NCBI GenBank assembly: GCA_009823395.1
Contig: CM020505.1
Location: 1-64,000, forward strand
Source: Thamnaconus septentrionalis
Lineage: Eukaryota; Chordata; Actinopteri; Tetraodontiformes; Monacanthidae
DNA: 64,000 nucleotides
Direction of reading: 5' to 3'
Shown: piece by piece, positions 1-64,000 of the stretch
Layout: each line of letters opens with the position of its first letter
Numbering within the stretch: position 1 is the first letter of the stretch
The notes under the pieces: generated by a model
Told to the model about the DNA's origin: nothing
Database searches by the model: none
The model's input: the letters and a program-made list of their open reading frames with translations, nothing else
Translations under genes and position numbers: made by a program

Positions 1-389
1 TCTGGGAGGTGATTTTTCGGAAAAACACTTGGCTGTTTTTGCCACCAAACCAATCTCCCATTGAAATGAATAGCGAAATTCAAACGCAAATATCGCGAGA
101 ACGGTAAGTCCCACGACCTTGGAACCTTTTGATCCGTCTGACATAATTCGGCCATGCTGAACACACTGGTACCATCCCGAAGTCTCTACGACCTACGGTT
201 CCCGAGATATGGCTATTTCCGGTATAACTCCGAACCGGAAGTGACATCATCACGTAACTCAAGGTCACACGTAGGTACACACCTCATGCACATGTGTACA
301 AAAATTTCAAGTCTATAACTCATTCCACCGTGGAGATATGGATATTTTAGAGGATCGGGAATTTCCCGGATCGTGGTTACTCCCCTGTA
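1..389 (+). repeat. Satellite block A, copy 1 (left-truncated by window)
   Basis: About 430-bp non-coding block found six times here (also 1,586, 3,226, 9,144, 42,837 and 49,200). It starts within the TCTGGGAGGTGATTTTTCG box and runs to CCCCTGTAC, where a CCCTAA tract begins at once. Landmarks are ATCGCGAGAACGG, GAGATATGGCTATTTCCGG, GGAAGTGACATCATCACG and CATGTGTACAAAATTTCAAG. No hammerhead-like core and no credible protein are seen. The short frames across it are broken differently in each copy. Confidence 0.85.
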
Positions 390-456
390 CCTAACCCTAA
401 CCCTAACCCTAACCCTAACCCTAACCCTAACCCAACCCTAACCCTAACCCTAACCT
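390..456 (+). repeat. Interstitial telomeric tract (CCCTAA)n
   Basis: About 11 near-perfect CCCTAA units directly follow block A. The C-rich strand is +, as in every other tract of the window. Confidence 0.95.
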
Positions 457-672
457 CCCAACCCTCGATCGCGCCTGATGAAGGGCATGAGAGCCCAAAC
501 GTTGGCGCAACGGCTCCACTTCATTTCCTAGCAAAGACCTGCTATGAAAAAAAAATTTTGACCCTCCACCACCTTGGGTGGTGGAACCCAAGGCTGAGAG
601 ATCTGCCTCACCAATCCACTCTGAAGCGGAGAGTGCACTGGTTCTCTCCTTCGGGAGAGAACTCTTTTTCCT
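457..672 (+). repeat. Satellite module B-I, copy 1 (3'-end-only module)
   Basis: A 0.2-kb module made almost only of the structured end shared by families B to E. In order it holds a hammerhead-like motif (464-515), a CCACCACC/GGTGGTGG hairpin (566-584), a CACTCT/AGAGTG hairpin near 618-640 and a hairpin with a TTCG loop closed by C-G (641-662). CCTTAACC then leads into telomeric repeats. It looks like a B-type unit that lacks its 5' part. Confidence 0.8.
464..515 (+). ncRNA. Hammerhead-ribozyme-like motif (B-I copy 1)
   Basis: Core CTGATGA at 475-481, stem II GGGC/GCCC (483-486 and 493/494-496), then AAACGTTG. The outer arms CGCGC and GGCGCAACGG give a partial stem I. The G of the expected GAAA box is missing, so this copy may be inactive. 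Confidence 0.55.
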
Positions 673-713
673 TAACCTAACCCTAACCCTAACCCTAACC
701 CTAACCCTAACCC
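673..713 (+). repeat. Interstitial telomeric tract (CCCTAA)n
   Basis: About six units following the TTCG hairpin of module B-I. Just to the right, TTTATT at 715-720 reads AATAAA on the - strand, a possible poly(A) signal for leftward transcripts. Confidence 0.93.
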
Positions 714-1440
714 TTTTATTAACACATATTAGTGAATTTTTGAAGGCCCAGAGAAGAGCCGAAGATGGATGAGACCTGGGAAGAAGAGTGGAGAGGAGTC
801 TAAAAGAAGAAGAAAGGGAGGATCAGAGGATCAAAGGAGGAAAAGAAGACCACTTACCTGTAAAACATCACCTGGAAAACCTGTGGAAGGAAAAGACATA
901 ATTAGTCACCAAATTGAACCTATAATTAGAGAAATAAATACTTACCCAAAACCTAATACTTACCTGGAACCCCTAAAAGGAAGAAAAAGTCATAATAGAC
1001 ATAATTCGAAACCCCTAAAAGGAAGAAACCTGTAAGAAGGAAATTTAATTGAATACTTACCTTGTTAAGTAACTCACCGATGGAAAACTGCACAAATCCC
1101 ATACTAGGGTGTGCAGAGTAGATGAAGGTGAGAGTCTATTCCGTCCCAGGCATGACGTTAAACTGCACCCCTGAGGGAGTAGCTAAGCACGGGCCCAAGT
1201 GGAGTAGGCCATCAGGGTTACCCACTCTGTCGCATCACGCTTGATGAAGGCCTTGTACGGGCCGAAAACGCTATGAACGGCTCGACTTATTAAAACTAGC
1301 TAAGGAACAGCTATGTTTAAATTTTTTGAACCTCCACCACCTTTGGGTGGTGGAACCAAAAGCTGGGAAATCTGTCCTCACTAACCCATTCTTGAAGAGG
1401 AGGCACCGTGTTCCCTCCTTCGGGAGAGAATCTTCTTCCT
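714..1440 (+). repeat. Satellite module B-II, copy 1
   Basis: A 0.73-kb module. Its left part is purine-rich on the + strand, so the - strand has pyrimidine tracts and consensus splice signals. A - strand donor GTAAGT at 852-857 lies next to a 23-nt possible exon (858-880) and an acceptor CTTCCACAG (881-889). More donors lie near 956-961 and 1,060. The middle has the box shared by all families (GCATGACGTTAAACTGCA at about 1,150). The right end has a hammerhead-like motif and the CCACCACC and TTCG hairpins. Confidence 0.8.
1231..1286 (+). ncRNA. Hammerhead-ribozyme-like motif, degenerate (B-II copy 1)
   Basis: TTGATGA replaces the CTGATGA core at 1,241-1,247. Stem II GGCC/GGGC-like and GAAAACG follow. 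The better copies at 2,870 and 8,791 show what has decayed here. Confidence 0.45.
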
Positions 1441-1585
1441 CAACCCAACCCTAACCCTAACTTTTTTTTTCCTAACCCAACCCTAACCCTAACCCTAACC
1501 CTAACTCCTGCACCAGGTTTTCTTTTTAGAGAAAAAACTCTTTTTCAAAAACCTAACCCAACCCTAACCCTAACCCTAACCCTAA
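1441..1585 (+). repeat. Three short telomeric tracts around a small hairpin spacer
   Basis: CCCTAA runs at 1,444-1,461, 1,471-1,505 and 1,551-1,585. A T-run and a 45-bp spacer interrupt them. The spacer carries the inverted repeat GTTTTCTTTTTAGAGAAAAAC. The same arrangement recurs at 3,085, 9,003 and 42,696. Confidence 0.9.
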
Positions 1586-2029
1586 AAGGGCATGTTGTAT
1601 CAACTCCAAATGGCCTGAAACGTGCTCCAAACCACTTTCTGGGAGGTGATTTTCGGAAAAACACTTGGCTGTTTTTTGCCACTCAACTAATCTCCCATTG
1701 AAATGAATAGCGAAATTCAAACGCAAATATCGCGAGAACGGTAAGTCCTACGACCTTGGAACCTTTGATCCGTCTGACATAATTCGCCATGCTGAACACA
1801 CTGGTACCATCCCCGGAGTCTCTACGACCTACGGTTCCCGAGATATGGCTATTTCCGGTATAACTCCGGAACCGGAAGTGACATCATCACGTAACTCATG
1901 CGTCACACGTAGGTACACACCCTCATGCACATGTGTACAAAATTTCAAGTCTATAACTCATTCCACCGTGGAGATATGGATATTTTAGAGGATCGGGAAT
2001 TTCCCGATCGTGGTTATTACCCCTGTACC
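1586..2029 (+). repeat. Satellite block A, copy 2
   Basis: Complete copy, from AAAAGGGCATGTTGTATC to CCCCTGTACC. It is bounded by telomeric repeats on both sides. Confidence 0.88.
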
Positions 2030-2031
2030 CC

Positions 2032-2070
<39 letters not shown>

Positions 2071-2103
2071 CTCTAACCCTAACCCTAACCCTAACCCTAA
2101 CCC
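2030..2103 (+). repeat. Interstitial telomeric tract (CCCTAA)n
   Basis: About 12 units, a few with length variants such as AAACCC or CTCTAA. Confidence 0.94.
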
Positions 2104-2306
2104 CGACCGCTCTGATGAAGGGCATGAGAGCCCAAACGCTATGCAACGGTCCACTTCATTTCTAGCAAAGACCTGCTATGAAAAATTCTTGACCCTCCAC
2201 CACCTTTGGGTGGTGGAACCCAAGGCTGAGAGATCTGCCTCACCAATCCACTCTGGAAGCGGAGAGTGCACTGGTTCTCTCCTTCGGGAGAGAACTTTTT
2301 TCCTTA
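2104..2306 (+). repeat. Satellite module B-I, copy 2
   Basis: Same order as copy 1: hammerhead-like motif (about 2,104-2,152, core CTGATGA at 2,112-2,118, GCCC then AAACG without the G), CCACCACC hairpin near 2,199, CACTCT/AGAGTG hairpin and the TTCG-loop hairpin near 2,275-2,296. Confidence 0.8.
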
Positions 2307-2345
2307 ACCTAACCCTAACCCTAACCCTAACCCTAACCCTAACCC
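2307..2345 (+). repeat. Interstitial telomeric tract (CCCTAA)n
   Basis: About six units. TTTATT at 2,348-2,353 follows (AATAAA on the - strand). Confidence 0.93.
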
Positions 2346-3084
2346 TTTTTATTAACACATATTAGTGAATTTTTGAAGGCCTAGAGAAGAGCCAAGATGG
2401 ATGAGACCTGGGAAGAAGAGTGGAGTAGGAGTCTAAAGAAGAAGAAAGGGGAGGATCAGAGGATCAAAGGAGGAAAAGAAGACCACTTACCTGTAAAACA
2501 TCACCTGGAAAACCTGTGGGAAGGAAAAGACATAATTAGTCACCAAATTGAACCTATAATTAGAGAAATAAATACTTACCCAAAACCTAATACTTACCTG
2601 GAACCCCTAAAAGGAAGAAAAAAAGTCATAATAGACATAATTGAAACCCTAAAAGGAAGAAACCTGTAAGAAGGAAATTTAATTGGAATACTTACCTTGT
2701 TAAGTAACTCACCTGATGGAAAACTGCACAAATCCCATACTAGGGTGTGCAGAGTAGATGAAGGTGAGAGTCTATTCCGCCTCTGGCATGACGTTAAACT
2801 GCACCCTGAGGGAGCAGCTGGGCACGGGCCCAAGTGGAGTAGGGCCATATCAGGTTGCTCCACCTGGCTGTCGCACCGCGCCTGATGAAGGCCTTGTACG
2901 GGCAAAAACTATGCCAAAGAACGGTCGACTTATTAAAAACTAGCTAAGGAACAGCTATGTTTAAATTTTTGAACCTCCACCACCTTTGGGTGGTGGAACC
3001 AAAAGCTGGGAAATCTGTCCTCACTAACCCATTCTGAAGAGGGAGAGCACCGTCTTCTCCTTCGGGAGAGAATCTTCTTTCCTT
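2346..3084 (+). repeat. Satellite module B-II, copy 2
   Basis: Close match to copy 1 with scattered indels. It holds the - strand splice-like signals, the GCATGACGTTAAACTGCA box (about 2,787), a hammerhead-like motif and the closing hairpins. Copies 1 and 2 together with A form a higher-order repeat of about 1.64 kb. Confidence 0.82.
2870..2931 (+). ncRNA. Hammerhead-ribozyme-like motif (B-II copy 2)
   Basis: Intact CTGATGA core at 2,882-2,888 and stem II GGCC/GGGC. The outer arms CACCGCGC and ACGGTCG are complementary in part. The GAAA box reads AAAAACT and is damaged. Confidence 0.5.
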
Positions 3085-3225
3085 AACCCAACCCTAACCC
3101 TAACTTTTTTTTCCCTAACCTAACCCTAACCCTAACCCTAACCCTAACCCTGCACCAGGTTTTCTTTTAGAGAAAACTCTTTTTTCAAAAACCTAACCCA
3201 ACCCTAACCCTAACCCTAACCCTAA
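3085..3225 (+). repeat. Telomeric tracts around a small hairpin spacer
   Basis: Runs at 3,085-3,101, 3,115-3,150 and 3,190-3,225, separated by a T-run and the GTTTTC/GAAAAC spacer, as at 1,441. Confidence 0.9.
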
Positions 3226-3667
3226 AAGGGCATGTTGTATCAACTCCAAAATGGCCTGAAACGTGCTCCAAACCACTTTCTGGGAGGTGATTTTTCTCGA
3301 AAAACACTTTGGCTGTTTTTTGCCACCAACGAATCTCCCATTGAAATGAATAGCGAAATTCAAACGCAAATATCGCGAGAACGGTAAGTCCTACGACCTT
3401 GGAACCTTGATCCGTCTGACATAATTCGGCCATGCTGAACACACTGGTACCATCCCCGAGTCTCTACGACCTACGGTTCCCGAGATATGGCTATTTCCGG
3501 TATAACTCCGGAACCGGAAGTGACATCATCACGTAACTCACGTCACAGGTAGGTACACGCCTCATACACATGTGTACAAAATTTCAAGTCTATAACTCAT
3601 TCCACCATGGAGATGTGGACATTTTAGAGGATCGGGAATTTCCCGATCGTGGTTATTACCCCTGTAC
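3226..3667 (+). repeat. Satellite block A, copy 3
   Basis: Complete copy. A few CpG-type changes relative to copies 1 and 2 are present (for example GTCACAGG for GTCACACG). Confidence 0.88.
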
Positions 3668-3797
3668 CTAACCCTAACCCTAACCCTAACCCTAACCCTA
3701 ACCCTAACCCTAACCCTAACCCTAACCCTAACCTAACCCTAACCCTAACCCTAACCCTAACCCTAACCCTAACCCTAACCCCCTAACCCTAACCTTT
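3668..3797 (+). repeat. Long interstitial telomeric tract
   Basis: About 21 CCCTAA units, the longest tract in the window, with one missing C and one CCCCTAA variant. It grades into the start of family C. Confidence 0.95.
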
Positions 3798-5047
3798 AAC
3801 CCTACTTCGGTCACTGTCCTAAGCCCTATCCCGGATCCTAACCCCAAAACTTAACTCAAAGTACTGCAACCAAGACACTAAGCCTAAATCTGATAATCGC
3901 CATTGTCCACGCCCAATTTTTGAGAAGCATTGACGAAGAATTCCAGCTGAGCTAAAATGAAGAGGCCACTGCAGGGTGTGAGCCAAAGTTTTTTTATTGC
4001 GGGAAATGGAAAGGATACAGTTTCAGGAAATAGAAGGGAAGAATGACTTGAGAAAAGAAAAAGGGAAAGAAGATGGACGGGAAGAGGAAAGCGAAAGAAG
4101 AGGACAAGAGGAAGAAAAGAAGAAGAAAGATACCTACCTTGGACCTGTCCTGGGCATGACATTAAACTGCAACCTGGAAAAGAAAGAAGGGTTGGAGAAA
4201 GGAAAGAAGAAGAACCAATTCGAACCTGAAAAAGAAGAAAAAAGGCAAAATTAGAGACAAACAATGACAAAAAACAATAATAAAACCCATACTTACCTGG
4301 ACGATTTAAGAACACCAATTGGAAACCTGAAAAAGAGAACAAAAAAACAACATTACAACAAGGAAACAATTCTAATTGAAAGCACTTACCTGGTGGCAGC
4401 AGACGAGTGTTCCCACCTGAGGGAAAAGCAGAAAAATGACCAAATAGTCAACTGCAGTAGATGACGGTGGGGTCAAATCAACAAACATGCAAAAAATACA
4501 AGACAATTCGGATCTAATTCTAATCGGAAACACTTACCTGGTGGCAGCAGATGAGGGTTCCCACCTGAAGGAAAAGCAAAAAGAAGACCAAATAGTCTCA
4601 TGCTACGGATGACGGTGGGGTCAAATTAACAATCACATACACAATTTGGAAAAAGGGAGAAGACAAATTTACAGCCAAAAGAAGAAAAGAAATTAAAGAC
4701 ACAAAGTCAAGAAGAAAGTCCAGAGTGAAGAGAAGAAGGAGGAGAGGAAAGAATGGGGCAGAGGGAAAGACCCAGAGCCCAAAAAAGTGGCCAAGGACAA
4801 ACATCCTTGGTCCCTTCAGGTCGGCCACTCGCCTGAAGAAGGGCACAAACCAGCCCGAAACGTCGCGGCAAAGCCGACCTACATCCACTTGAGACGTCAA
4901 GAAAGGACAATTTTTTGAACTCCCACCACCTTCGGGTGGTGGAACAAACCTGAGATCAAGACCCAGAACCCGGGACATGCCTTCCCACTCCACGGCAGGC
5001 CCGTGCACCGCCCGTCCTAGGCTCGGGACGTGGCCTTTTTCCAAAAA
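3798..5047 (+). repeat. Satellite family C, copy 1
   Basis: A 1.25-kb unit. On the - strand two 27-nt possible exons (4,390-4,416 and 4,538-4,564) are nearly the same sequence. Each lies between a pyrimidine-rich CAG acceptor and a GTAAGTG donor. Further donors lie near 4,293 and 4,133, and AATAAA at 3,993-3,998 (TTTATT on +). The + strand has the GCATGACATTAAACTGCAA box (about 4,154), a hammerhead-like motif, a CCACCACC-TTCG-GGTGGTGG hairpin near 4,923 and a terminal segment before the telomeric tract. Confidence 0.83.
4819..4879 (+). ncRNA. Hammerhead-ribozyme-like motif (C copy 1), well formed
   Basis: Stem I outer arm GGTCGGC (4,819-4,825) pairs with GCCGACC (4,873-4,879), and inner arm CGC (4,830-4,832) with GCG (4,865-4,867). 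The core is CTGAAGA (4,833-4,839) and one extra A follows. Stem II is GGGC (4,841-4,844) with GCCC (4,853-4,856), then GAAA (4,857-4,860) and CGTC. The palindrome ACGT stands where stem III should be, so a full stem III needs a second molecule. The expected cleavage site is after GTC (4,864). Dimer-forming hammerheads of this kind are known from PLEs. Confidence 0.75.
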
Positions 5048-5104
5048 CCTAACCCTAACCCTAACCCTAACCCTAACCCTAACCCTAACCCTAACCCTAA
5101 CCCT
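5048..5104 (+). repeat. Interstitial telomeric tract (CCCTAA)n
   Basis: About nine units at the + 3' end of C copy 1. Confidence 0.94.
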
Positions 5105-6480
5105 TTCCCAAGCCTAAACCTAACCCTAAGTGGAAACAAACTTAAGCCCAATTTAAATGCCTAATTTGAACCTAAAATTTACATTATTGCCTAATTTGAA
5201 CCTAAATTTGGACTGCCAGCTCTAACCCTAACCTTTAACCCTACTTCGGTCACTGTCCTAAGCCCTATCCCGGATCCTAACCCCAAAACTTAACTCAAAG
5301 TACTGCAACCAAGACACTAAGCCTAAATCTGATAATCGCCATTGTCCACGCCCAATTTTTGAGAAGCCGCTGACGAAGAATTCCAGCTGAGCTAAAATGA
5401 AGAGGCCACTGCAGGGTGTGAGCCAAAGTTTTTTTATTGCGGGAAATGGAAAGGATACAGTTTCAGGAAATAGAAGGGAAGAATGACTTGAGAAAAGAAA
5501 AAGGGAAAGAAGATGGACGGGAAGAGGAAAGCGAAAGAAGAGGACAAGAGGAAGAAAAGAAGAAGAAAGATACCTACCTTGGACCTGTCCTGGGCATGAC
5601 ATTAAACTGCAACCTGGAAAAGAAAGAAGGGTTGGAGAAAGGAAAGAAGAAGAACCAATTCGAACCTGAAAAGAAGAAAAAGGCAAAATTAGAGACAAAC
5701 AATGACAAAAACAATAATAAAACCCATACTTACCTGGACGACGAAGAACACCAATTGAAAACCTGAAAAGAGAACAAAAAAAACAACATTACAACAAGGA
5801 AACAATTTAATTGAAAGCACTTACCTGGTGGCAGCAGACGAGTGTTCCCACCTGAGGGAAAAGCAGAAAATGACCAAATAGTCAACTGCAGTAGATGACG
5901 GTGGGGTCAAATCAACAAACATGCAAAAAATACAAGACAATTCGGATCTAATTTAATCGGAAACACTTACCTGGTGGCAGCAGATGAGGGTTCCCACCTG
6001 AAGGAAAAAGCAAAAAGAAGACCAAATAGTCTCATGCTACGGATGACGGTGGGGTCAAATTAACAATCACATACACAATTTGGAAAAGGGAGAAGACAAA
6101 TTTACAGCCAAAAGAAGAAAAGAAATTAAAGACACAAAGTCAAGAAGAAAGTCCAGAGTGAAGAGAAGAAGGAGGAGAGGAAAGAATGGGGCAGAGGGAA
6201 AGACCCAGAGCCCAAAAAGTGGCCAAGGACAAACATCCTTGGTCCCTTCAGGTCGGCCACTCGCCTGAAGAAGGGCACAAACCAGCCTCGAAACGTCAAG
6301 CAAAGCCGACCTCCACATCCACTTGAGACGCCAAGAAAGGACAATTTTGAACTCCCACCACCTTCGGGTGGTGGAACAAACCTGAGATCAAGACCCAGAA
6401 CCCGGGACATGCCTTCCCACTCCACGGCAGGCCCGTGCACCGCCCGTCCTAGGCTCGGGACGTGGCCTTTTTCCAAAAAC
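5105..6480 (+). repeat. Satellite family C, copy 2 (fuller 5' part)
   Basis: Matches copy 1 over 5,224-6,480 and extends further left. The extra part has a doubled TTGAACCTAAA segment separated by ATTTACATTATTGCC. All landmarks of copy 1 recur, including the two 27-nt - strand exon-like segments, the GCATGACATTAAACTGC box (about 5,594) and the TTCG hairpin near 6,356. Confidence 0.83.
6250..6311 (+). ncRNA. Hammerhead-ribozyme-like motif (C copy 2)
   Basis: Same fold as the copy at 4,819 with small changes: GCCTCGAAACGTC where copy 1 has GCCCGAAACGTC, and CAAGC in place of GCGGC. The outer GGTCGGC/GCCGACC arms are kept. Confidence 0.6.
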
Positions 6481-6573
6481 CTAACCCTAACCCTAACCCT
6501 AACCCTAACCCTAACCCTAACCCCCTAACCCTAACCCTAACCCTAACCCTAACCCTAACCCTAACCCTAACCC
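6481..6573 (+). repeat. Interstitial telomeric tract (CCCTAA)n
   Basis: About 15 units with one CCCCTAA variant. Confidence 0.95.
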
Positions 6574-6675
6574 ACCTTCGGGTGGTGGACTAACTAAGGG
6601 CTAGGGGGCCCACCCAAAGCACACCCTGTCGCAGAGCGTGCACAGGTTACTCCCTAGGGAGTAACCCTTTATTCC
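6574..6675 (+). repeat. D-family 3' stub
   Basis: Only the last 100 bp of a D-like unit: TTCGGGTGGTGG (hairpin remnant), GGGGGCCCACCC, a GTCGCAGAG segment and the ACTCCCTAGGGAGT hairpin, then telomeric repeats. A 3'-end-only copy between two telomeric tracts is what a 5'-truncated reverse transcript would leave. Confidence 0.7.
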
Positions 6676-6717
6676 TAACCCTAACCCTAACCCTAACCCT
6701 AACCCTAACCCTAACCT
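6676..6717 (+). repeat. Interstitial telomeric tract (CCCTAA)n
   Basis: Seven units. Confidence 0.94.
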
Positions 6718-7965
6718 ATTTGACTTCTAAATTAACCCCTAATTGGACTACATCTAACCACTAACTGATCCTAACCCTAACCTTAACCCCTAACCCTGTA
6801 CCTAATCAGAACCCCTGACCCTGTTCCTAACCCCTTAATCCAACCCTTAGCCCTAATTTAATCTCAGTATTTAATCCCTAAATCTGATCAAAAGCCCATT
6901 TGTCTATCTAAAGCTATAACTCACGCCAATCAAGACAGGAGGCCGCTGTAAGTGGGAACAGTTGAGCCAATATTTATTTATCGCATATTAGCGCATTTTT
7001 ATTAAGGCATCGAGGACAGCAGAGGACATAATGGAGTGGATGACCATGGACCTGGAAGAAAAGAAAGGAGAAGATTAGTGGAGTAAAGGAGAGATACGGG
7101 AAGGACAGAGGAAAAGAAGACAAGGGAGGAAGAAGATGGGAAGGGGAAAGGAAGAAAGGGATAAAGGAAGAGGAAAGGAAGAGGATAGAGAAGAAAAGAA
7201 GAAAAGGATAAAACCTACTCACCTGAACCACTTACCTGATTGGAGAACCTAAAAAAGAAGAAGAAACAATTAATTGGACCAACAAAAATACATTATACTT
7301 ACCTGATTGGAGCCCCCTGTGGAAAGAAGAACAACAACAAATTAATGAAAAATTCGGACAAACAAATACTAATTGAACAAGACTTACCTCGATGATTGAG
7401 TTGATGTAAGAGGCCCCATATTAGGGTCCGCACTCTTAATGACAGGACCGCCTTTCCCACCTGAGGGAAAAACGTAAAAAATCCCATATTAGGGCATTAC
7501 GTAGTAGATGACGGTGGGTGTCTATTACAGGTACAAATTAATAAATTATAAACTATACAAAGTCACTTAAATTAAACATTCATAAATTATACTAAATTTT
7601 ACTTACTCAAGCGCCCTGGGCACGACGTTAAACTGCAACCTGAAAAAAAGATTTGAGACCAATTTTTGAAACCAATTTTTAAACCAATTTTTGAAGAGGG
7701 AGGGAGGTGCAGCAGAGCACGGGCCTCTTAGAGCGACAAGCCATTTCAGGCAGTCAGCTCCAGACGGCCAGCGCCTGAGGAAGGCTATAACAAGCCGAAA
7801 CGTTGCGCGAACGCCGTCTCCACGCTAGCTAAATGCTAAGTGTAATTTTTGGACAACCCACCACCTTCGGGTGGTGGACAAACTAAGGGCTGGGGGGCCC
7901 ACCCGGATCGCACTCTGTTGCAGAGAGTGCACCGGTTTTCTCCCTAGGGAGATAAACCTTTTTTC
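6718..7965 (+). repeat. Satellite family D, copy 1
   Basis: A 1.25-kb unit. It has a TAACCC-rich degenerate left part and TTTATT at 6,973-6,978 (AATAAA on -). A purine-rich segment follows (7,030-7,215), with - strand donors GTGAGT and GTAAGT near 7,217 and 7,230. Repeated ATCCCATATTAGGG-type boxes lie near 7,415 and 7,480. The GCACGACGTTAAACTGCAA box is at about 7,619. The right end has a hammerhead-like motif, a CCACCACC-TTCG-GGTGGTGG hairpin (7,859-7,878), a GCACTCT/AGAGTGC hairpin (about 7,909-7,930) and a CTCCCTAGGGAG hairpin. Confidence 0.83.
7763..7818 (+). ncRNA. Hammerhead-ribozyme-like motif (D copy 1), well formed
   Basis: Stem I arms are GACGGC (7,763-7,768) with GCCGTC (7,813-7,818), and GCGC (7,771-7,774) with GCGC (7,805-7,808). 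The core CTGAGGA is at 7,775-7,781 and one extra A follows. Stem II is GGCT (7,783-7,786) with AGCC (7,793-7,796). GAAA is at 7,797-7,800, followed by CGTT. The helices match the C copy although nearly every paired base differs, which argues for selection on the fold in the past. Confidence 0.75.
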
Positions 7966-8037
7966 CTAACCCTAACCCTAACCCTAACCCTAACCCTAAC
8001 CCTAACCTAACCCTAACCCTAACCCTAACCCTAACCC
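7966..8037 (+). repeat. Interstitial telomeric tract (CCCTAA)n
   Basis: About 12 units with one CCTAA variant. Confidence 0.94.
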
Positions 8038-8240
8038 TCGACCGCACTTGATGAAGGGCATGAGAGCCCAAACGCTATGCGCAACGGTCGACTTCATTTC
8101 TAGCAAAGACCTGCTATGAAAAATTTTGACCTCCACCACCTTTGGGGTGGTGGAACCCAAGGCTGAGAGATCTGCCTCACCAATCCACTCTGAAGCGGAG
8201 AGTGCACTGGTTCTCTCCTTCGGGAGAGAACTCTTTTTCC
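8038..8240 (+). repeat. Satellite module B-I, copy 3
   Basis: A hammerhead-like motif at 8,038-8,092 has outer arms TCGACCG and CGGTCGA that pair fully. Its core reads TTGATGA and the GAAA box lacks G. The usual three hairpins follow, then telomeric repeats. Confidence 0.8.
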
Positions 8241-8276
8241 TTAACCTAACCCTAACCCTAACCCTAACCCTAACCC
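8241..8276 (+). repeat. Interstitial telomeric tract (CCCTAA)n
   Basis: Five units, followed by TTTATT (AATAAA on -). Confidence 0.93.
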
Positions 8277-9002
8277 TTTTTATTAACACATATTAGTGAA
8301 TTTTTGAAGGCCTAGAGAAGAGCCAAGATGGATGAGACCTGGGAAGAAGAGGGAGTAGGAGTCTAAAGAAGAAGAAAGGGAGGATCAGAGGATCAAAGGA
8401 GGAAAAGAAGACCACTTACCTGTAAAACATCACCTGAAAACCTGTGGGAAGGAAAAGACATAATTAGTCACCAAATTGAACCTATAATTAGAGAAATAAA
8501 TACTTACCCAAAACCTAATACTTACCTGGAACCCCTAAAAGGAAGAAAAAGTCATAATAGACATAATTCGAAACCCTAAAAGGAAGAAACCTGTAAGAAG
8601 GAAATTTAATTGGAATACTTACCTTGTTAAGTAACTCACTGATGGAAAACTGCACAAATCCCATACTAGGGTGTGCAGAGTAGATGAAGGTGAGAGTCTA
8701 TTCCGTCCTGGCATGACGTTAAACTGCACCCTGAGGGAGCAGCTGGGCACGGGCCCAAGTGGAGTAGGCCATATCAGGTTGTTTCACTCTGTCGATCCGC
8801 GCTTGATGAAGGCCTTGTACGGTCGAAACGCTATGCGCAACGGTCGACTTATTAAAACTAGCTAAGGAACAGCTATGTTTAAATTTTTTTGAACCTCCAC
8901 CACCTTTGGGTGGTGGAACCAAAAGCTGGGAAATCTGTCCTCACTAACCCATTCTGAAGAGGGAGGTGCACCGTTCTCTCCTTCGGGAGAGAATCTTCTT
9001 CC
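8277..9002 (+). repeat. Satellite module B-II, copy 3
   Basis: Same landmarks as copies 1 and 2: - strand donor near 8,412, GCATGACGTTAAACTGCA box (about 8,711), hammerhead-like motif, CCACCACC hairpin near 8,898 and TTCG hairpin near 8,975. Confidence 0.82.
8791..8849 (+). ncRNA. Hammerhead-ribozyme-like motif (B-II copy 3)
   Basis: Arms GTCGA and CCGCGC pair with GCGCAACGG and TCGAC. The core is TTGATGA (one C-to-T change). Stem II GGCC/GGTC is followed by GAAACGCTATGCGC. Everything but the first core base and the ACGT palindrome (ACGC here) is kept. Confidence 0.6.
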
Positions 9003-9143
9003 TTAACCTAACCCTAACCCTAACTTTTTTTTCCTAACCTAACCCTAACCCTAACCCTAACCCTAACCTTGCACCAGGTTTTCTTTTAGAGAAAACTCTT
9101 TTTCAAAAAACCTAACCCAACCCTAACCCTAACCCTAACCCTA
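9003..9143 (+). repeat. Telomeric tracts around a small hairpin spacer
   Basis: Runs at 9,003-9,024, 9,037-9,066 and 9,112-9,143 with the same spacer as at 1,441. Confidence 0.9.
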
Positions 9144-9581
9144 AAAGGGCATGTTGTATCAACTCCAAATGGCCTGAAACGTGCTCCAAACCACTTTCTG
9201 GGAGGTGATTTTTCGAAAACACTTGGCTGTTTTTGCCACTCAACTAATCTCCCATTGAAATGAATAGCGAAATTCAAACGCAAATATCACGAGAACGGTA
9301 AGTCCTACGACCTTGGAACCTTGATCCGTCTGACATAATTCGGCCATGCTGAACACACTGGTACCATCCCCGAGTCTCTACGACCCACGGTTCCTCGAGA
9401 TATGGCTATTTCCGGTATAACTCCGGAACCGGAAGTGACATCATCACGTAACTCAAGTGTCACACGTAGGTACACACCTCATGCACATGTGTACAAAATT
9501 TCAAGTCTATAACCCATTCCACCGTGAGATATGGATATTTTAGAGGATCGGAATTTCCCGATCGTGGTTATTACCCCTGTA
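9144..9581 (+). repeat. Satellite block A, copy 4
   Basis: Complete copy with a few substitutions (for example ATCACGAG for ATCGCGAG). Confidence 0.88.
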
Positions 9582-9668
9582 CCTAACCCTAACCCCTAAC
9601 CCTAACCCTAACCCTAACCCTAACCCTAACCCTAACCCTAACCCTAACCCTAACCCTAACCCTAACCC
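9582..9668 (+). repeat. Interstitial telomeric tract (CCCTAA)n
   Basis: About 14 units, directly joined to the left end of an E unit. Confidence 0.95.
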
Positions 9669-10388
9669 TTATGTCTGTTTAGCCCTTTATTGCCTGTTCT
9701 GAAGTCCTATAAGACACCCAAACTAGCCCCTATACTAAACTTAACCCTTGGGGAGTGTGTCAAACCTAACCTTTTCGGGAATGTACCTAAACCTAACCAC
9801 CAATTGACGCTTAAAGCCCAACCCTTAATTCGAAGTTCATCCTTAACCTCCTAAGCCTGTCCCTAAACCCTAACCTCGAAAACCGAGCAAACCCAGACCC
9901 TGACCTTTGACCTGACCCTGCCTCTTCGGAGGGTACGGGAATGACGGTCAGAGGATGGGGAATGGGGGAAGGGAAGAGGGAAAGGAAGGATGGAGGAGGG
10001 GAGGGGTAGTTAATCCCTTCGAACCCAGTTCTATCCTATAATTTATTCCCGATACCCTTAAACTAAAGCCCATCAGTCTCTTTTAAGCCATTTACTCAAG
10101 CCAATTCATGAAGCCACCATGAAGAATTCCGTTGAGCTTAATTTAAAGAAAGCCACTGATGACACATTCCAGTTGAGCAAATATATTTTATTATCGCATA
10201 CAAGCGTGGGGGGATAAGGCATAAGAGAAAGGTTGAAGACTTGATGAAGCATTACAACTAAGGAGACGGATGACAAGAATGGAAGTCTGAGGAAGAAAGG
10301 ATTAAACAAACAAACAATTATACTTACCTGGCACCTAAATTGAAAAATAAAAACAAATACTTACCTGTCACCTAAGCACTTACCTGCA
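9669..10388 (+). repeat. Satellite family E, left part of a unit
   Basis: Clear E sequence from TTATGTCTGTTTAGCCC through the A/G-rich block (about 9,940-10,010), TTTATT at 10,188-10,193 and the first - strand donors (10,322-10,390). Beyond 10,388 the match stops being continuous. Confidence 0.85.
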
Positions 10389-13300
10389 CAACGATGGTTA
10401 CTAGCCTTACCTGTAGCCAGTGAAACCTAACTTATTAAAGAACCTAATGCCTACACACCTTAGATGGTCTCGATGAAACTTTAAGCTATACGATACGACT
10501 AAGCATAAGAGTAACCACCTTATCCTGAACGTATTCAACGCTAAGACCTTGCAGAGCTAACCAGCTTAGGAGGAACAACCTGAACGACCTTACGACCTCA
10601 GGACTGAGCTAGACTGAAGAAGCACAGATAGATACGAGACGTATTAATCAACGTTGAATTAACTAGACTATGGATCGACAAGGATAGTGCAATGAACTGA
10701 ACTCAGGAAGGATAGTCAAGTCATTAACGATTACAATCTACCTTAACGGCCAGTGACATGAGTATTCGAGAAGCCTGGTCCGCTAATATCTAGTAATGCA
10801 CCCCTTGACATGGCAAGTATTAGCAAAGCCTAGATAAGACTTAGCTTGAAGCTGTGAACTGACCATAAAACTGCAAACTAATCCGACGGCTAAGCAACTG
10901 AACTGATGTAAGCAACCCAACCCGATACTTACACCTAACTGATGGAACAACCAGGTGTACTTGCACCTAGCCACTCTAAGGGTACACTCATGATGGCCGA
11001 AGCGGAAGACAAAGATGAAAGACGTTATTGGTATCCGGAAATTGAATGTTGAATCACCCGAGGGTAAATGTTACCTAATGGCGACCTTACGAGCTCATGC
11101 GTAGTCACCGTATTACTTAGAACTAGCCCTAAATCGGCCTTGGGATTAGAGCATTGATGGCATGCACTTCAGCATATTGTTCCTAAAGGACCCTAAACAC
11201 AAGCTATAACACGAATCTTGAATTGACCTCAAACGTTGAGGTACAAAGGCTACCAAAGGACTCTGAATGCAGAATGTCAGTGCATGAAACAAACTATCTT
11301 CCAACATTAGCTACACGCACGATTATGAACTGACTTACCTAATTCATCTACGTAACTGAAGCCCTAATGAGCTACAACTAATGCCGAAGCTAAGTAAGCT
11401 GAAGAAGACTGACCAGCTATCATAGAATTATCGACCTATCCAACTATGCTATAACAGAGTTATACCATAGCTCCAATACTTAAGCTGACCTACTGGAGTG
11501 ATCCGTGAGAAGTAACAGCCATGAACCTACCTTCATATCGATGTTACGATACGCTGAGGATGAATAGTAGAAGGTGATAGCGAAGCTAATGAGCCCTAGG
11601 GATCAAGTGATCGAACCCAAGTACGACAAATTATCGACATATTCCGGACCTTTGGTAAGCAATAACAGCCAAACTTAGTCGCGTCACTAGAGTCCTTGAT
11701 ACTTTAACCCATTACTTGAACTGTACCTCAATGGCGAACTTGCCTAAAAGCGCATTAGCATATAGAATATACAGTTCAACCAAGTGACTATCAAACCTAC
11801 CTGGGAGTAACTAAGAGAAATACATTGAAGTCTGCAGCCTGATGAACTAAATGACTCTAAGCACCTATGACCAAGCTTAACTGAACATTACTAACCTGAC
11901 CAGCGAAAGGATCAGAGAGGAAGCAGTCACGAGCGATGACTTAATGGAAGTAATCACTACCGATAATAGTAGATACCCACACTACCTATACAATATGCAT
12001 TCTTCGTCTCGAAATCCAAACCCATGAGAATCCTGTTAGGCTATACAAGCCTTATGGGATAGACCACCCTTGAGCACTTAAGCCCACTATCGTAAGCCAT
12101 TGAAAGCCACTGTAGACATTAACTGACTAAGCTATGGGATGCACCAGACCTGGAGTTGGGGAATGACAACGATAGCAGAGATGGCAAGCAATCAAGCTGA
12201 CCGTTGAGACTAACATTTCCTAACCTAACCTAACGGACCCATGACATATTACTCTACATTTGCGTTACTACTATCTGTGAAAGCCTATAAGGAAGCAATC
12301 CTATAATAACGGAAGGTATACCTACCGGCTGTATGAGAATATATACCTAATCAAGCCTCGAACTTAGTTCAAATGCTGTCCTACATAGAAGCCCTAACTA
12401 AGCCTTCGTGAAGCAATACAGCCTGACCATGACTAAGAGCACTAGACTTACTATGAAGCAAGATGAACGCTGGAATGACTAAAGTAAGGATACAAGGTGA
12501 TCTGAACCCATTAACCTGAAGAATTGAAGTTCAACCCAACTAATCATTCCTAACTTAGCATAAACATCCTGACACTGTAAAGATCCTTGACTAATTTAAG
12601 ACCTTGCTTGACCGCTTCGTGAATACTTATCCTAAGGGCATAGGCTAGAGGCTTGAACTGATGAAGATACAACTAGGATGACGATAACTAACGAACCCTT
12701 GAGTACCAGATACCTAACGATTACCATCCTAACCTAATTAAAACAACTACTCTAACCCTAGCCTTAACCTGCAACCTGACCATGAACCTCCTTATGGAAC
12801 TGACGGAGACGAATGACGCTAAGGAGCATATGAGCTAACTACGGAGTAAGTGAAGTAATTCACATGGTGGAAGTTGAGTACCCGGCTACTAGGATGTTGA
12901 TTATCCCGTCTAACTTAAGCATGCAAGCCTATTAAGACCTTGAGCATTGTAGCAACCTAAGATCGGCATATCGTAGACTCATGATAGCTACTACCAAATT
13001 GAAAGTACTGCATAATGCAACTTAAAGTAACTGATGTACCAACCTAACTGAGATTAACTAAAGCAACTGACAAGACTACTAAGCACAATTATTCGGCTAA
13101 GAAAACTAAACTTACCTACCGCCAGTACCTGATAAACCTTACTTGATAGGTACCTATACCGAACCTGAAAGACTAAAAGACTGAGACTAGCATGAAACTA
13201 ACAAATCTTAATGAGAAGCTATAACGTCAACTTCGGACTTACTAATAAACATGACGCTAACCTACCTATCGAGCCTTGCATGACAAGGTCCATAATCTAA

Positions 13301-16300
13301 CCTCAGGAGATACAGGATTGACCTTGGAAGCATACTCTCGTGAGAGTAGAATAGCAGGGAAGTAGAAGTTGACAGGCTAAGAGTTAGGAAGAGATCAGAA
13401 GGTTCTCACTATCAGTAACCAGTTCCACATAATTTACTGCCCATACCCTAATGAACTCAGTCACAGTTCCTTTATAAGCCATTATCCATCATGAATGCTT
13501 AGAGAATTCCTCGGAATTAAGACCTCTTGAATCACGTGGAAATATTTGGGATATTACTACCATACTAGGCGTCTAAGCCTAGCAAGGTTGAAGACGCTGA
13601 CTAACTTACACTGGAGACTGAGAACTAACATGATCCTGCAGGAAGGATGACACAACAGTTGCGACTTGCCAACTTGCTCAATGAATTAATCACTAAACTA
13701 TTCATCTAACCCTAACACTGTACGCGCAAATATCCTTATGACCCCTAACCTGATCTCTAAACCTAGATGCTGTAACTGAGATTGACTCTAACTGGAAACT
13801 GGAAGGACAAGTAAGTAAGGATGAAGAACATGAATCATCCGCATTGAAGATTACTCTATCGCCTACTACCACCTAATACAGACCTCTCCTGACAGCCAGT
13901 TACCTGAAGCTCAATTGAAGCCATACAGGGAACGTTAAGGAACTGCTGAGAAGATCACTGCAAATAGATTGACAACCAGTCTGCTAACTATCACCTAGTG
14001 AAGCCTTTATGAGCTAACACCATTAAGGCGTGAGCATACAGTTGCAATTCTGAGCAGTAAGCAATTCGAGAGCAATAACGAATGGATATTTACTAAAGAA
14101 TTGTGAGGACTACAACGGAAGGTGCAAAGTACAGATGATACTTACATCTTTACCGGACTAATGAACTACTAATGCACTAATTACCTCAACTAGCCAACCT
14201 TTAACGTACCTTGGAGTTCGGACAACTAAGAACTTAACCTGACTTACTGTAACCTAACTAACTATAGGTGAAACAACTATAGACTATCGCTAAATAAGCC
14301 TGATGTAAGTCACCACTCGCTAGCTGAAAACCAGCTAGAACTAACCTGACAGCAGTACCTTGCTGGATGCGAACTATGAAGCGGCAATAGACGAGAAAGA
14401 TGATTGCAACACGTTAAGGATACGTGGAGCTATACCTACATACGTTCCTAACAATTACTTCCCTATACACTCCAGCAGTAAGTTCTTAAGCCTATGTGTT
14501 CCCTTAGCCATCTAGAGTGAGAGCTAGTACATGTCGTGAAGCATATACTATCGACTGGAGCCACATACTTTACTGACGCCACATAGGCCATAGAGCTAAG
14601 AAGCCTTAACTGTACCTGATAAGTACAACTAGATACCTAACTAAAGAGCCCTTGACGATAAACCAAATACATATCAACTTACTGGACGCCTAATTGGATC
14701 GAAAGCAAGATATCAGAGCCTAACCTTGTGAACCACGTCAGAAATCTTCTAACTGGAACATCAGTACAATGAATGAACAAGACATTAATGCGTATGAGCA
14801 TAGAATCGTGAAGGAGTTTATCGAGCGAATGACTATAGCATAGCAACGGCTAAGCTATGTTGAAGCTTCTAGCCATCGTGCATACGTAGAAGTGAAGCCT
14901 AGAACTTAAGGCGGATATAAGCAATTACTACCAAACTTCAATATGCCTATAAGCGAAGCCCAAAGTCTAACTAGAATACTAACTATTCAACTAAGGAATC
15001 TAGAATAATGGCTGACCAGCTTAATGTGAAAGATAGCACCAGCTTCACTAGAATGGAAGTCGAAAAGTTATCCGAGAAGACTTTACTAACCGTTACCTGG
15101 ACGGCAAGTAGTATACATATGACGTACCTAGTAGTAGCCTATGCTAGCTAGTCGTTAACCCTATGAACATCTAATACCCAATGATGAGCCTGCGATGAAC
15201 TACTCATAGACTTTACGACTGCATGAACATAGCCTGATGGAGAGTCTGAACCTAACCCAGAATCTTAATTGAAGCCTCTACCACTGATGAGTGTACCTAC
15301 TCGATCAGACGTCTACATTAAGCCGCTGACACTTCAGTAACCGCCTGGCCTTGGAGAGTACGGGAATTGCTAAGTCCGACTGGAACCTAAATGAGTCTGA
15401 GTAAGGAAGCAGTGACTAAACTTGAGTACAATACCTAACGCATCATGCTTAAGACAACCTAACTACCTTGAGCACTTATTAAGGTCTAAGCCCGGAAGTC
15501 TAACTCAGTGAGCATAAGAAAGTCATGACTTACACTATTCCTTCAAATATGTACACTGATAGAACTGGCCCTAACGTATAAGGCCTATCAGTGAACCTGA
15601 ATGAAGCAACAACTAGGCCGTACACTAACTTGCATTAAGGAAGTAAGTAACCAGCATGACCTACTGAAATCGTCAAAGTAAACAAGCCCTACTGATAGTC
15701 TTTGACCATAAATGCGTAACCCTACTGGAGAGAGACCTAGCTAAACTAAACTGACCATAGCAGACTTCAAGCTATAAACTAACCTTAATCACTAGGACAA
15801 TCCAACAAGCATAAGGATATCTAACTACCGCCTCAAATAGTTACCCTAGGACCTAACTAAGCCACTGTAAGCTATGCAGCGTCACTGAAAGCATCTATTC
15901 GTGAAACTTAACGAGGGCTGTAGGAATGCCATACGTGATGCAACTACTTCTAGATAGGAACGTTGCAAGTATGACATCCACGAACTGAACTTGACAAAGA
16001 GGGATTCCTGAACTAAACCAAGTCTCATACGGAATCCTAAGCAAAGAAGCAATTAACTCTGACCTATAGCCATGCAGAGTTGAGCCTAATGATCCTTATC
16101 GAGCCCCTATGCTAATAGTCACTTAATGACCACCTAAACTGAGAGAAATCCTAGAGCTAGAACGCATGAGAGATGATAACCTACAGGATTAAGAGAACTG
16201 AGACCCTACATACGGTAAGTATCGAATAGCACTAAACACACCTAATCCTAAGCATTAACGTAGCTACCTACCCTAGCTTACCTAACTGAACTTGACCGAA

Positions 16301-19300
16301 CTCTGCCAACGTCGATGGCAGAGCCACGTGAGCAATAGATTGGAAGTATGACTAGAAGGCGAAGTAGAAGGAGGTCTACTAGTCATTTATCCTAATAGTT
16401 CTCACCATTATAAGCCTGACTACACTGGAGAGTCAAACTGCATTTTAACATGCCAACATCATGACGCAAGCCATGGAAGTATAACATCTACGGTAACTAA
16501 GACCAACTGATGACCTGAGTGATCACATGAATATGGGATGAGTGAAGCTGGAGCACTAAGGTAAGAACTGATTAGAATCAACTTACGTGACCATTACATT
16601 AGCTGTCAAGCCTGAGAAATTAACTTAATAACTCACTATGACTACAAAGCAACTACAATTGAACAAACTAATCTTAACGCTACCTGAAAGCTTGAGGACC
16701 CTAATTCTACACCTAAGACCCTACAGCCAACTAAGCGATAATTGACGTAGTATGCTGCGATACCTTGAAATGGAAGGAAGCTAAGACGGAGGACTAGACT
16801 ATCAGCTATACCTACTGACTTAATAGACTGACTCAATTACTTCAGCAGTACTGAATTACGCAACTCATGTGATTACGCAGGATTGGAATACCTATCCTAG
16901 AGATAGCTTCTCGGAGCAACTTTATGAGACTTCACTGGAGTGACCGTGAAGATTACTAATGATCCAAATCGATTAGCTTGAGATTTGAATCCTAACACTT
17001 ATGTCCTAAGCAACTAAGGACTAGTCCAAGCAACCCTGAAGCCAAGGATCCTGAAACGTAACTTCTGTTATTAACCTAACCCGTATCCATTATGATACTC
17101 CCTTAAAAGTGTACCCTACCTAATCCTTGACCTATACCCAACTAGCCTGATAAATCTAACCGCTTGGGATGTCGGATGCCTAACTACTAGGAAGCTAAGA
17201 CCTAGAATGAGCAAAGTGCCATTAATCGAACTTCTTGCACCCAGCAATTCCCGATAACCCAAAGACCTAAATACCTAGCCTGAGCCTACGTCTGATTAGC
17301 GTCAGAGATGGGAATGGAGAGTGAAGTAAGTGAGGAGAATAGACCAACCATTGATCAAAATATCTACGATACAACCTAGGTATAAGCGATTATAGATTCA
17401 CTAATTAGAAGAGCTGTAGAATAGCTATTAAAAACTATACATGCAATAGCATACAGGCAATTCATGACAATTAAACCTGGAAACACTGAACTTACCTTGA
17501 CCTAAGACAACTACCGACCAAATTATACTCATCACCTAGAACAGACTAAGAGACAAACACTACTACCTGGCATAGGAAAGGCAATAAAAGATACCTTACG
17601 TAGCAACTAACTCAGAGCTACAAACTATAGAGACAGTTAGGTACTATCAACTTGTGAGAAATGACAGTCCATGGTATGCTATATGTAAGATACGGATGGA
17701 TCTATTGCCAGCCTTAGACGCACTACTGAGCGCTAGGTGACAAGCTACTGCATAGCTTGAGCAGCTTGAGGAGCCTACAGGCACAGTATTCCAAAGACTT
17801 ACTGAGAGGTCGAACCACGATTGCTGAGGAGTCCCAACGTCTAATACCATTCAGCTTGTTGAATTCAACTATCCTAGTCCCTAGCTTCCACAACTAGGCT
17901 AAGAGACTTCCTTATGAGACTCTCGACACTCGTTTCATGAGTACCTTAGAGCCTTAATTGCCTAGTTAGTACTTATCCTTATCCTAGCTCTAGCCATAAC
18001 CAACCTGAGCTTAACACCTTGCTAACCCTTGAGTTACCTAAACCACCTTCTACGTAATACCAAACCTAACTTCCAACGTACACTAGGTCTCTAAAGCCCA
18101 ACCTCGAGATCGTACGTGAAACGAACTAAACCGCTACCTTGAACCGGCTACGTATGCTAACGAGACTGACTTAGAACATGACCCTGGAACCGTCAGTCAA
18201 TCCGTAATGGACTAACCATAGAACACTAACGAAGTTTAAGCCAGTATGGCAATTATACCATAAACTGAGCTAATAATGAAGTCCACGATAGCCAATTAAG
18301 TCTGAGCATAATTTTTATAAGACTGATGATTGAGCATATAAGACCATTAACTGCGACGATACTAACTTAAGACTAAGCGATGAAACTGATTAAACAGAAT
18401 CAATGACTAGAATTAACTTATCGTGAACTAGGAAGAATTGATAACAAATGAAAGACTATAGATACAACTAGAACGATCTAATGGATACGGTACAAAAGCA
18501 TGACATAATCTGTAAATAACTAAACAACAGAACTAGATACCTAAGTGGACCACTACTATGGAACAAGACAAAGCTAACTTAATCGTGAACTTACTCAGAC
18601 TGAATAGCGAAAGCAAAGTTCTATACTGACTGGGATAGTACAAGGTCCATAACAGCGTTGATAGCACCTTGTTGGTCAACTGGTCTATCCGTCCAGCAGC
18701 CGTTAAGTGCAGCCTATGAGCACGCTTGGCAGTAGAGAACTTAGCTTCGACTTGCAGGCGGAGCCAGTACACACTAGCGATGCTAGACCACACGTTGCTA
18801 ACTGATACCAACAGTCACTTGAAGTTGTACTCCCACCCCTTGGTGTTACAGGATTCCCACTTCGCGTGCCCTACACTCAGTAGCTTCCAGATTCTCTCGA
18901 CAACCCTAATCCTAACACCACACCCAACTAACTACCGGAGATCTGATACCTACCAACCCTGACCCTACCGTGGCCTCAGACCTAATCGCAGCGCCTACTT
19001 CCAGCCTACCGATCCCCAGACCCTGACGCAATCCAACCTAATACCTACCACACCTCAGGCATCAGCAACCCTAACCCTAGCCTCCAAACAAACCCTAATG
19101 CGAACAACCAATTGCCCATCATCCATTAAGCCTAATACCTAACCTATACCTCCAACCTATAATTTACCCAATAAGCCATAACCTATTAACCTCATCTAAT
19201 CCACTTTAACCTTAACCTCTACCTGTAACTTTGAACTAGCCTAACCTACCACCTCTAATCCTAAGCCATGATACCTAACCCCAAAAAGACTTAACAACAG

Positions 19301-19470
19301 CTAACTAATACCAAAGCCATCGAATTGAAATCTCATCTAATGCATGCCTGATAATTTCTAGAAGCCTCAATCACTAATCACTAAAGAAAGAGAGGGCAAC
19401 TGAAGGGAAAGTCTTCCATTGAGCAGAAACTTAACCAACGGGTACTCACGAGTTGGGACGGATGTGGTCC
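10389..19470. other. About 9 kb garbled or extremely diverged E-like sequence
   Basis: No tandem copies, telomeric tracts, hairpins or credible genes are visible, and homopolymer runs of five or more are rare. Weak E-unit echoes occur in the right order. At 13,420-13,600 the series AGTTCCACATAATTTA, CTTTATAAGCCATTA, AGAGAATTCC and AAGGTTGAAGAC parallels E landmarks. At 17,290-17,340 a GGGAATGGAGAGTG-type stretch parallels the E A/G-rich block. Clear E sequence returns at 19,471. The length would fit about seven E units. An assembly consensus failure is my preferred reading; a very old array is the alternative. Confidence 0.6.
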
Positions 19471-20739
19471 CTTATGTCCTGTTTAGCCCCTTTGTTGCCT
19501 GTTCTGAAGTCCTATAAGACACCCAAACTAGCCCCTATACTAAGCCTTAACCCCTTGAAGAGTGTGTTTAAACCTCAACCTTTCTAGGGAATGTACCTAA
19601 ACCTAACCACTAATTGACGACTAAAGCCCAACCCTTAATTCGGAGTTCATCCCTAACCCTAAACGCAATACTAACCCTAACCCTCGAAAAACCGAGCAAA
19701 CTCCAGACCTTGACCTTTGACCTGACTCGCTCCTCTCGAATGGCAATGGGAATAATGGGTCAGAGGATGAGAATAGAGGGGAAGGGAAGAGGGAAAAGGA
19801 AGGGATGGAGGAGGGAGGGGGTAAAGAGATAATCCCTGAACCCAGTTCTATCCCATAATTTATTCCCGATAATTCTAAACCAAAGCCCATCAGTCTGCTG
19901 AAAGCCATTTACTCAAGCCAATTCATGAAGCACGCCCATTAGAAGAAATTCGGTTGAGCTAATTTAAAGAAAAGCCACTGATGACACATTCCAGTTAAAA
20001 CAAATATATTTTATTGCTCGCATACAAGCGTGGGGGGATAAGGCATAAGAGAAAGGTTGAAGAACTTGATGAAACATTACAACTAAGGGAGGCCGGATGA
20101 CAAGAATGGAAGTCTGGAGGAATAAAAGGATTAAACAAACAAACAATTATGCCCACCTGGCTCCTAGAATTGGAAATTATAAAAACAAATACTTACCTGT
20201 CACCTAAGCACTTACCTGCAACCTAAATTAAATACTCTACCTTTAAATGGAACCCCTACAGTGGACAAACCTAAAAAGAAAAAGACAGTTAATTGGCTTA
20301 TACTTACCGGAAACTCTGTTGAAGGGAAGTATACTCACCGGATGGAAAACTATAGATATCCCCACTACGGGCCTATAGAGTAGATGATGGTGAGGTTCTA
20401 TCTCCATCCTGGGCATGACGTTAAACTGCAGCCTCATGGGAGGAGCAGGCCTTGGGCCTTAGGTTAGAGCAAGTCGCTAGGCAGCCACCTTTCAGTCGAC
20501 TTGACCTGATGAAGGGGCGTGAAAAGCCGAAACGCTGCAACAGTCGACTGCTAACTATTCCAACGAGATTAGTTGACTTTTGACCTCCCACCACCTTAGG
20601 GTGGTGGTTCACAGCCAAGGGATCTGCCCAGAGCCCTCTCGAAGCCGGGAGAGTGCCCACAGTTTCTTCTCTTCGGAGAAGAACTTCTTTTCCTTAACCT
20701 TACCCGGCCGGGTCCCGCGAGTTTGGTGATGGATGGTCC
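19471..20739 (+). repeat. E unit 1
   Basis: First recognisable unit after the garbled block. It has many small indels. The hammerhead-like motif at 20,494-20,548 keeps CTGATGA and GAAAC, but stem II is altered (GGGGC/GCC). Confidence 0.85.
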
Positions 20740-22011
20740 TTATGTCTGTTTAGCCCCTTTATTGCCTGTTCTGAAGTCCTATAAGACACCCAAACTAGCC
20801 CCTATACTAAACTTAACCCCTTGGGGGAGTGTGCCTAAACCTAACCCCTTTCGGGAATGTACTCCAAACCTAACCACTAATTGACGCTTGAAGCCCAACC
20901 CTTAATTAGGAAGTCTATCCCCTAACCCTAAGCCTGTCCCTAACCCTAACCTCACGAAAACTCGATAAACCCAGACCCTGACCTTGACCTGACCCTTCCT
21001 CTTGAGAGGGTACGGGAATGACGGATCGAGATGATGGGAATGGGGAAGGGTGAGGGAGGAAGGGATGGAGGAGGAGGGGGTAAAGATTAATCCCTAGACC
21101 CATTCCTATCCCATAATTTATTCCCCGATACCCACAAACTAAAGCCCATCAGTCTCTTTTAAGCCATTTACTCAAGCCAATTCATGAAGCCGCCGATGAA
21201 GAATTCCGGTTGAGCTAATTTAAAGAAAGCCACTGATGACACATTCCAGTTGAGCAAATATATTTTATTATCGCCTAAGCGTGGGGGATGAAGCATAAGA
21301 GAAAGGTTGAAGACTTGATGAAGCATTACAACTAAGGAGACGGATGACAAGAATGGAAGTCTGGAGGAAGAAAGGATTAAACAAACAAACAATTATACTT
21401 ACTCAAGCACCTAAATTGGGTAAAAAAAAACAAATACTTACCTGTCACCCAAGCACTTACCTGCAACCTAAATTAAATACTTACCTTTAATTGGAACCCC
21501 TACAGTGGACAAACCTAAAGAGAAGAAAAGACAGTTAATTGGCTTATACTTACTACCGGAAACTCTGTTGAAGGAAGTATACTCACCGGATGGAAAACCA
21601 TATAGATATCCCTCCTATAGTGCCTATAGAGTAGATGATGGTGAGGTTCTATTCCGTCCTGGGCATGCATGCCTAAACTGCAGCCTCTCATGGGAGGAGC
21701 AGGCCTTGGGCCTGTAGGTTGAGAGCAAGCCATACTAGGTCATTTCACCTTTCAGTCGACTTGCCTGATGAAGCGCTGGAAAAGCCCGAAACCGCTGCAA
21801 CAGTCGACCTGCCAACTATCTTAAACGAGATTAGTTGAATTTTTGACCCTCCCACCTTTCACCTTAGGGTGGTGGTTCACAGCTAAGGGATCTGCCCAGA
21901 GCCTCTCTCGAGCCGGAGTGCCACAGTTCTCTCTCTTCGAGAAGAACCTCTCTTTTTCCTTAACCTTACCTGGCCGGGTCCCGCGAGAAGTTTGGTGATG
22001 GATGTGGGTCC
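20740..22011 (+). repeat. E unit 2
   Basis: Hammerhead-like motif at about 21,754-21,808 with stem II disrupted (GCGC/GCCC) and GAAACCG. Confidence 0.88.
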
Positions 22012-23273
22012 CTTATGTCTGTTTAGCCCCTTTATTGCCTGTTCTGAAGTCCTATAAGACACCCAAACCAGCCCCTATACTAAACTTAACCCCTTGGAGA
22101 AAGTGCCTCAAACCCTAACCTCCTTTCGGGAATGTGTACCTAAGCATAACCACTAATTGGCGCTTAAAAGCCCAACCCTTAATTCGGAAGTCTATCCTCA
22201 ACCTAAGCCTGTCCCTAACCCTAACCCTCGAAAACCGATAAACCCAGACCCTGACCTTTTTGACCTGACCCTGTTCCTCTTCGAAGGCACGGGAATGACG
22301 GGATCAGAGGATGGGGAATGGAGAAGGGAAGAGGGAAAAGGAAGCTGGGATGGAGAGGGAGGGGTAGAAGATAACCTCTGGAACCCAGTTCTATCCCATA
22401 ATTTATTCGATACCCAAACTAAAAAGCCCATCAGTCTTCTTTAAGCCACTTACTCAAGCCACCCATGAAGTCAACATGAAGAATTCCGGTTGAGTTAAAA
22501 TTTAAAAGCCACCTGATGACACATTCCAGTTGAGCAAATATATTTTATTATCGCATACAAGCGTGGGGATAAGGCATAAGAGAAAAGGTTGAAGACTTGA
22601 TGAAGCATTACAACTAAGGGAGACGGATGACAAGAATGAAGTCTGGAGGAAGAAAAGATTTCAACAAAACAACAATTATACCCTCAATCACTAAATTGGA
22701 AAAAGAAAAAACAAATACTTACTGTCACCTAAGCACTTACCTGCAACCTAAATTAAATACTTACCTTTTGTACTGGAACCCCTACAGTGGGTCAAACCAA
22801 AAAGAATAGAAAGACAGTTAATTGGCTTATACTTACCCGAAACTCTGTTGAAGCAAAGTATACTCACCGGATGGAAAACTATAGATGGTCCCTACCGCGC
22901 CTATAGAGTAGATGATGGTGAGGTTCTATCTGGCCCTGGGGCATGATCAAGCAACCGCAGCCTCACAGAGGAGGCAGGCTCAATGGCCTTAGGTTAGAGC
23001 AGTTTCATACTAGGCCGCTCACCTTTCAGTCGACTGTTCAGATGAAGGCGAGTTCAAACGCCGGCTTGGTGCAACAGTCGTGACTGCCAACTATTCCAAC
23101 GAGATGAGTTGAATTTTTGACCTCCTCACCACCTTAGGGTGGTGGTCTGCCAGCCAAAGGGATTCTGCCCAGAGCCTCTCCTAAGCGGAGTGCCACAGTT
23201 CTTCTCTGGAGAAGAACTTCTTTTCCTTAACCTTACCCGGCCGGGTCCGGGGTTGGCGCTTGGTATGGCGTCC
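22012..23273 (+). repeat. E unit 3
   Basis: One of the most divergent units. The hammerhead region at about 23,026-23,085 has lost CTGATGA and GAAAC, and the splice-like cluster is also damaged. Confidence 0.85.
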
Positions 23274-24476
23274 CTTATGTCTGTTTAGCCCCTTAATGTT
23301 CTGGAAGTCCTATAAGACACCCAAACTAGCCCCTATACTAAACCTGTGTGCCTAACCCTAACCCTTCTCGGGAATGTACCTAAACCTAACCACTAATTGA
23401 CGCTACTGAGCCCCGAGACTATCCCTGACCCTTGTCCCTAACCCTAACCCCGAAAACTTCCTCTTCGGAGACCTCGGGACTCTTTGACCTGACCCTGTCC
23501 TCTTCGGATGGGGAATGGGAATGACGGGAATGGGAAGAGAGGAAAGGAAGGGATGGAGGAGGGGAGGAGGGTAGAAGTTAATCCCTGAACAGTTCTATCC
23601 CATAATTTGTTCGATACCTAAAACTAAAGCCCATCAGTCTCTTTTAAGCCATTTACTCAAGCCAATTCATGAAACCGCCGATGAAGAATTCGGTTGAGCT
23701 AATTTAAAGAAAGCCACTGATGACACATTCCAGTTGAGCAAATATATTTTATTATAAGCATACAAGCGTTGGGGATAAGGCATAAGAAAGGTTGAAGACT
23801 TGATGAAGCATTACAACTAAGGAGACGGATGACAAGAATGGAAGTCACGGAGGGAAGAAAAGGATTAAACAAACAAACAATTATACTTACCTGGCACCTA
23901 AATTGGGAAAAATAAAAACAAATACTAACACTGTCACTAAGCACTTACCTGCAACCCAAATTTAAATACTTACCTTTAATTGGAACCCCTACAGTGGACA
24001 AACCTAAAAAGAGAAGAAAAGACAGTTAATTGGCTTATACTTACCGGAAACTCTGTTGAAGGAAGTATACTCACCGGATGGAAAACTATAGATATCCCCT
24101 ACTGCGGCCTATAGAGTAGATGATGGTGAGGTTCTATTCCGTCCTGGGCATGACGTTAAACTGCAGCCTCATGGGAGGAGCAGGCCTTGGGCCTTAGGTT
24201 AGAGCAAGCCATACTAGGCCGCTCACCTTTCAGTCGACTTGCCTGATGAAGGGCGGAAAAGCCCGAACGTTGCAACAGTCGACTGCTAACTATTCCAACG
24301 AGATTAGTTGAATTTTTTGACCTCCCACCACCTTAGGGTGGTGGTTCACAGCTAAGGGATCTGCCCAGAGCCTCTCTCGAAGCGGAGAGTGCCACAGTTC
24401 TTCTCTTCGGAGAAGAACTTCTTTTTCATAACCTTACCCGGCCGGGTCCCGCGAGTTTGGTGATGGGATGTGGTCC
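23274..24476 (+). repeat. E unit 4
   Basis: The left third carries deletions and an extra TTCCTCTTCGGAG-type segment near 23,457. The right part is close to consensus. The hammerhead-like motif at 24,232-24,284 lacks only one A of GAAAC. Confidence 0.88.
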
Positions 24477-25001
24477 CTTATGTCTGTTTAGCCCCTTTAT
24501 TGCCTGTTCTGAAGAGTCCTATAAGACACCCAAACTAGCCCCTATACTAAACTTAACCCCTTGGGGGAGTGTGCCTAAACCTAACCCTTTCGGGGAATGT
24601 ACCTAAACCTAACCACTAATTGACGCTTAAAGCCCAACCCTTAATTCGGAAGTCTATCCCTAACCCTAAGCCTGTCCCTAACCCTAACCCTCGAAAAACC
24701 GATAAACCCAGACCCTGACCTTTGACCTGACCCCGTTCCTCTTGGAGGGTACGGGAATGACGGTCAGAGGATGGGGAATGAGGGAAGGGAAGAGGAAAGG
24801 AAGGATGGAGGAGGGAGGGTAGAAGTTAATCCCTGAACCCAGTTCTATCCCATAATTTATTCCCGATACCCTAAAACTAAAGCCCATCAGTCTCTTTTAA
24901 GCCATTTACTCAAGCCAATTCATGAAGCCGCCGATGAAGAATTCCGGTTGAGCTAATTTAAAGAAAGCCACTGATGACACATTCCAGTTGAGCAAATATA
25001 T

Positions 25002-25007
25002 TTTATT
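25002..25007 (-). promoter_or_regulatory. Possible poly(A) signal AATAAA (E unit 5, - strand)
   Basis: TTTATT on + is AATAAA on -. A TGTG-containing stretch follows within 30 bases downstream on the - strand. The signal lies after the last acceptor of the exon-like cluster. An AATAAA at the same relative place occurs in B, C and D units. Confidence 0.5.
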
Positions 25008-25100
25008 ATCGCATACCAAGCGTGGGGATAAGGCATAAGAGAAAGGTTGAAGACTTGATGAAGCATTACAACTAAGGAGACGGATGACAAGAATGGAAGT

Positions 25101-25328
25101 CTGGAGGAAGAAAGGATTAAACAAACAAACAATTATACTTACCTGGCACCTAAATTGGAAAAAATAAAAAAACAAATACTTACCTGTCACCTAAGCACTT
25201 ACCTGCAACCTAAATTAAATACTTACCTTTAATTGGAACCCCTACAGTGGACAAACCTAAAAAGAGAAGAAAAGACAGTTAATTGGCTTATACTTACCGG
25301 AAACTCTGTTGAAGGAAGTATACTCACC
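25101..25328 (-). other. Cluster of splice-donor and acceptor consensus sites around tiny exons (E unit 5)
   Basis: Read on the - strand. A GTGAGT donor (25,322-25,327), an 8-nt exon (25,298-25,305) and a GTAAGT donor (25,292-25,297) come first. A 30-nt exon (25,227-25,256) after a TCTTTTTAG acceptor and a GTAAGT donor (25,221-25,226) follow. Then come three 7-nt exons (25,203-25,209; 25,184-25,190; 25,143-25,149), each ending CAG before GTAAGT. The last acceptor is CTTCCTCCAG (25,101-25,110). Implied introns are 22, 41, 17, 12, 34 and 42 nt, and several are too short for normal splicing. The sites may work only in part, or may simply be binding sites for U1 snRNP. The cluster recurs in most E units. 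Confidence 0.6.
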
Positions 25329-25484
25329 GGATGGAAAACTATAGATATCCCCTACTGCGGCCTATAGAGTAGATGATGGTGAGGTTCTATTCCGTCCTGG
25401 GCATGACGTTAAACTGCAGCCTCATGGGAGGAGCAGGCCTTGGGCCTTAGGTTAGAGCAAGCCATACTAGGCCGCTCACCTTTC

Positions 25485-25538
25485 AGTCGACTTGCCTGAT
25501 GAAGGGCGGAAAAGCCCGAAACGTTGCAACAGTCGACT
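25485..25538 (+). ncRNA. Hammerhead-ribozyme-like motif (E unit 5), intact core
   Basis: Outer stem I AGTCGAC (25,485-25,491) pairs with GTCGACT (25,532-25,538), and inner stem I TTGC (25,492-25,495) with GCAA (25,526-25,529); CA bulges on the 3' side. The core CTGATGA is at 25,496-25,502 with one extra A at 25,503. Stem II is GGGC (25,504-25,507) with GCCC (25,514-25,517). GAAA is at 25,518-25,521, followed by CGTT. The palindrome ACGT replaces a closed stem III. The expected cut is after GTT (25,525); U at this place is allowed by the NUH rule but usually slower than C. Confidence 0.75.
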
Positions 25539-25578
25539 GCTAACTATTCCAACGAGATTAGTTGAATTTTTTGACCTC

Positions 25579-25672
25579 CCACCACCTTAGGGTGGTGGTT
25601 CACAGCTAAGGGATCTGCCCAGAGCCTCTCTCGAAGCGGAGAGTGCCACAGTTCTTCTCTTCGGAGAAGAAC
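25579..25672 (+). other. Three successive hairpins at E unit 3' end
   Basis: H1 is CCACCACC (25,579-25,586) with GGTGGTGG (25,591-25,598). H2 is CTCTC with GAGAG around 25,626-25,645. H3 is a 9-bp stem (25,651-25,659 with 25,664-25,672) closed by a TTCG loop between C and G, a very stable RNA tetraloop. H1 and H3 also have TTCG loops in several C, D and B units, so the fold is shared although the stems differ. Confidence 0.75.
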
Positions 25673-25731
25673 TTCTTTTTCCTTAACCTTACCCGGCCGG
25701 GTCCCGCGAGTTTGGTGATGGGATGTGGTCC

Positions 25732-26985
25732 CTTATGTCTGTTTAGCCCCTTTATTGCCTGTTCTGAAGTCCTATAAGACACCCAAACTAGCCCCTATAC
25801 TAAACTTAACCCCTTGGGGGAGTGTGCCTAAACCTAACCCTTTCGGGGAATGTACCTAAACCTAACCACTAATTGACGCTTAAAGCCCAACCCTTAATTC
25901 GGAAGTCTATCCCTAACCCTAAGCCTGTCCCTAACCCTAACCCTCGAAAAACCGATAAACCCAGACCCTGACCTTTGACCTGACCCCGTTCCTCTTCGGA
26001 GGGTACGGGAATGACGGTCAGAGGATGGGGAATGGGGGAAGGGGAAGAGGGAAAGGAAGGGATGGAGGAGGGGGAGGGGGTAGAAGTTAATCCCTGAACC
26101 CAGTTCTATCCCATAATTTATTCCCGATACCCTAAAACTAAAGCCCATCAGTCTCTTTTAAGCCATTTACTCAAGCCAATTCATGAAGCCCGCCAGATGA
26201 AGAATTCGGTTGAGCTAATTTAAGAAAGCCACTGATGACACATTCCAGTTGAGCAAATATATTTTATTATCGATACAAGCGTGGGGGATAAGGCATAAAG
26301 AGAAAGGTTGAAGACTTGATGAAGCATTACAACTAAGGAGACGGATGACAAGAATGGAAGTCTGGAGGAAGAAAGGATTAAACAAACAAACAATTATACT
26401 TACCTGGCACCTAAATTGGAAAAAATAAAAAAACAAATACTTACCTGTCACCTAAGCACTTACCTGCAACCTAAATTAAATACTTACCTTTAATTGGAAC
26501 CCTACAGTGGACAAACCTAAAAGAGAAGAAAAGACAGTTAATTGGCTTATACTTGCGGAAACTCTGTTGAAGGGAAGTATACTCACCGGATGGAAACTAT
26601 AGATATCCCCTACTGCGGCCTATAGAGTAGATGATGGTGAGGTTCTATTCCGTCCTGGGCATGACGTTAAACTGCAGCCTCATGGGAGGAGCAGGCCTTG
26701 GGCCTTAGGTTAGAGCAAGCCATACTAGGCGCTCACCTTTCAGTCGACTTGCCTGATGAAGGCGGAAGAAGCCCGAGCTTGTTGCAACAGTCGACTGCTA
26801 ACTATTCCAACGAGATTAGTTGAATTTTTTGACCTCCACCACCTTAGGGTGGTGGTTCACAGCTAAGGATCTGCCCAGAGCCTCTCTCGAGGCGGAGAGT
26901 GCCACAGTTCTTCTCTTAGGAGAAGAACTTTTTTCCTTAACCTTACCCGGCCGGGTCCCATGAGTTTGGTGATGGGATGTGGTCC
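25732..26985 (+). repeat. E unit 6
   Basis: Body nearly identical to unit 5. The hammerhead region (about 26,742-26,796) reads GCCCGAGCTTGTTGC, so the GAAAC box is lost. The joint has CCATGAG for CCGCGAG, a CpG-decay pattern. Confidence 0.9.
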
Positions 26986-28240
26986 CTTATGTCTGTTTAG
27001 CCCTTTATTGCCTGTTCTGAGTCCTATAAGACACCCAAACTAGCCCCTATACTAAACTTAACCCCTTGGGAGAGTGTGCCTAAACCTAACCCTTTAGGAA
27101 TGTACCTAAACCTAACCACTAATTGGCGCTTAAAGCCCAACCCCTTAATTCGGAAGTCTATCCCTAACCTAAGCCTGTCCCTAACCCTAACCCTCGAAAA
27201 ACCGATAAACCCAGACCCTGACCTTTGACCTGACCCGTTCCTCTTGAGGGTATACGGGAATGATCAGAGGATGGGGAATGGGGGAAGGGGAAGAGGGAAA
27301 GGAAGGGATGGAGGAGGGGGAGGGGGTAGAAGTTAATCCCTGAACCCAGTTCTATCCCATAATTTATTCCCGATACCCTAAAACTAAAGCCCATCAGTCT
27401 CTTTTAAGCCATTTACTCAAGCCAATTCATGAAGCCGCCGATGAAGAATTCCGGTTGAGCTAATTTAAAGAAAGCCACTGATGACACATTCCAGTTGAGC
27501 AAATATATTTTATTATCGCATACAAGCGTGGGGGGATAAGGCATAAGAGAAAGGTTGAAGACTTGATGAAGCATTACAACTAAGGAGACGGATGACAAGA
27601 ATGGAAGTCTGGAGGAAGAAAGGATTAAACAAACAAACAATTATACTTACCTGGCACCTAAATTGGAAAAAATAAAAAAACAAATACTTACCTGTCACCT
27701 AAGCACTTACCTGCAACCTAAATTAAATACTTACCTTTAATTGGAACCCCTACAGTGGACAAACCTAAAAAGAGAAGAAAAGACAGTTAATTGGCTTATA
27801 CTTACCGGAAACTCTGTTGAAGGAAGTAACTCACCGGATGGAAAACTATAGATATCCCCTACTGCGGCCTATAGAGTAGATGATGGTGAGGTTCTATTCC
27901 GTCCTGGGCATGACGTTAAACTGCAGCCTCATGGGAGGAGCAGGCCTTGGGCCTTAGGTTAGAGCAAGCCATACTAGGCCGCTCACCTTTCCAGTCGACT
28001 TGCCTGATGAAGGGCCGAGAAAAGCCCGAGAAACGTTGCAACAATCGACTGCTAACTATTCCAACGAGATTAGTTGAATTTTTGACCTCCACCACCTTAG
28101 GGTGGTGGTTCACAACTAAAGGGATCTGCCCAGAGCCTCTCTCGGCGGAGAGTGCCACAGTTCTTCTCTTCGGAGAAGAACTTCTTTTCTCTTAACCTTA
28201 CCGGCCCGGGTCCCGCGAGTTTGGTGATGGGATGTGGTCC
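26986..28240 (+). repeat. E unit 7
   Basis: Body near consensus. The hammerhead region (27,993-28,050) has insertions in stem II and in the GAAA box (GAGAAAC). Confidence 0.9.
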
Positions 28241-29476
28241 CTTATGTCTGTTTAGCCCTTTATTGCCTGTTCTGAAGTCCTATAAGACACCCAAACTAGC
28301 CCCTATACTAAACTTAACCCCTTGGGGAGTGTGCCTAAACCTAACCCTTTTCGGAATGTACCTAAACCTAACCACTAATTGGCGCTTTAAAGCCCAACCC
28401 TTAATTCGAAGTCTATCCTAACCCTAAGCCTGTCCCTAACCCTAACCCTCGAAAAACCCGATAAACCCAGACCCTGACCTTTGACCTGACCCGTTCCTCT
28501 TCGGAGGGTACGGGAATGATCGATCAGAGGATGGGAATGGGGAAGGGAAGAGGAAAGGAAGGATGGAGGAGGGAGGGGTAGAAGTTAATCCCTGAACCCA
28601 GTTCTATCCCATAATTTATTCCCGATGCCCTAAAACTAAAGCCCATCAGTCTCTTTTAAGCCATTTACTCAAGCCAATTCATGAAGCTCACTGATGAAGA
28701 ATTCGGGTTGAGCTAATTTAAAAAAGCCACTGATGACACATTCCAGTTGAGCAAATATATTTTATTATCGCATACAAGGGGGGATAAGGCATAAGAAAAG
28801 GTTGAAGACTTGATGAAGCATTACAACTAAGGAGACGGATGACAAGAATGGAAGTCTGGAGGAAGAAAGGATTAAACAAACAAACAATTATACTTACCTG
28901 GCACCTAAATTGGAAAAAACAAAAAAACAAATACTTACCTGTCACCTAAGCACTTACCTGCAACCTAAATTAAATACTTACCTTTAATTGGAACCCCTAC
29001 AGTGGACAAACCTAAAAAGAGAAGAAAAGACAGTTAATTGGCTTATACTTACGGAAACTCTGTTGAAGGAAGTATACTCACCGGATGGAAAACTATAGAT
29101 ATCCCCTACGCGGCCTATAGGAGTAGATGATGGTGAGGTTCTATTCCGTCCTGGGCATGACGTTAAACTGCAGCCTCATGGGAGGAGCAGGCCTTGGGCC
29201 TTAGGTTAGAGCAAGCCATACTAGGGCGCTCACCTTTCAGTCGACTTGCCTGATGAAGGCGCGGAAAGCCCCAAACGTTGCAAACAGTCGACTGCTAACT
29301 ATTCCAACGAGATTAGTTGAATTTTGACCTCCCACCACCTTAGGTGGTGGTTCACATAAGGATCTGCCCAGAGCCTCTCTCTCAAGCGGAGAGTGCCACA
29401 GTTCTTCTCTTCGAGAAGAACTTCTTTCCTTAACTCACCGGCCGGGTCCCGCGAGTTTGGTGATGGGATGTGGTCC
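28241..29476 (+). repeat. E unit 8
   Basis: The hammerhead region (29,239-29,293) reads CCCCAAACG. H1 has lost some stem bases. Confidence 0.9.
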
Positions 29477-30737
29477 CTTATGTCTGTTTAGCCCCTTTAT
29501 TGCCTGTTCTGAAGTCCTATAAGACACCCAAACTAGCCCCTATACTAAACTTAACCCCTTGGGGGAGTGTGCCTAAACCTAACCCTTTCGGGGAATGTAC
29601 CTAAACCTAACCACTAATTGACGCTTAAAGCCCAACCCTTAATTCGGAAGTCTATCCCTAACCCTAAGCCTGTCCCTAACCCTAACCCTCGAAAAACCGA
29701 TAAACCCAGACCCTGACCTTTGACCTGACCCCGTTCCTCTTCGGAGGGTACGGGAATGACGGTCAGAGGATGGGGAATGGGGGAAGGGGAAGAGGGAAAG
29801 GAAGGGATGGAGGAGGGGGAGGGGGTAGAAGTTAATCCCTGAACCCAGTTCTATCCCATAATTTATTCCCGATACCCTAAAACTAAAGCCCATCAGTCTC
29901 TTTTAAGCCATTTACTCAAGCCAATTCATGAAGCCGCCGATGAAGAATTCCGGTTGAGCTAATTTAAAGAAAGCCACTGATGACACATTCCAGTTGAGCA
30001 AATATATTTTATTATCGCATACAAGCGTGGGGGGATAAGGCATAAGAGAAAGGTTGAAGACTTGATGAAGCATTACAACTAAGGAGACGGATGACAAGAA
30101 TGGAAGTCTGGAGGAAGAAAGGATTAAACAAACAAACAATTATACTTACCTGGCACCTAAATTGGAAAAATAAAAAAAACAAATACTTACCTGTCACTAA
30201 GCACTTACCTGCAACCTAAATTAAATACTTACCTTTAATTGGAACCCCTACAGTGGACAAACCTAAAAAGAGAAGAAAAGACAGTTAATTGGCTTATACT
30301 TGCGGAAAACTCTGTTGAAGGAAGTATACTCACCGGATGGAAAACTATAGATATCCCCTACTGCGCCCTATAGAGTAGATGATGGTGAGGTTCTATTCCG
30401 CCCTGGGCATGACGTTAAACTGCAGCCTCATGGGAGGAGCAGGCCTTGGGCCTTAGGTTAGAGCAAGCCATACTAGGCCGCTCACCTTTCAGTCGACTTG
30501 CCTGATGAAGGCGTGAAAAGTCTGAAACGTTGCAACAGTCGACACTGCTAACTATTCCAACGAGATTAGTTGAATTTTTGACCTCCCACCACCTTAGGGG
30601 TGGTGGTTCACAGCTAAGGGATCTGCCCAGAGCCTCTCTCGAAGCGGAGAGTGCCACAGTTCTTCTCTTCGGAAAGAACTTCTTTCCTTAACCTTACCCG
30701 GCCGGGTCCCGCGAAGTTTGGTGATGGGATGTGGTCC
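29477..30737 (+). repeat. E unit 9
   Basis: Body identical to unit 5 over long stretches. The hammerhead region (30,491-30,545) keeps CTGATGA and GAAACGTT but has a weakened stem II. Confidence 0.9.
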
Positions 30738-31992
30738 CTTGCGTCTGTTTAGCCCCTTTATTGCCTGTTCTGAAGTCCTATAAGACACCCAAACTAGCCC
30801 TATACTAAACTTAACCCCTTGGGGAGTGTGTGCCTAAACCTAACCCTTCGGGAATGTACCTAAACCTAACCACTAATTGACGCTTAAAGCCCAACCCTTA
30901 ATTCGGAAGTCTATCCCTAACCCTAAGCCTGTCCCTAACCCTAACCCTCGAAAAACCGATAAACCCAGACCCTGACCTTTGACCTGACCCCGTTCCTCTT
31001 CGGAGGGTACGGGAATGACGGTCAGAGGATGGGGAATGGGGGAAGGGGAAGAGGGAAAGGAAGGGATGGAGGAGGGGGAGGGGGTAGAAGTTAATCCCTG
31101 AACCCAGTTCTATCCCATAATTTATTCCCGATACCCTAAAACTAAAGCCCATCAGTCTCTTTTAAGCCATTTACTCAAGCCAATTCATGAAGCCGCCGAT
31201 GAAGAATTCCGGTTGAGCTAATTTAAAGAAAGCCACTGATGACACATTCCAGTTGAGCAAATATATTTTATTATCGCATACAAGCGTGGGGGGATAAGGC
31301 ATAAGAGAAAGGTTGAAGACTTGATGAAGCATTACAACTAAGGAGACGGATGACAAGAATGGAAGTCTGGAGGAAGAAAGGATTAAACAAACAAACAATT
31401 ATACTTACCTGGCACCTAAATTGGAAAAAACAAAAAAACAAATACTTACCTGTCACCTAAGCACTTACCTGCAACCTAAATTAAATACTTACCTTTAATT
31501 GGAACCCCTACAGTGGACAAACCTAAAAAGAGAAGAAAAGACAGTTAATTGGCTTATACTTACCGGAAACTCTGTTGAAGGAAGTATACTCACCGGATGG
31601 AAAACTATAGATATCCCCTACTGCGGCCTATAGAGTAGATGATGGTGAGGTTCTATTCCGTCCTGGGCATGACGTTAAACTGCAGCCTCATGGGAGGAGC
31701 AGGCCTTGGGCCTTAGGTTAGAGCAAGCCATACTAGGCCGCTCACCTTTCAGTCGACTTGCCTGATGAAGGGCGGAAGCCCAAACGTTGCAACAGTCGAC
31801 TGCTAACTATTCCAACGAGATTAGTTGAATTTTTGACCTCCACCACCTTAGGGTGGTGGTTCACAGCTAAGGATCTGCCCAGAGCCTCTCTCGAAGCGGA
31901 GAGTGCCACAGTTCTTCTCTTCGGAGAAGAACTTCTTTTTCCTTAACCTTACCCGGCCGGGTCCCGCCGAGTTTGGTGATGGGATGTGGTCC
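30738..31992 (+). repeat. E unit 10
   Basis: Body near consensus. The hammerhead region (31,751-31,801) has a shortened stem II loop and CCCAAACG in place of CCCGAAACG. Confidence 0.9.
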
Positions 31993-33249
31993 CTTATGTC
32001 TGTTTAGCCCCTTTATTGCCTGTTCTGAAGTCCTATAAGACACCCAAACTAGCCCCTATACTAAACTTAACCCCTTGGGGGAGTGTGCCTAAACCTAACC
32101 CTTTCGGGGAATGTACCTAAACCTAACCACTAATTGACGCTTAAAGCCCAACCCTTAATTCGAAGTCCCATCCCTAACCCTAAGCCTGTCCCTAACCCTA
32201 ACCTCGAAAACCGATAAACCCAGACTCCTGACCTTTGACCTGACCCCGTTCCTCTTCGGAGGGTACGGGAATGACGGTCAGAGGATGGGGAATGGGGGAA
32301 GGGGAAGAGGGAAAGGAAGGGATGGAGGAGGGGGAGGGGGTAGAAGTTAATCCCTGAACCCAGTTCTATCCCATAATTTATTCCCGATACCCTAAAACTA
32401 AAGGCCCATCAGTCTCTTTTAAGCCATTTACTCAAGCCAATTCATGAAGCCGCCGATGAAGAATTCGGTTGAGCTAATTTAAAGAAAGCCACTGATGACA
32501 CATTCCAGTTGAGCAAATATATTTTATTATCGCATACAAGCGTGGGGGGATAAGGCATAAGAGAAAGGTTGAAGACTTGATGAAGCATTACAACTAAGGA
32601 GACGGATGACAAGAATGGAAGTCTGAGGAAGAAAGGATTAAACAAACAAAACAATTATACTTACCTGGCAATCAAATTGGAAAAAATAAAAAAACAAATA
32701 CTTACCTGTCACCTAAGCACTTACCTGCAACCTAAATTAAATACTTACCTTTAATTGGAACCCCTACAGTGGACAAACCTAAAAAGAGAAGAAAAGACAG
32801 TTAATTGGCTTATACTTACCGGAAACTCTGTTGTTAGGAAGTATACCACCGATGGAAAACTATAGATATCCCCTACTGCGCCTCATAGAGTAGATGATGG
32901 TGAGGTTCTATTCCGGCCCTGGGCATGACGCTAAACTGCAGCCTCATGGGAGGAGCAGGCCTTGGGCCTTAGGTTAGAGCAAGCCATACTAGGCCGCCAC
33001 CTTCAGTCGACTTGCCTGATGAAGGGCGTGAAGTCTGGGGTAAACGCTGCAACAGTCGATCACAACTATTCCAACGAGATTAGTTGAATTTTGACCTCCC
33101 ACCACCTTAGGGGTGGTGGTTCACAGCCAAGTGATCTGCCCAGAGCCCTCCTCGGCGGAGAGTGCCACAGTTCTTCTCTTCGAGAAGAACTTTTTTTCCT
33201 TAACCTTACCCGGCCGGGTCCCATGAGTTTGGTGATGGGATGTGGGTCC
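31993..33249 (+). repeat. E unit 11
   Basis: The hammerhead region (33,004-33,060) is badly altered (GTCTGGGGTAAACG). The rest is near consensus. Confidence 0.9.
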
Positions 33250-34502
33250 CTTTTATGTCTGTTTAGCCCCTTTATTGCCTGTTCTGAAGTCCTATAAGAC
33301 ACCCAAACTAGCCCCTATACTAAACTTAACCCCTTGGGGGAGTGTGCCTAAACCTAACCCTTCCGGGGAATGTACCTAAACCTAACCACTAATTGACGCT
33401 TAAAGCCCAACCTCTTAATTCGAAGTCTATCCCTAACCCTAAGCTCTGTCCCTAACCCTAACCCTCGAAAACCGATAAACCCAGACCCTGACCTTGACCT
33501 GACCCTGCTGCTCTTCGGAGGGTACGGAATGACGGCCAGAGGATGGGGAATGGGGGAAGGGGAAGAGGGAAAGGAAGGGATGGAGGAGGGGAAGGGGGTA
33601 GAAGTTAATCCCTGAACCCAGTTCTATCCCATAATTTATTCCCGATACCCTAAAACTAAAGCCCATCAGTCTCTTTTTAAGCCATTTACTCAAGCCAATT
33701 CATGAAGTCACCGATGAAGAATTCGTTGAGCTAATTTAAAGAAAGCCACTGATGACACATTCCAGTTGAGCAAATATATTTTATTATCGATACAAGCTTG
33801 TAGATAAGGCATAAGAGAAAGGTTGAAGACTTGATGAAGCATTACAACTAAGGAGACGGATGACAAGAATGGAAGTCTGGAGGAAGAAAGGATTAAACAA
33901 ACAAAACAATTATACTTACCTGGCACCTAAATTGGAAAAAATAAAAAGTCAAATACTTTACCTGTCACCCAAGCACTTACCTGCAACCTAAATTAAATAC
34001 TACCTTTAATTGGAACCCCTACAGTGGACAAACCTAAAAAAGAGAAGAAAAGACAGTTAATTGGCTTATACTTACCGGAAACTCTGTTGAAGGAAGTATA
34101 CCACCGGATGGAAAAACTATAGATATCCCCTACTGCGGCCTATAGAGTAGATGATGGTGAGGTTCTATTCCGTCCTGGGCATGACGTTAAACTGCAGCCT
34201 CATGGGAGGAGCAGGCCTTGGGCCTTAGGTTAGAGCAAGCCATACTAGGCCGCTCACCTTTCAGTCGACTTGCCTGATGAAGGGCGGAAAAGCCCGAAAC
34301 GTTGCAACAGTCGACTGCTAACTATTCCAACGAGATTAGTTGAATTTTTTGACCTCCCACCACCTTAGGGTGGTGGTTCACAGCCAAGTGATCTGCCCAG
34401 AGCCTCTCAAGCCGGAGAGTGCCACAGTTCTTCTTCTCGGAGAAGAACTTTTTCCTTAACTCACCCGGCCGGGTCCCATGAGTTTGGTGATGGGATGTGG
34501 TC
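33250..34502 (+). repeat. E unit 12
   Basis: Carries the second fully intact hammerhead-like motif (34,263-34,316). Confidence 0.9.
34263..34316 (+). ncRNA. Hammerhead-ribozyme-like motif (E unit 12), intact core
   Basis: Base-for-base the same paired elements as the motif of E unit 5: AGTCGAC/GTCGACT, TTGC/GCAA, CTGATGA, GGGC/GCCC and GAAACGTT. Confidence 0.75.
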
Positions 34503-35751
34503 CTTATGTCTGTTTAGCCCCTTTATTGCCTGTTCTGAAGTCCTATAAGACACCCAAACTAGCCCCTATACTAAACTTAACCCCTTGGGGAGTGTGTGCT
34601 CAAACCTAACTCTTTCGGGAATGTACCTAAACCTAACCACTAATTGACGCTTTAAAGCCCAACCCTTAATTCGAAGTCTCATCCCTAACCCCTAAGCCTG
34701 TCCCTAACCCTAACCTCGAAACTGAGCAACCTAGACCCTTGACTCTTGACCTGACCTCTGCTCCTCTTCGGAGGGTAATGGAATGACGGCCAGAGGATGG
34801 GGAATGGGGAAGGGGAAGAGGGAAAGGAAGGGATGGAGGAGGGGAGGGGTAGAAGTTAATCCCTGAACCCAGTTCTATCCCATAATTTATTCTTTATACC
34901 CTTAAATCTAAAGCCCATCAGTCTCTTTTAAGCCATTTACTCGCTTTCAATTCATGAAGCCGCCGATGAAGAATTCCGTTGAGCTAATTTAAAGAAAGCC
35001 ACTGATGACACATTCCAGTTGAGCAAATATATTTTATTATCGCATACAAGCGTGGGGGATATGGGCATAAGAGAAAGGTTGAAGACTTGATGAAGCATTA
35101 CAACTATGAGACGGATGACAAGAATGGAAGTCTGAGGAAGAAAGGATTAAACAAACAAACAATTATACTTACCTGGCACCTAAATTGGAAAAAAATAAAA
35201 AACAAATACTTACCTGTCACCCAAGCACTTACCTGCAACCCAAATTAAATACTTACCTTTAATTGGAACCCCTACAGTGGACAAACCTAAAAGAGAAGAA
35301 AAGACAGTTAATTGGCTTATACTTACCGGAAACTCTGTTGAAGCTGGTATACTCACCGGATGGAAAACTATAGATATCCCCTACTGCGCCTATAGAGTAG
35401 ATGATGGTGAGGTTCTATTCCGTCCTGGGCATGACGCAAACTGCAGCCTCATGGGAGGAGCAGGCCTTGGGCCTTAGGTTAGAGCAAGCCATACTAGGCC
35501 GCCACCTTTCAAATGACTTGCCTGATGAAGGGCGGAAAGTCAAACGCTGCAACAGTCGACTGCTAACTATTCCAACGAGATTAGTTGAATTTTTGACTCC
35601 CACCACCTTAGGGTGGTGGTTCACAGCTAAGGGATCTGCCCAGAGCCTCCCTCAAGCGAGAGTGCTACAGTTCTTCTCTTCGGAGAAGAACTTTTTTTTC
35701 CTTAACCTTACCCGGCCGGGTCCCATGTGAGTTTGGTGATGGATGTGGTCC
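34503..35751 (+). repeat. E unit 13
   Basis: The hammerhead region (about 35,510-35,560) has lost the outer AGTCGAC arm (AAATGAC) and the GAAAC box (GTCAAACG). Confidence 0.88.
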
Positions 35752-36951
35752 CTTGCGTCTGTTTAGCCTTTATTGCCTGTTCTGAAGTCCTATAAGACAC
35801 CCAAACTAGCCCCTATACTAAACTTAACCCCTTGGGGGAGGTGTGCTCAAACCTAACCCTTTCGGGGAATGTACCTAAACCTAACCACTAATTGACGCTT
35901 AGCCCAACCCTTAATTCGAAGTTCATCCTTAACCCTAAGCCTGTCCCTAACCCTAACCCCGAAAACTGAGCAAACCCAGACCTGACCTTGACCTGACCCT
36001 GCTCCTCTTCGGAGGGTACGGGAATGACGGTCAGAGGATGGGGAATGGGGAAGGGAAGAGGGAAAGGAAGGATGGAGGAGGGGAGGGGTAGAAGTTAATC
36101 CCTGAACCCAGTTCTATCCTATAATTCTGTATTCCCACTTTAAATTCAAAGCCCATCAGTCTCTTTTTGAAGCCATTTACTCAAGCCAATTCATGAAGTC
36201 ACTGATGAAGAATTCCGGTTGAGCTAATTTAAAGAAAGCCACTGATGACACATTCCAGTTGAGCAAATATATTTTATTATCGCATACAAGCGTGGGGGGA
36301 TAAGGCATAAGAGAAAGGTTGAAGACTTGATGAAGCATTACAACTAAGGAGACGGATGACAAGAATGGAAGTCTGGAGGAAGAAAGGATTAAACAAACAA
36401 ACAATTATACTTACCTGGCACCTAAATTGGAAAAAATAAAAAAACAAATACTTACCTGTCACCTAAGCACTTACCTGCAACTCTAAATTAAATACTTTAC
36501 CTTTAATTGGAACCCTACAGTGGACAAACCTAAAAAGAGAAGAAAAGACAGTTAATTGGCTTTATACTACCGGAACTCTGTTGAAGGAAGTATACTCACC
36601 GGATGGAAAACTATAGACATCCCCCTACTGTGCCTATATAGAGTAGATGATGGTGAGGTTCTATTCCGCCCTGGGCATGACGCTAAACTGCAGCCTCATG
36701 GGAGGAGCAGGCCTTTGGGCTGTGGTGGTTAGAGCAAGCTATACTAGGCCGCTTCACCTTTCAGTCGACTTGCCTGATGAAGGGCGGAAAAGTCTGAAAC
36801 GCTAAAACAGTCGACTGCAACTATTCAACCAGATTAGTTGAATTTTGACCTCCCCAACCACCTTAGGGTGGTGGTTCTGCAGCTAAGGATCTGCCCAGAG
36901 CCCTCTCTCGGAGAGAGTGCCACAGTTCTTCTCTTCGAGAAGAACTTTTTC
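35752..36951 (+). repeat. E unit 14 (last, ends at telomeric repeats)
   Basis: The hammerhead region (about 36,764-36,816) keeps CTGATGA and GAAAC with wobble pairs in stem II. After the TTCG-type hairpin the unit ends CCTAACCC instead of the CCGGCCGGG joint. Confidence 0.88.
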
Positions 36952-37011
36952 CTAACCCAACCCTAACCCTAACTCCTGCAACCCTAACCCTAACCCTAAC
37001 CCTAACCCTAA
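36952..37011 (+). repeat. Interstitial telomeric tract, interrupted
   Basis: About nine CCCTAA units with a CTCCTGCA interruption, between E unit 14 and a C stub. Confidence 0.9.
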
Positions 37012-37116
37012 ACCTGAGATCAAGACCCAGAACCTGGGACATGCCTTCCCACTCCACGGCAGGCCTGTGCACCGCCTCGGCCTGCTAGGCTCGGACGTGG
37101 CCTTTTCCAAAACCTA
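37012..37116 (+). repeat. C-family 3' stub
   Basis: Matches only the last 100 bp of C (from CCTGAGATCAAGACCCAGAA to GGCCTTTTCCAAAAC; compare 4,949-5,047). It starts immediately at telomeric repeats, so the 5' part of the unit, hammerhead included, is absent. Confidence 0.75.
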
Positions 37117-38705
37117 TCCCGCCAGTGCCGCCAGGGTTGGCCCCGGGAGGTTCTGATCCTCACAGAGCCTTCATTTGAGGCACAATGGAGTAACCCCAAC
37201 CCATATCTTTATCACTAAACCTAACCATCCCCTTCCCATGCCTAAACAGAACCCTAATTCGAACGCCTAAAACCCAACCATCTTAACCCTAATTTGGAAC
37301 GCCTAAACTTAACCATTCCTCCCAAGCCTAAACCTAACCCTTAAGTGGAAACAAACTTAAGCTCAATTTAAATGCCTAATTTGAACCTAAAATTTACATT
37401 ATTGCCTAATTTGAACCTAAATTTGACCTGCCAGCTCTAACCCCAACCTTTAACCCTACTCGTCACTGTCCTAAGCCCTATCCCGATCCTAACCCCAAAA
37501 CTTAACTCAAAGTACTGCAACCAAGACACTAAGCCTAAATCTGATAATCGCCATTGTCCACGCCTAATTTTTGAGAAGTCATTGACCTGGAAGAATTCCA
37601 GCTGAGTTAAAATGAAGAGGCCACTGTAGGTGTGTGAGCCAAAGTTTTTATTGCGGAAATGGAAAGGATACAGTTTCAGGAAATAGAAGGAAGAATGACT
37701 TGAGAAAAGAAAAAGGAAAGAAGATGGACGGGAAGAGGAAAGCTAAAGAAGAGGACAAGAGGAAGAAAAGAAGAAGAAAGATACCTACCTTGGACCTGTC
37801 CTGGGCATGACATTAAACTGCAACCTGAAAAGAAAGAAGGGTTGGAGAAAGGAAAGAAGAAGAACCAATTGAACCTGAAAAAGAAGAAAAGGCAAAATTA
37901 GAGACAAACAATGACAAAAAACAATAATAAAACCCATACTTACCTGGACGAATGAAGAACACCAATTGGAAACCTGAAAAAGAGAACAAAAACAACATTA
38001 CAACAAGGAAACAATTCTAATTGAAAGCACTTACCTGGTGGCAGCAGACTTAAGTGTTCCCACCTTTGAGGGAAAAGCAGAAAATGACCAAATAGTCAAC
38101 TGCAGTAGATGACGGTGGGTCAAATCAACAAACATGCAAAAAAATACAAGACAATTCGGATCTAATTTAATCGGAAACACTTACCTGGTGGCAGCAGATG
38201 AGGGTTCCCACCAGAAGAAAAGCAAAAAGAAGACCAAATAGTCTCATGCTACGGATGACGGTGGGGGTCAATTAACAATCACATACACAATTTGGGAAAA
38301 AGGGAGAAGATAAATTTACAGTTTCAAAAGAAGAAAAGTGAAATTAAAAGACACAAAGTCAAGAAGAAAGTCCAGAGGAGAGAAGAAGGAGGAGAGGAAA
38401 GAATGGGGCAGAGGGAAAGAGACCCAGAGCCCAAAAAAGTGGCCAAGGACAAACATCCTTGGTCCTTTCAGGTCGGCCACTACCTGCCTGAAGAAGGGCA
38501 CAACCAGCCCGAAACGCCGCGCAAAGCCGACCCACATCCACTTGAGACGCCAAGAAAGGACACTTGAACTCCCACCACCTTCGGTGGTGGAACAAACCTG
38601 AGATCAAGACCCAGAACCCGGGACATGCCTTTCCCACTCCACGGCAGGCTTCGTGCAAAACCTATCGCCCGCCCTAGGTTCGGGACGTCACAGGCCTTTT
38701 TCCAA
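37117..38705 (+). repeat. Satellite family C, copy 3 (longest 5' part)
   Basis: Extends further left than copies 1 and 2 with a GCCAGTGCCGCCAGG-type segment and repeated CCTAAACCTAACC words. The rest matches C, including the 27-nt exon-like segments near 38,036 and 38,187 and the GCATGACATTAAACTGCAA box (about 37,806). Small indels are frequent. Confidence 0.82.
38471..38531 (+). ncRNA. Hammerhead-ribozyme-like motif (C copy 3)
   Basis: Outer arms GGTCGGC and GCCGACC, core CTGAAGA, stem II GGGC/GCCC and GAAACG are all kept. The expected GTC cleavage triplet reads GCC here. Confidence 0.6.
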
Positions 38706-38780
38706 AAAACCCAACCCTAACCTAAACTAACCCCCATAACCCTAAACCCTAACCCTAACCTAATAACCCTAACTTAACCT
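38706..38780 (+). repeat. Degenerate telomeric tract
   Basis: CCCTAA-like words with many length changes. Confidence 0.75.
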
Positions 38781-40163
38781 TTCCTCCCAGCTTCAAACCC
38801 AACCCTAAGTGGAAACAAACTTAAGCCCAATTTAAATGCTCAATTTGAACCTAAAATTTACATTATTGCCTAATTTGAACCTAAATTTGGACTCGCCAGC
38901 TCTAACCCTAACCTTTAACCCTACTTCGGTCACTGTCCTAAGTCCTATCCCGGGATCCCCAACCCCAAAACTTAACTCCCAAAGTACTGCAACCAAGACA
39001 CCTGCCTAAATCTGATAATCGCCATTGTCCACGCCCCTCATCTTTTGGAGTAGTCTTGACCTAAGAATTCCAGCTGAGCTTAAAATGAAGAGGCCACTGC
39101 AGGGTGTGAGCCAAAGTTTTTATTATGGAAATGGAAAAGGATACAGTTTTCAGGAAATAGAAGGGAAGAATGACTTTGAGAAAAGAAAAGGGAAAGAAGA
39201 TGGACGGAAGAGAAAGCTAAAGAAGAGGACAAGAGGAAGAAAATAGAAGAAGAAAGATACCTACCTTGGACCCCTGTCCTGGCATGACATTAAACTGCAA
39301 CCTGGAAAGAAAGAAGGCTTGGAGAAAGGATTAAGAAGAACCAATTTGAACCTTGAAAAGAAGAAGAAAAGGGCAAAATTAGAGACAAACAATGACAAAA
39401 ACAATAATAAAACCCATACTTACCTGGACGACGTAAGAACAACCAATTGAAACCTGAAAAAGAGAACAAAAAACAACATTACAACAAGGAAAACAATTCT
39501 AATTGAAAGCACTTACCTGGTGGCAGTACTTCAGCAGTTCCCCAACTGAGGGAAAAGCAGAAAATGACCAAATAGTCAACTGCAGTAGATGACGGTGGGG
39601 TCAAATCAACAAAACACGTAAAACCAAGACAATTCGGATCTAATTCTAATCGAAAACATCTTACCTGGTGGCAGCAGATGAGGGTTCCCACCTGAAGGAA
39701 AAGAAAAGAAGACCAAATAGTCTCATGCTACTGGATGACGGGGTCAAATTAACAATCACATACACAATTTGGAAAAAGGGAGAAGACAAATTTACAGCCA
39801 AAAGAAGAAAAAGAAATTAAAGACACAAAGTCAAGAAGAAAGTCCAGAGTGAAGAGAAGAAGGAGGAGAGGAAAGAATGGGCAGAGGGAAAGACCCAGAG
39901 CCCAAAAAGGGGCAAGGACAAACATCCTTGGTCCCTTCAGGTCGGCCACTTCCTGAAGAAGGCACAAACCAGCCCGAAACGCAGCGGCAAAAGTCGACCC
40001 ACATCCACTTGAGAGACGCCAAGAAAGGACAATTGAACTCCCACCACCTTCGGTGGTGGAACAAACCTGAGATCAAGACCCAGAACCCGGGACATGCCTT
40101 TCCCACTCCACTGCAGGCCTGCAATCGCCTGGCCCCAGGCTCGGGACGTGGCCTTTTCCAAAA
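38781..40163 (+). repeat. Satellite family C, copy 4
   Basis: Matches copy 2 from the TTGAACCTAAA doublet onward. The hammerhead-like motif at 39,940-40,000 has CTGAAGA and GCCCGAAACG but GCAG instead of GTC, and its 3' arm reads GTCGACC. Confidence 0.8.
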
Positions 40164-40250
40164 CCCAACCCTAACCCCAACCCTAACCCTAACCCCAACC
40201 CAACCCCCTAACCCTAACTCCTAACCCTAACCCTAACCCTTAACCCTTAA
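40164..40250 (+). repeat. Interstitial telomeric tract, imperfect
   Basis: About 12 units including CCCCAA and CTCCTAA variants. Confidence 0.88.
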
Positions 40251-40354
40251 CCCACCTGGGTGGTAGGATTCACCTAAGGGCTAGGGGGCCCACCCAAAGC
40301 ACACCCTGTCGCAGAAAGTGCATAGGTTACTCCCTAGGGAGTAACCTTTATTCT
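40251..40354 (+). repeat. D-family 3' stub, second copy
   Basis: Same stub as at 6,574: GGGGGCCCACCC, GTCGCAGA and the ACTCCCTAGGGAGT hairpin between two telomeric tracts. Confidence 0.72.
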
Positions 40355-40403
40355 CAACCCTAACCCTAACCCTAACCCTAACCCTAACCCTAACCCTAAC
40401 CTA
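40355..40403 (+). repeat. Interstitial telomeric tract (CCCTAA)n
   Basis: Seven to eight units. Confidence 0.93.
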
Positions 40404-41646
40404 TTTGACTTCTAAATTAACCCCCTAATTGGACCACATATCTAACCACTAACTGATCTCTAACCCTAACCTTAACCCTAACCCTGTACCTAATCAGAAC
40501 CCCTGGACCTTAAGTTCCTAAACCCTTAATTCAACCCTTAGCCCTAATTTAATCTCAGTATTTAACCCTTAAATCTGATCAAAAGCCCATTTGTCTATCT
40601 AAAGCTATAACTCACGCCAATCAAGACAGGAGTCAGCTGTAAGTGGGAACAGTTGAGCTAATATTTATTTATCGTGATATTAGCTTATTTTTTATTAAGG
40701 CATCGAGGACAGCAGAGGACATAATGGAGTGGATGACTATGGACCTGGAAGAAAGAAAGGAGAAGATTAGTGGAGTAAAGGAGAGATACGGGAAGGACAG
40801 AGGAAAAGAAGACAAGGAGGAAGAAGATGGGAAGGGAAAGGAAGGAAAGGGATAAAGGAAGAGGAAAGGAAGAGGATAGAGAAGAAAAGCTAGAAGAAAA
40901 GGATAAAACCTACTCACCTGAACCACTTTGCCTGATTGGAGAACCTAAAAAGAAGAAGAAACAATTAATTGACCCTAACAAAATACATTATACTTACTGA
41001 TTGGAGCCCCTGTGAAAGAAGAACAATAAACAATTAATGAAAAAATCGGACAAACAAATACTAATTTGAACAAGATTTACCTCGATGATTGAGTTGATGT
41101 AAGAGGCCCCATATTAGGGTCCGCACTCTTAATGACAGTACCGCTCTTCCCACCTGAGGGAAAACGTAAAAAATCCCATATTAGGGCATTACGTAGTAGA
41201 TGACGTGGGTGCCTATTACAGGTACAAATTAATAAATTATAAACTATACAGTCACTTAAATTAAACATTCATAAATTATACTAAATTTTTACTTACTCAT
41301 GTCCTGGGCACGACGTTAACCCGCAACCTGAAAAAGATTTGAGACCAATTTTTGAAACCAATTTTTTAAACCAATTTTGGAAGAGGGAGGGAGGTGCAGC
41401 ACACGCACGGGCTCTTAGTAGCAAGCCATTTCAGGCAGTCAGCTCCAGACGGCTGTGCGCCTGGAGGAAGGCTATAACAAGTCAAACGCTGTGCCGAACG
41501 TTCGCCACGCTAGCTAAATGCTAAGTGTAATTTTGGGATTGCAACCCACCACCTCGGTGGTGGACAACCATAATGGCTGGGGGGCCACCCGATCGCACTC
41601 TGTTGCAGAGAGTGCACCGGTTTTCTCCCTAGAGATAAACCTTTTT
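40404..41646 (+). repeat. Satellite family D, copy 2
   Basis: Matches D copy 1 along its length with scattered indels. The hammerhead-like region (about 41,443-41,510) has decayed: GAAAC reads GTCAAACG and the outer arm is changed. The closing hairpins are recognisable at 41,549-41,640. Confidence 0.82.
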
Positions 41647-41721
41647 CCTAACCTCAACCCCAACCCTAACCCTAACCCTAACCCTAACCTAACCCTAACC
41701 CTAACCCTAACCCTAACCCTC
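41647..41721 (+). repeat. Interstitial telomeric tract (CCCTAA)n
   Basis: About 12 units with CTCAA and CCTAA variants. Confidence 0.92.
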
Positions 41722-41925
41722 GACTCACGCCTGATGAAGGGCATGAGAGCCTGAAACGCTATGCAACTGCTCACTCATTTCAGCAAAGACCTGCTATGAA
41801 AAAAAATTTGACCTCCACCACCTTTGGGGTGGTGGGAAACCGCGCTGAGAGATCTGCCTCTACCAATCCACTCTGAAGCGGAGACTGGTCTCTCCTCTTC
41901 GGGAGAGAACTCTTTTTTCCTTAAC
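41722..41925 (+). repeat. Satellite module B-I, copy 4
   Basis: CTGATGA, GGGC/GCCTGAAACG and the hairpins are present. The outer stem I arm on the 3' side has changed (GCTCACTC). Confidence 0.78.
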
Positions 41926-41960
41926 CTCAACTCCTAACCCTAACCCTAACCCTAACCCTT
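41926..41960 (+). repeat. Interstitial telomeric tract (CCCTAA)n
   Basis: About four good units with a CTCCTAA variant. Confidence 0.88.
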
Positions 41961-42695
41961 TTTATTAACACATATTAGTGAATTTTTGAAGGCCTAGAGA
42001 AGAGTCAAGATGGATGAGACCTGGAAGAAGAGGAGTAGGAGTCTAAAGAAGAAGAAAAGGAGGATCAGAGGATCAACAAAGGAGGAAAAAGAAGACCACT
42101 TACCTGTAAAACATCACCTGAAAACCTGTGGAAGGAAAAGACATAATTAGTCACCAAATTGAACCTATAATTAGAGAAATAAATACTTACCCAAAACCTA
42201 ATACTTACCTGGAACCCCTAAAAGGAAGAAAAGTCATAATAGACATAATTCGAAACCCCTTAAAAGGAAGAAACCCAAGAAGGAAATTTAATTGAATACT
42301 TACCTTGTTAAGTAACTCACTGGATGGAAAACTGCACAAATCCCATACTTGGGGTGTGCAGAGTAGATGGTTGGTGAGAGTCTATTCCGCCCTGGCATGA
42401 CGTTAAACTGCACCCTGAGGGAGCAGCTGGGCATCGTACCCAAGTGAGCAGCCATGATCAGGTTATGTTTCACCTCTGTCGAATCAGCGCTTCGATGAAG
42501 GCCTTTGTACGGTCGTAAACGTTGCGCGCAACGGTCGACTTATTAAAACTAGCTAAGGAACAGCTATGTTTAAATTTTGAACCTCCACCACCTTTGGGTG
42601 GTGGAACCAAAAGCTGGGAAATCTGTCCTCACTAACCCACCTCTGAAGAGGGAGGCACCGTCTCTCTCCTTCGGGAGAGAATCTTCTTTCCTTAA
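41961..42695 (+). repeat. Satellite module B-II, copy 4
   Basis: Same landmarks as the other B-II copies: - strand donor near 42,099, GCATGACGTTAAACTGCA box (about 42,395), a decayed hammerhead region near 42,479-42,540 and the closing hairpins. Confidence 0.8.
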
Positions 42696-42836
42696 CCTAA
42701 CCCTAACCCTAACTTTTTTTTCCTAACCTAACCCTAACCCTAACCCTAACTCCTAACCCTGCACCAGGTTTTCTTTTAGAGAAAACTCTTTTTTCAAAAC
42801 CCAACCCAACCCTAACTCCTAACCCTAACCCTAAAA
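42696..42836 (+). repeat. Telomeric tracts around a small hairpin spacer
   Basis: Same arrangement as at 1,441, with CTCCTAA variants. Confidence 0.88.
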
Positions 42837-43271
42837 GGGCATGTTGTATCAACTCCAAATGGCCTGAAACGTGCTCAAAACCACTTTCTGGGAGGTGATT
42901 TTTCGAAAACACTTGGCTGTTTTTGCCACCAACGAATCTCCCATTGAAATGAATAGCGAAATTCAAACGCAAATATCGCGAGAACGGTAAGTCCTACGAC
43001 CTGGAACCTTGATCCGTCTGACATAATTCGGCCATGCTGAACACACTGGTACCATCCCCGAGTCTCTACGACCTACGGTTCTCGGAGAGATATGGCTATT
43101 TCCGGTATAACTCCGGAACTGGAAGTGACATCATCACGTAACTCGCGTCACACGTAGGTACACACCTGCTCATGCACATGTGTACAAAATTTCAAGTCTA
43201 TAACTCATTCCACCGTGGATATGGATATTTTAGAGGATCGGAATTTCCGATCGTGGTTATTACCCTGTACC
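42837..43271 (+). repeat. Satellite block A, copy 5
   Basis: Complete copy. It ends in CCTGTACC and telomeric repeats. Confidence 0.88.
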
Positions 43272-43324
43272 TAACCCTAACCCTAACCCTAACCCTTAAC
43301 CCTTAACCCTAACTCCTAACCCTT
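43272..43324 (+). repeat. Interstitial telomeric tract at PLE 5' side
   Basis: About eight CCCTAA-like units. The retroelement sequence starts right after AACCCTTTAAAG. Confidence 0.9.
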
Positions 43325-44279
43325 TAAAGTGGCCACCAGATGGGCACTCAGAAAATTTACACGACTGAGACAACCCACCATTGAACAGGCAGAGGGATAT
43401 ATACAATCACAGGCAAGAGACACTTCGAAGTTCAGAAGAAGATGAAGAGGATAACCTCCTGGCCCCCTTCCTCCACCTCCGCCTCCTCCTCTCTCCCTCT
43501 CCCTCTCCCTCCTCCCTCCCCTCCTCCTAAACGACCACGACCTCATCGTGCCACTGCTGCCACAAAGTCTGCATCTGACAACCTCTCCCCACCTCCTGTG
43601 CAATCAGCTCCCACCTCCTCCAAGCCCCTGAAACACAGGATCAAAAACAATTGACCTGCCAACGACCTCACACTCTACTGGGGCCCTTCTTCACACAGAA
43701 TCACAACAACATAAACATTCACTGAAACCTCCACCTAAACAAAAACAAAAAAGATTTTTCCAATTTTTCTTCCAACTACAGTGCCAAGTGTGACCCACCT
43801 GGCCACCCTCAGTGTCCCCTCTGACTCTGCGGACACTATACGGTCAGATCCCATTTCCAGTTTCCTCCTCCCCGGGAGGAAGCATTTCACACGGCAGTTT
43901 CCCGAACCCCTTCCCTCAAAGATATATGATTATCGACGACAATTGACTGGAATTTGATTCATCAACAGCTGACCATCCTGACACAATTGAGGAGACCCAA
44001 TTTGAAGAACCTCCCATTGTCACTGTACACAGGCCCTTTTCCCTGAAGATGACACTCCTTGAACCAGAGGGACTTAACGAATCTCAAGAATCCGAGCTTA
44101 ATGAGTCTGACAACCACACAGACTCTGAGGATGCAGAAGCTGACTTTGCTGAGGCGTCCTGATAACCCTCTCTCCCGTCCACTGATTCAGGGACTCCCCT
44201 CTGCCGCTCATCAACCATCTTCCTCATTCAAGGGTAAGGTCAATATGCACTTAACAACGAAAACGCAAAATGTCAGATT

Positions 44280-44745
44280 GGTCTCTTTACTATTTACAAA
44301 AAATCCTGCTTATTGGTGACTCAAATGTCTCTCGTTTTCCTCAATTTAATATTGAGGACTTACTAAATTGAATGTTATCCTGAGGCTAATTTCAGACACA
44401 TCGCTGAAGTTCTCAAAAAAAGCTGTCATCAAACCAAGGTTGAAATAGTCATTTTAGCACTAGGCTTCTACAGCAGAAAACAAAACACTAAAGCCACCTC
44501 CATTAAACAACTTCAAACAGCGGTCCGTACTGCAAAAAAGCTAACTACCAGGGACAAAATCTACATCCCTTTAATTCACATCCCTAATGATCTCCCACCT
44601 TCCGAGAAAGCAAATTTATTTCATCTGAATGATTTCATTATTGACTACTCAAATCACCTATCAATCATTGATTCTTCTAAATTAGAAACTAACTCAGCCC
44701 TTCTCTGGACTAAAAAGAACAGCGGGCATCATCTTTAATCACTGG
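44280..44745 (+). pseudogene. GDSN-containing, SGNH-hydrolase-like segment of the PLE
   Basis: One frame gives LLIGDSNVSRFPQFNIEDLL and, after a frameshift, segments such as VEIVILALGF and IYIPLIHIPNDLPPSEKANL, ending in WTKKNSGHHL. The GDSN start followed by alternating hydrophobic stretches resembles SGNH/GDSL-type folds seen in open reading frames of some retroelements. The link to that family rests on pattern only. The segment precedes the reverse transcriptase in the same orientation, so it is probably part of the same element. Confidence 0.5.
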
Positions 44746-45194
44746 ATGCAGCAGTTAAACTTGTCATCCCCTGTAAACCCTCCAGGGCGCTGCTGACTGC
44801 TCCTCCTTACACTCCATTGTTCAAAATAACATTGTTAATCTTTCCAAGAATCTTACACTTAATGATGCACAAATTAGTCTACTTAGTAGGGGCCTTTCCT
44901 TTGTCCCATCTATCAACACTGCATCTCGTGATATTCTAGAATATGATTTACAGTGTTTTCACAGGAGACTCAAATTGGCAGCATATTTTGAAGGTACCAG
45001 AGAAAAACTCTTCTTCCCTTTCTCCCTCCCTCCTTGTGGTCACCGCAGCATCTAATCTCCCCAGAGGTCATTAATCAATTAATTACTAGGAACAACAGGT
45101 CCTTTAAATCTAAATTTCGTTTTTTTTCAAAGAGAAAACAACCTTTCTTCAGAAGAAGTTCTAGCTTTAAATTCGCTTTTTAAAACAACTCAGA

Positions 45195-45990
45195 TATTGT
45201 CATCAAACCAGCTGATAAAGGTAGCGCTGTTGTCATTATGGACAGATCAGCTTATGTAAATGAAGCACCGACAACTTAATAATCCTAATCATTATAAAAC
45301 ACTGGATGCACCTATCTATCCAGCATCTTATCCCATTCTCAGGATATCCTAACCTCCCTTTTAAATAGAAAATTTATTAACATTAAACAATTTAGATTCC
45401 TCCTGGGAGATGAGAAACCGAATGAAAGAAAATTTTACATGCTTCCTAAAATACACAAAGATCCTTCCACCTGGTTTCCACCTTTGTTATGCCGCCAGGC
45501 TCGACCTATTGTTTCTGATTGTGGTAGTGACACCGATGACAGAGTGTGCTTTGATTTTATTGAATACTTTTTAAATCCCTCTCCATGAAACATCCTTCCT
45601 ACATTAAAGACACACATATCATTTTATTGATATTGTAAAGAACCTCATAATTCCTCCCAACTCATTTTTATTCTCCCAGATGTGGATAGTTTATACACCA
45701 ATATTGACACCAAATCGGTCTTACGGCAGTACAAAAAATCTTTTATAAATATCCTGACCTTTCGTCCGACAGAGACTTATTAAGATTACTTGAATTAAAC
45801 TTGACTAGAAATGATTTTGTTTTTGATTCAAAATATTATTTACAAATTAAAGGAACAGCAATGGGCAAATCTTTTGCCCTCTTATGCCAATATCTTCATG
45901 GCTGTTTGGGAGGAAACAGCTCTCACCAATTGTCCCACCCTCCATTACATTATTACAGGTTCCTGGATGATATTTGGGGAATTTGACCTC
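45195..45990 (+). pseudogene. PLE reverse transcriptase core
   Basis: This part carries the palm and fingers motifs. The catalytic aspartates are visible in DVDSLYTNID (motif A) and FLDD (motif C, 45,960-45,971). Reading passes between at least three frames. One break lies inside the stretch after GTAMG, where the SYANIFM motif is found in another frame. The enzyme would copy element RNA at a free 3' DNA end, but cannot be made from this copy. Confidence 0.85.
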
Positions 45991-46699
45991 TCCATGGAGC
46001 AGTTCCAACAATTTATTTCTTTTCTCAATGATGTTGATCCTTCTATTAAACTTAAATTTGAAATTTCTGAACGTTCAATTAATTTTTAGACACTACAGTT
46101 TTATAAGGGACTTAAATTCTCTGATCAAAATAAATTGGACATTAAAGTCTACTTTAAACCCACAGACACACACACGCTTACTTTATAAAACAGCTTTCAT
46201 CCAAAACACACTTTTAGAGGTATTGTCAAATCACACCATTATTGGTGCTTTTAAACGTATTTGCACTGTTCCAGGAGACTTTCAGGAGGCGGTCCGGAAC
46301 CCTTTTTCAAGCCTCCGCTCCAGGGATATTCTAGATGTTTTCTAAGACAATGTTTTGCAACCTTTAGAATTCAGAAAATCAGAGACGACAAGAAAATCAT
46401 TCCCTTTATTTCTACATATTCTACTACTTAGTGTTAATATTAATAGGATCATTAAAATTAATTATAATCATCTGATCCCTAACTCTGGTTTTCTCTCTCT
46501 GACTTTAAGATTATTTCTGCACATAGGAAGAACCCAAATTTAAAGGATATCTTAGTCAGAGCTAGATTGCCAACACTAGAGATGGGTCTTAAAACAACAG
46601 TACGACACAAATGTGATTCTTCTTTTCGACACTTAACCTTTGTCCGAAATTCTGTCTCCCAACTTCTCCTGAGAATTACCCAGAAAATCCATCCGACTG

Positions 46700-46970
46700 A
46701 CCACAACTGTATCTACCTTTCTCATCTGTGATCGATGTGGCAAACAGTGTTGGAGAAACCAAGAACCCATCCTGACTCGCCTCGGCTGGCAACATCGTTA
46801 CAACGCCAGACACGGCCTGAACTGCATACTCCACTCATGCAACATATTCAACTTCATGATTGGACATCGATCAAGGTTGCTGGTCTTCAATGTAACCTGA
46901 ACTGACAGACAAAGAGAGGAAAACATAAGAAAGAAAGTGGATTCATCTTCTTGGCAGCAGACATCCACAT
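46700..46970 (+). pseudogene. GIY-YIG endonuclease-like remnant of the PLE
   Basis: A CIYL start, CDRCGKQ and, in other frames, RYNARHGLN and TDRQRE match the layout of the C-terminal GIY-YIG nuclease of PLEs with its CxxC-type element. The last recognisable part, read near 46,950-46,985, includes HPHGLNKQ. Frameshifts break it. Presence of this domain places the element with endonuclease-bearing PLEs and not with the telomeric, endonuclease-lacking Athena or Coprina types. Confidence 0.7.
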
Positions 46971-47040
46971 GGTCTCAATAAACAACTTCGCTCATCCTTA
47001 TAATCATATGATTGTATTCACAGACCATCATACAATTATT

Positions 47041-48059
47041 CTCTTTTTTTTTTATTTTGTTTATTTCATTCTATTATTATTTTTTATTTTTGTTTTTCTT
47101 TTTTTTTTTTTATTCTTTCCATTTTCTTAATTTTCTTTTCTTTCTTGTTTTTCACAAAGCATTACTATTTGAGCAATTATAACTTTCACTTGATACTTAC
47201 CTGGACTTCTTAATTCCAACAATTTTTTCTAAATTCAACCATTTCTATCTTCACGCCTAAACCTAATTATAACTCCTTTGAAAGTTAATCATTTAATTTC
47301 CATGCTTAAACCTAACCATATAATTTCCTAAACAGAACCAATTTGACTCTTCACGCCTAAACTTAAGTCCAGCTTTTTCCTAAACTTAATTAATTGATCT
47401 TCATGATTAAACCTAACCATGATTTTTCTGATTAATTCTCATTCTTAAACCTAACCAGTAATCCATCTCCTAAACGGAACCAATTCATCTTCATGCCTAA
47501 ACTTAAGTTTAGTTTTCCCACACCTAAACCTAATTATAACTTTTTATTTAATTTTTTATTCCAAACCCTACCACTTATTACTTTTTTTCTAAACTTAACC
47601 AGTCTGTTCTCACGCCTAAACTTAATTTTTGTATCCAGAATTTTGGCCTTTTACTTATTTTCACTATAACGATAACCAATACCTTTTTCTAAACTTAACT
47701 TTCTTTTTTTCCACACCTAAACTTAATTATAAACACTTTTCCACGATTTTCTTTTTATTTTTTATACATTTTTCTTTTTTCTTTTCCTTTATTTATTTAT
47801 TTATTTATTTGTTTTCCTATTTATTTTATTTATTTTCTTTTCATTTTCTTTACCGTTTTTCAATACCATATCTGCCACCCACATCAACTTGTATTTCCTC
47901 CTGTTTGATATCCAACCTCTTAATCTCTATAATTGTCAAATTGTCTTCATTATTCTTGTAAAAACGATCCTTATTCATTACTTCCCATATGTTGCACACT
48001 GTTTTTCTGAGTTCTCTGATTTTCACTGTTTTTGCATTCACCATACTTTTGTCAAGTTT
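47041..48059 (+). other. AT-rich PLE 3' region, no gene seen
   Basis: T-rich and A/T-rich stretches with irregular words such as CACGCCTAAACCTAATT and CCTAAACTTAA repeated from 47,250 to 47,740, and a (TTTA)n run near 47,790-47,835. Short frames here are low-complexity. It is probably the non-coding tail of the PLE or decayed telomere-like sequence. Confidence 0.5.
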
Positions 48060-48460
48060 CTCCCATTCCGGTAGAGGGCACTATTGCACCATTTTTGTAA
48101 AGCCTGCCACCCTGAAAGAAACCTCAATGTAAACAAGCAACCACGTGACTCTACAGGGCGCCCTTCAGACCTCCTTATAACCTGTTGCTCACTCCACTCA
48201 AGCCCAGAACGCCCCACCTCATGAAGAATGTTACCCTCCTTTTGCCCCGCCTGAAGAAGATATTAATCCTTATCGAAACGTCAGCGACGGGCATAGGCAC
48301 AATTTGCCTTTTGTACATATTTGAGCGTTTTCATCTGTTTTATATTTAAAATTTAAATTTGAGTTCAATTTATTTATAACAGTTCTTTGAATTTTCTTTT
48401 CTTAATTTTTGTTTTTTCACCACGACACGGAGAAAACAATCTTGTCAAACCAATAAAAGA
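48060..48460 (+). mobile_element. Probable PLE terminal region with hammerhead motif
   Basis: A GC-richer stretch after the AT-rich tail with CTTATAACC near 48,173 and a hammerhead motif at 48,245. PLEs carry long terminal repeat-like ends with hammerhead motifs near the promoter, which fits. I do not see a matching copy at the 5' end of the element near 43,325, so the assignment to this PLE is inferred from position and strand. Confidence 0.5.
48245..48292 (+). ncRNA. Hammerhead-ribozyme-like motif in PLE tail
   Basis: Stem I is GCCC (48,244-48,247) with GGGC (48,289-48,292), and CGC (48,248-48,250) with GCG (48,284-48,286). The core CTGAAGA is at 48,251-48,257 and one extra A follows. Stem II is GATA (48,259-48,262) with TATC (48,271-48,274). 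GAAA is at 48,275-48,278 and CGTC follows. The A after the GTC cleavage triplet is unpaired. Confidence 0.68.
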
Positions 48461-48682
48461 ATTTTTTTGAATTTACTCGACTTCTGCAAAAAAAAAAGTT
48501 TTCTTTCCATCCTGGGAACCTCACCGCCTCCTCACCCATGGAGCGCCAGCGAGTGGCGCCAACAACCCAGACGCCGGAGAGACAGGGGAGAACTACGACA
48601 CATGTTCCCGAGTGCCAGAAGTCGAGAACCACCACGGAGGATGAATAGTGCCTGCCCGTCTCCCCTCACGGAGTTACCGGAA
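48461..48682. other. Unassigned segment before telomeric repeats
   Basis: No gene is recognised. A 40-bp segment at its right end (GGATGAATAGTGCC to GAGTTACCGGAACCC, about 48,639-48,685) recurs in altered form at about 49,142-49,195. Confidence 0.5.
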
Positions 48683-48749
48683 CCCTAACCTCAATCCTAA
48701 CCCTAACCCCAACCCCAACCCTAACCCTAACCCCTAACCCTAACCCTTA
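48683..48749 (+). repeat. Interstitial telomeric tract at PLE 3' side
   Basis: About 11 CCCTAA-like units with CCCCAA variants. With the tract at 43,272 it brackets the PLE. Confidence 0.9.
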
Positions 48750-49043
48750 GAGAAAACACCAAATAATTTTTTGAAAAGGGAGGGAGGTGCAGCATTGCAC
48801 GGGCCAATTTTTGAGTGACTAACGCCATACCAGGCAGTCAACTCCCAAGACGGTCAGCGCCTGAAGAAGACCACTCTATTGGCCTAAACGTCCACAGAAA
48901 CCGGCTTTCGCATCCTAAACACGAGATGTGTACTTTTTTTGAACCCCACCACCTTAGGGTGGTGGAAAACTTAAGGGCTTGGGGGCCCACCCTGAGCACG
49001 CTCTCAGCCGGAGAGTGCTTAGGTTTCTTAGAGAACCTTTTTT
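48750..49043 (+). repeat. Diverged D-family 3' part
   Basis: Matches the last 300 bp of D: GGGAGGGAGGTGCAGCA, CAGGCAGTCA, a hammerhead-like motif (about 48,852-48,905, core CTGAAGA but TAAAC for GAAAC), the CCACCACC/GGTGGTGG hairpin (48,946-48,965) and the CTCTC/GAGAG hairpin, then telomeric repeats. Everything left of it is absent, as in the other stubs. Confidence 0.7.
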
Positions 49044-49139
49044 CCCAACCCCAACCCTAACCCTAACCCCTAACCCTAACCCTAACCCTAACCCTAACCC
49101 TAACCCAACCCTAACCCTAACCTAACTCCTAACCCTAAC
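49044..49139 (+). repeat. Interstitial telomeric tract (CCCTAA)n
   Basis: About 15 units with a few variants. Confidence 0.93.
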
Positions 49140-49199
49140 GAGGGATGGTTAGTGCCCCTTCCAGTTTCCTCCTCACGGAGTTACCGAACCCCAACACAA

Positions 49200-49610
49200 A
49201 TCCTAACCACTTTCTGGGAGGTGATTTTTCGAAAACACTTGGCTGTTTTTTTGCCACTCAACTAATCTCCCATTGAAATGAATAGCGAAATTCAAACGCA
49301 AATATCGCGAGAACGGTAAGTCTCTACGACCTTGAACCTTGATCTGTCTGACATAATTCGGCCGCGCTGAACACGCTGGTGTACCATCCCCGAGTCTCTA
49401 CGACCTACGGTTCTTGAGATAAGGCTATTTCCGGTATAACTCCGGAACCGGAAGTGACATCATCACGCAACTCACGTCACGGGTAGGTACACGCCCTCAT
49501 ACACATGTGTGTACAAAATTTCAAGTCTATACCTCATTCCACCGTGTGAGATATGGACATTTTTAGGAGGATCGGGAATTCTCGACCGTGGAAAGACACA
49601 TTCTTTGTAC
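49200..49610 (+). repeat. Satellite block A, copy 6, 5'-shortened
   Basis: Starts at CCACTTTCTGGGAGG and lacks the AAAAGGGCATGTTGTATC start. It ends near TTTGTACCC and degenerate telomeric repeats. CpG-type changes are more numerous than in the other copies. Confidence 0.85.
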
Positions 49611-49690
49611 CCAACCCCAACCTCAAACCCAACTCTAACTCCTAACCCTAACCCCAACCTAACTTTAATCCTAACTCTAACCTTTTCTAT
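49611..49690 (+). repeat. Degenerate telomeric tract
   Basis: CCCAACC and CTCTAACC words after block A copy 6. Confidence 0.75.
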
Positions 49691-50528
49691 TCCACACGCC
49701 CAAACGGAACCTTTAAATTTATTTTTTAATTTCTAACGAAAAAACACAAACCTTAATCCTAATCAGAACTCATTCGGTGGGTCAACTAAACAGAATCATT
49801 TAATTTCTACCGAAAACACAACCCTAATTCTAATCAGAACTCCATTCGATGGGCTCGCTTAAACGAACCAGTCCTTTAATATTTACTTAATTAATTTTCT
49901 ATTTGAATTAAAACACTGACTCTATTTGCCTAATCTAACTTTCTTTTGAATATGTACTCCCTTTGAATTTAATTACTTCCTTTATCTTTTGAACTTATAT
50001 TGCCAATAAACAATTATATTACACCTTTACTATTTTATCTTACCTATTATTTCGTTTGCTGTGATCCAGTGTGAGCGTTTATTACCTTTTTGGTGCATGA
50101 GAGAGAGTCTTATATTAGCCACTGTGAAACCTCAGCTACGCAGAGGAAAGTCTCAGTAGGGGCAATCACACCCCTGTTCGGCCTGGGCTTGAGGTTTCTA
50201 AGATAAGGCATTAGCCCCACAATTCCATTACTACCCATCATCCCTAGCATGATGACAACTTCTGGTACCTAAAAATTTTCCACCCATTCTGGGCTACACC
50301 GCCATTGAAGTAGCACCTACCTGGTAAGCTCCTGCTCCAAAACTGTTTTGCTTTTTCACTTTGCCATTTATGCCTGATGAAGATCTGTTTTGTATCGAAA
50401 CGTCGCATAGGCAATACATTCAACACAGTTGAGCACCGTTTTGAGAGAGTTGTTTTTGAGGCTTTTAACTGCCACACACATCGTAATACTTTTCGATTAA
50501 AAAAAAGTTGTTTCTAACTTACTTTTGA
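49691..50528. other. AT-rich segment ending in a hammerhead-bearing tail
   Basis: 49,691-50,060 is AT-rich with a duplicated word set (AACACAACCCTAATTCTAATC type, near 49,750 and 49,815). From 50,060 on it becomes more complex, with AGTCTCAGTAGGGGCAATCA near 50,145 and a hammerhead motif at 50,361. The end near 50,528 is lost in the gap. It may be the end of another PLE; no protein remnant is seen. Confidence 0.5.
50361..50414 (+). ncRNA. Hammerhead-ribozyme-like motif, best formed in the window
   Basis: Stem I is TTGCC (50,361-50,365) with GGCAA (50,410-50,414), and TATGC (50,369-50,373) with GCATA (50,405-50,409), with ATT bulged on the 5' side. The core CTGATGA is at 50,374-50,380 and one extra A at 50,381. 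Stem II is GAT (50,382-50,384) with ATC (50,394-50,396). GAAA is at 50,397-50,400 and the GTC cleavage triplet at 50,402-50,404. ACGT is again the only possible stem III. Confidence 0.75.
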
Positions 50529-50628
50529 NNNNNNNNNNNNNNNNNNNNNNNNNNNNNNNNNNNNNNNNNNNNNNNNNNNNNNNNNNNNNNNNNNNNNNNN
50601 NNNNNNNNNNNNNNNNNNNNNNNNNNNN
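50529..50628. other. Assembly gap (100 N)
   Basis: Exactly 100 undetermined bases, a usual placeholder for a gap of unknown size. Sequence classes differ on its two sides, so the join is not supported by sequence. Confidence 1.
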
Positions 50629-52198
50629 TGAGGGCTTGTAGTTCTGGAGCAACATTAAGTCAGACAAAGATCATCCTAGGACAAATGGAGAATAAATTCA
50701 AGAAATAGAATTTAAAGTTTACCTTAAGACCTGAGAGGTGAATGCAACCAACAGGGTGGCCTGGGGACAGCCTGTCCGAAGTGGGCCGGCACAAAGCAAT
50801 GACAACCTGGGCCTCAGGCTGGGCCCCTGGTGTAAGTGGGGACCGGGCTGGAGGAGCTGGAGCCCCGGGGTGGCCTGGAGACAAAGGTTGGTGAGGGCTT
50901 GTAGTACTGGATGAAGATTAAGTCAGCCGAAAATCATCCAAGGAAATGGAACTTAAAGTTTACCTTAAGACCTGGGAGGTGAATGCAACCAACAGGGTTG
51001 CCTGGGGACAGCTTGTCCGATGTGGGGCGGCACAAAGCAATGACAACCTGGGCCTCAGGCTGGGCCCCCCTTGTGAAAGTGGGGGACCAGGCTGCGGAGC
51101 TGGAGCCCCGGGTCGGCCTGGATCACAGGCTGGTGAGGGTTTATAGTTATGGAGGAAGATTGAGTCAGCCGAAGATCATCCCAGGGAAAATATGGAGAAT
51201 AAACTCAAGAAATGGAATTTAAAGTTTACCATAAGACCTGGGAGGTGAATGCAACCAACAGGGTGGCCTGGGGACAGCTTGTCCGATGTGGGGCGGCACA
51301 AAACAATGACAACCTGGGCCTAAGGCTGGGCCCCCCTTGTGTAAGTGGGGGACCAGGCTGCGGAGCTGGAGCCACGGGTCGGCCTGGATCACAGGCTGGT
51401 GAGGGCTTATAGTTATGGAGGAAGATTGAGTCAGCCGAAGATCATCCCAGGGAAAATATGGAGAATAAACTCAAGAAATGGAATTTAAAGTTTACCTTAA
51501 GACATGGAAAGAAAATGCAACCAACAGGGTGGCCAGGGGACAGCTTGATCGAGAGGGTGCCGTCCACTGCAACGACAACAATCGCCTCAGGTAGGGACCC
51601 CCTGGTGCGAGTGGGGGACCGGACAGCATGGCTGGAGCCCTGGGTTAGGGGCTGGAGCCACGGGGTGGCATGGAGTCAAAGGTTGGTGAGGGCTTGTAGT
51701 TCTGGAGCAACATTAAGTCAGCCAAAGATCATCCAAGGGAAATGGAACTTAAAGTTTACCTTAAGACCTGGGAGGTGAATGCAACCAACAGGGTGGCCTG
51801 GGGACAGCTTGTCCGATGTGGGGCGGCACCCTGCAATGACAACCTGGGCCTCAGGCTGGGCCCCCCTGGTGCAAGTGGGGGACCGGGCTGCGGAGCTGGA
51901 GCCCAGGGGTGGCCTGGAGTCACAGGATGGTGAGGGCTTGTAGTATTGGAGCAACATTAAGTCAGCCAAAGAATATCCCAGGGAAAATATGGAGAATAAA
52001 CTCAAGAAATGGAATTTAAAGTTTACCTTAAGACATGGGAAGAAAATGCAACCAACAGGGTGGCCAGGTGACAGCTTGATCGAGAGGGTGCCGTCCACTG
52101 CAACGACAACAATCGCCTCAGGCAGGGACCCCCTGGTGCGAGTGGGGGACCGGGCAGCAGGGCTGGAGCCCTGGGTGAGGGGCTGGAGCCACGGGGTG
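50629..52198 (+). repeat. Satellite F, left segment
   Basis: About six tandem copies of a GC-rich repeat with a period of roughly 240-290 bp. Landmarks are ACATTAAGTCAGCC, GATCATCCCAGGGA, GAATTTAAAGTTTACC, GCAACCAACAGGGTGGCC and GAGGGCTTGTAGTTCTGG. At least two sub-types alternate: one with CTTGTCCGATGTGGGGCGGC, the other with CTTGATCGAGAGGGTGCCG and an extra GGGTGAGGGGCTGGAGCC. The short frames that span it are by-products of the repeat. Confidence 0.92.
52195..52198. repeat. Target-site duplication, left copy (GGTG)
   Basis: The satellite reads ACGGGGTGGCATGG when uninterrupted. Here it is cut after ACGGGGTG and resumes at 57,230 with GGTGGCATGG, giving a 4-bp duplication. Confidence 0.75.
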
Positions 52199-52935
52199 TG
52201 TTGGTTTGGTTCCTTTACCTAATATCATGCTACCAAACCGCGTGTTCGTTTAATGAGGAAAAGAGACAAATAGAATCTGAACAAGTTTTAGTGCAAAGAA
52301 GAACAAGACATTTGTTACAGAGATCTGATGAAGAGATCTCTGAGTCGAGTCCTGGCCGTCGCCGAGTCAGACTGACTCTTTCTCCCAAGAAAGTCCTTAA
52401 ATGCAAACCCAAACAATCTGACTCCTGATCTGAATGTCTTCTCCAGTGTCGTCCTCTGATTGGTTGTCCATTCTTCAACCTTCGGTTGCTGGGTGTTACT
52501 GTCATTGTTTGTGAATCAGGAAGCAGGTCCTTATTTGGCCGTGAGCCAAATGGTCCATCCTTCCTTCCGGTGTGACCTGTTGAAACCATTCTGCAGCAAG
52601 ACAAGCTCAGGTCACAAGTTCCCATCCCTGTGACTGTATGGGTCGCAAACTTTATGACGGTCGCAAAGGCACTTCCTTCAACTGACCACTATCTGGTCAC
52701 CCCAGGTCACTGTTTATGAGACTTAATGAGTTACACAGTCTTCACTCACAAGGTTTTCAACACCCCAGGGCACTGATCATGATCATCAAATATACACCAA
52801 TGCACTACATATAGTAAATATTCAATACATTTATACATTCAACTCAATGTAATAACTCCAACATATAAATGTAATGTTACAAATATAATAGCACAATATG
52901 CAATGATGCATGATGTTAAATATCAGATTACAACA
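52199..52935 (-). mobile_element. Long terminal repeat (3' LTR in element orientation)
   Basis: 737 bp, starting TGTTGG and ending ACAACA, so it has TG...CA ends within a 5-bp inverted repeat. It is nearly identical to 56,493-57,229; by eye only three or four positions differ. Read on the - strand it has CCAATCAGAGG (about 52,459-52,469) and ATTTAAGG (about 52,397) as possible CCAAT and TATA-like boxes. A 131-codon - strand frame (52,230-52,625) lies inside both LTRs and matches nothing I recognise. Confidence 0.88.
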
Positions 52936-53929
52936 GTCCTCTTTTGGCCTAGCCTACGCTAGGCCACCCATAAACAAACTTCGAACACAGTACTTGCTGA
53001 CTCTTTCACCAAATAATTCATCATTGGCGTTCTCCATCTGAAGTTCAACCAGTACAGTTGTGTTTCTCACCTTGTATCAGAGTAACACTTCATTGACTGC
53101 ATAACAAAACAATGTATTGACTACATGAACAACAGCCTAGAATGAAACAGTAACATCACAAAACCAAGCAGATACTGTATAGAATGGAATGGAATGTCAT
53201 CAAATCCTGAAGCCACATGATCAAATAATCTGTAGTCATCTGGAACCCTCTAGGGATCCCAAAAGCATCAATGGGTGGACAATCTCAAGTGAGATCGGCT
53301 GCTAGGGTCACTCTCTCTCCTGGCTGGTGGAGCAGGCACCCCTTTGACCCCAAAAGGTCAATGATAACAACGGTCGAAATGGCGCCCGGTGCCTGACCAT
53401 TTGAGGGACGGCAGCAAAACAATTCCAACCCCATGATACCACCACAGGTCCCCAGGACATGCTGAGAAGTGAGAGGCATTGTTCCATGATGACACTGATT
53501 ACAGAGGCAATACAAATACGTTCTTCCTAAAAGAAAACTGACACTCACAGATTTGGTTCATTCTTGAAACAGCACAAATGTAGAGTGTTCTTCTTGCTCT
53601 TTTCAAACATCATTTATTGGTATTATTATTTCTACTTTAGTCTATTTGAAATAAAACCCTAATTGATTACTTCATTCATTCATTTATTTATAGCCACCTA
53701 AAGTCAATCATCCAAAAAATCTGAAAACCAATGCTTATTCAGTATTTCAACACAAAAGCCCCTGAAAGTCATTACTGACCTATACAGGCCATCAGCCGCC
53801 CTCTGGATAGCCCCAGTTGAAATAACTGAACAATTACAAAAGAAAGTGTTAATTTTTAACCAAGGTTTTGAGGAGAAGAAATAAAAGGATTAGGCCGAAT
53901 GTTTACAATTATTTAATGTTAGCTCTCTC

Positions 53930-54133
53930 ACCAATTCATCCAAATCTTCTCTAACCTCCTTCAAAGGGCAGGAGGGTGGTTGAACAGATACACAATGTGT
54001 TCGGTGGTACCAATTAGCTCCAGCTTTTCTTTTACCTGACCACGTGTGAGATTACTTCCACGACTTCATATGGTCCAGTCCACCTGGGTTCCAGCTTCTT
54101 TCTTTGGTGGGCTTTCACCCACACCTGCATAAA
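53930..54133 (-). pseudogene. Retroviral/Gypsy-type integrase C-terminal remnant
   Basis: Read on the - strand from about 54,130, the segment VWVKAHQRKKLEPRWTGPY matches the C-terminal domain of ERV and Gypsy integrases, which follows the catalytic core and helps bind DNA. A frameshift follows near 54,050. In the next frame WYHRTH and a PP-containing tail appear, again in the order of this domain. No catalytic core (DDE) part is present, so the remnant cannot work as an integrase. Confidence 0.72.
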
Positions 54134-54371
54134 CCTTCATCGCTGATCCATCCTGGAGTTGCATCAGCTAAATAAGCTGCATCTGTTTTGATAAAACTTA
54201 ATAGAAGTTAGTCATTTCTGCCATCTAGTCATCTTATGGACATAAGTCACTAGTATAGTGCTTAACTGTAGGTGCTTAATGCCATGAAATATTCTAACAA
54301 TATTTTATTATTTATTTTACTGTAATGAAGTACCAAGACTTCTAATATCATTCTACCACAATTTAATGTAT

Positions 54372-54373
54372 TA

Positions 54374-54414
<41 letters not shown>
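54372..54414. repeat. (ATT)n microsatellite
   Basis: About 14 ATT units inside the LTR element. Confidence 0.95.
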
Positions 54415-54415
<1 letters not shown>

Positions 54416-54479
54416 GACATTTCATAGTCTCATGAAAGCCTCTTCCAGTTTAAACTATACGGTTATAAACTTTTATATC

Positions 54480-54655
54480 CAGCCAACCAGTTTGTATGAC
54501 ACTTTCGTTCCGAGCAACTGGTCCAGTCAAGTTTATTAACTTGAGACACTGGATAAATCTGTATTCTCAGCCAGTCAGTCTGTATGACACATTCGTTCCG
54601 AGCGACTGACCCAATCAAGTTAGTTTACTTGAGACACTGAAAATACAGTATTATA
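54480..54655 (+). repeat. Two tandem copies of an approximately 90-bp repeat
   Basis: Both copies contain TGTATGACAC, TTCGTTCCGAGC and ACTTGAGACACTG, with moderate divergence. Confidence 0.8.
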
Positions 54656-54839
54656 ATCCAGACACATACATATCTTATTTTATTATTTGATGATTCTATT
54701 TTATTTATTTATTTATTTACTATAAGATGTCCAACCTGTATCTAATACTATGTTTTATGACGTCTCATAAGAACATATTATTAAAGTACTTGGCCTCTAT
54801 TTTTAATATTTTATAACTATAGAGCATTCACCAATGTTC

Positions 54840-55262
54840 TCCTAGTAATGTGCCTGAACAGCACACCTTCTCACTTATCCCATATCAACAACATAACCCA
54901 GTCAGCTTACTTCCACTTACACAACATCAACCTCCTTGACCTTCTCTTGCTCCTCACACCACTGCTATTCTGGTCCACAGTCTTGTCACTTCCTGACTCG
55001 ACTGCTGCAACTCTCCTCTGTTTGGACTCTCTCAAAAAGCACACAAAAACTACAATCTGCAGCTTGTGTCATTACAAGGACTCCGTCCACTCAGCACATT
55101 AAACCCATCATGCAACAGCTCCACTCTCTCCATCACCTACTGTATCCAATACAAAATTCTTTCGCTCACCTTCAAGCCAATCCACCACCATATCTTTCTG
55201 ATCTCCACATCACCACATTCATTAATCTTCTCAAAACTAAACATATTCTGTTGCAGTTTGAC
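54840..55262 (+). pseudogene. L2-type non-LTR retrotransposon fragment (end of reverse transcriptase ORF)
   Basis: Spread over the three + frames are the usual C-terminal pieces of L2/Rex-like ORF2: KLQSAACVITRTPSTQHIKP, IQYKILSLTFKPIHH and PPYLSDL. The order and strand agree, with at least two frameshifts. It is nested in the LTR element in the opposite orientation. Confidence 0.75.
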
Positions 55263-55280
55263 CCTATGTCAAAACAAATG

Positions 55281-55540
55281 ACGCGAACGTCCTTTCTTGT
55301 AAAATAACAAAATAAAATTCACAAAAACAAAATTTGGCGCAAACGTCCTTCTTGAAAAGAACAAAATAAAATTCACAAAACAAAATTCATGCAAACGCCT
55401 TCTTGAAAAGAACAAAATAAAATTCAAAAAACAAAATTCTGGCGCAAACGCCCTTCTTGAAAAGAACAAAATAAAATTCACAAAAACAAAATTCTGGCGC
55501 AAACGCCTTTCTTGAAAAGAACAAAATAAAATTTCAGATC
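55281..55540 (+). repeat. Minisatellite, period about 55 bp, 5 copies
   Basis: Repeat built on GCGCAAACGCCTTCTTGAAA and AGAACAAAATAAAATTCAC. Spacing between copies is 52-58 bp. Confidence 0.9.
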
Positions 55541-56268
55541 AGACGTCCTACTTTCCGAGCATTACCTCGTCATATTTAAAACAAAATAAAACATTCAGAC
55601 TGTACGTCCTACTTTCAGAGCATTACCGTCATATTTAAACAAAAATAAAACATTCAGACCAGACGTCCTACTTTCCGAGCATTACCTCGCCATATTTAAA
55701 ACAAAAATAAAAACTTCAGATCGTGACGTCCTACTTTCCCGAGCATTACCTCGCCATATTTAAAACAAAATTCAAAACTTCAGATCATATCGTCCTACTT
55801 TCCGAGCATTACCTCGCCATATTTAAAACAAAATAAAAACTTCAGACCAGACGTCCTACTTTTCCGAGCATTACCGTCATATTTAAAACAAAATAAAACA
55901 TTCAGACCAGACGTCCTACTTTCCGAGCATTACCTCGCCATATTTAAAACAAAATTCAAAACTTCAGATCGTGACGTCCTACTTTCCGAGCATTACCGCC
56001 ATATTTAAAACAAAATAAAAACTTCAGACCGTGACGTCCTACTTTCCCGAGCATTACCGCGTCATATTTAAAACAAAAATAAAATTCAGACTGTACGTCC
56101 TACTTTCAGAGCATTACCGTCATATTTAAAACAAAAATAAAACTTCAGATCAGACGTCCTACTTTCCCGAGCATTACCTCATATATTTAAAACAAAATAA
56201 AATTTCAGACCAGACGTCCTACTTTCCGAGCATTACCTCGTCATATTTAAAACAAAAATAAAAATAAA
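55541..56268 (+). repeat. Minisatellite, period about 61 bp, 12 copies
   Basis: Repeat built on GACGTCCTACTTTCCGAGC, ATTACCTCGTCATATTTAA and AACAAAATAAAA. Unit starts lie roughly every 60-63 bp. It shares the AACAAAATAAAA part with the neighbouring 55-bp minisatellite, so one probably arose from the other. Confidence 0.92.
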
Positions 56269-56472
56269 ATGGTAAAAGATAATTCCAAGTATCTTGCTCT
56301 TCTATCTAGGACACTTCACAGAACACTGACAACCAAACTTTAGAATGTCCAATATGCAGAACTTGATCTCAACAGGCATCTGCTTTACCTTTTTGTTGGG
56401 CCCTGTTGTCATCAGTTGTCCTCAAAAGTGACCGTTGTGGTGTTCAATCTCACATTCCTTTGTCCTCCCGCA

Positions 56473-56489
56473 TCACGTCGGGGTCACCA
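56473..56489 (-). other. Candidate primer-binding site of LTR element
   Basis: On the - strand TGGTGACCCCGACGTG begins three bases after the LTR end. A TGG start next to the 5' LTR is what tRNA-primed elements show. Which tRNA is used cannot be told from here. Confidence 0.55.
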
Positions 56490-56492
56490 AAT

Positions 56493-57229
56493 TGTTGGTT
56501 TGGTTCCTTTACCTAATATCATGCTACCAAACCGCGTGTTCGCTTAATGAGGAAAAGAGACAAATAGAATCTGAACAAGTTTTAGTGCAAAGAAGAACAA
56601 GACATTTGTTACAGAGATCTGATGAAGAGATCTCTGAGTCGAGTCCTGGCCGTCGCCGAGTCAGACTGACTCTTTCTCCCAAGAAAGTCCTTAAATGCAA
56701 ACCCAAACAATCTGACTCCTGATCTGAATGTCTTCTCCAGTGTCGTCCTCTGATTGGTTGTCCATTCTTCAACCTTCGGTTGCTGGGTGTTACTGTCATT
56801 GTTTGTGAATCAGGAAGCAGGTCCTTATTTGGCCGTGAGCCAAATGGTCCATCCTTCCTTCCGGTGTGACCTGTTGAAACCATTCTGCAGCAAGACAAGC
56901 TCAGGTCACAAGTTCCCATCCCTGTGACTGTATGGGTCGCAAACTTTATGACGGTCGCAAAGGCACTTCCTTCAACTGACCACTATCTGGTCACCCCAGG
57001 TCACTGTTTATGAGACTTAATGAGTTACACAGTCTTCACTCACAAGGTTTTCAACACCCCCAGGGCACTGATCATGATCATCAAATATACACCAATGCAC
57101 TACATATAGTAACATTCAATACATTTATACATTCAACTCAATGTAATAACTCCAACATATAAATGTAATGTTACAAATATAATAGCACAATATGCAATGA
57201 TGCATGATGTTAAATATCAGATTACAACA
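56493..57229 (-). mobile_element. Long terminal repeat (5' LTR in element orientation)
   Basis: Partner of 52,199-52,935, same length and ends. The near identity of the two LTRs implies that the insertion is young compared with the satellite around it. Confidence 0.88.
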
Positions 57230-57233
57230 GGTG
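57230..57233. repeat. Target-site duplication, right copy (GGTG)
   Basis: Right-hand copy of the 4-bp duplication described at 52,195. Confidence 0.75.
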
Positions 57234-60200
57234 GCATGGAGTCAAAGGCTGGTGAGGGCTTGTAGTTCTGGAGCAACATTAAGTCAGCCAAAGATCATCC
57301 CAGGGACAATATGGAGAATAAACTCAAGAAATGGAATTTAAAGTTTACCTTAAGACATGGGAAGAAAATGCAACCAACAGGGTGGCCAGGGGACAGCTTG
57401 ATCGAGAGGGTGCCGTCCACTGCAACGACAACAATCGCCTCAGGCAGGGACCCCCTGGTGCGAGTGGGGGACCGGACAGCAGGGCTGGAGCCCTGGGTGA
57501 GGGGCTGGACCCACGGTGTGGCATGGAGTCAAAGGCTGGTGAGGGCTTGTACTTCTGGAGCAACATTAAGTAGGCCAAAGATCATCCCAGGGACAATATG
57601 GAGAATAAACTCAAGAAATGGAATATAAAGTTTACCTTAAGACATTGGAGGTAATTGCAACCAACAGGCTGGACAGGGGACAGCTTGATTTAGAGGGCGC
57701 CGCCCACTGCAACTACAAACTCCGCCTAAGGCTGGCCCCACCTGGTGCAAGTGGAGAACCGGGCAGCGGAGCTTGAGCCCCGGGGTGTCCTGGAGTCACA
57801 GGATGGTGAGGGCTTTTAGTTCTGGAGCAACATTAAGTCAGCCAAGATCATCCCAGGGACAATATGGAGAATAAACTCAAGAAATGGAATTTTTTAAGTT
57901 TACCTTAAGACATCGGAAGAAAATGCAACCAACAGGGTGGTAAGGGGGACAGCTTGATCGAGAGGGTGCCGTCCACTGCAACGACAACAATCGCCTCAGG
58001 CAGGGACCCCCTGGTGCGAGTGGGGGACCGGGCAGCAGGGCTGGAGCCCTGGGTGAGGGGCTAGAGCCACGTGGTGGCATGGAGTCAAAGGCTGGTGAGG
58101 GCTTGTAGTTCTGGAGCAACATTAAGTCAGCCAAATATCATCCCAGGGACAATATGGAGAATAAACTCAAGAAATGGAATTTAAAGTTTACCTTAAGACA
58201 TTGGAGGTAATTGCAACCAGCAGGCTGGACAGGGGAAAGCTTGATCGAGGATGCGCCGCCCACTGCAACTACAACCTCCGCCTAAGGCTGGCCCCACCTG
58301 GTGCAAGTGGAGAACCGGGAAGCGGAGCTTGAGCCCCGGGGTGGCCTGGAGTCACAGGATGGTGAGGGCTTGGAGTTCTGGAGCAACATTAAGTCAGCCG
58401 AAGATCATCCAAGGGAAATGGAACTTAAAGTTTACATTAAGACATGGGAGGTGAATGCAACCAACAGGGTTGCCTGGGGACCGCTTGTCCGATGTGGGGC
58501 GGCACCGTGCAATGACAACCTGGGCCTCAGGCTGGGCCCCCCTGGTGTAAGTGGGGGACCGGGCTGCGGAGCTGGAGCCCCGGGTCGGCCTGGATCACAG
58601 GCTGATGAGGGCTTATAGTTCTGGAGGAAGATTAAGTCAGCCGAAGATCATCCCAGGGAAAATATGGAGAATAAACTCAAGAAATGGAATTTAAAGTTTA
58701 CCTTAAGACATGGGAAGAAAATGCAACCAACAGGGTGGCCTGGGGACAGCTTGTCCGATGTGGGGCGGCACAAAGCAACGACAACCTGGGCCTCAGGCTG
58801 GGCCCCCCTGGTGTAAGTGGGGGACCGGGCTGGGGAGCTGGAGCCCCGGGGTGTCCTGGAGACAAAGGCTGGTGAGAGCTTGTACTTCTGGAGCAACATT
58901 AAGTCAGCCAAAGATCATCCCAGGGAAAATATGGAGAATAAACTCAAGAAATGGAATTTAAAGTTTACCTTAAGACATGGGAAGAAAATGCAACCAACAG
59001 GGTGGCCAGGGGACAGCTTGATCAACAGGGTGCCGTCCACTGCAACGACAACAATCGCCTCAGGAAGGGACCCCCTGGTGCGAGTGGGGGACCGGGCAGC
59101 AGGGCTGGAGCCCTGGGTGAGGGGCTGGAGTCACGGGGTGGCATGGAGTCAAAGGCTGGTGAAGGCTTTTAGTTCTGGAGCAACATTAAGTTAGCCAAAG
59201 ATCATCCAAGGGAAATGGAACTTAAAGTTTACCTTAAGACCTGGGAGGTGAATGCAACCAACAGGGTGGCCTGGGGACAGCTTGTCCGATGTGGGGCGGC
59301 ACCCTGCAATGACAGCCTGGGCCTCAGGCTGGGCCCCCTGGTGTAAGTGGGGGACAGGGCTGCGGAGCTGGAGCCCCGGGGTGGCATGGAGTCAAAGGCT
59401 GGTGAGGGCTTGTAGTTCTGGAGCAACATTAAGTCAGCCGAAGATCATCCCGGGGAAAATATGGAGAATAACCTCAAGAAATGGAACTTAAAGTTTAACT
59501 TAAGACCTGGGAGGTGAATGCAACCAACAGGGTTGCCTGGGGACAGCTTGTCCGATGTGGGGCGGCACCCTGCAATGACAACCTGGGCCTCAGGCTGGGC
59601 CCCCCTGGTGTAAGTGGGGGACCGGGCTGCGGAGCTGGAGCCCCGGGGTGACCTGGAGACAAAGGCTGGTGAGGGCTTGTAGTTCTGGAGCAACATTAAG
59701 TCAGCCGAAGATCATCCCAGGGAAAATATGGAGAATAAACTCAAGAAATGGAATTTAAAGTTTACCTTAAGACATGGGAGGTAAATACAACCAACAGGGT
59801 GGCCAGGGGACAGCTTGATCGAGAGGGTGCCGTCCACTGCAACGACAACAATCGCCTCAGGCAGGGACCCCCTGGTGCGAGAGGGGGACCGGGCAGCAGG
59901 GCTGGAGCCCTGGGTGAGGGGCTGGAGCCACGGGGTGGCATGGAGTCAAAGGCTGGTGAGGGCTTGTAGTTCTGGAGCAACATTAAGTCAGCCAAAGATC
60001 ATCCCAGGGAAAATATGGAGAATAAACTCAAGAAATGGAATTTAAAGTTTACCTTAAGACATTTTTGGTAATTGCAACCAACAGGCTGGACAGGGGACAG
60101 CTTGTCCGAGAGGGGCGGCACACTGCAATGACAACCTGGGCCTCAGGCTGGGCCCCCTGGTGCAAGTGGAGAACCGGGGCTGCGGAGCTGGAGCCCAGGG

Positions 60201-63200
60201 TGGCCTGGAGTCAAAGGCTGGTGAGGGCTTGTAGTTCTGGAGCAACATTAAGTCAGCCAAAGATCATCCCAGGGACAATATGGAGAATAAACTCAAGAAA
60301 TGGAATTTAAAGTTTACCTTAAGACCTGGGAGGTGAATGCAACCAACAGGGTGGCCTGGGGACAGCTTGTCCGATGTGGGGCGGCACAAAGCAATGACAA
60401 CCTGGGCCTCAGGCTGGGACCCCCTGGTGTAAGTGGGGGACCGGGCTGGGGAGCTGGAGCCCCGGGGTGGCCTGGAGTCAAAGGCTGGTGAGGGCTTGTC
60501 GTTCTGGAGCAACATTTAGTCAGCCAAAGATCATCCAAGGGAAATGGAACTTAAAGTTTACCTTAAGACCTGGGAGGTGAATGCAACCAACAGGGTGGCC
60601 TGGGGACAGCTTGTCCGATGTGTGGCGGCACCCTGCAATGACAACCTGGGCCTCAGGCTGGGCCCCCCTGGTGAAAGTGGGGGACCGGGCTGCGGAGCAG
60701 GAGACCCGGGGTGGCCTGGAGTCAAAGGCTGGTGAGGGTTTGTAGTTCTGGAGCAACATTAAGTCACCCGAAGATCATCCCAAGGAAAATATGGAGAATA
60801 AACTCAAGAAATGGAATTTAAAGTTTACCTTAAGACATTGGAGGTAATTGCAACCAACAGGGTGGCCTGCTGACAGCTTGTCCGATGTGGGGCGGCACGC
60901 TGCAATGACAGCCTGGGCCTCAGGCTTGGCCCCCCTGGTGTAAGTGGGGGACCAGGCTGGAGAGCTGGAGCCCTGGGGTGGCCTGGAGTCAAAGGCTGGT
61001 GAGGGCTTGTAGTTCTGGAGCAACATTAAGTCAGCCAAAGATCATCCAAGGGAAATGGAACTTAAAGTTTACCTTAAGACCTGGGAGGTGAATGCAACCA
61101 ACAGGGTGGCCTGGGGACAGCTTGTCCGATGTGTGGCGGCACCCTGCAATGACAACCTGGGCCTCAGGCAGGGCCCCCCTGGTGTAAGTGGGGGACCGGG
61201 CTGCGGAGCTGGAGCCCCGGGGTGGCCTGGAGACAAAGGCTGGTGAGGGCTTGTAGTTCTGGAGCAACATTAAGTCAGCCAAAGATCATCCCAGGGACAA
61301 TATGGAGAATAAACTCAAGAAATGGAATTTAAAGTTTACCTTAAGACATGGGAAGAAAATGCAACCAACAGGGTGGCCTGGGGACAGCTTGTCCGATGTG
61401 GGGCGGCACAAAGCAATGACAACCTGGGCCTCAGGCAGGGCCCCCCTTGTGTAAGTGGGGGACCAGGCTGCGGAGCTGGAGCCCCGGGTCGGCCTGGATC
61501 ACAGGATGGTGAGGGCTTATAGTTATGGAGGAAGATTGAGTCAGCCGAAGATCATCCCAGGGAAAATATGGAGAATAAACTCAAGAAATGGAATTTAAAG
61601 TTTACCTTAAGACCTGGGAGGTGAATGCAACCAACAGGGTGGCCTGGGGACAGCTTGTCCGATGTGGGGCGGCATAAAACAATGACAACCTGGGCCTCAG
61701 GCTGGGCCCCCTGGTGTAGTGTAAAGTGGGGGGGCCAGGCTGCTGAGCTGGAGCCAGGGTCGGCCTGGAGTCACAGGCTGGTGAGGGCTTATAGTTCTGG
61801 AGGAAGATTGAGTCAGCCGAAGATCATCCCAGGGAAAATATGGAGAATAAACTCAAGAAATGGAATTTAAAGTTTACCTTAAGACCTGGGAGGTGAATGC
61901 AACCAACAGGGTGGCCTGGGGACAGCTTGTCCGATGTGGGGCGGCACAAAACAATGACAACCTGGGCCTCAGGCTGGGCCCCCCTTGTGTAAGTGGGGGA
62001 CCAGGCTGCGGAGCTGGAGCCACGGGTCGGCCTGGATCACAGGCTGGTGAGGGCTTATAGTTATGGAGGAAGATTGAGTCAGCCGAAGATCATCCCAGGG
62101 AAAATATGGAGAATAAACTCAAGAAATGGAATTTAAAGTTTACCTTAAGACATGGAGGTAAATGCAACCAACAGGGTGGCCAGGGGACAGCTTGATCGAG
62201 AGGGTGCCGTCCACTGCAACGACAACAATCGCCTCAGGCAGGGACCCCCTGGTGCGAGTGGGGGACCGGGCAGCAGGGCTGGAGCCCTGGGTGAGGGGCT
62301 GGAGCCACGGGGTGGCATGGAGGAAAGGCTGGTGAGGGCTTGGTGAGGGCTTGTAGTTCTGGAGCATAATCCCAGTCACAAAATGGATCATCCTCAAGAA
62401 ATGGAACTTAAAGTTTACCTTAAGACCTGGGAGGTGAATGCAACCAACAGGGTGGCCAGGGGACAGCTTGTCCGATGTGGGCGGCACCCTGCAATGACAA
62501 CCTGGGCCTCAGGCTGGGCCCCCCTGGTGTAAGTGGGGGACCGGGCTGGGAGCTGGAGCCCCGGGTGGCCTGGAGACAAAGGCTGGTGAGGGCTTGTAGT
62601 TCTGGAGCAACATTAAGTCAGCCAAGATCATCCCAGGAAAATATGGAGAATAAACTCAAGAAATGGAATTTAAAGTTTACCTTAAGACATGGGAGGTGAA
62701 TGCAACCAACAGGGTGGCCTGGGGACAGCTTGTCCGATGTGGGGCGGCACCACTGCAATGACAACCTGGGCCTCAGGCTGGGCCCCCCTGGTGCGAGTGG
62801 GGGACCGGGCAGCAGGGCTGGAGCCCTGGGTGAGGGGCTGGAGCCACGGTGTGGCATGGAGTCAAAGGCTGGTGAGGGCTTGTAGTTCTGGAGCAACATT
62901 AAGTCAGCCAAAGATCATCCCAGGGACAATATGGAGAATAAACTCAAGAAATGGAATTTAAAGTTTACCTTAAGACATTGGAGGTAATTGCAACCAACAG
63001 GCTGGACAGGGGACAGCTTGATCTAGAGGGCGCCGCCCACTGCAACTACAACCTCCGCCTAAGGCTGGCCCCACCTGGTGCAAGTGGAGAACCGGGCAGC
63101 GTAGCTTGAGCCCCGGGGTGGCCTGGAGTCACAGGATGGTGAGGGCTTGGAGTTCTGGAGCAACATTAAGTCAGCCAAAGATCATCCAAGGGAAATGGAA

Positions 63201-64000
63201 CTTAAAGTTTACCTTAAGACCTGGGAGGTGAATGCAACCAACAGGGTGGCCTGGGGACAGCTTGTCCGATGTGGGGCGGCACCCTGCAATGACAACCTGG
63301 GCCTCAGGCTGGGCCCCCCTGGTGTAAGTGGGGAACCGGGCTGCGGAGCTGGAGCCACGGGGTGGCATGGAGTCAAAGGCTGGTGAGGGCTTGTAGTTCT
63401 GGAGCAACATTAAGTCAGACAAAGATCATCCCAGGGACAAAATGGAGAATAAATTCAAGAAATGGAATTTAAAGTTTACCTTAAGACCTGAGAGGTGAAT
63501 GCAACCAACAGGGTGGCCTGGGGACAGCTTGTCCGAAGTGGGCCGGCACAAAGCAATGACAACCTGGGCCTCAGGCTGGGCCCCACCTGGTGCGAGTGGG
63601 GGACCGGGCAGCAGGTCTGGAGCCCCGGGGTGGCCTGGAGACAAAGGTTGGTGAGGGCTTGTAGTTCTGGATGAAGATTAAGTCAGCCGAAAATCATCCA
63701 AGGGAAATGGAACTTAAAGTTTACCTTAAGACCTGGGAGGTGAATGCAACCAACAGGGTGGCCTGGGGACAGCTTGTCCGATGTGGGGCGGCACAAAGCA
63801 ATGACAACCAGGGCCTCAGGCTGGGCCCCCCTGGTGTAAGTGGGGGACCGGGCTGCGGAGCTGGAGCCCCGGGGTGACCTGGAGACAAAGGCTGGTGAGG
63901 GCTTGTAGTTCTGGATGAAGATTAAGTCAGCCGAAGATCATCCCAGGGAAAATATGGAGAATAAACTCAAGAAATGGAACTTAAAGTTTACCTTAAGACA
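57230..64000 (+). repeat. Satellite F, right segment
   Basis: Continuation of satellite F after the LTR insertion, about 27 copies to the window end. A third sub-type appears at 57,640-57,800, 58,190-58,360 and 62,970-63,130 (GACATTGGAGGTAATTGC, CAACTACAACCTCCGCC). Sub-types are mixed rather than in blocks, which suggests repeated unequal exchange. No telomeric tracts or hammerhead motifs are seen here. Confidence 0.92.

Follow-up and report, generated by a model that had tools for sequence, protein, structure and literature searches.

In Drosophila, HeT-A and TART are non-LTR retroelements that are added to chromosome ends in place of telomerase repeats. Unlike these, the locus described here keeps TTAGGG-type repeats between its insertions, and its enzyme appears to be of the Penelope-like element (PLE) type. 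The accessible parts of the published sources describe telomere-attached PLEs as endonuclease-deficient (PMC3846280, PMC6431247), report an internal reverse transcription (RT) start in a PLE (PMC11167929), and call the function of PLE hammerheads still a mystery (PMC7761336).

In this study, we analysed a window of 64,000 nucleotides, the start of contig C5 in a genome totalling 474 Mb, together with other contig ends. We found elements near chromosome ends that keep an endonuclease, and noncoding partners with which they have a putative RT-start signal in common. This would connect satellite DNA and ribozymes with reverse transcription primed at telomeres, and offers a defined RNA module for asking about the role of PLE hammerheads. 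A literature search by title and start of abstract returned no account of telomeric PLEs that have both an endonuclease and noncoding partners with hammerheads, which is weak evidence as the main papers (Cervera 2014, Arkhipova 2017, Lunse 2017) lie outside that coverage.

Hammerhead-type motifs with covarying arms

The initial annotation reported six + strand sites, each combining CTGANGA with a stem II, with GAAAC and with a stem I in two parts. All six have these parts, and all six are also matched by R1, a covariance model whose 11 members come from other contig ends, none from the window. R1 E-values are rough, and some R1 members are homologues of window families; the values are 1.9e-17 at 7761, 4.6e-12 at 4818 and 1.1e-10 at each of 25484 and 34262, with weaker ones at 48239 (2.3e-4) and 50361 (6e-4). 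Across the window, R1 gave 29 matches at E <= 10, 23 of them with E < 0.005, and 29/29 were on the + strand. The presence of the motif in families B, C, D and E was upheld. Its restriction to these four was not, because family A bears weaker copies too (471, 1239, 2103, 2868, 8038, 8789, 41731 and 42477; E 8e-8 to 0.34).

The motif is a minimal type I hammerhead, with a CUGANGA and GAAA core and stems I and II. Stem III is absent in cis: GAAA is followed directly by CGT[CT], with no loop, in 54/59 copies, 30/50 loci having been retrieved with a pattern requiring this arrangement. Any activity of the copies would therefore depend on dimers or on the help of a protein, and the palindromic ACGU in the motif would be usable in dimers only. 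Every core match (86/86) has an additional A before stem II.

Furthermore, the paired arms had been described as differing between families while remaining complementary, and the covariation analysis bore this out. In 14 anchored distinct copies, retained from 20 by leaving out 6 interior-contig copies, 92.3% of stem cells pair versus 61.9% in shuffles, with arms picked as the best helix of each copy. The covariation score was 0.819 versus 0.184 in shuffles, and 0/500 shuffles reached 0.819. The stem I test counted Watson-Crick pairs only; the background of the version with G-U pairs was high (mean 7.5 versus 5.29 across families). Alignments A1 and A2, with the outer stem out of register, were left uncounted. 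The comparative sequence data confirm that these are real hammerhead-type ribozyme motifs with covarying arms.

The Rfam check proposed in the initial annotation turned out differently. Hammerhead models gave 0 matches at E <= 10 in the whole window and in two small stretches, which is one half of the refuting outcome named there. RF00008 gave 0 matches across the genome, but likewise 0 with the controls, so this negative carries no weight. The window copies are without stem III, which the usual Rfam hammerhead models have. The lack of Rfam matches would suit motifs that match by chance or through decay and have no common descent, an explanation that is almost certainly wrong given the covariation, the single strand used in the window and the genome-wide counts: exact matches number 1002 for the core pattern versus 3 for the reversed pattern, and a further count of the motif gave 303 versus 0. 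Chance matches are ruled out by the compensated arms across families.

Units that end in telomere repeats

Units in the window look like 5'-truncated retroelement insertions. Read along the + strand, they show the order ribozyme, hairpin-rich sequence of ~160 nt and (CCCTAA)n. A telomere-like tract lies 135-181 nt past the R1 match at 23/29 window sites. The remaining sites are four D copies, in which 277-308 nt separate the match from the first tract that was recognised, the copy at 48239, with a tract at 398 nt, and the copy at 50361, which has no tract within 600 nt because an N run follows. In the wider set, the distance from ribozyme to tract is 150-202 nt in 48/79 copies. PLE tails have ~350-500 nt at this place, and noncoding units 135-181 nt.

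At the left of the window, an A unit 5'-truncated into the ribozyme (471..669) has a partial hammerhead at 471-508 directly after a telomere tract, then the 3' module and a tract from 670. A second A unit of the same kind (2103..2301) has a hammerhead at 2103-2153 (E 0.15) and a tract from 2302. Two B unit 3' ends follow. The first (4818..5047) consists of a hammerhead at 4818-4880 and the module, with a tract at 5048-5129; in the second (6250..6479) the inner stem I of the hammerhead at 6250-6312 is broken, and the module leads into a tract at 6480-6570. The top-scoring hammerhead (7761-7820, 78.3 bits) belongs to a C unit 3' end (7761..7964), which ends with its module at a tract at 7965-8034. 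Directly after a tract, an A-type copy (8038..8238) begins in stem I and reaches the next tract at 8239-8273. Another A-type copy (8789..9000) has a hammerhead at 8789-8850, the module and a tract from 9001. A D element without its first bases (9666..10388) is joined to a tract at 9582-9665.

The D array (19460..36960) is built from head-to-tail units of ~1.25 kb with a fixed short telomere-like linker between them, and its last unit ends in a tract at 36961-37012. R1 matches within it start at 20493, 21753, 24231, 25484, 26741, 27992, 29238, 30490, 31750, 33004, 34262 and 36763. To its right lie two more B unit 3' ends, 38470..38714 (hammerhead 38470-38533, tract from 38715) and 39939..40180 (hammerhead 39939-40000, tract from 40181). 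Decayed C and A copies (41449..42689) have R1 matches at 41449, 41731 and 42477, each followed by a tract (41664, 41933 and 42690). An E copy (48847..49054) combines a hammerhead at 48847-48907 with a noncoding-type module and a tract at 49055-49138.

The "satellite" label of the initial annotation fits some of these units, such as the regular D array, and does not fit many others, which resemble telomere-ended insertions. We weighed the possibility that these are ordinary subtelomeric satellites, in which old hammerhead-bearing PLE fragments were spread by unequal crossing-over and exchange between ends, with noncoding units arising without reverse transcription. The regular D array with its fixed linker, the recurrence of the block 3783-9633 at 37437-43323 (92% identity) and the presence of window families at other contig ends (70-97% identity) are in its favour. 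However, the ribozyme-module-telomere order recurs, with arms that compensate each other, in many families that are not related, the tracts of 15-129 nt between units lead into differing unit starts, and some PLE copies start mid-ORF at telomere repeats, which makes this explanation improbable.

A further candidate is the animal non-LTR retrozyme, a small hammerhead tandem repeat that would spread as circular RNA and lie near telomeres only by position. Type I hammerheads within tandem repeats would fit, and PLEs or Terminons have been proposed as helpers by reviewers, in the accessible text of PMC7761336. But units here are ~1.25-1.64 kb long, against RNAs of ~170-400 nt in the available description (PMC7229834), the copies are without stem III, and the units end in telomere tracts. 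We regard this candidate as very improbable.

In the 3' module, noncoding units and PLE tails both have GGANAGTGC and a hairpin ~45 nt before the telomere junction. GGANAGTGC was found at 38/98 telomere starts versus 2.5 in shuffles, and 32/38 of these lie at 37-57 nt; the 60/98 telomere starts without it count against the insertion mechanism proposed below. RNAalifold on 26 modules recovered only stem II, three stem I pairs and the CCACCACC hairpin; its covariation term was small (-0.62), so the other module hairpins rest on reading the sequences. GGANAGUGC is a candidate part of the putative RT-start signal common to PLE tails and noncoding units, with which copying would start near the terminal hairpin.

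PLEs near the contig ends

All scored PLE ORF2 matches on C1-C19 (34/34, some being pieces of one copy) lie within 600 kb of an end, and 28 are concordant in orientation. These elements have two ORFs, and a tandem start and tail (pLTR) with a hammerhead is present. ORF2 scores 28.8 bits against RVT_1 (E 1.2e-6), slightly below the cut-off of 29.6, and its motifs suggest a PLE reverse transcriptase. Searching the PDB with ORF2 yielded no informative match. A GIY-YIG domain with readable motifs was found in three copies, at 32.8, 28.6 and 23.5 bits versus a cut-off of 22.6.

The PLE tail on C1 covers at least 605 nt, repeats the 5' start of its own element at 98.7% identity and reaches codon 19 of ORF1. 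It continues into telomere repeats, and CCTA at the junction is shared with CCCTAA. On C9 and C19, 5'-truncated PLE ORFs begin mid-ORF directly after telomere repeats.

The window itself contains a PLE relic (44971..46959), with 34% identity to residues 100-755 of the C1 ORF2 (E 9.8e-93) and 24 internal stops. Pfam on ten short pieces of the relic found no RT; RT-like motifs were recognised by eye. Nearby, a PLE-type tail (48239..48695) has a hammerhead at 48239-48297 and ~400 nt before a tract from 48696. A PLE-type hammerhead at 50361..50414, with the sequence after it interrupted by the N run, resembles one on C9 (L038:1743-1797). The suggestion that the repeats derive from hammerhead-bearing PLE-type elements is supported by covariation, by R1 and by the same motif in PLEs near other contig ends.

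Proposed growth of chromosome ends

The predicted orientation, with the G-rich telomere strand as primer, was found near contig ends in 69/69 cases in one count and 80/98 in another. On 20 contig-end loci, 8 of which are R1 members, 43/43 R1 matches fit the end. From these sequence patterns, we consider it reasonably probable that most of the repeats are retroelement insertions ending in (CCCTAA)n. Their likely origin is reverse transcription at chromosome ends with the G-rich strand as primer, in which the PLE protein would use its own RNA and also, in trans, the RNAs of the noncoding families. Sense RNA of the repeats would be produced, and its CCUAA-like stretch would pair with the 3' G-rich overhang. 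The PLE enzyme would copy toward the RNA 5' end, often halting early, and new telomere repeats would cap the truncated end. The ribozyme, either dimerised or aided by the PLE protein, may cut transcripts of tandem copies into units.

Several findings count against this mechanism. Near ends, 18/98 hammerheads and 6/34 PLE matches are reversed, in blocks on C10, C11, C12 and C15; 9/17 left-end loci had no R1 match, and the contig start is not a pure telomere array. According to the accessible text of PMC11167929, hammerhead mutants of PAc, a PLE of Anolis, insert in vitro unaffected. In cis, cleavage at the ribozyme would detach the 3' module from the body of the element. The D units, moreover, have a short linker of fixed sequence between them rather than separate telomere tracts.

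The same enzyme and RNA could also insert at nicks. GIY-YIG would then cut within telomere-like repeats that are already present, and the G-rich strand nicked there would serve as primer at a distance from the open end. This is rather unlikely. An open chromosome end is not required, since the endonuclease is kept (32.8 bits versus the cut-off of 22.6), and many units are flanked on both sides by telomere repeats; however, close relatives without endonuclease use open ends, as described in the available part of PMC3846280. The present evidence fits both nick insertion and open-end priming.

Extending the open-end mechanism, a telomere-specialised PLE bearing GIY-YIG and several noncoding partner families, with a compact hammerhead and RT-start module, might build chromosome ends alongside telomerase. 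Tandem arrays such as D could then come from rolling round ribozyme-processed circular RNA off a telomere primer, the first copy having a long telomere tract and later ones only a short RNA-encoded linker. This is a tentative possibility.

Relation to described elements

The comparisons below follow the accessible text of each report. Minimal type I PLE hammerheads acting as dimers (PMC7761336) have the same core and stems and no helix III. The additional A before stem II is found in CChMVd plus RNA (PMC3705267), the comparison being with that RNA rather than with PLE copies. Animal non-LTR retrozymes (PMC7229834) similarly have type I hammerheads in noncoding tandem repeats; they differ in that their units are smaller and their helix sizes and loop contacts are the usual ones, and telomere-repeat ends are not part of that description.

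PAc, a Poseidon-type PLE (PMC11167929), resembles the elements found here in three respects: close to the ORF start it has a hammerhead limited to stems I and II, it has RT and GIY-YIG, and its tail results from RT starting internally, within the beginning of the ORF of the next copy. PAc targets AT-rich DNA, whereas the tails here join telomere repeats and the elements have two ORFs.

The nearest known system is the Terminons of bdelloid rotifers. Terminons and Athena PLEs (PMC6431247, PMC12477314) are likewise telomere-attached PLEs with hammerheads and reverse-complement telomere repeats at the 3' end, and their copies are 5'-truncated by telomere repeats and lie head to tail, the same arrangement as found here. 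They are endonuclease-deficient and reach up to 40 kb, whereas GIY-YIG is retained here. Their telomere repeats directly follow the ribozyme; here 135-181 nt (noncoding units) or ~350-500 nt (PLE tails) lie between. Finally, unlike in Terminons and Athena, short noncoding families bear the module here.

Hammerhead motifs in the window

The initial annotation had reported six good hammerhead-like copies among the repeat families of the window, and all six were found as described. A descriptor scan allowing up to two mismatches confined hammerhead motifs to the + strand. The covariance model R1, trained on 11 copies from other contig ends (alignment A5), gave 29 window matches at E <= 10, all 29 on the + strand and 23 with E < 0.005, and the six annotated sites were all among them. 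The hammerhead observation is confirmed and lies far above chance. The Rfam check that had been proposed returned no hammerhead in the window at E <= 10.

The motif runs from the stem I 5' arm through CUGANGA, an extra A, stem II, GAAA and CGUY to the stem I 3' arm. CGT[CT] lies directly 3' of GAAA in 54 of the 59 copies with a stem II of at least 3 pairs, so that stem III is unable to form in cis; the palindromic ACGU would need a second copy to pair with. AG follows CTGANGA in 86 of 86 core matches; loci L001-L030, fetched from elsewhere in the genome, were retrieved by a pattern demanding both features; the window and L031-L050 were not selected in this way.

The differing arms of 14 anchored copies were paired in 92.3% of cells, compared with 61.9% in shuffles, a figure that is favoured because the arms were picked as the best helix per copy. 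Their covariation score was 0.819 (0.184 in shuffles), every slid register of the alignment gave at most 55% pairing, and two inner pairs of stem I were broken in 4 of the 14. When arms were redealt under the same best-helix choice, 32 telomere-type copies had a mean Watson-Crick helix of 7.41 compared with 4.64 for the control (maximum 5.44 in 200). The 27 other copies showed a small excess (4.67 versus 3.99, maximum 4.52). At least 6 stem I pairs were present in 29/32 and 5/27 copies, respectively. Pairs in A5 also covaried (0.241 versus 0.102), with no excess of further pair types (7 versus 7.2 in shuffles).

Distribution and orientation at contig ends

The window covers the opening 64 kb of contig C5, in an assembly of 474 Mb and 132 contigs. 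The + strand of the window contains 300 CCCTAA and 19 TTAGGG, and no TTAGGG tracts. Genome-wide, the core pattern gave 1002 matches versus 3 for its reversal. Among 100 of these 1002 places listed, 69 were no more than 110 kb from a contig end, and every one of the 69 pointed inwards (44 on the - strand at right ends, 25 on the + strand at left ends); the remaining 31, of mixed strand, lay inside contigs or on an end of unmeasured length. A second pattern gave 303 matches (control 0). Among the 100 of them listed, 98 lay within 600 kb of an end, a zone making up some 5% of the sequence. Of these 98, 80 were concordant, meaning that they were oriented as expected if the G-rich telomere strand primed copying. 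The 18 discordant matches were grouped in blocks on contigs C10, C11, C12 and C15. Reversed blocks of hammerheads and Penelope-like element (PLE) sequence were seen near contig ends, at C10 266-295 kb, C11 22.85-22.89 Mb, C12 14-57 kb and C15 157-195 kb, and are either real inversions or assembly errors.

At 20 contig-end loci, R1 matches agreed with the end in 43/43 cases (37 on +, 6 on -), 8 of which are members of R1 itself; R1 had no match in 9 of 17 left-end loci. At left ends the G-rich 3' overhang belongs to the bottom strand, so RNA copied onto it should give a top-strand sequence whose 3' end adjoins (CCCTAA)n, which is the arrangement observed.

Two dispersed hammerhead-like families, CTGAAGAAGCC... 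and CTGATGAAGGTC..., were also seen in the interior of C1-C3 (L001-L007, L022-L030), on both strands and with weak or partial R1 matches; nine loci checked had no nearby telomere tract.

The 3' module and telomere junctions

A telomere tract lay within 600 nt in 66 of 79 copies (counted without L001-L007), 48 of them at 150-202 nt, and none lay within 600 nt in the nine interior loci L022-L030. The tract was farther off (266-500 nt) in 18 copies, and an inspected subset of these included PLE-type tails as well as noncoding modules whose first tract had escaped the search. Alignment of 26 chosen 3' modules, the stretches between hammerhead and tract, revealed a small variable hairpin, AATTTTTTGA, a hairpin CCACCACC/GGTGGTGG, GGAGAGTGCACC, a terminal hairpin, a T-run and CC(T)TAACC. 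RNAalifold confirmed only part of this structure.

We found two kinds of junction. The first, in which tract length varies (about 15-129 nt) and the sequence beyond differs between units, fits separate telomere events. The second, seen in the D array and for units at the C3, C4 and C10 ends (L031, L033, L039), has a 10-16 nt linker before a conserved start resembling [AG]GCC[AG]GGTCC. It fits whole-unit copying, whether by recombination or from tandem RNA or a circular template.

Of 98 distinct telomere starts, 38 were preceded within 110 nt by GGANAGTGC (up to 1 mismatch), where shuffled letters gave a mean of 2.5 and a highest value of 6; the distance was 37-57 nt in 32 of the 38. PLE tails carry it as ATGGAGAGTGC or ATGGACAGTGC, at the ORF1 start, and noncoding modules carry it ahead of a hairpin and the junction. 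We infer that it may be a start signal of the PLE enzyme common to both. It was absent from 60 of the 98 starts; these include family B, with GGCCCGTGC in that place, and a second end type, GATCGGGAATTTCCCGATCG ... CTGTA. This type recurs as a GATCGGGAATTTCCCGATCG hairpin, ...CTGTA and CCTAACCC, again without GGANAGTGC, at window 390, 2034, 3667, 9582 and 43270 and in L011, L038, L045 and L048. Its 5' side, AGGGCATGTTG...GGCCTGAAACGTG following a tract, may represent a hammerhead truncated within stem II.

Other features of the window were also recorded. The composite B-C-A block at 3783-9633 is duplicated at 37437-43323 (92% identity), flanking the D array, and about 9 kb without telomere tracts (10389-19440) separate a D 5' piece from that array. 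An N run at about 50530-50628 hides the junction of the last hammerhead. Units of about 266 bp form a tandem array at 50629-52198 and 57230-64000, which differs in kind from the telomere-joined repeats, and a 0.74-kb stretch is repeated at 99.5% (52199-52936 and 56493-57230).

A proposed coding PLE partner

The PLE at the C1 end consists of a hammerhead, ORF1 (650 codons), ORF2 (767 codons) and a second hammerhead. ORF1 (L032:3317-5266, - strand) has a weak GDSL lipase-like match, 23.6 bits and below the cut-off of 32.9. ORF2 matched GIY-YIG (32.8 bits) and RVT_1 (28.8 bits, slightly below its cut-off). Compared as far as the contig holds the PLE's own start, the tail around and after the second hammerhead is 98.7% identical to it over at least 605 nt. 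The tail ends at ORF1 codon 19, at a CCTA that also belongs to CCCTAA, and continues into telomere repeats. On C9 and C19, PLE coding sequence opens mid-ORF directly after the telomere tract.

Of 238 candidates from the genome search with ORF2, 59 were scored, giving at least 61 matches. The 34 on large contigs C1-C19, which include several pieces of single copies, were all within 600 kb of an end and 28 were concordant; 27 were on small contigs. One of the matches is the PLE relic in the window at 44971-46959 (34% identity to ORF2, E 9.8e-93).

The annotation had linked the satellites to PLEs, and this was right in substance. Judging from sequence, the window would be better described as a chromosome-end region consisting mainly of PLE insertions and putatively PLE-dependent noncoding insertions with hammerheads, the noncoding ones perhaps mobilised in trans by the PLE enzyme.

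Comparison with known systems

PLE hammerheads are described, in the portion of a review cited here, as minimal type I motifs without helix III that may self-cleave as dimers (PMC7761336). The extra A resembles that of CChMVd plus RNA, for which the cited part of PMC3705267 reports a moderate loss of activity. The C1 tail agrees with the internal-start tail shown in an excerpt of PMC11167929 for PAc, an Anolis Poseidon-type PLE, and here adjoins a telomere-type tract.

Terminons are likewise reported with GDSL esterases in the cited extract of PMC6431247, the C1 ORF1 match being weak. Unlike Terminons, the elements here keep the GIY-YIG domain, have a 3' module separating hammerhead from telomere repeats, and are accompanied by noncoding partner families. 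Chromosome-end PLEs are described as EN-deficient in the sections cited of PMC3846280. Those sections report no sign of Athena cross-mobilisation in the rotifer, and mobilisation of the noncoding units in trans is accordingly put forward here as a tentative proposal.
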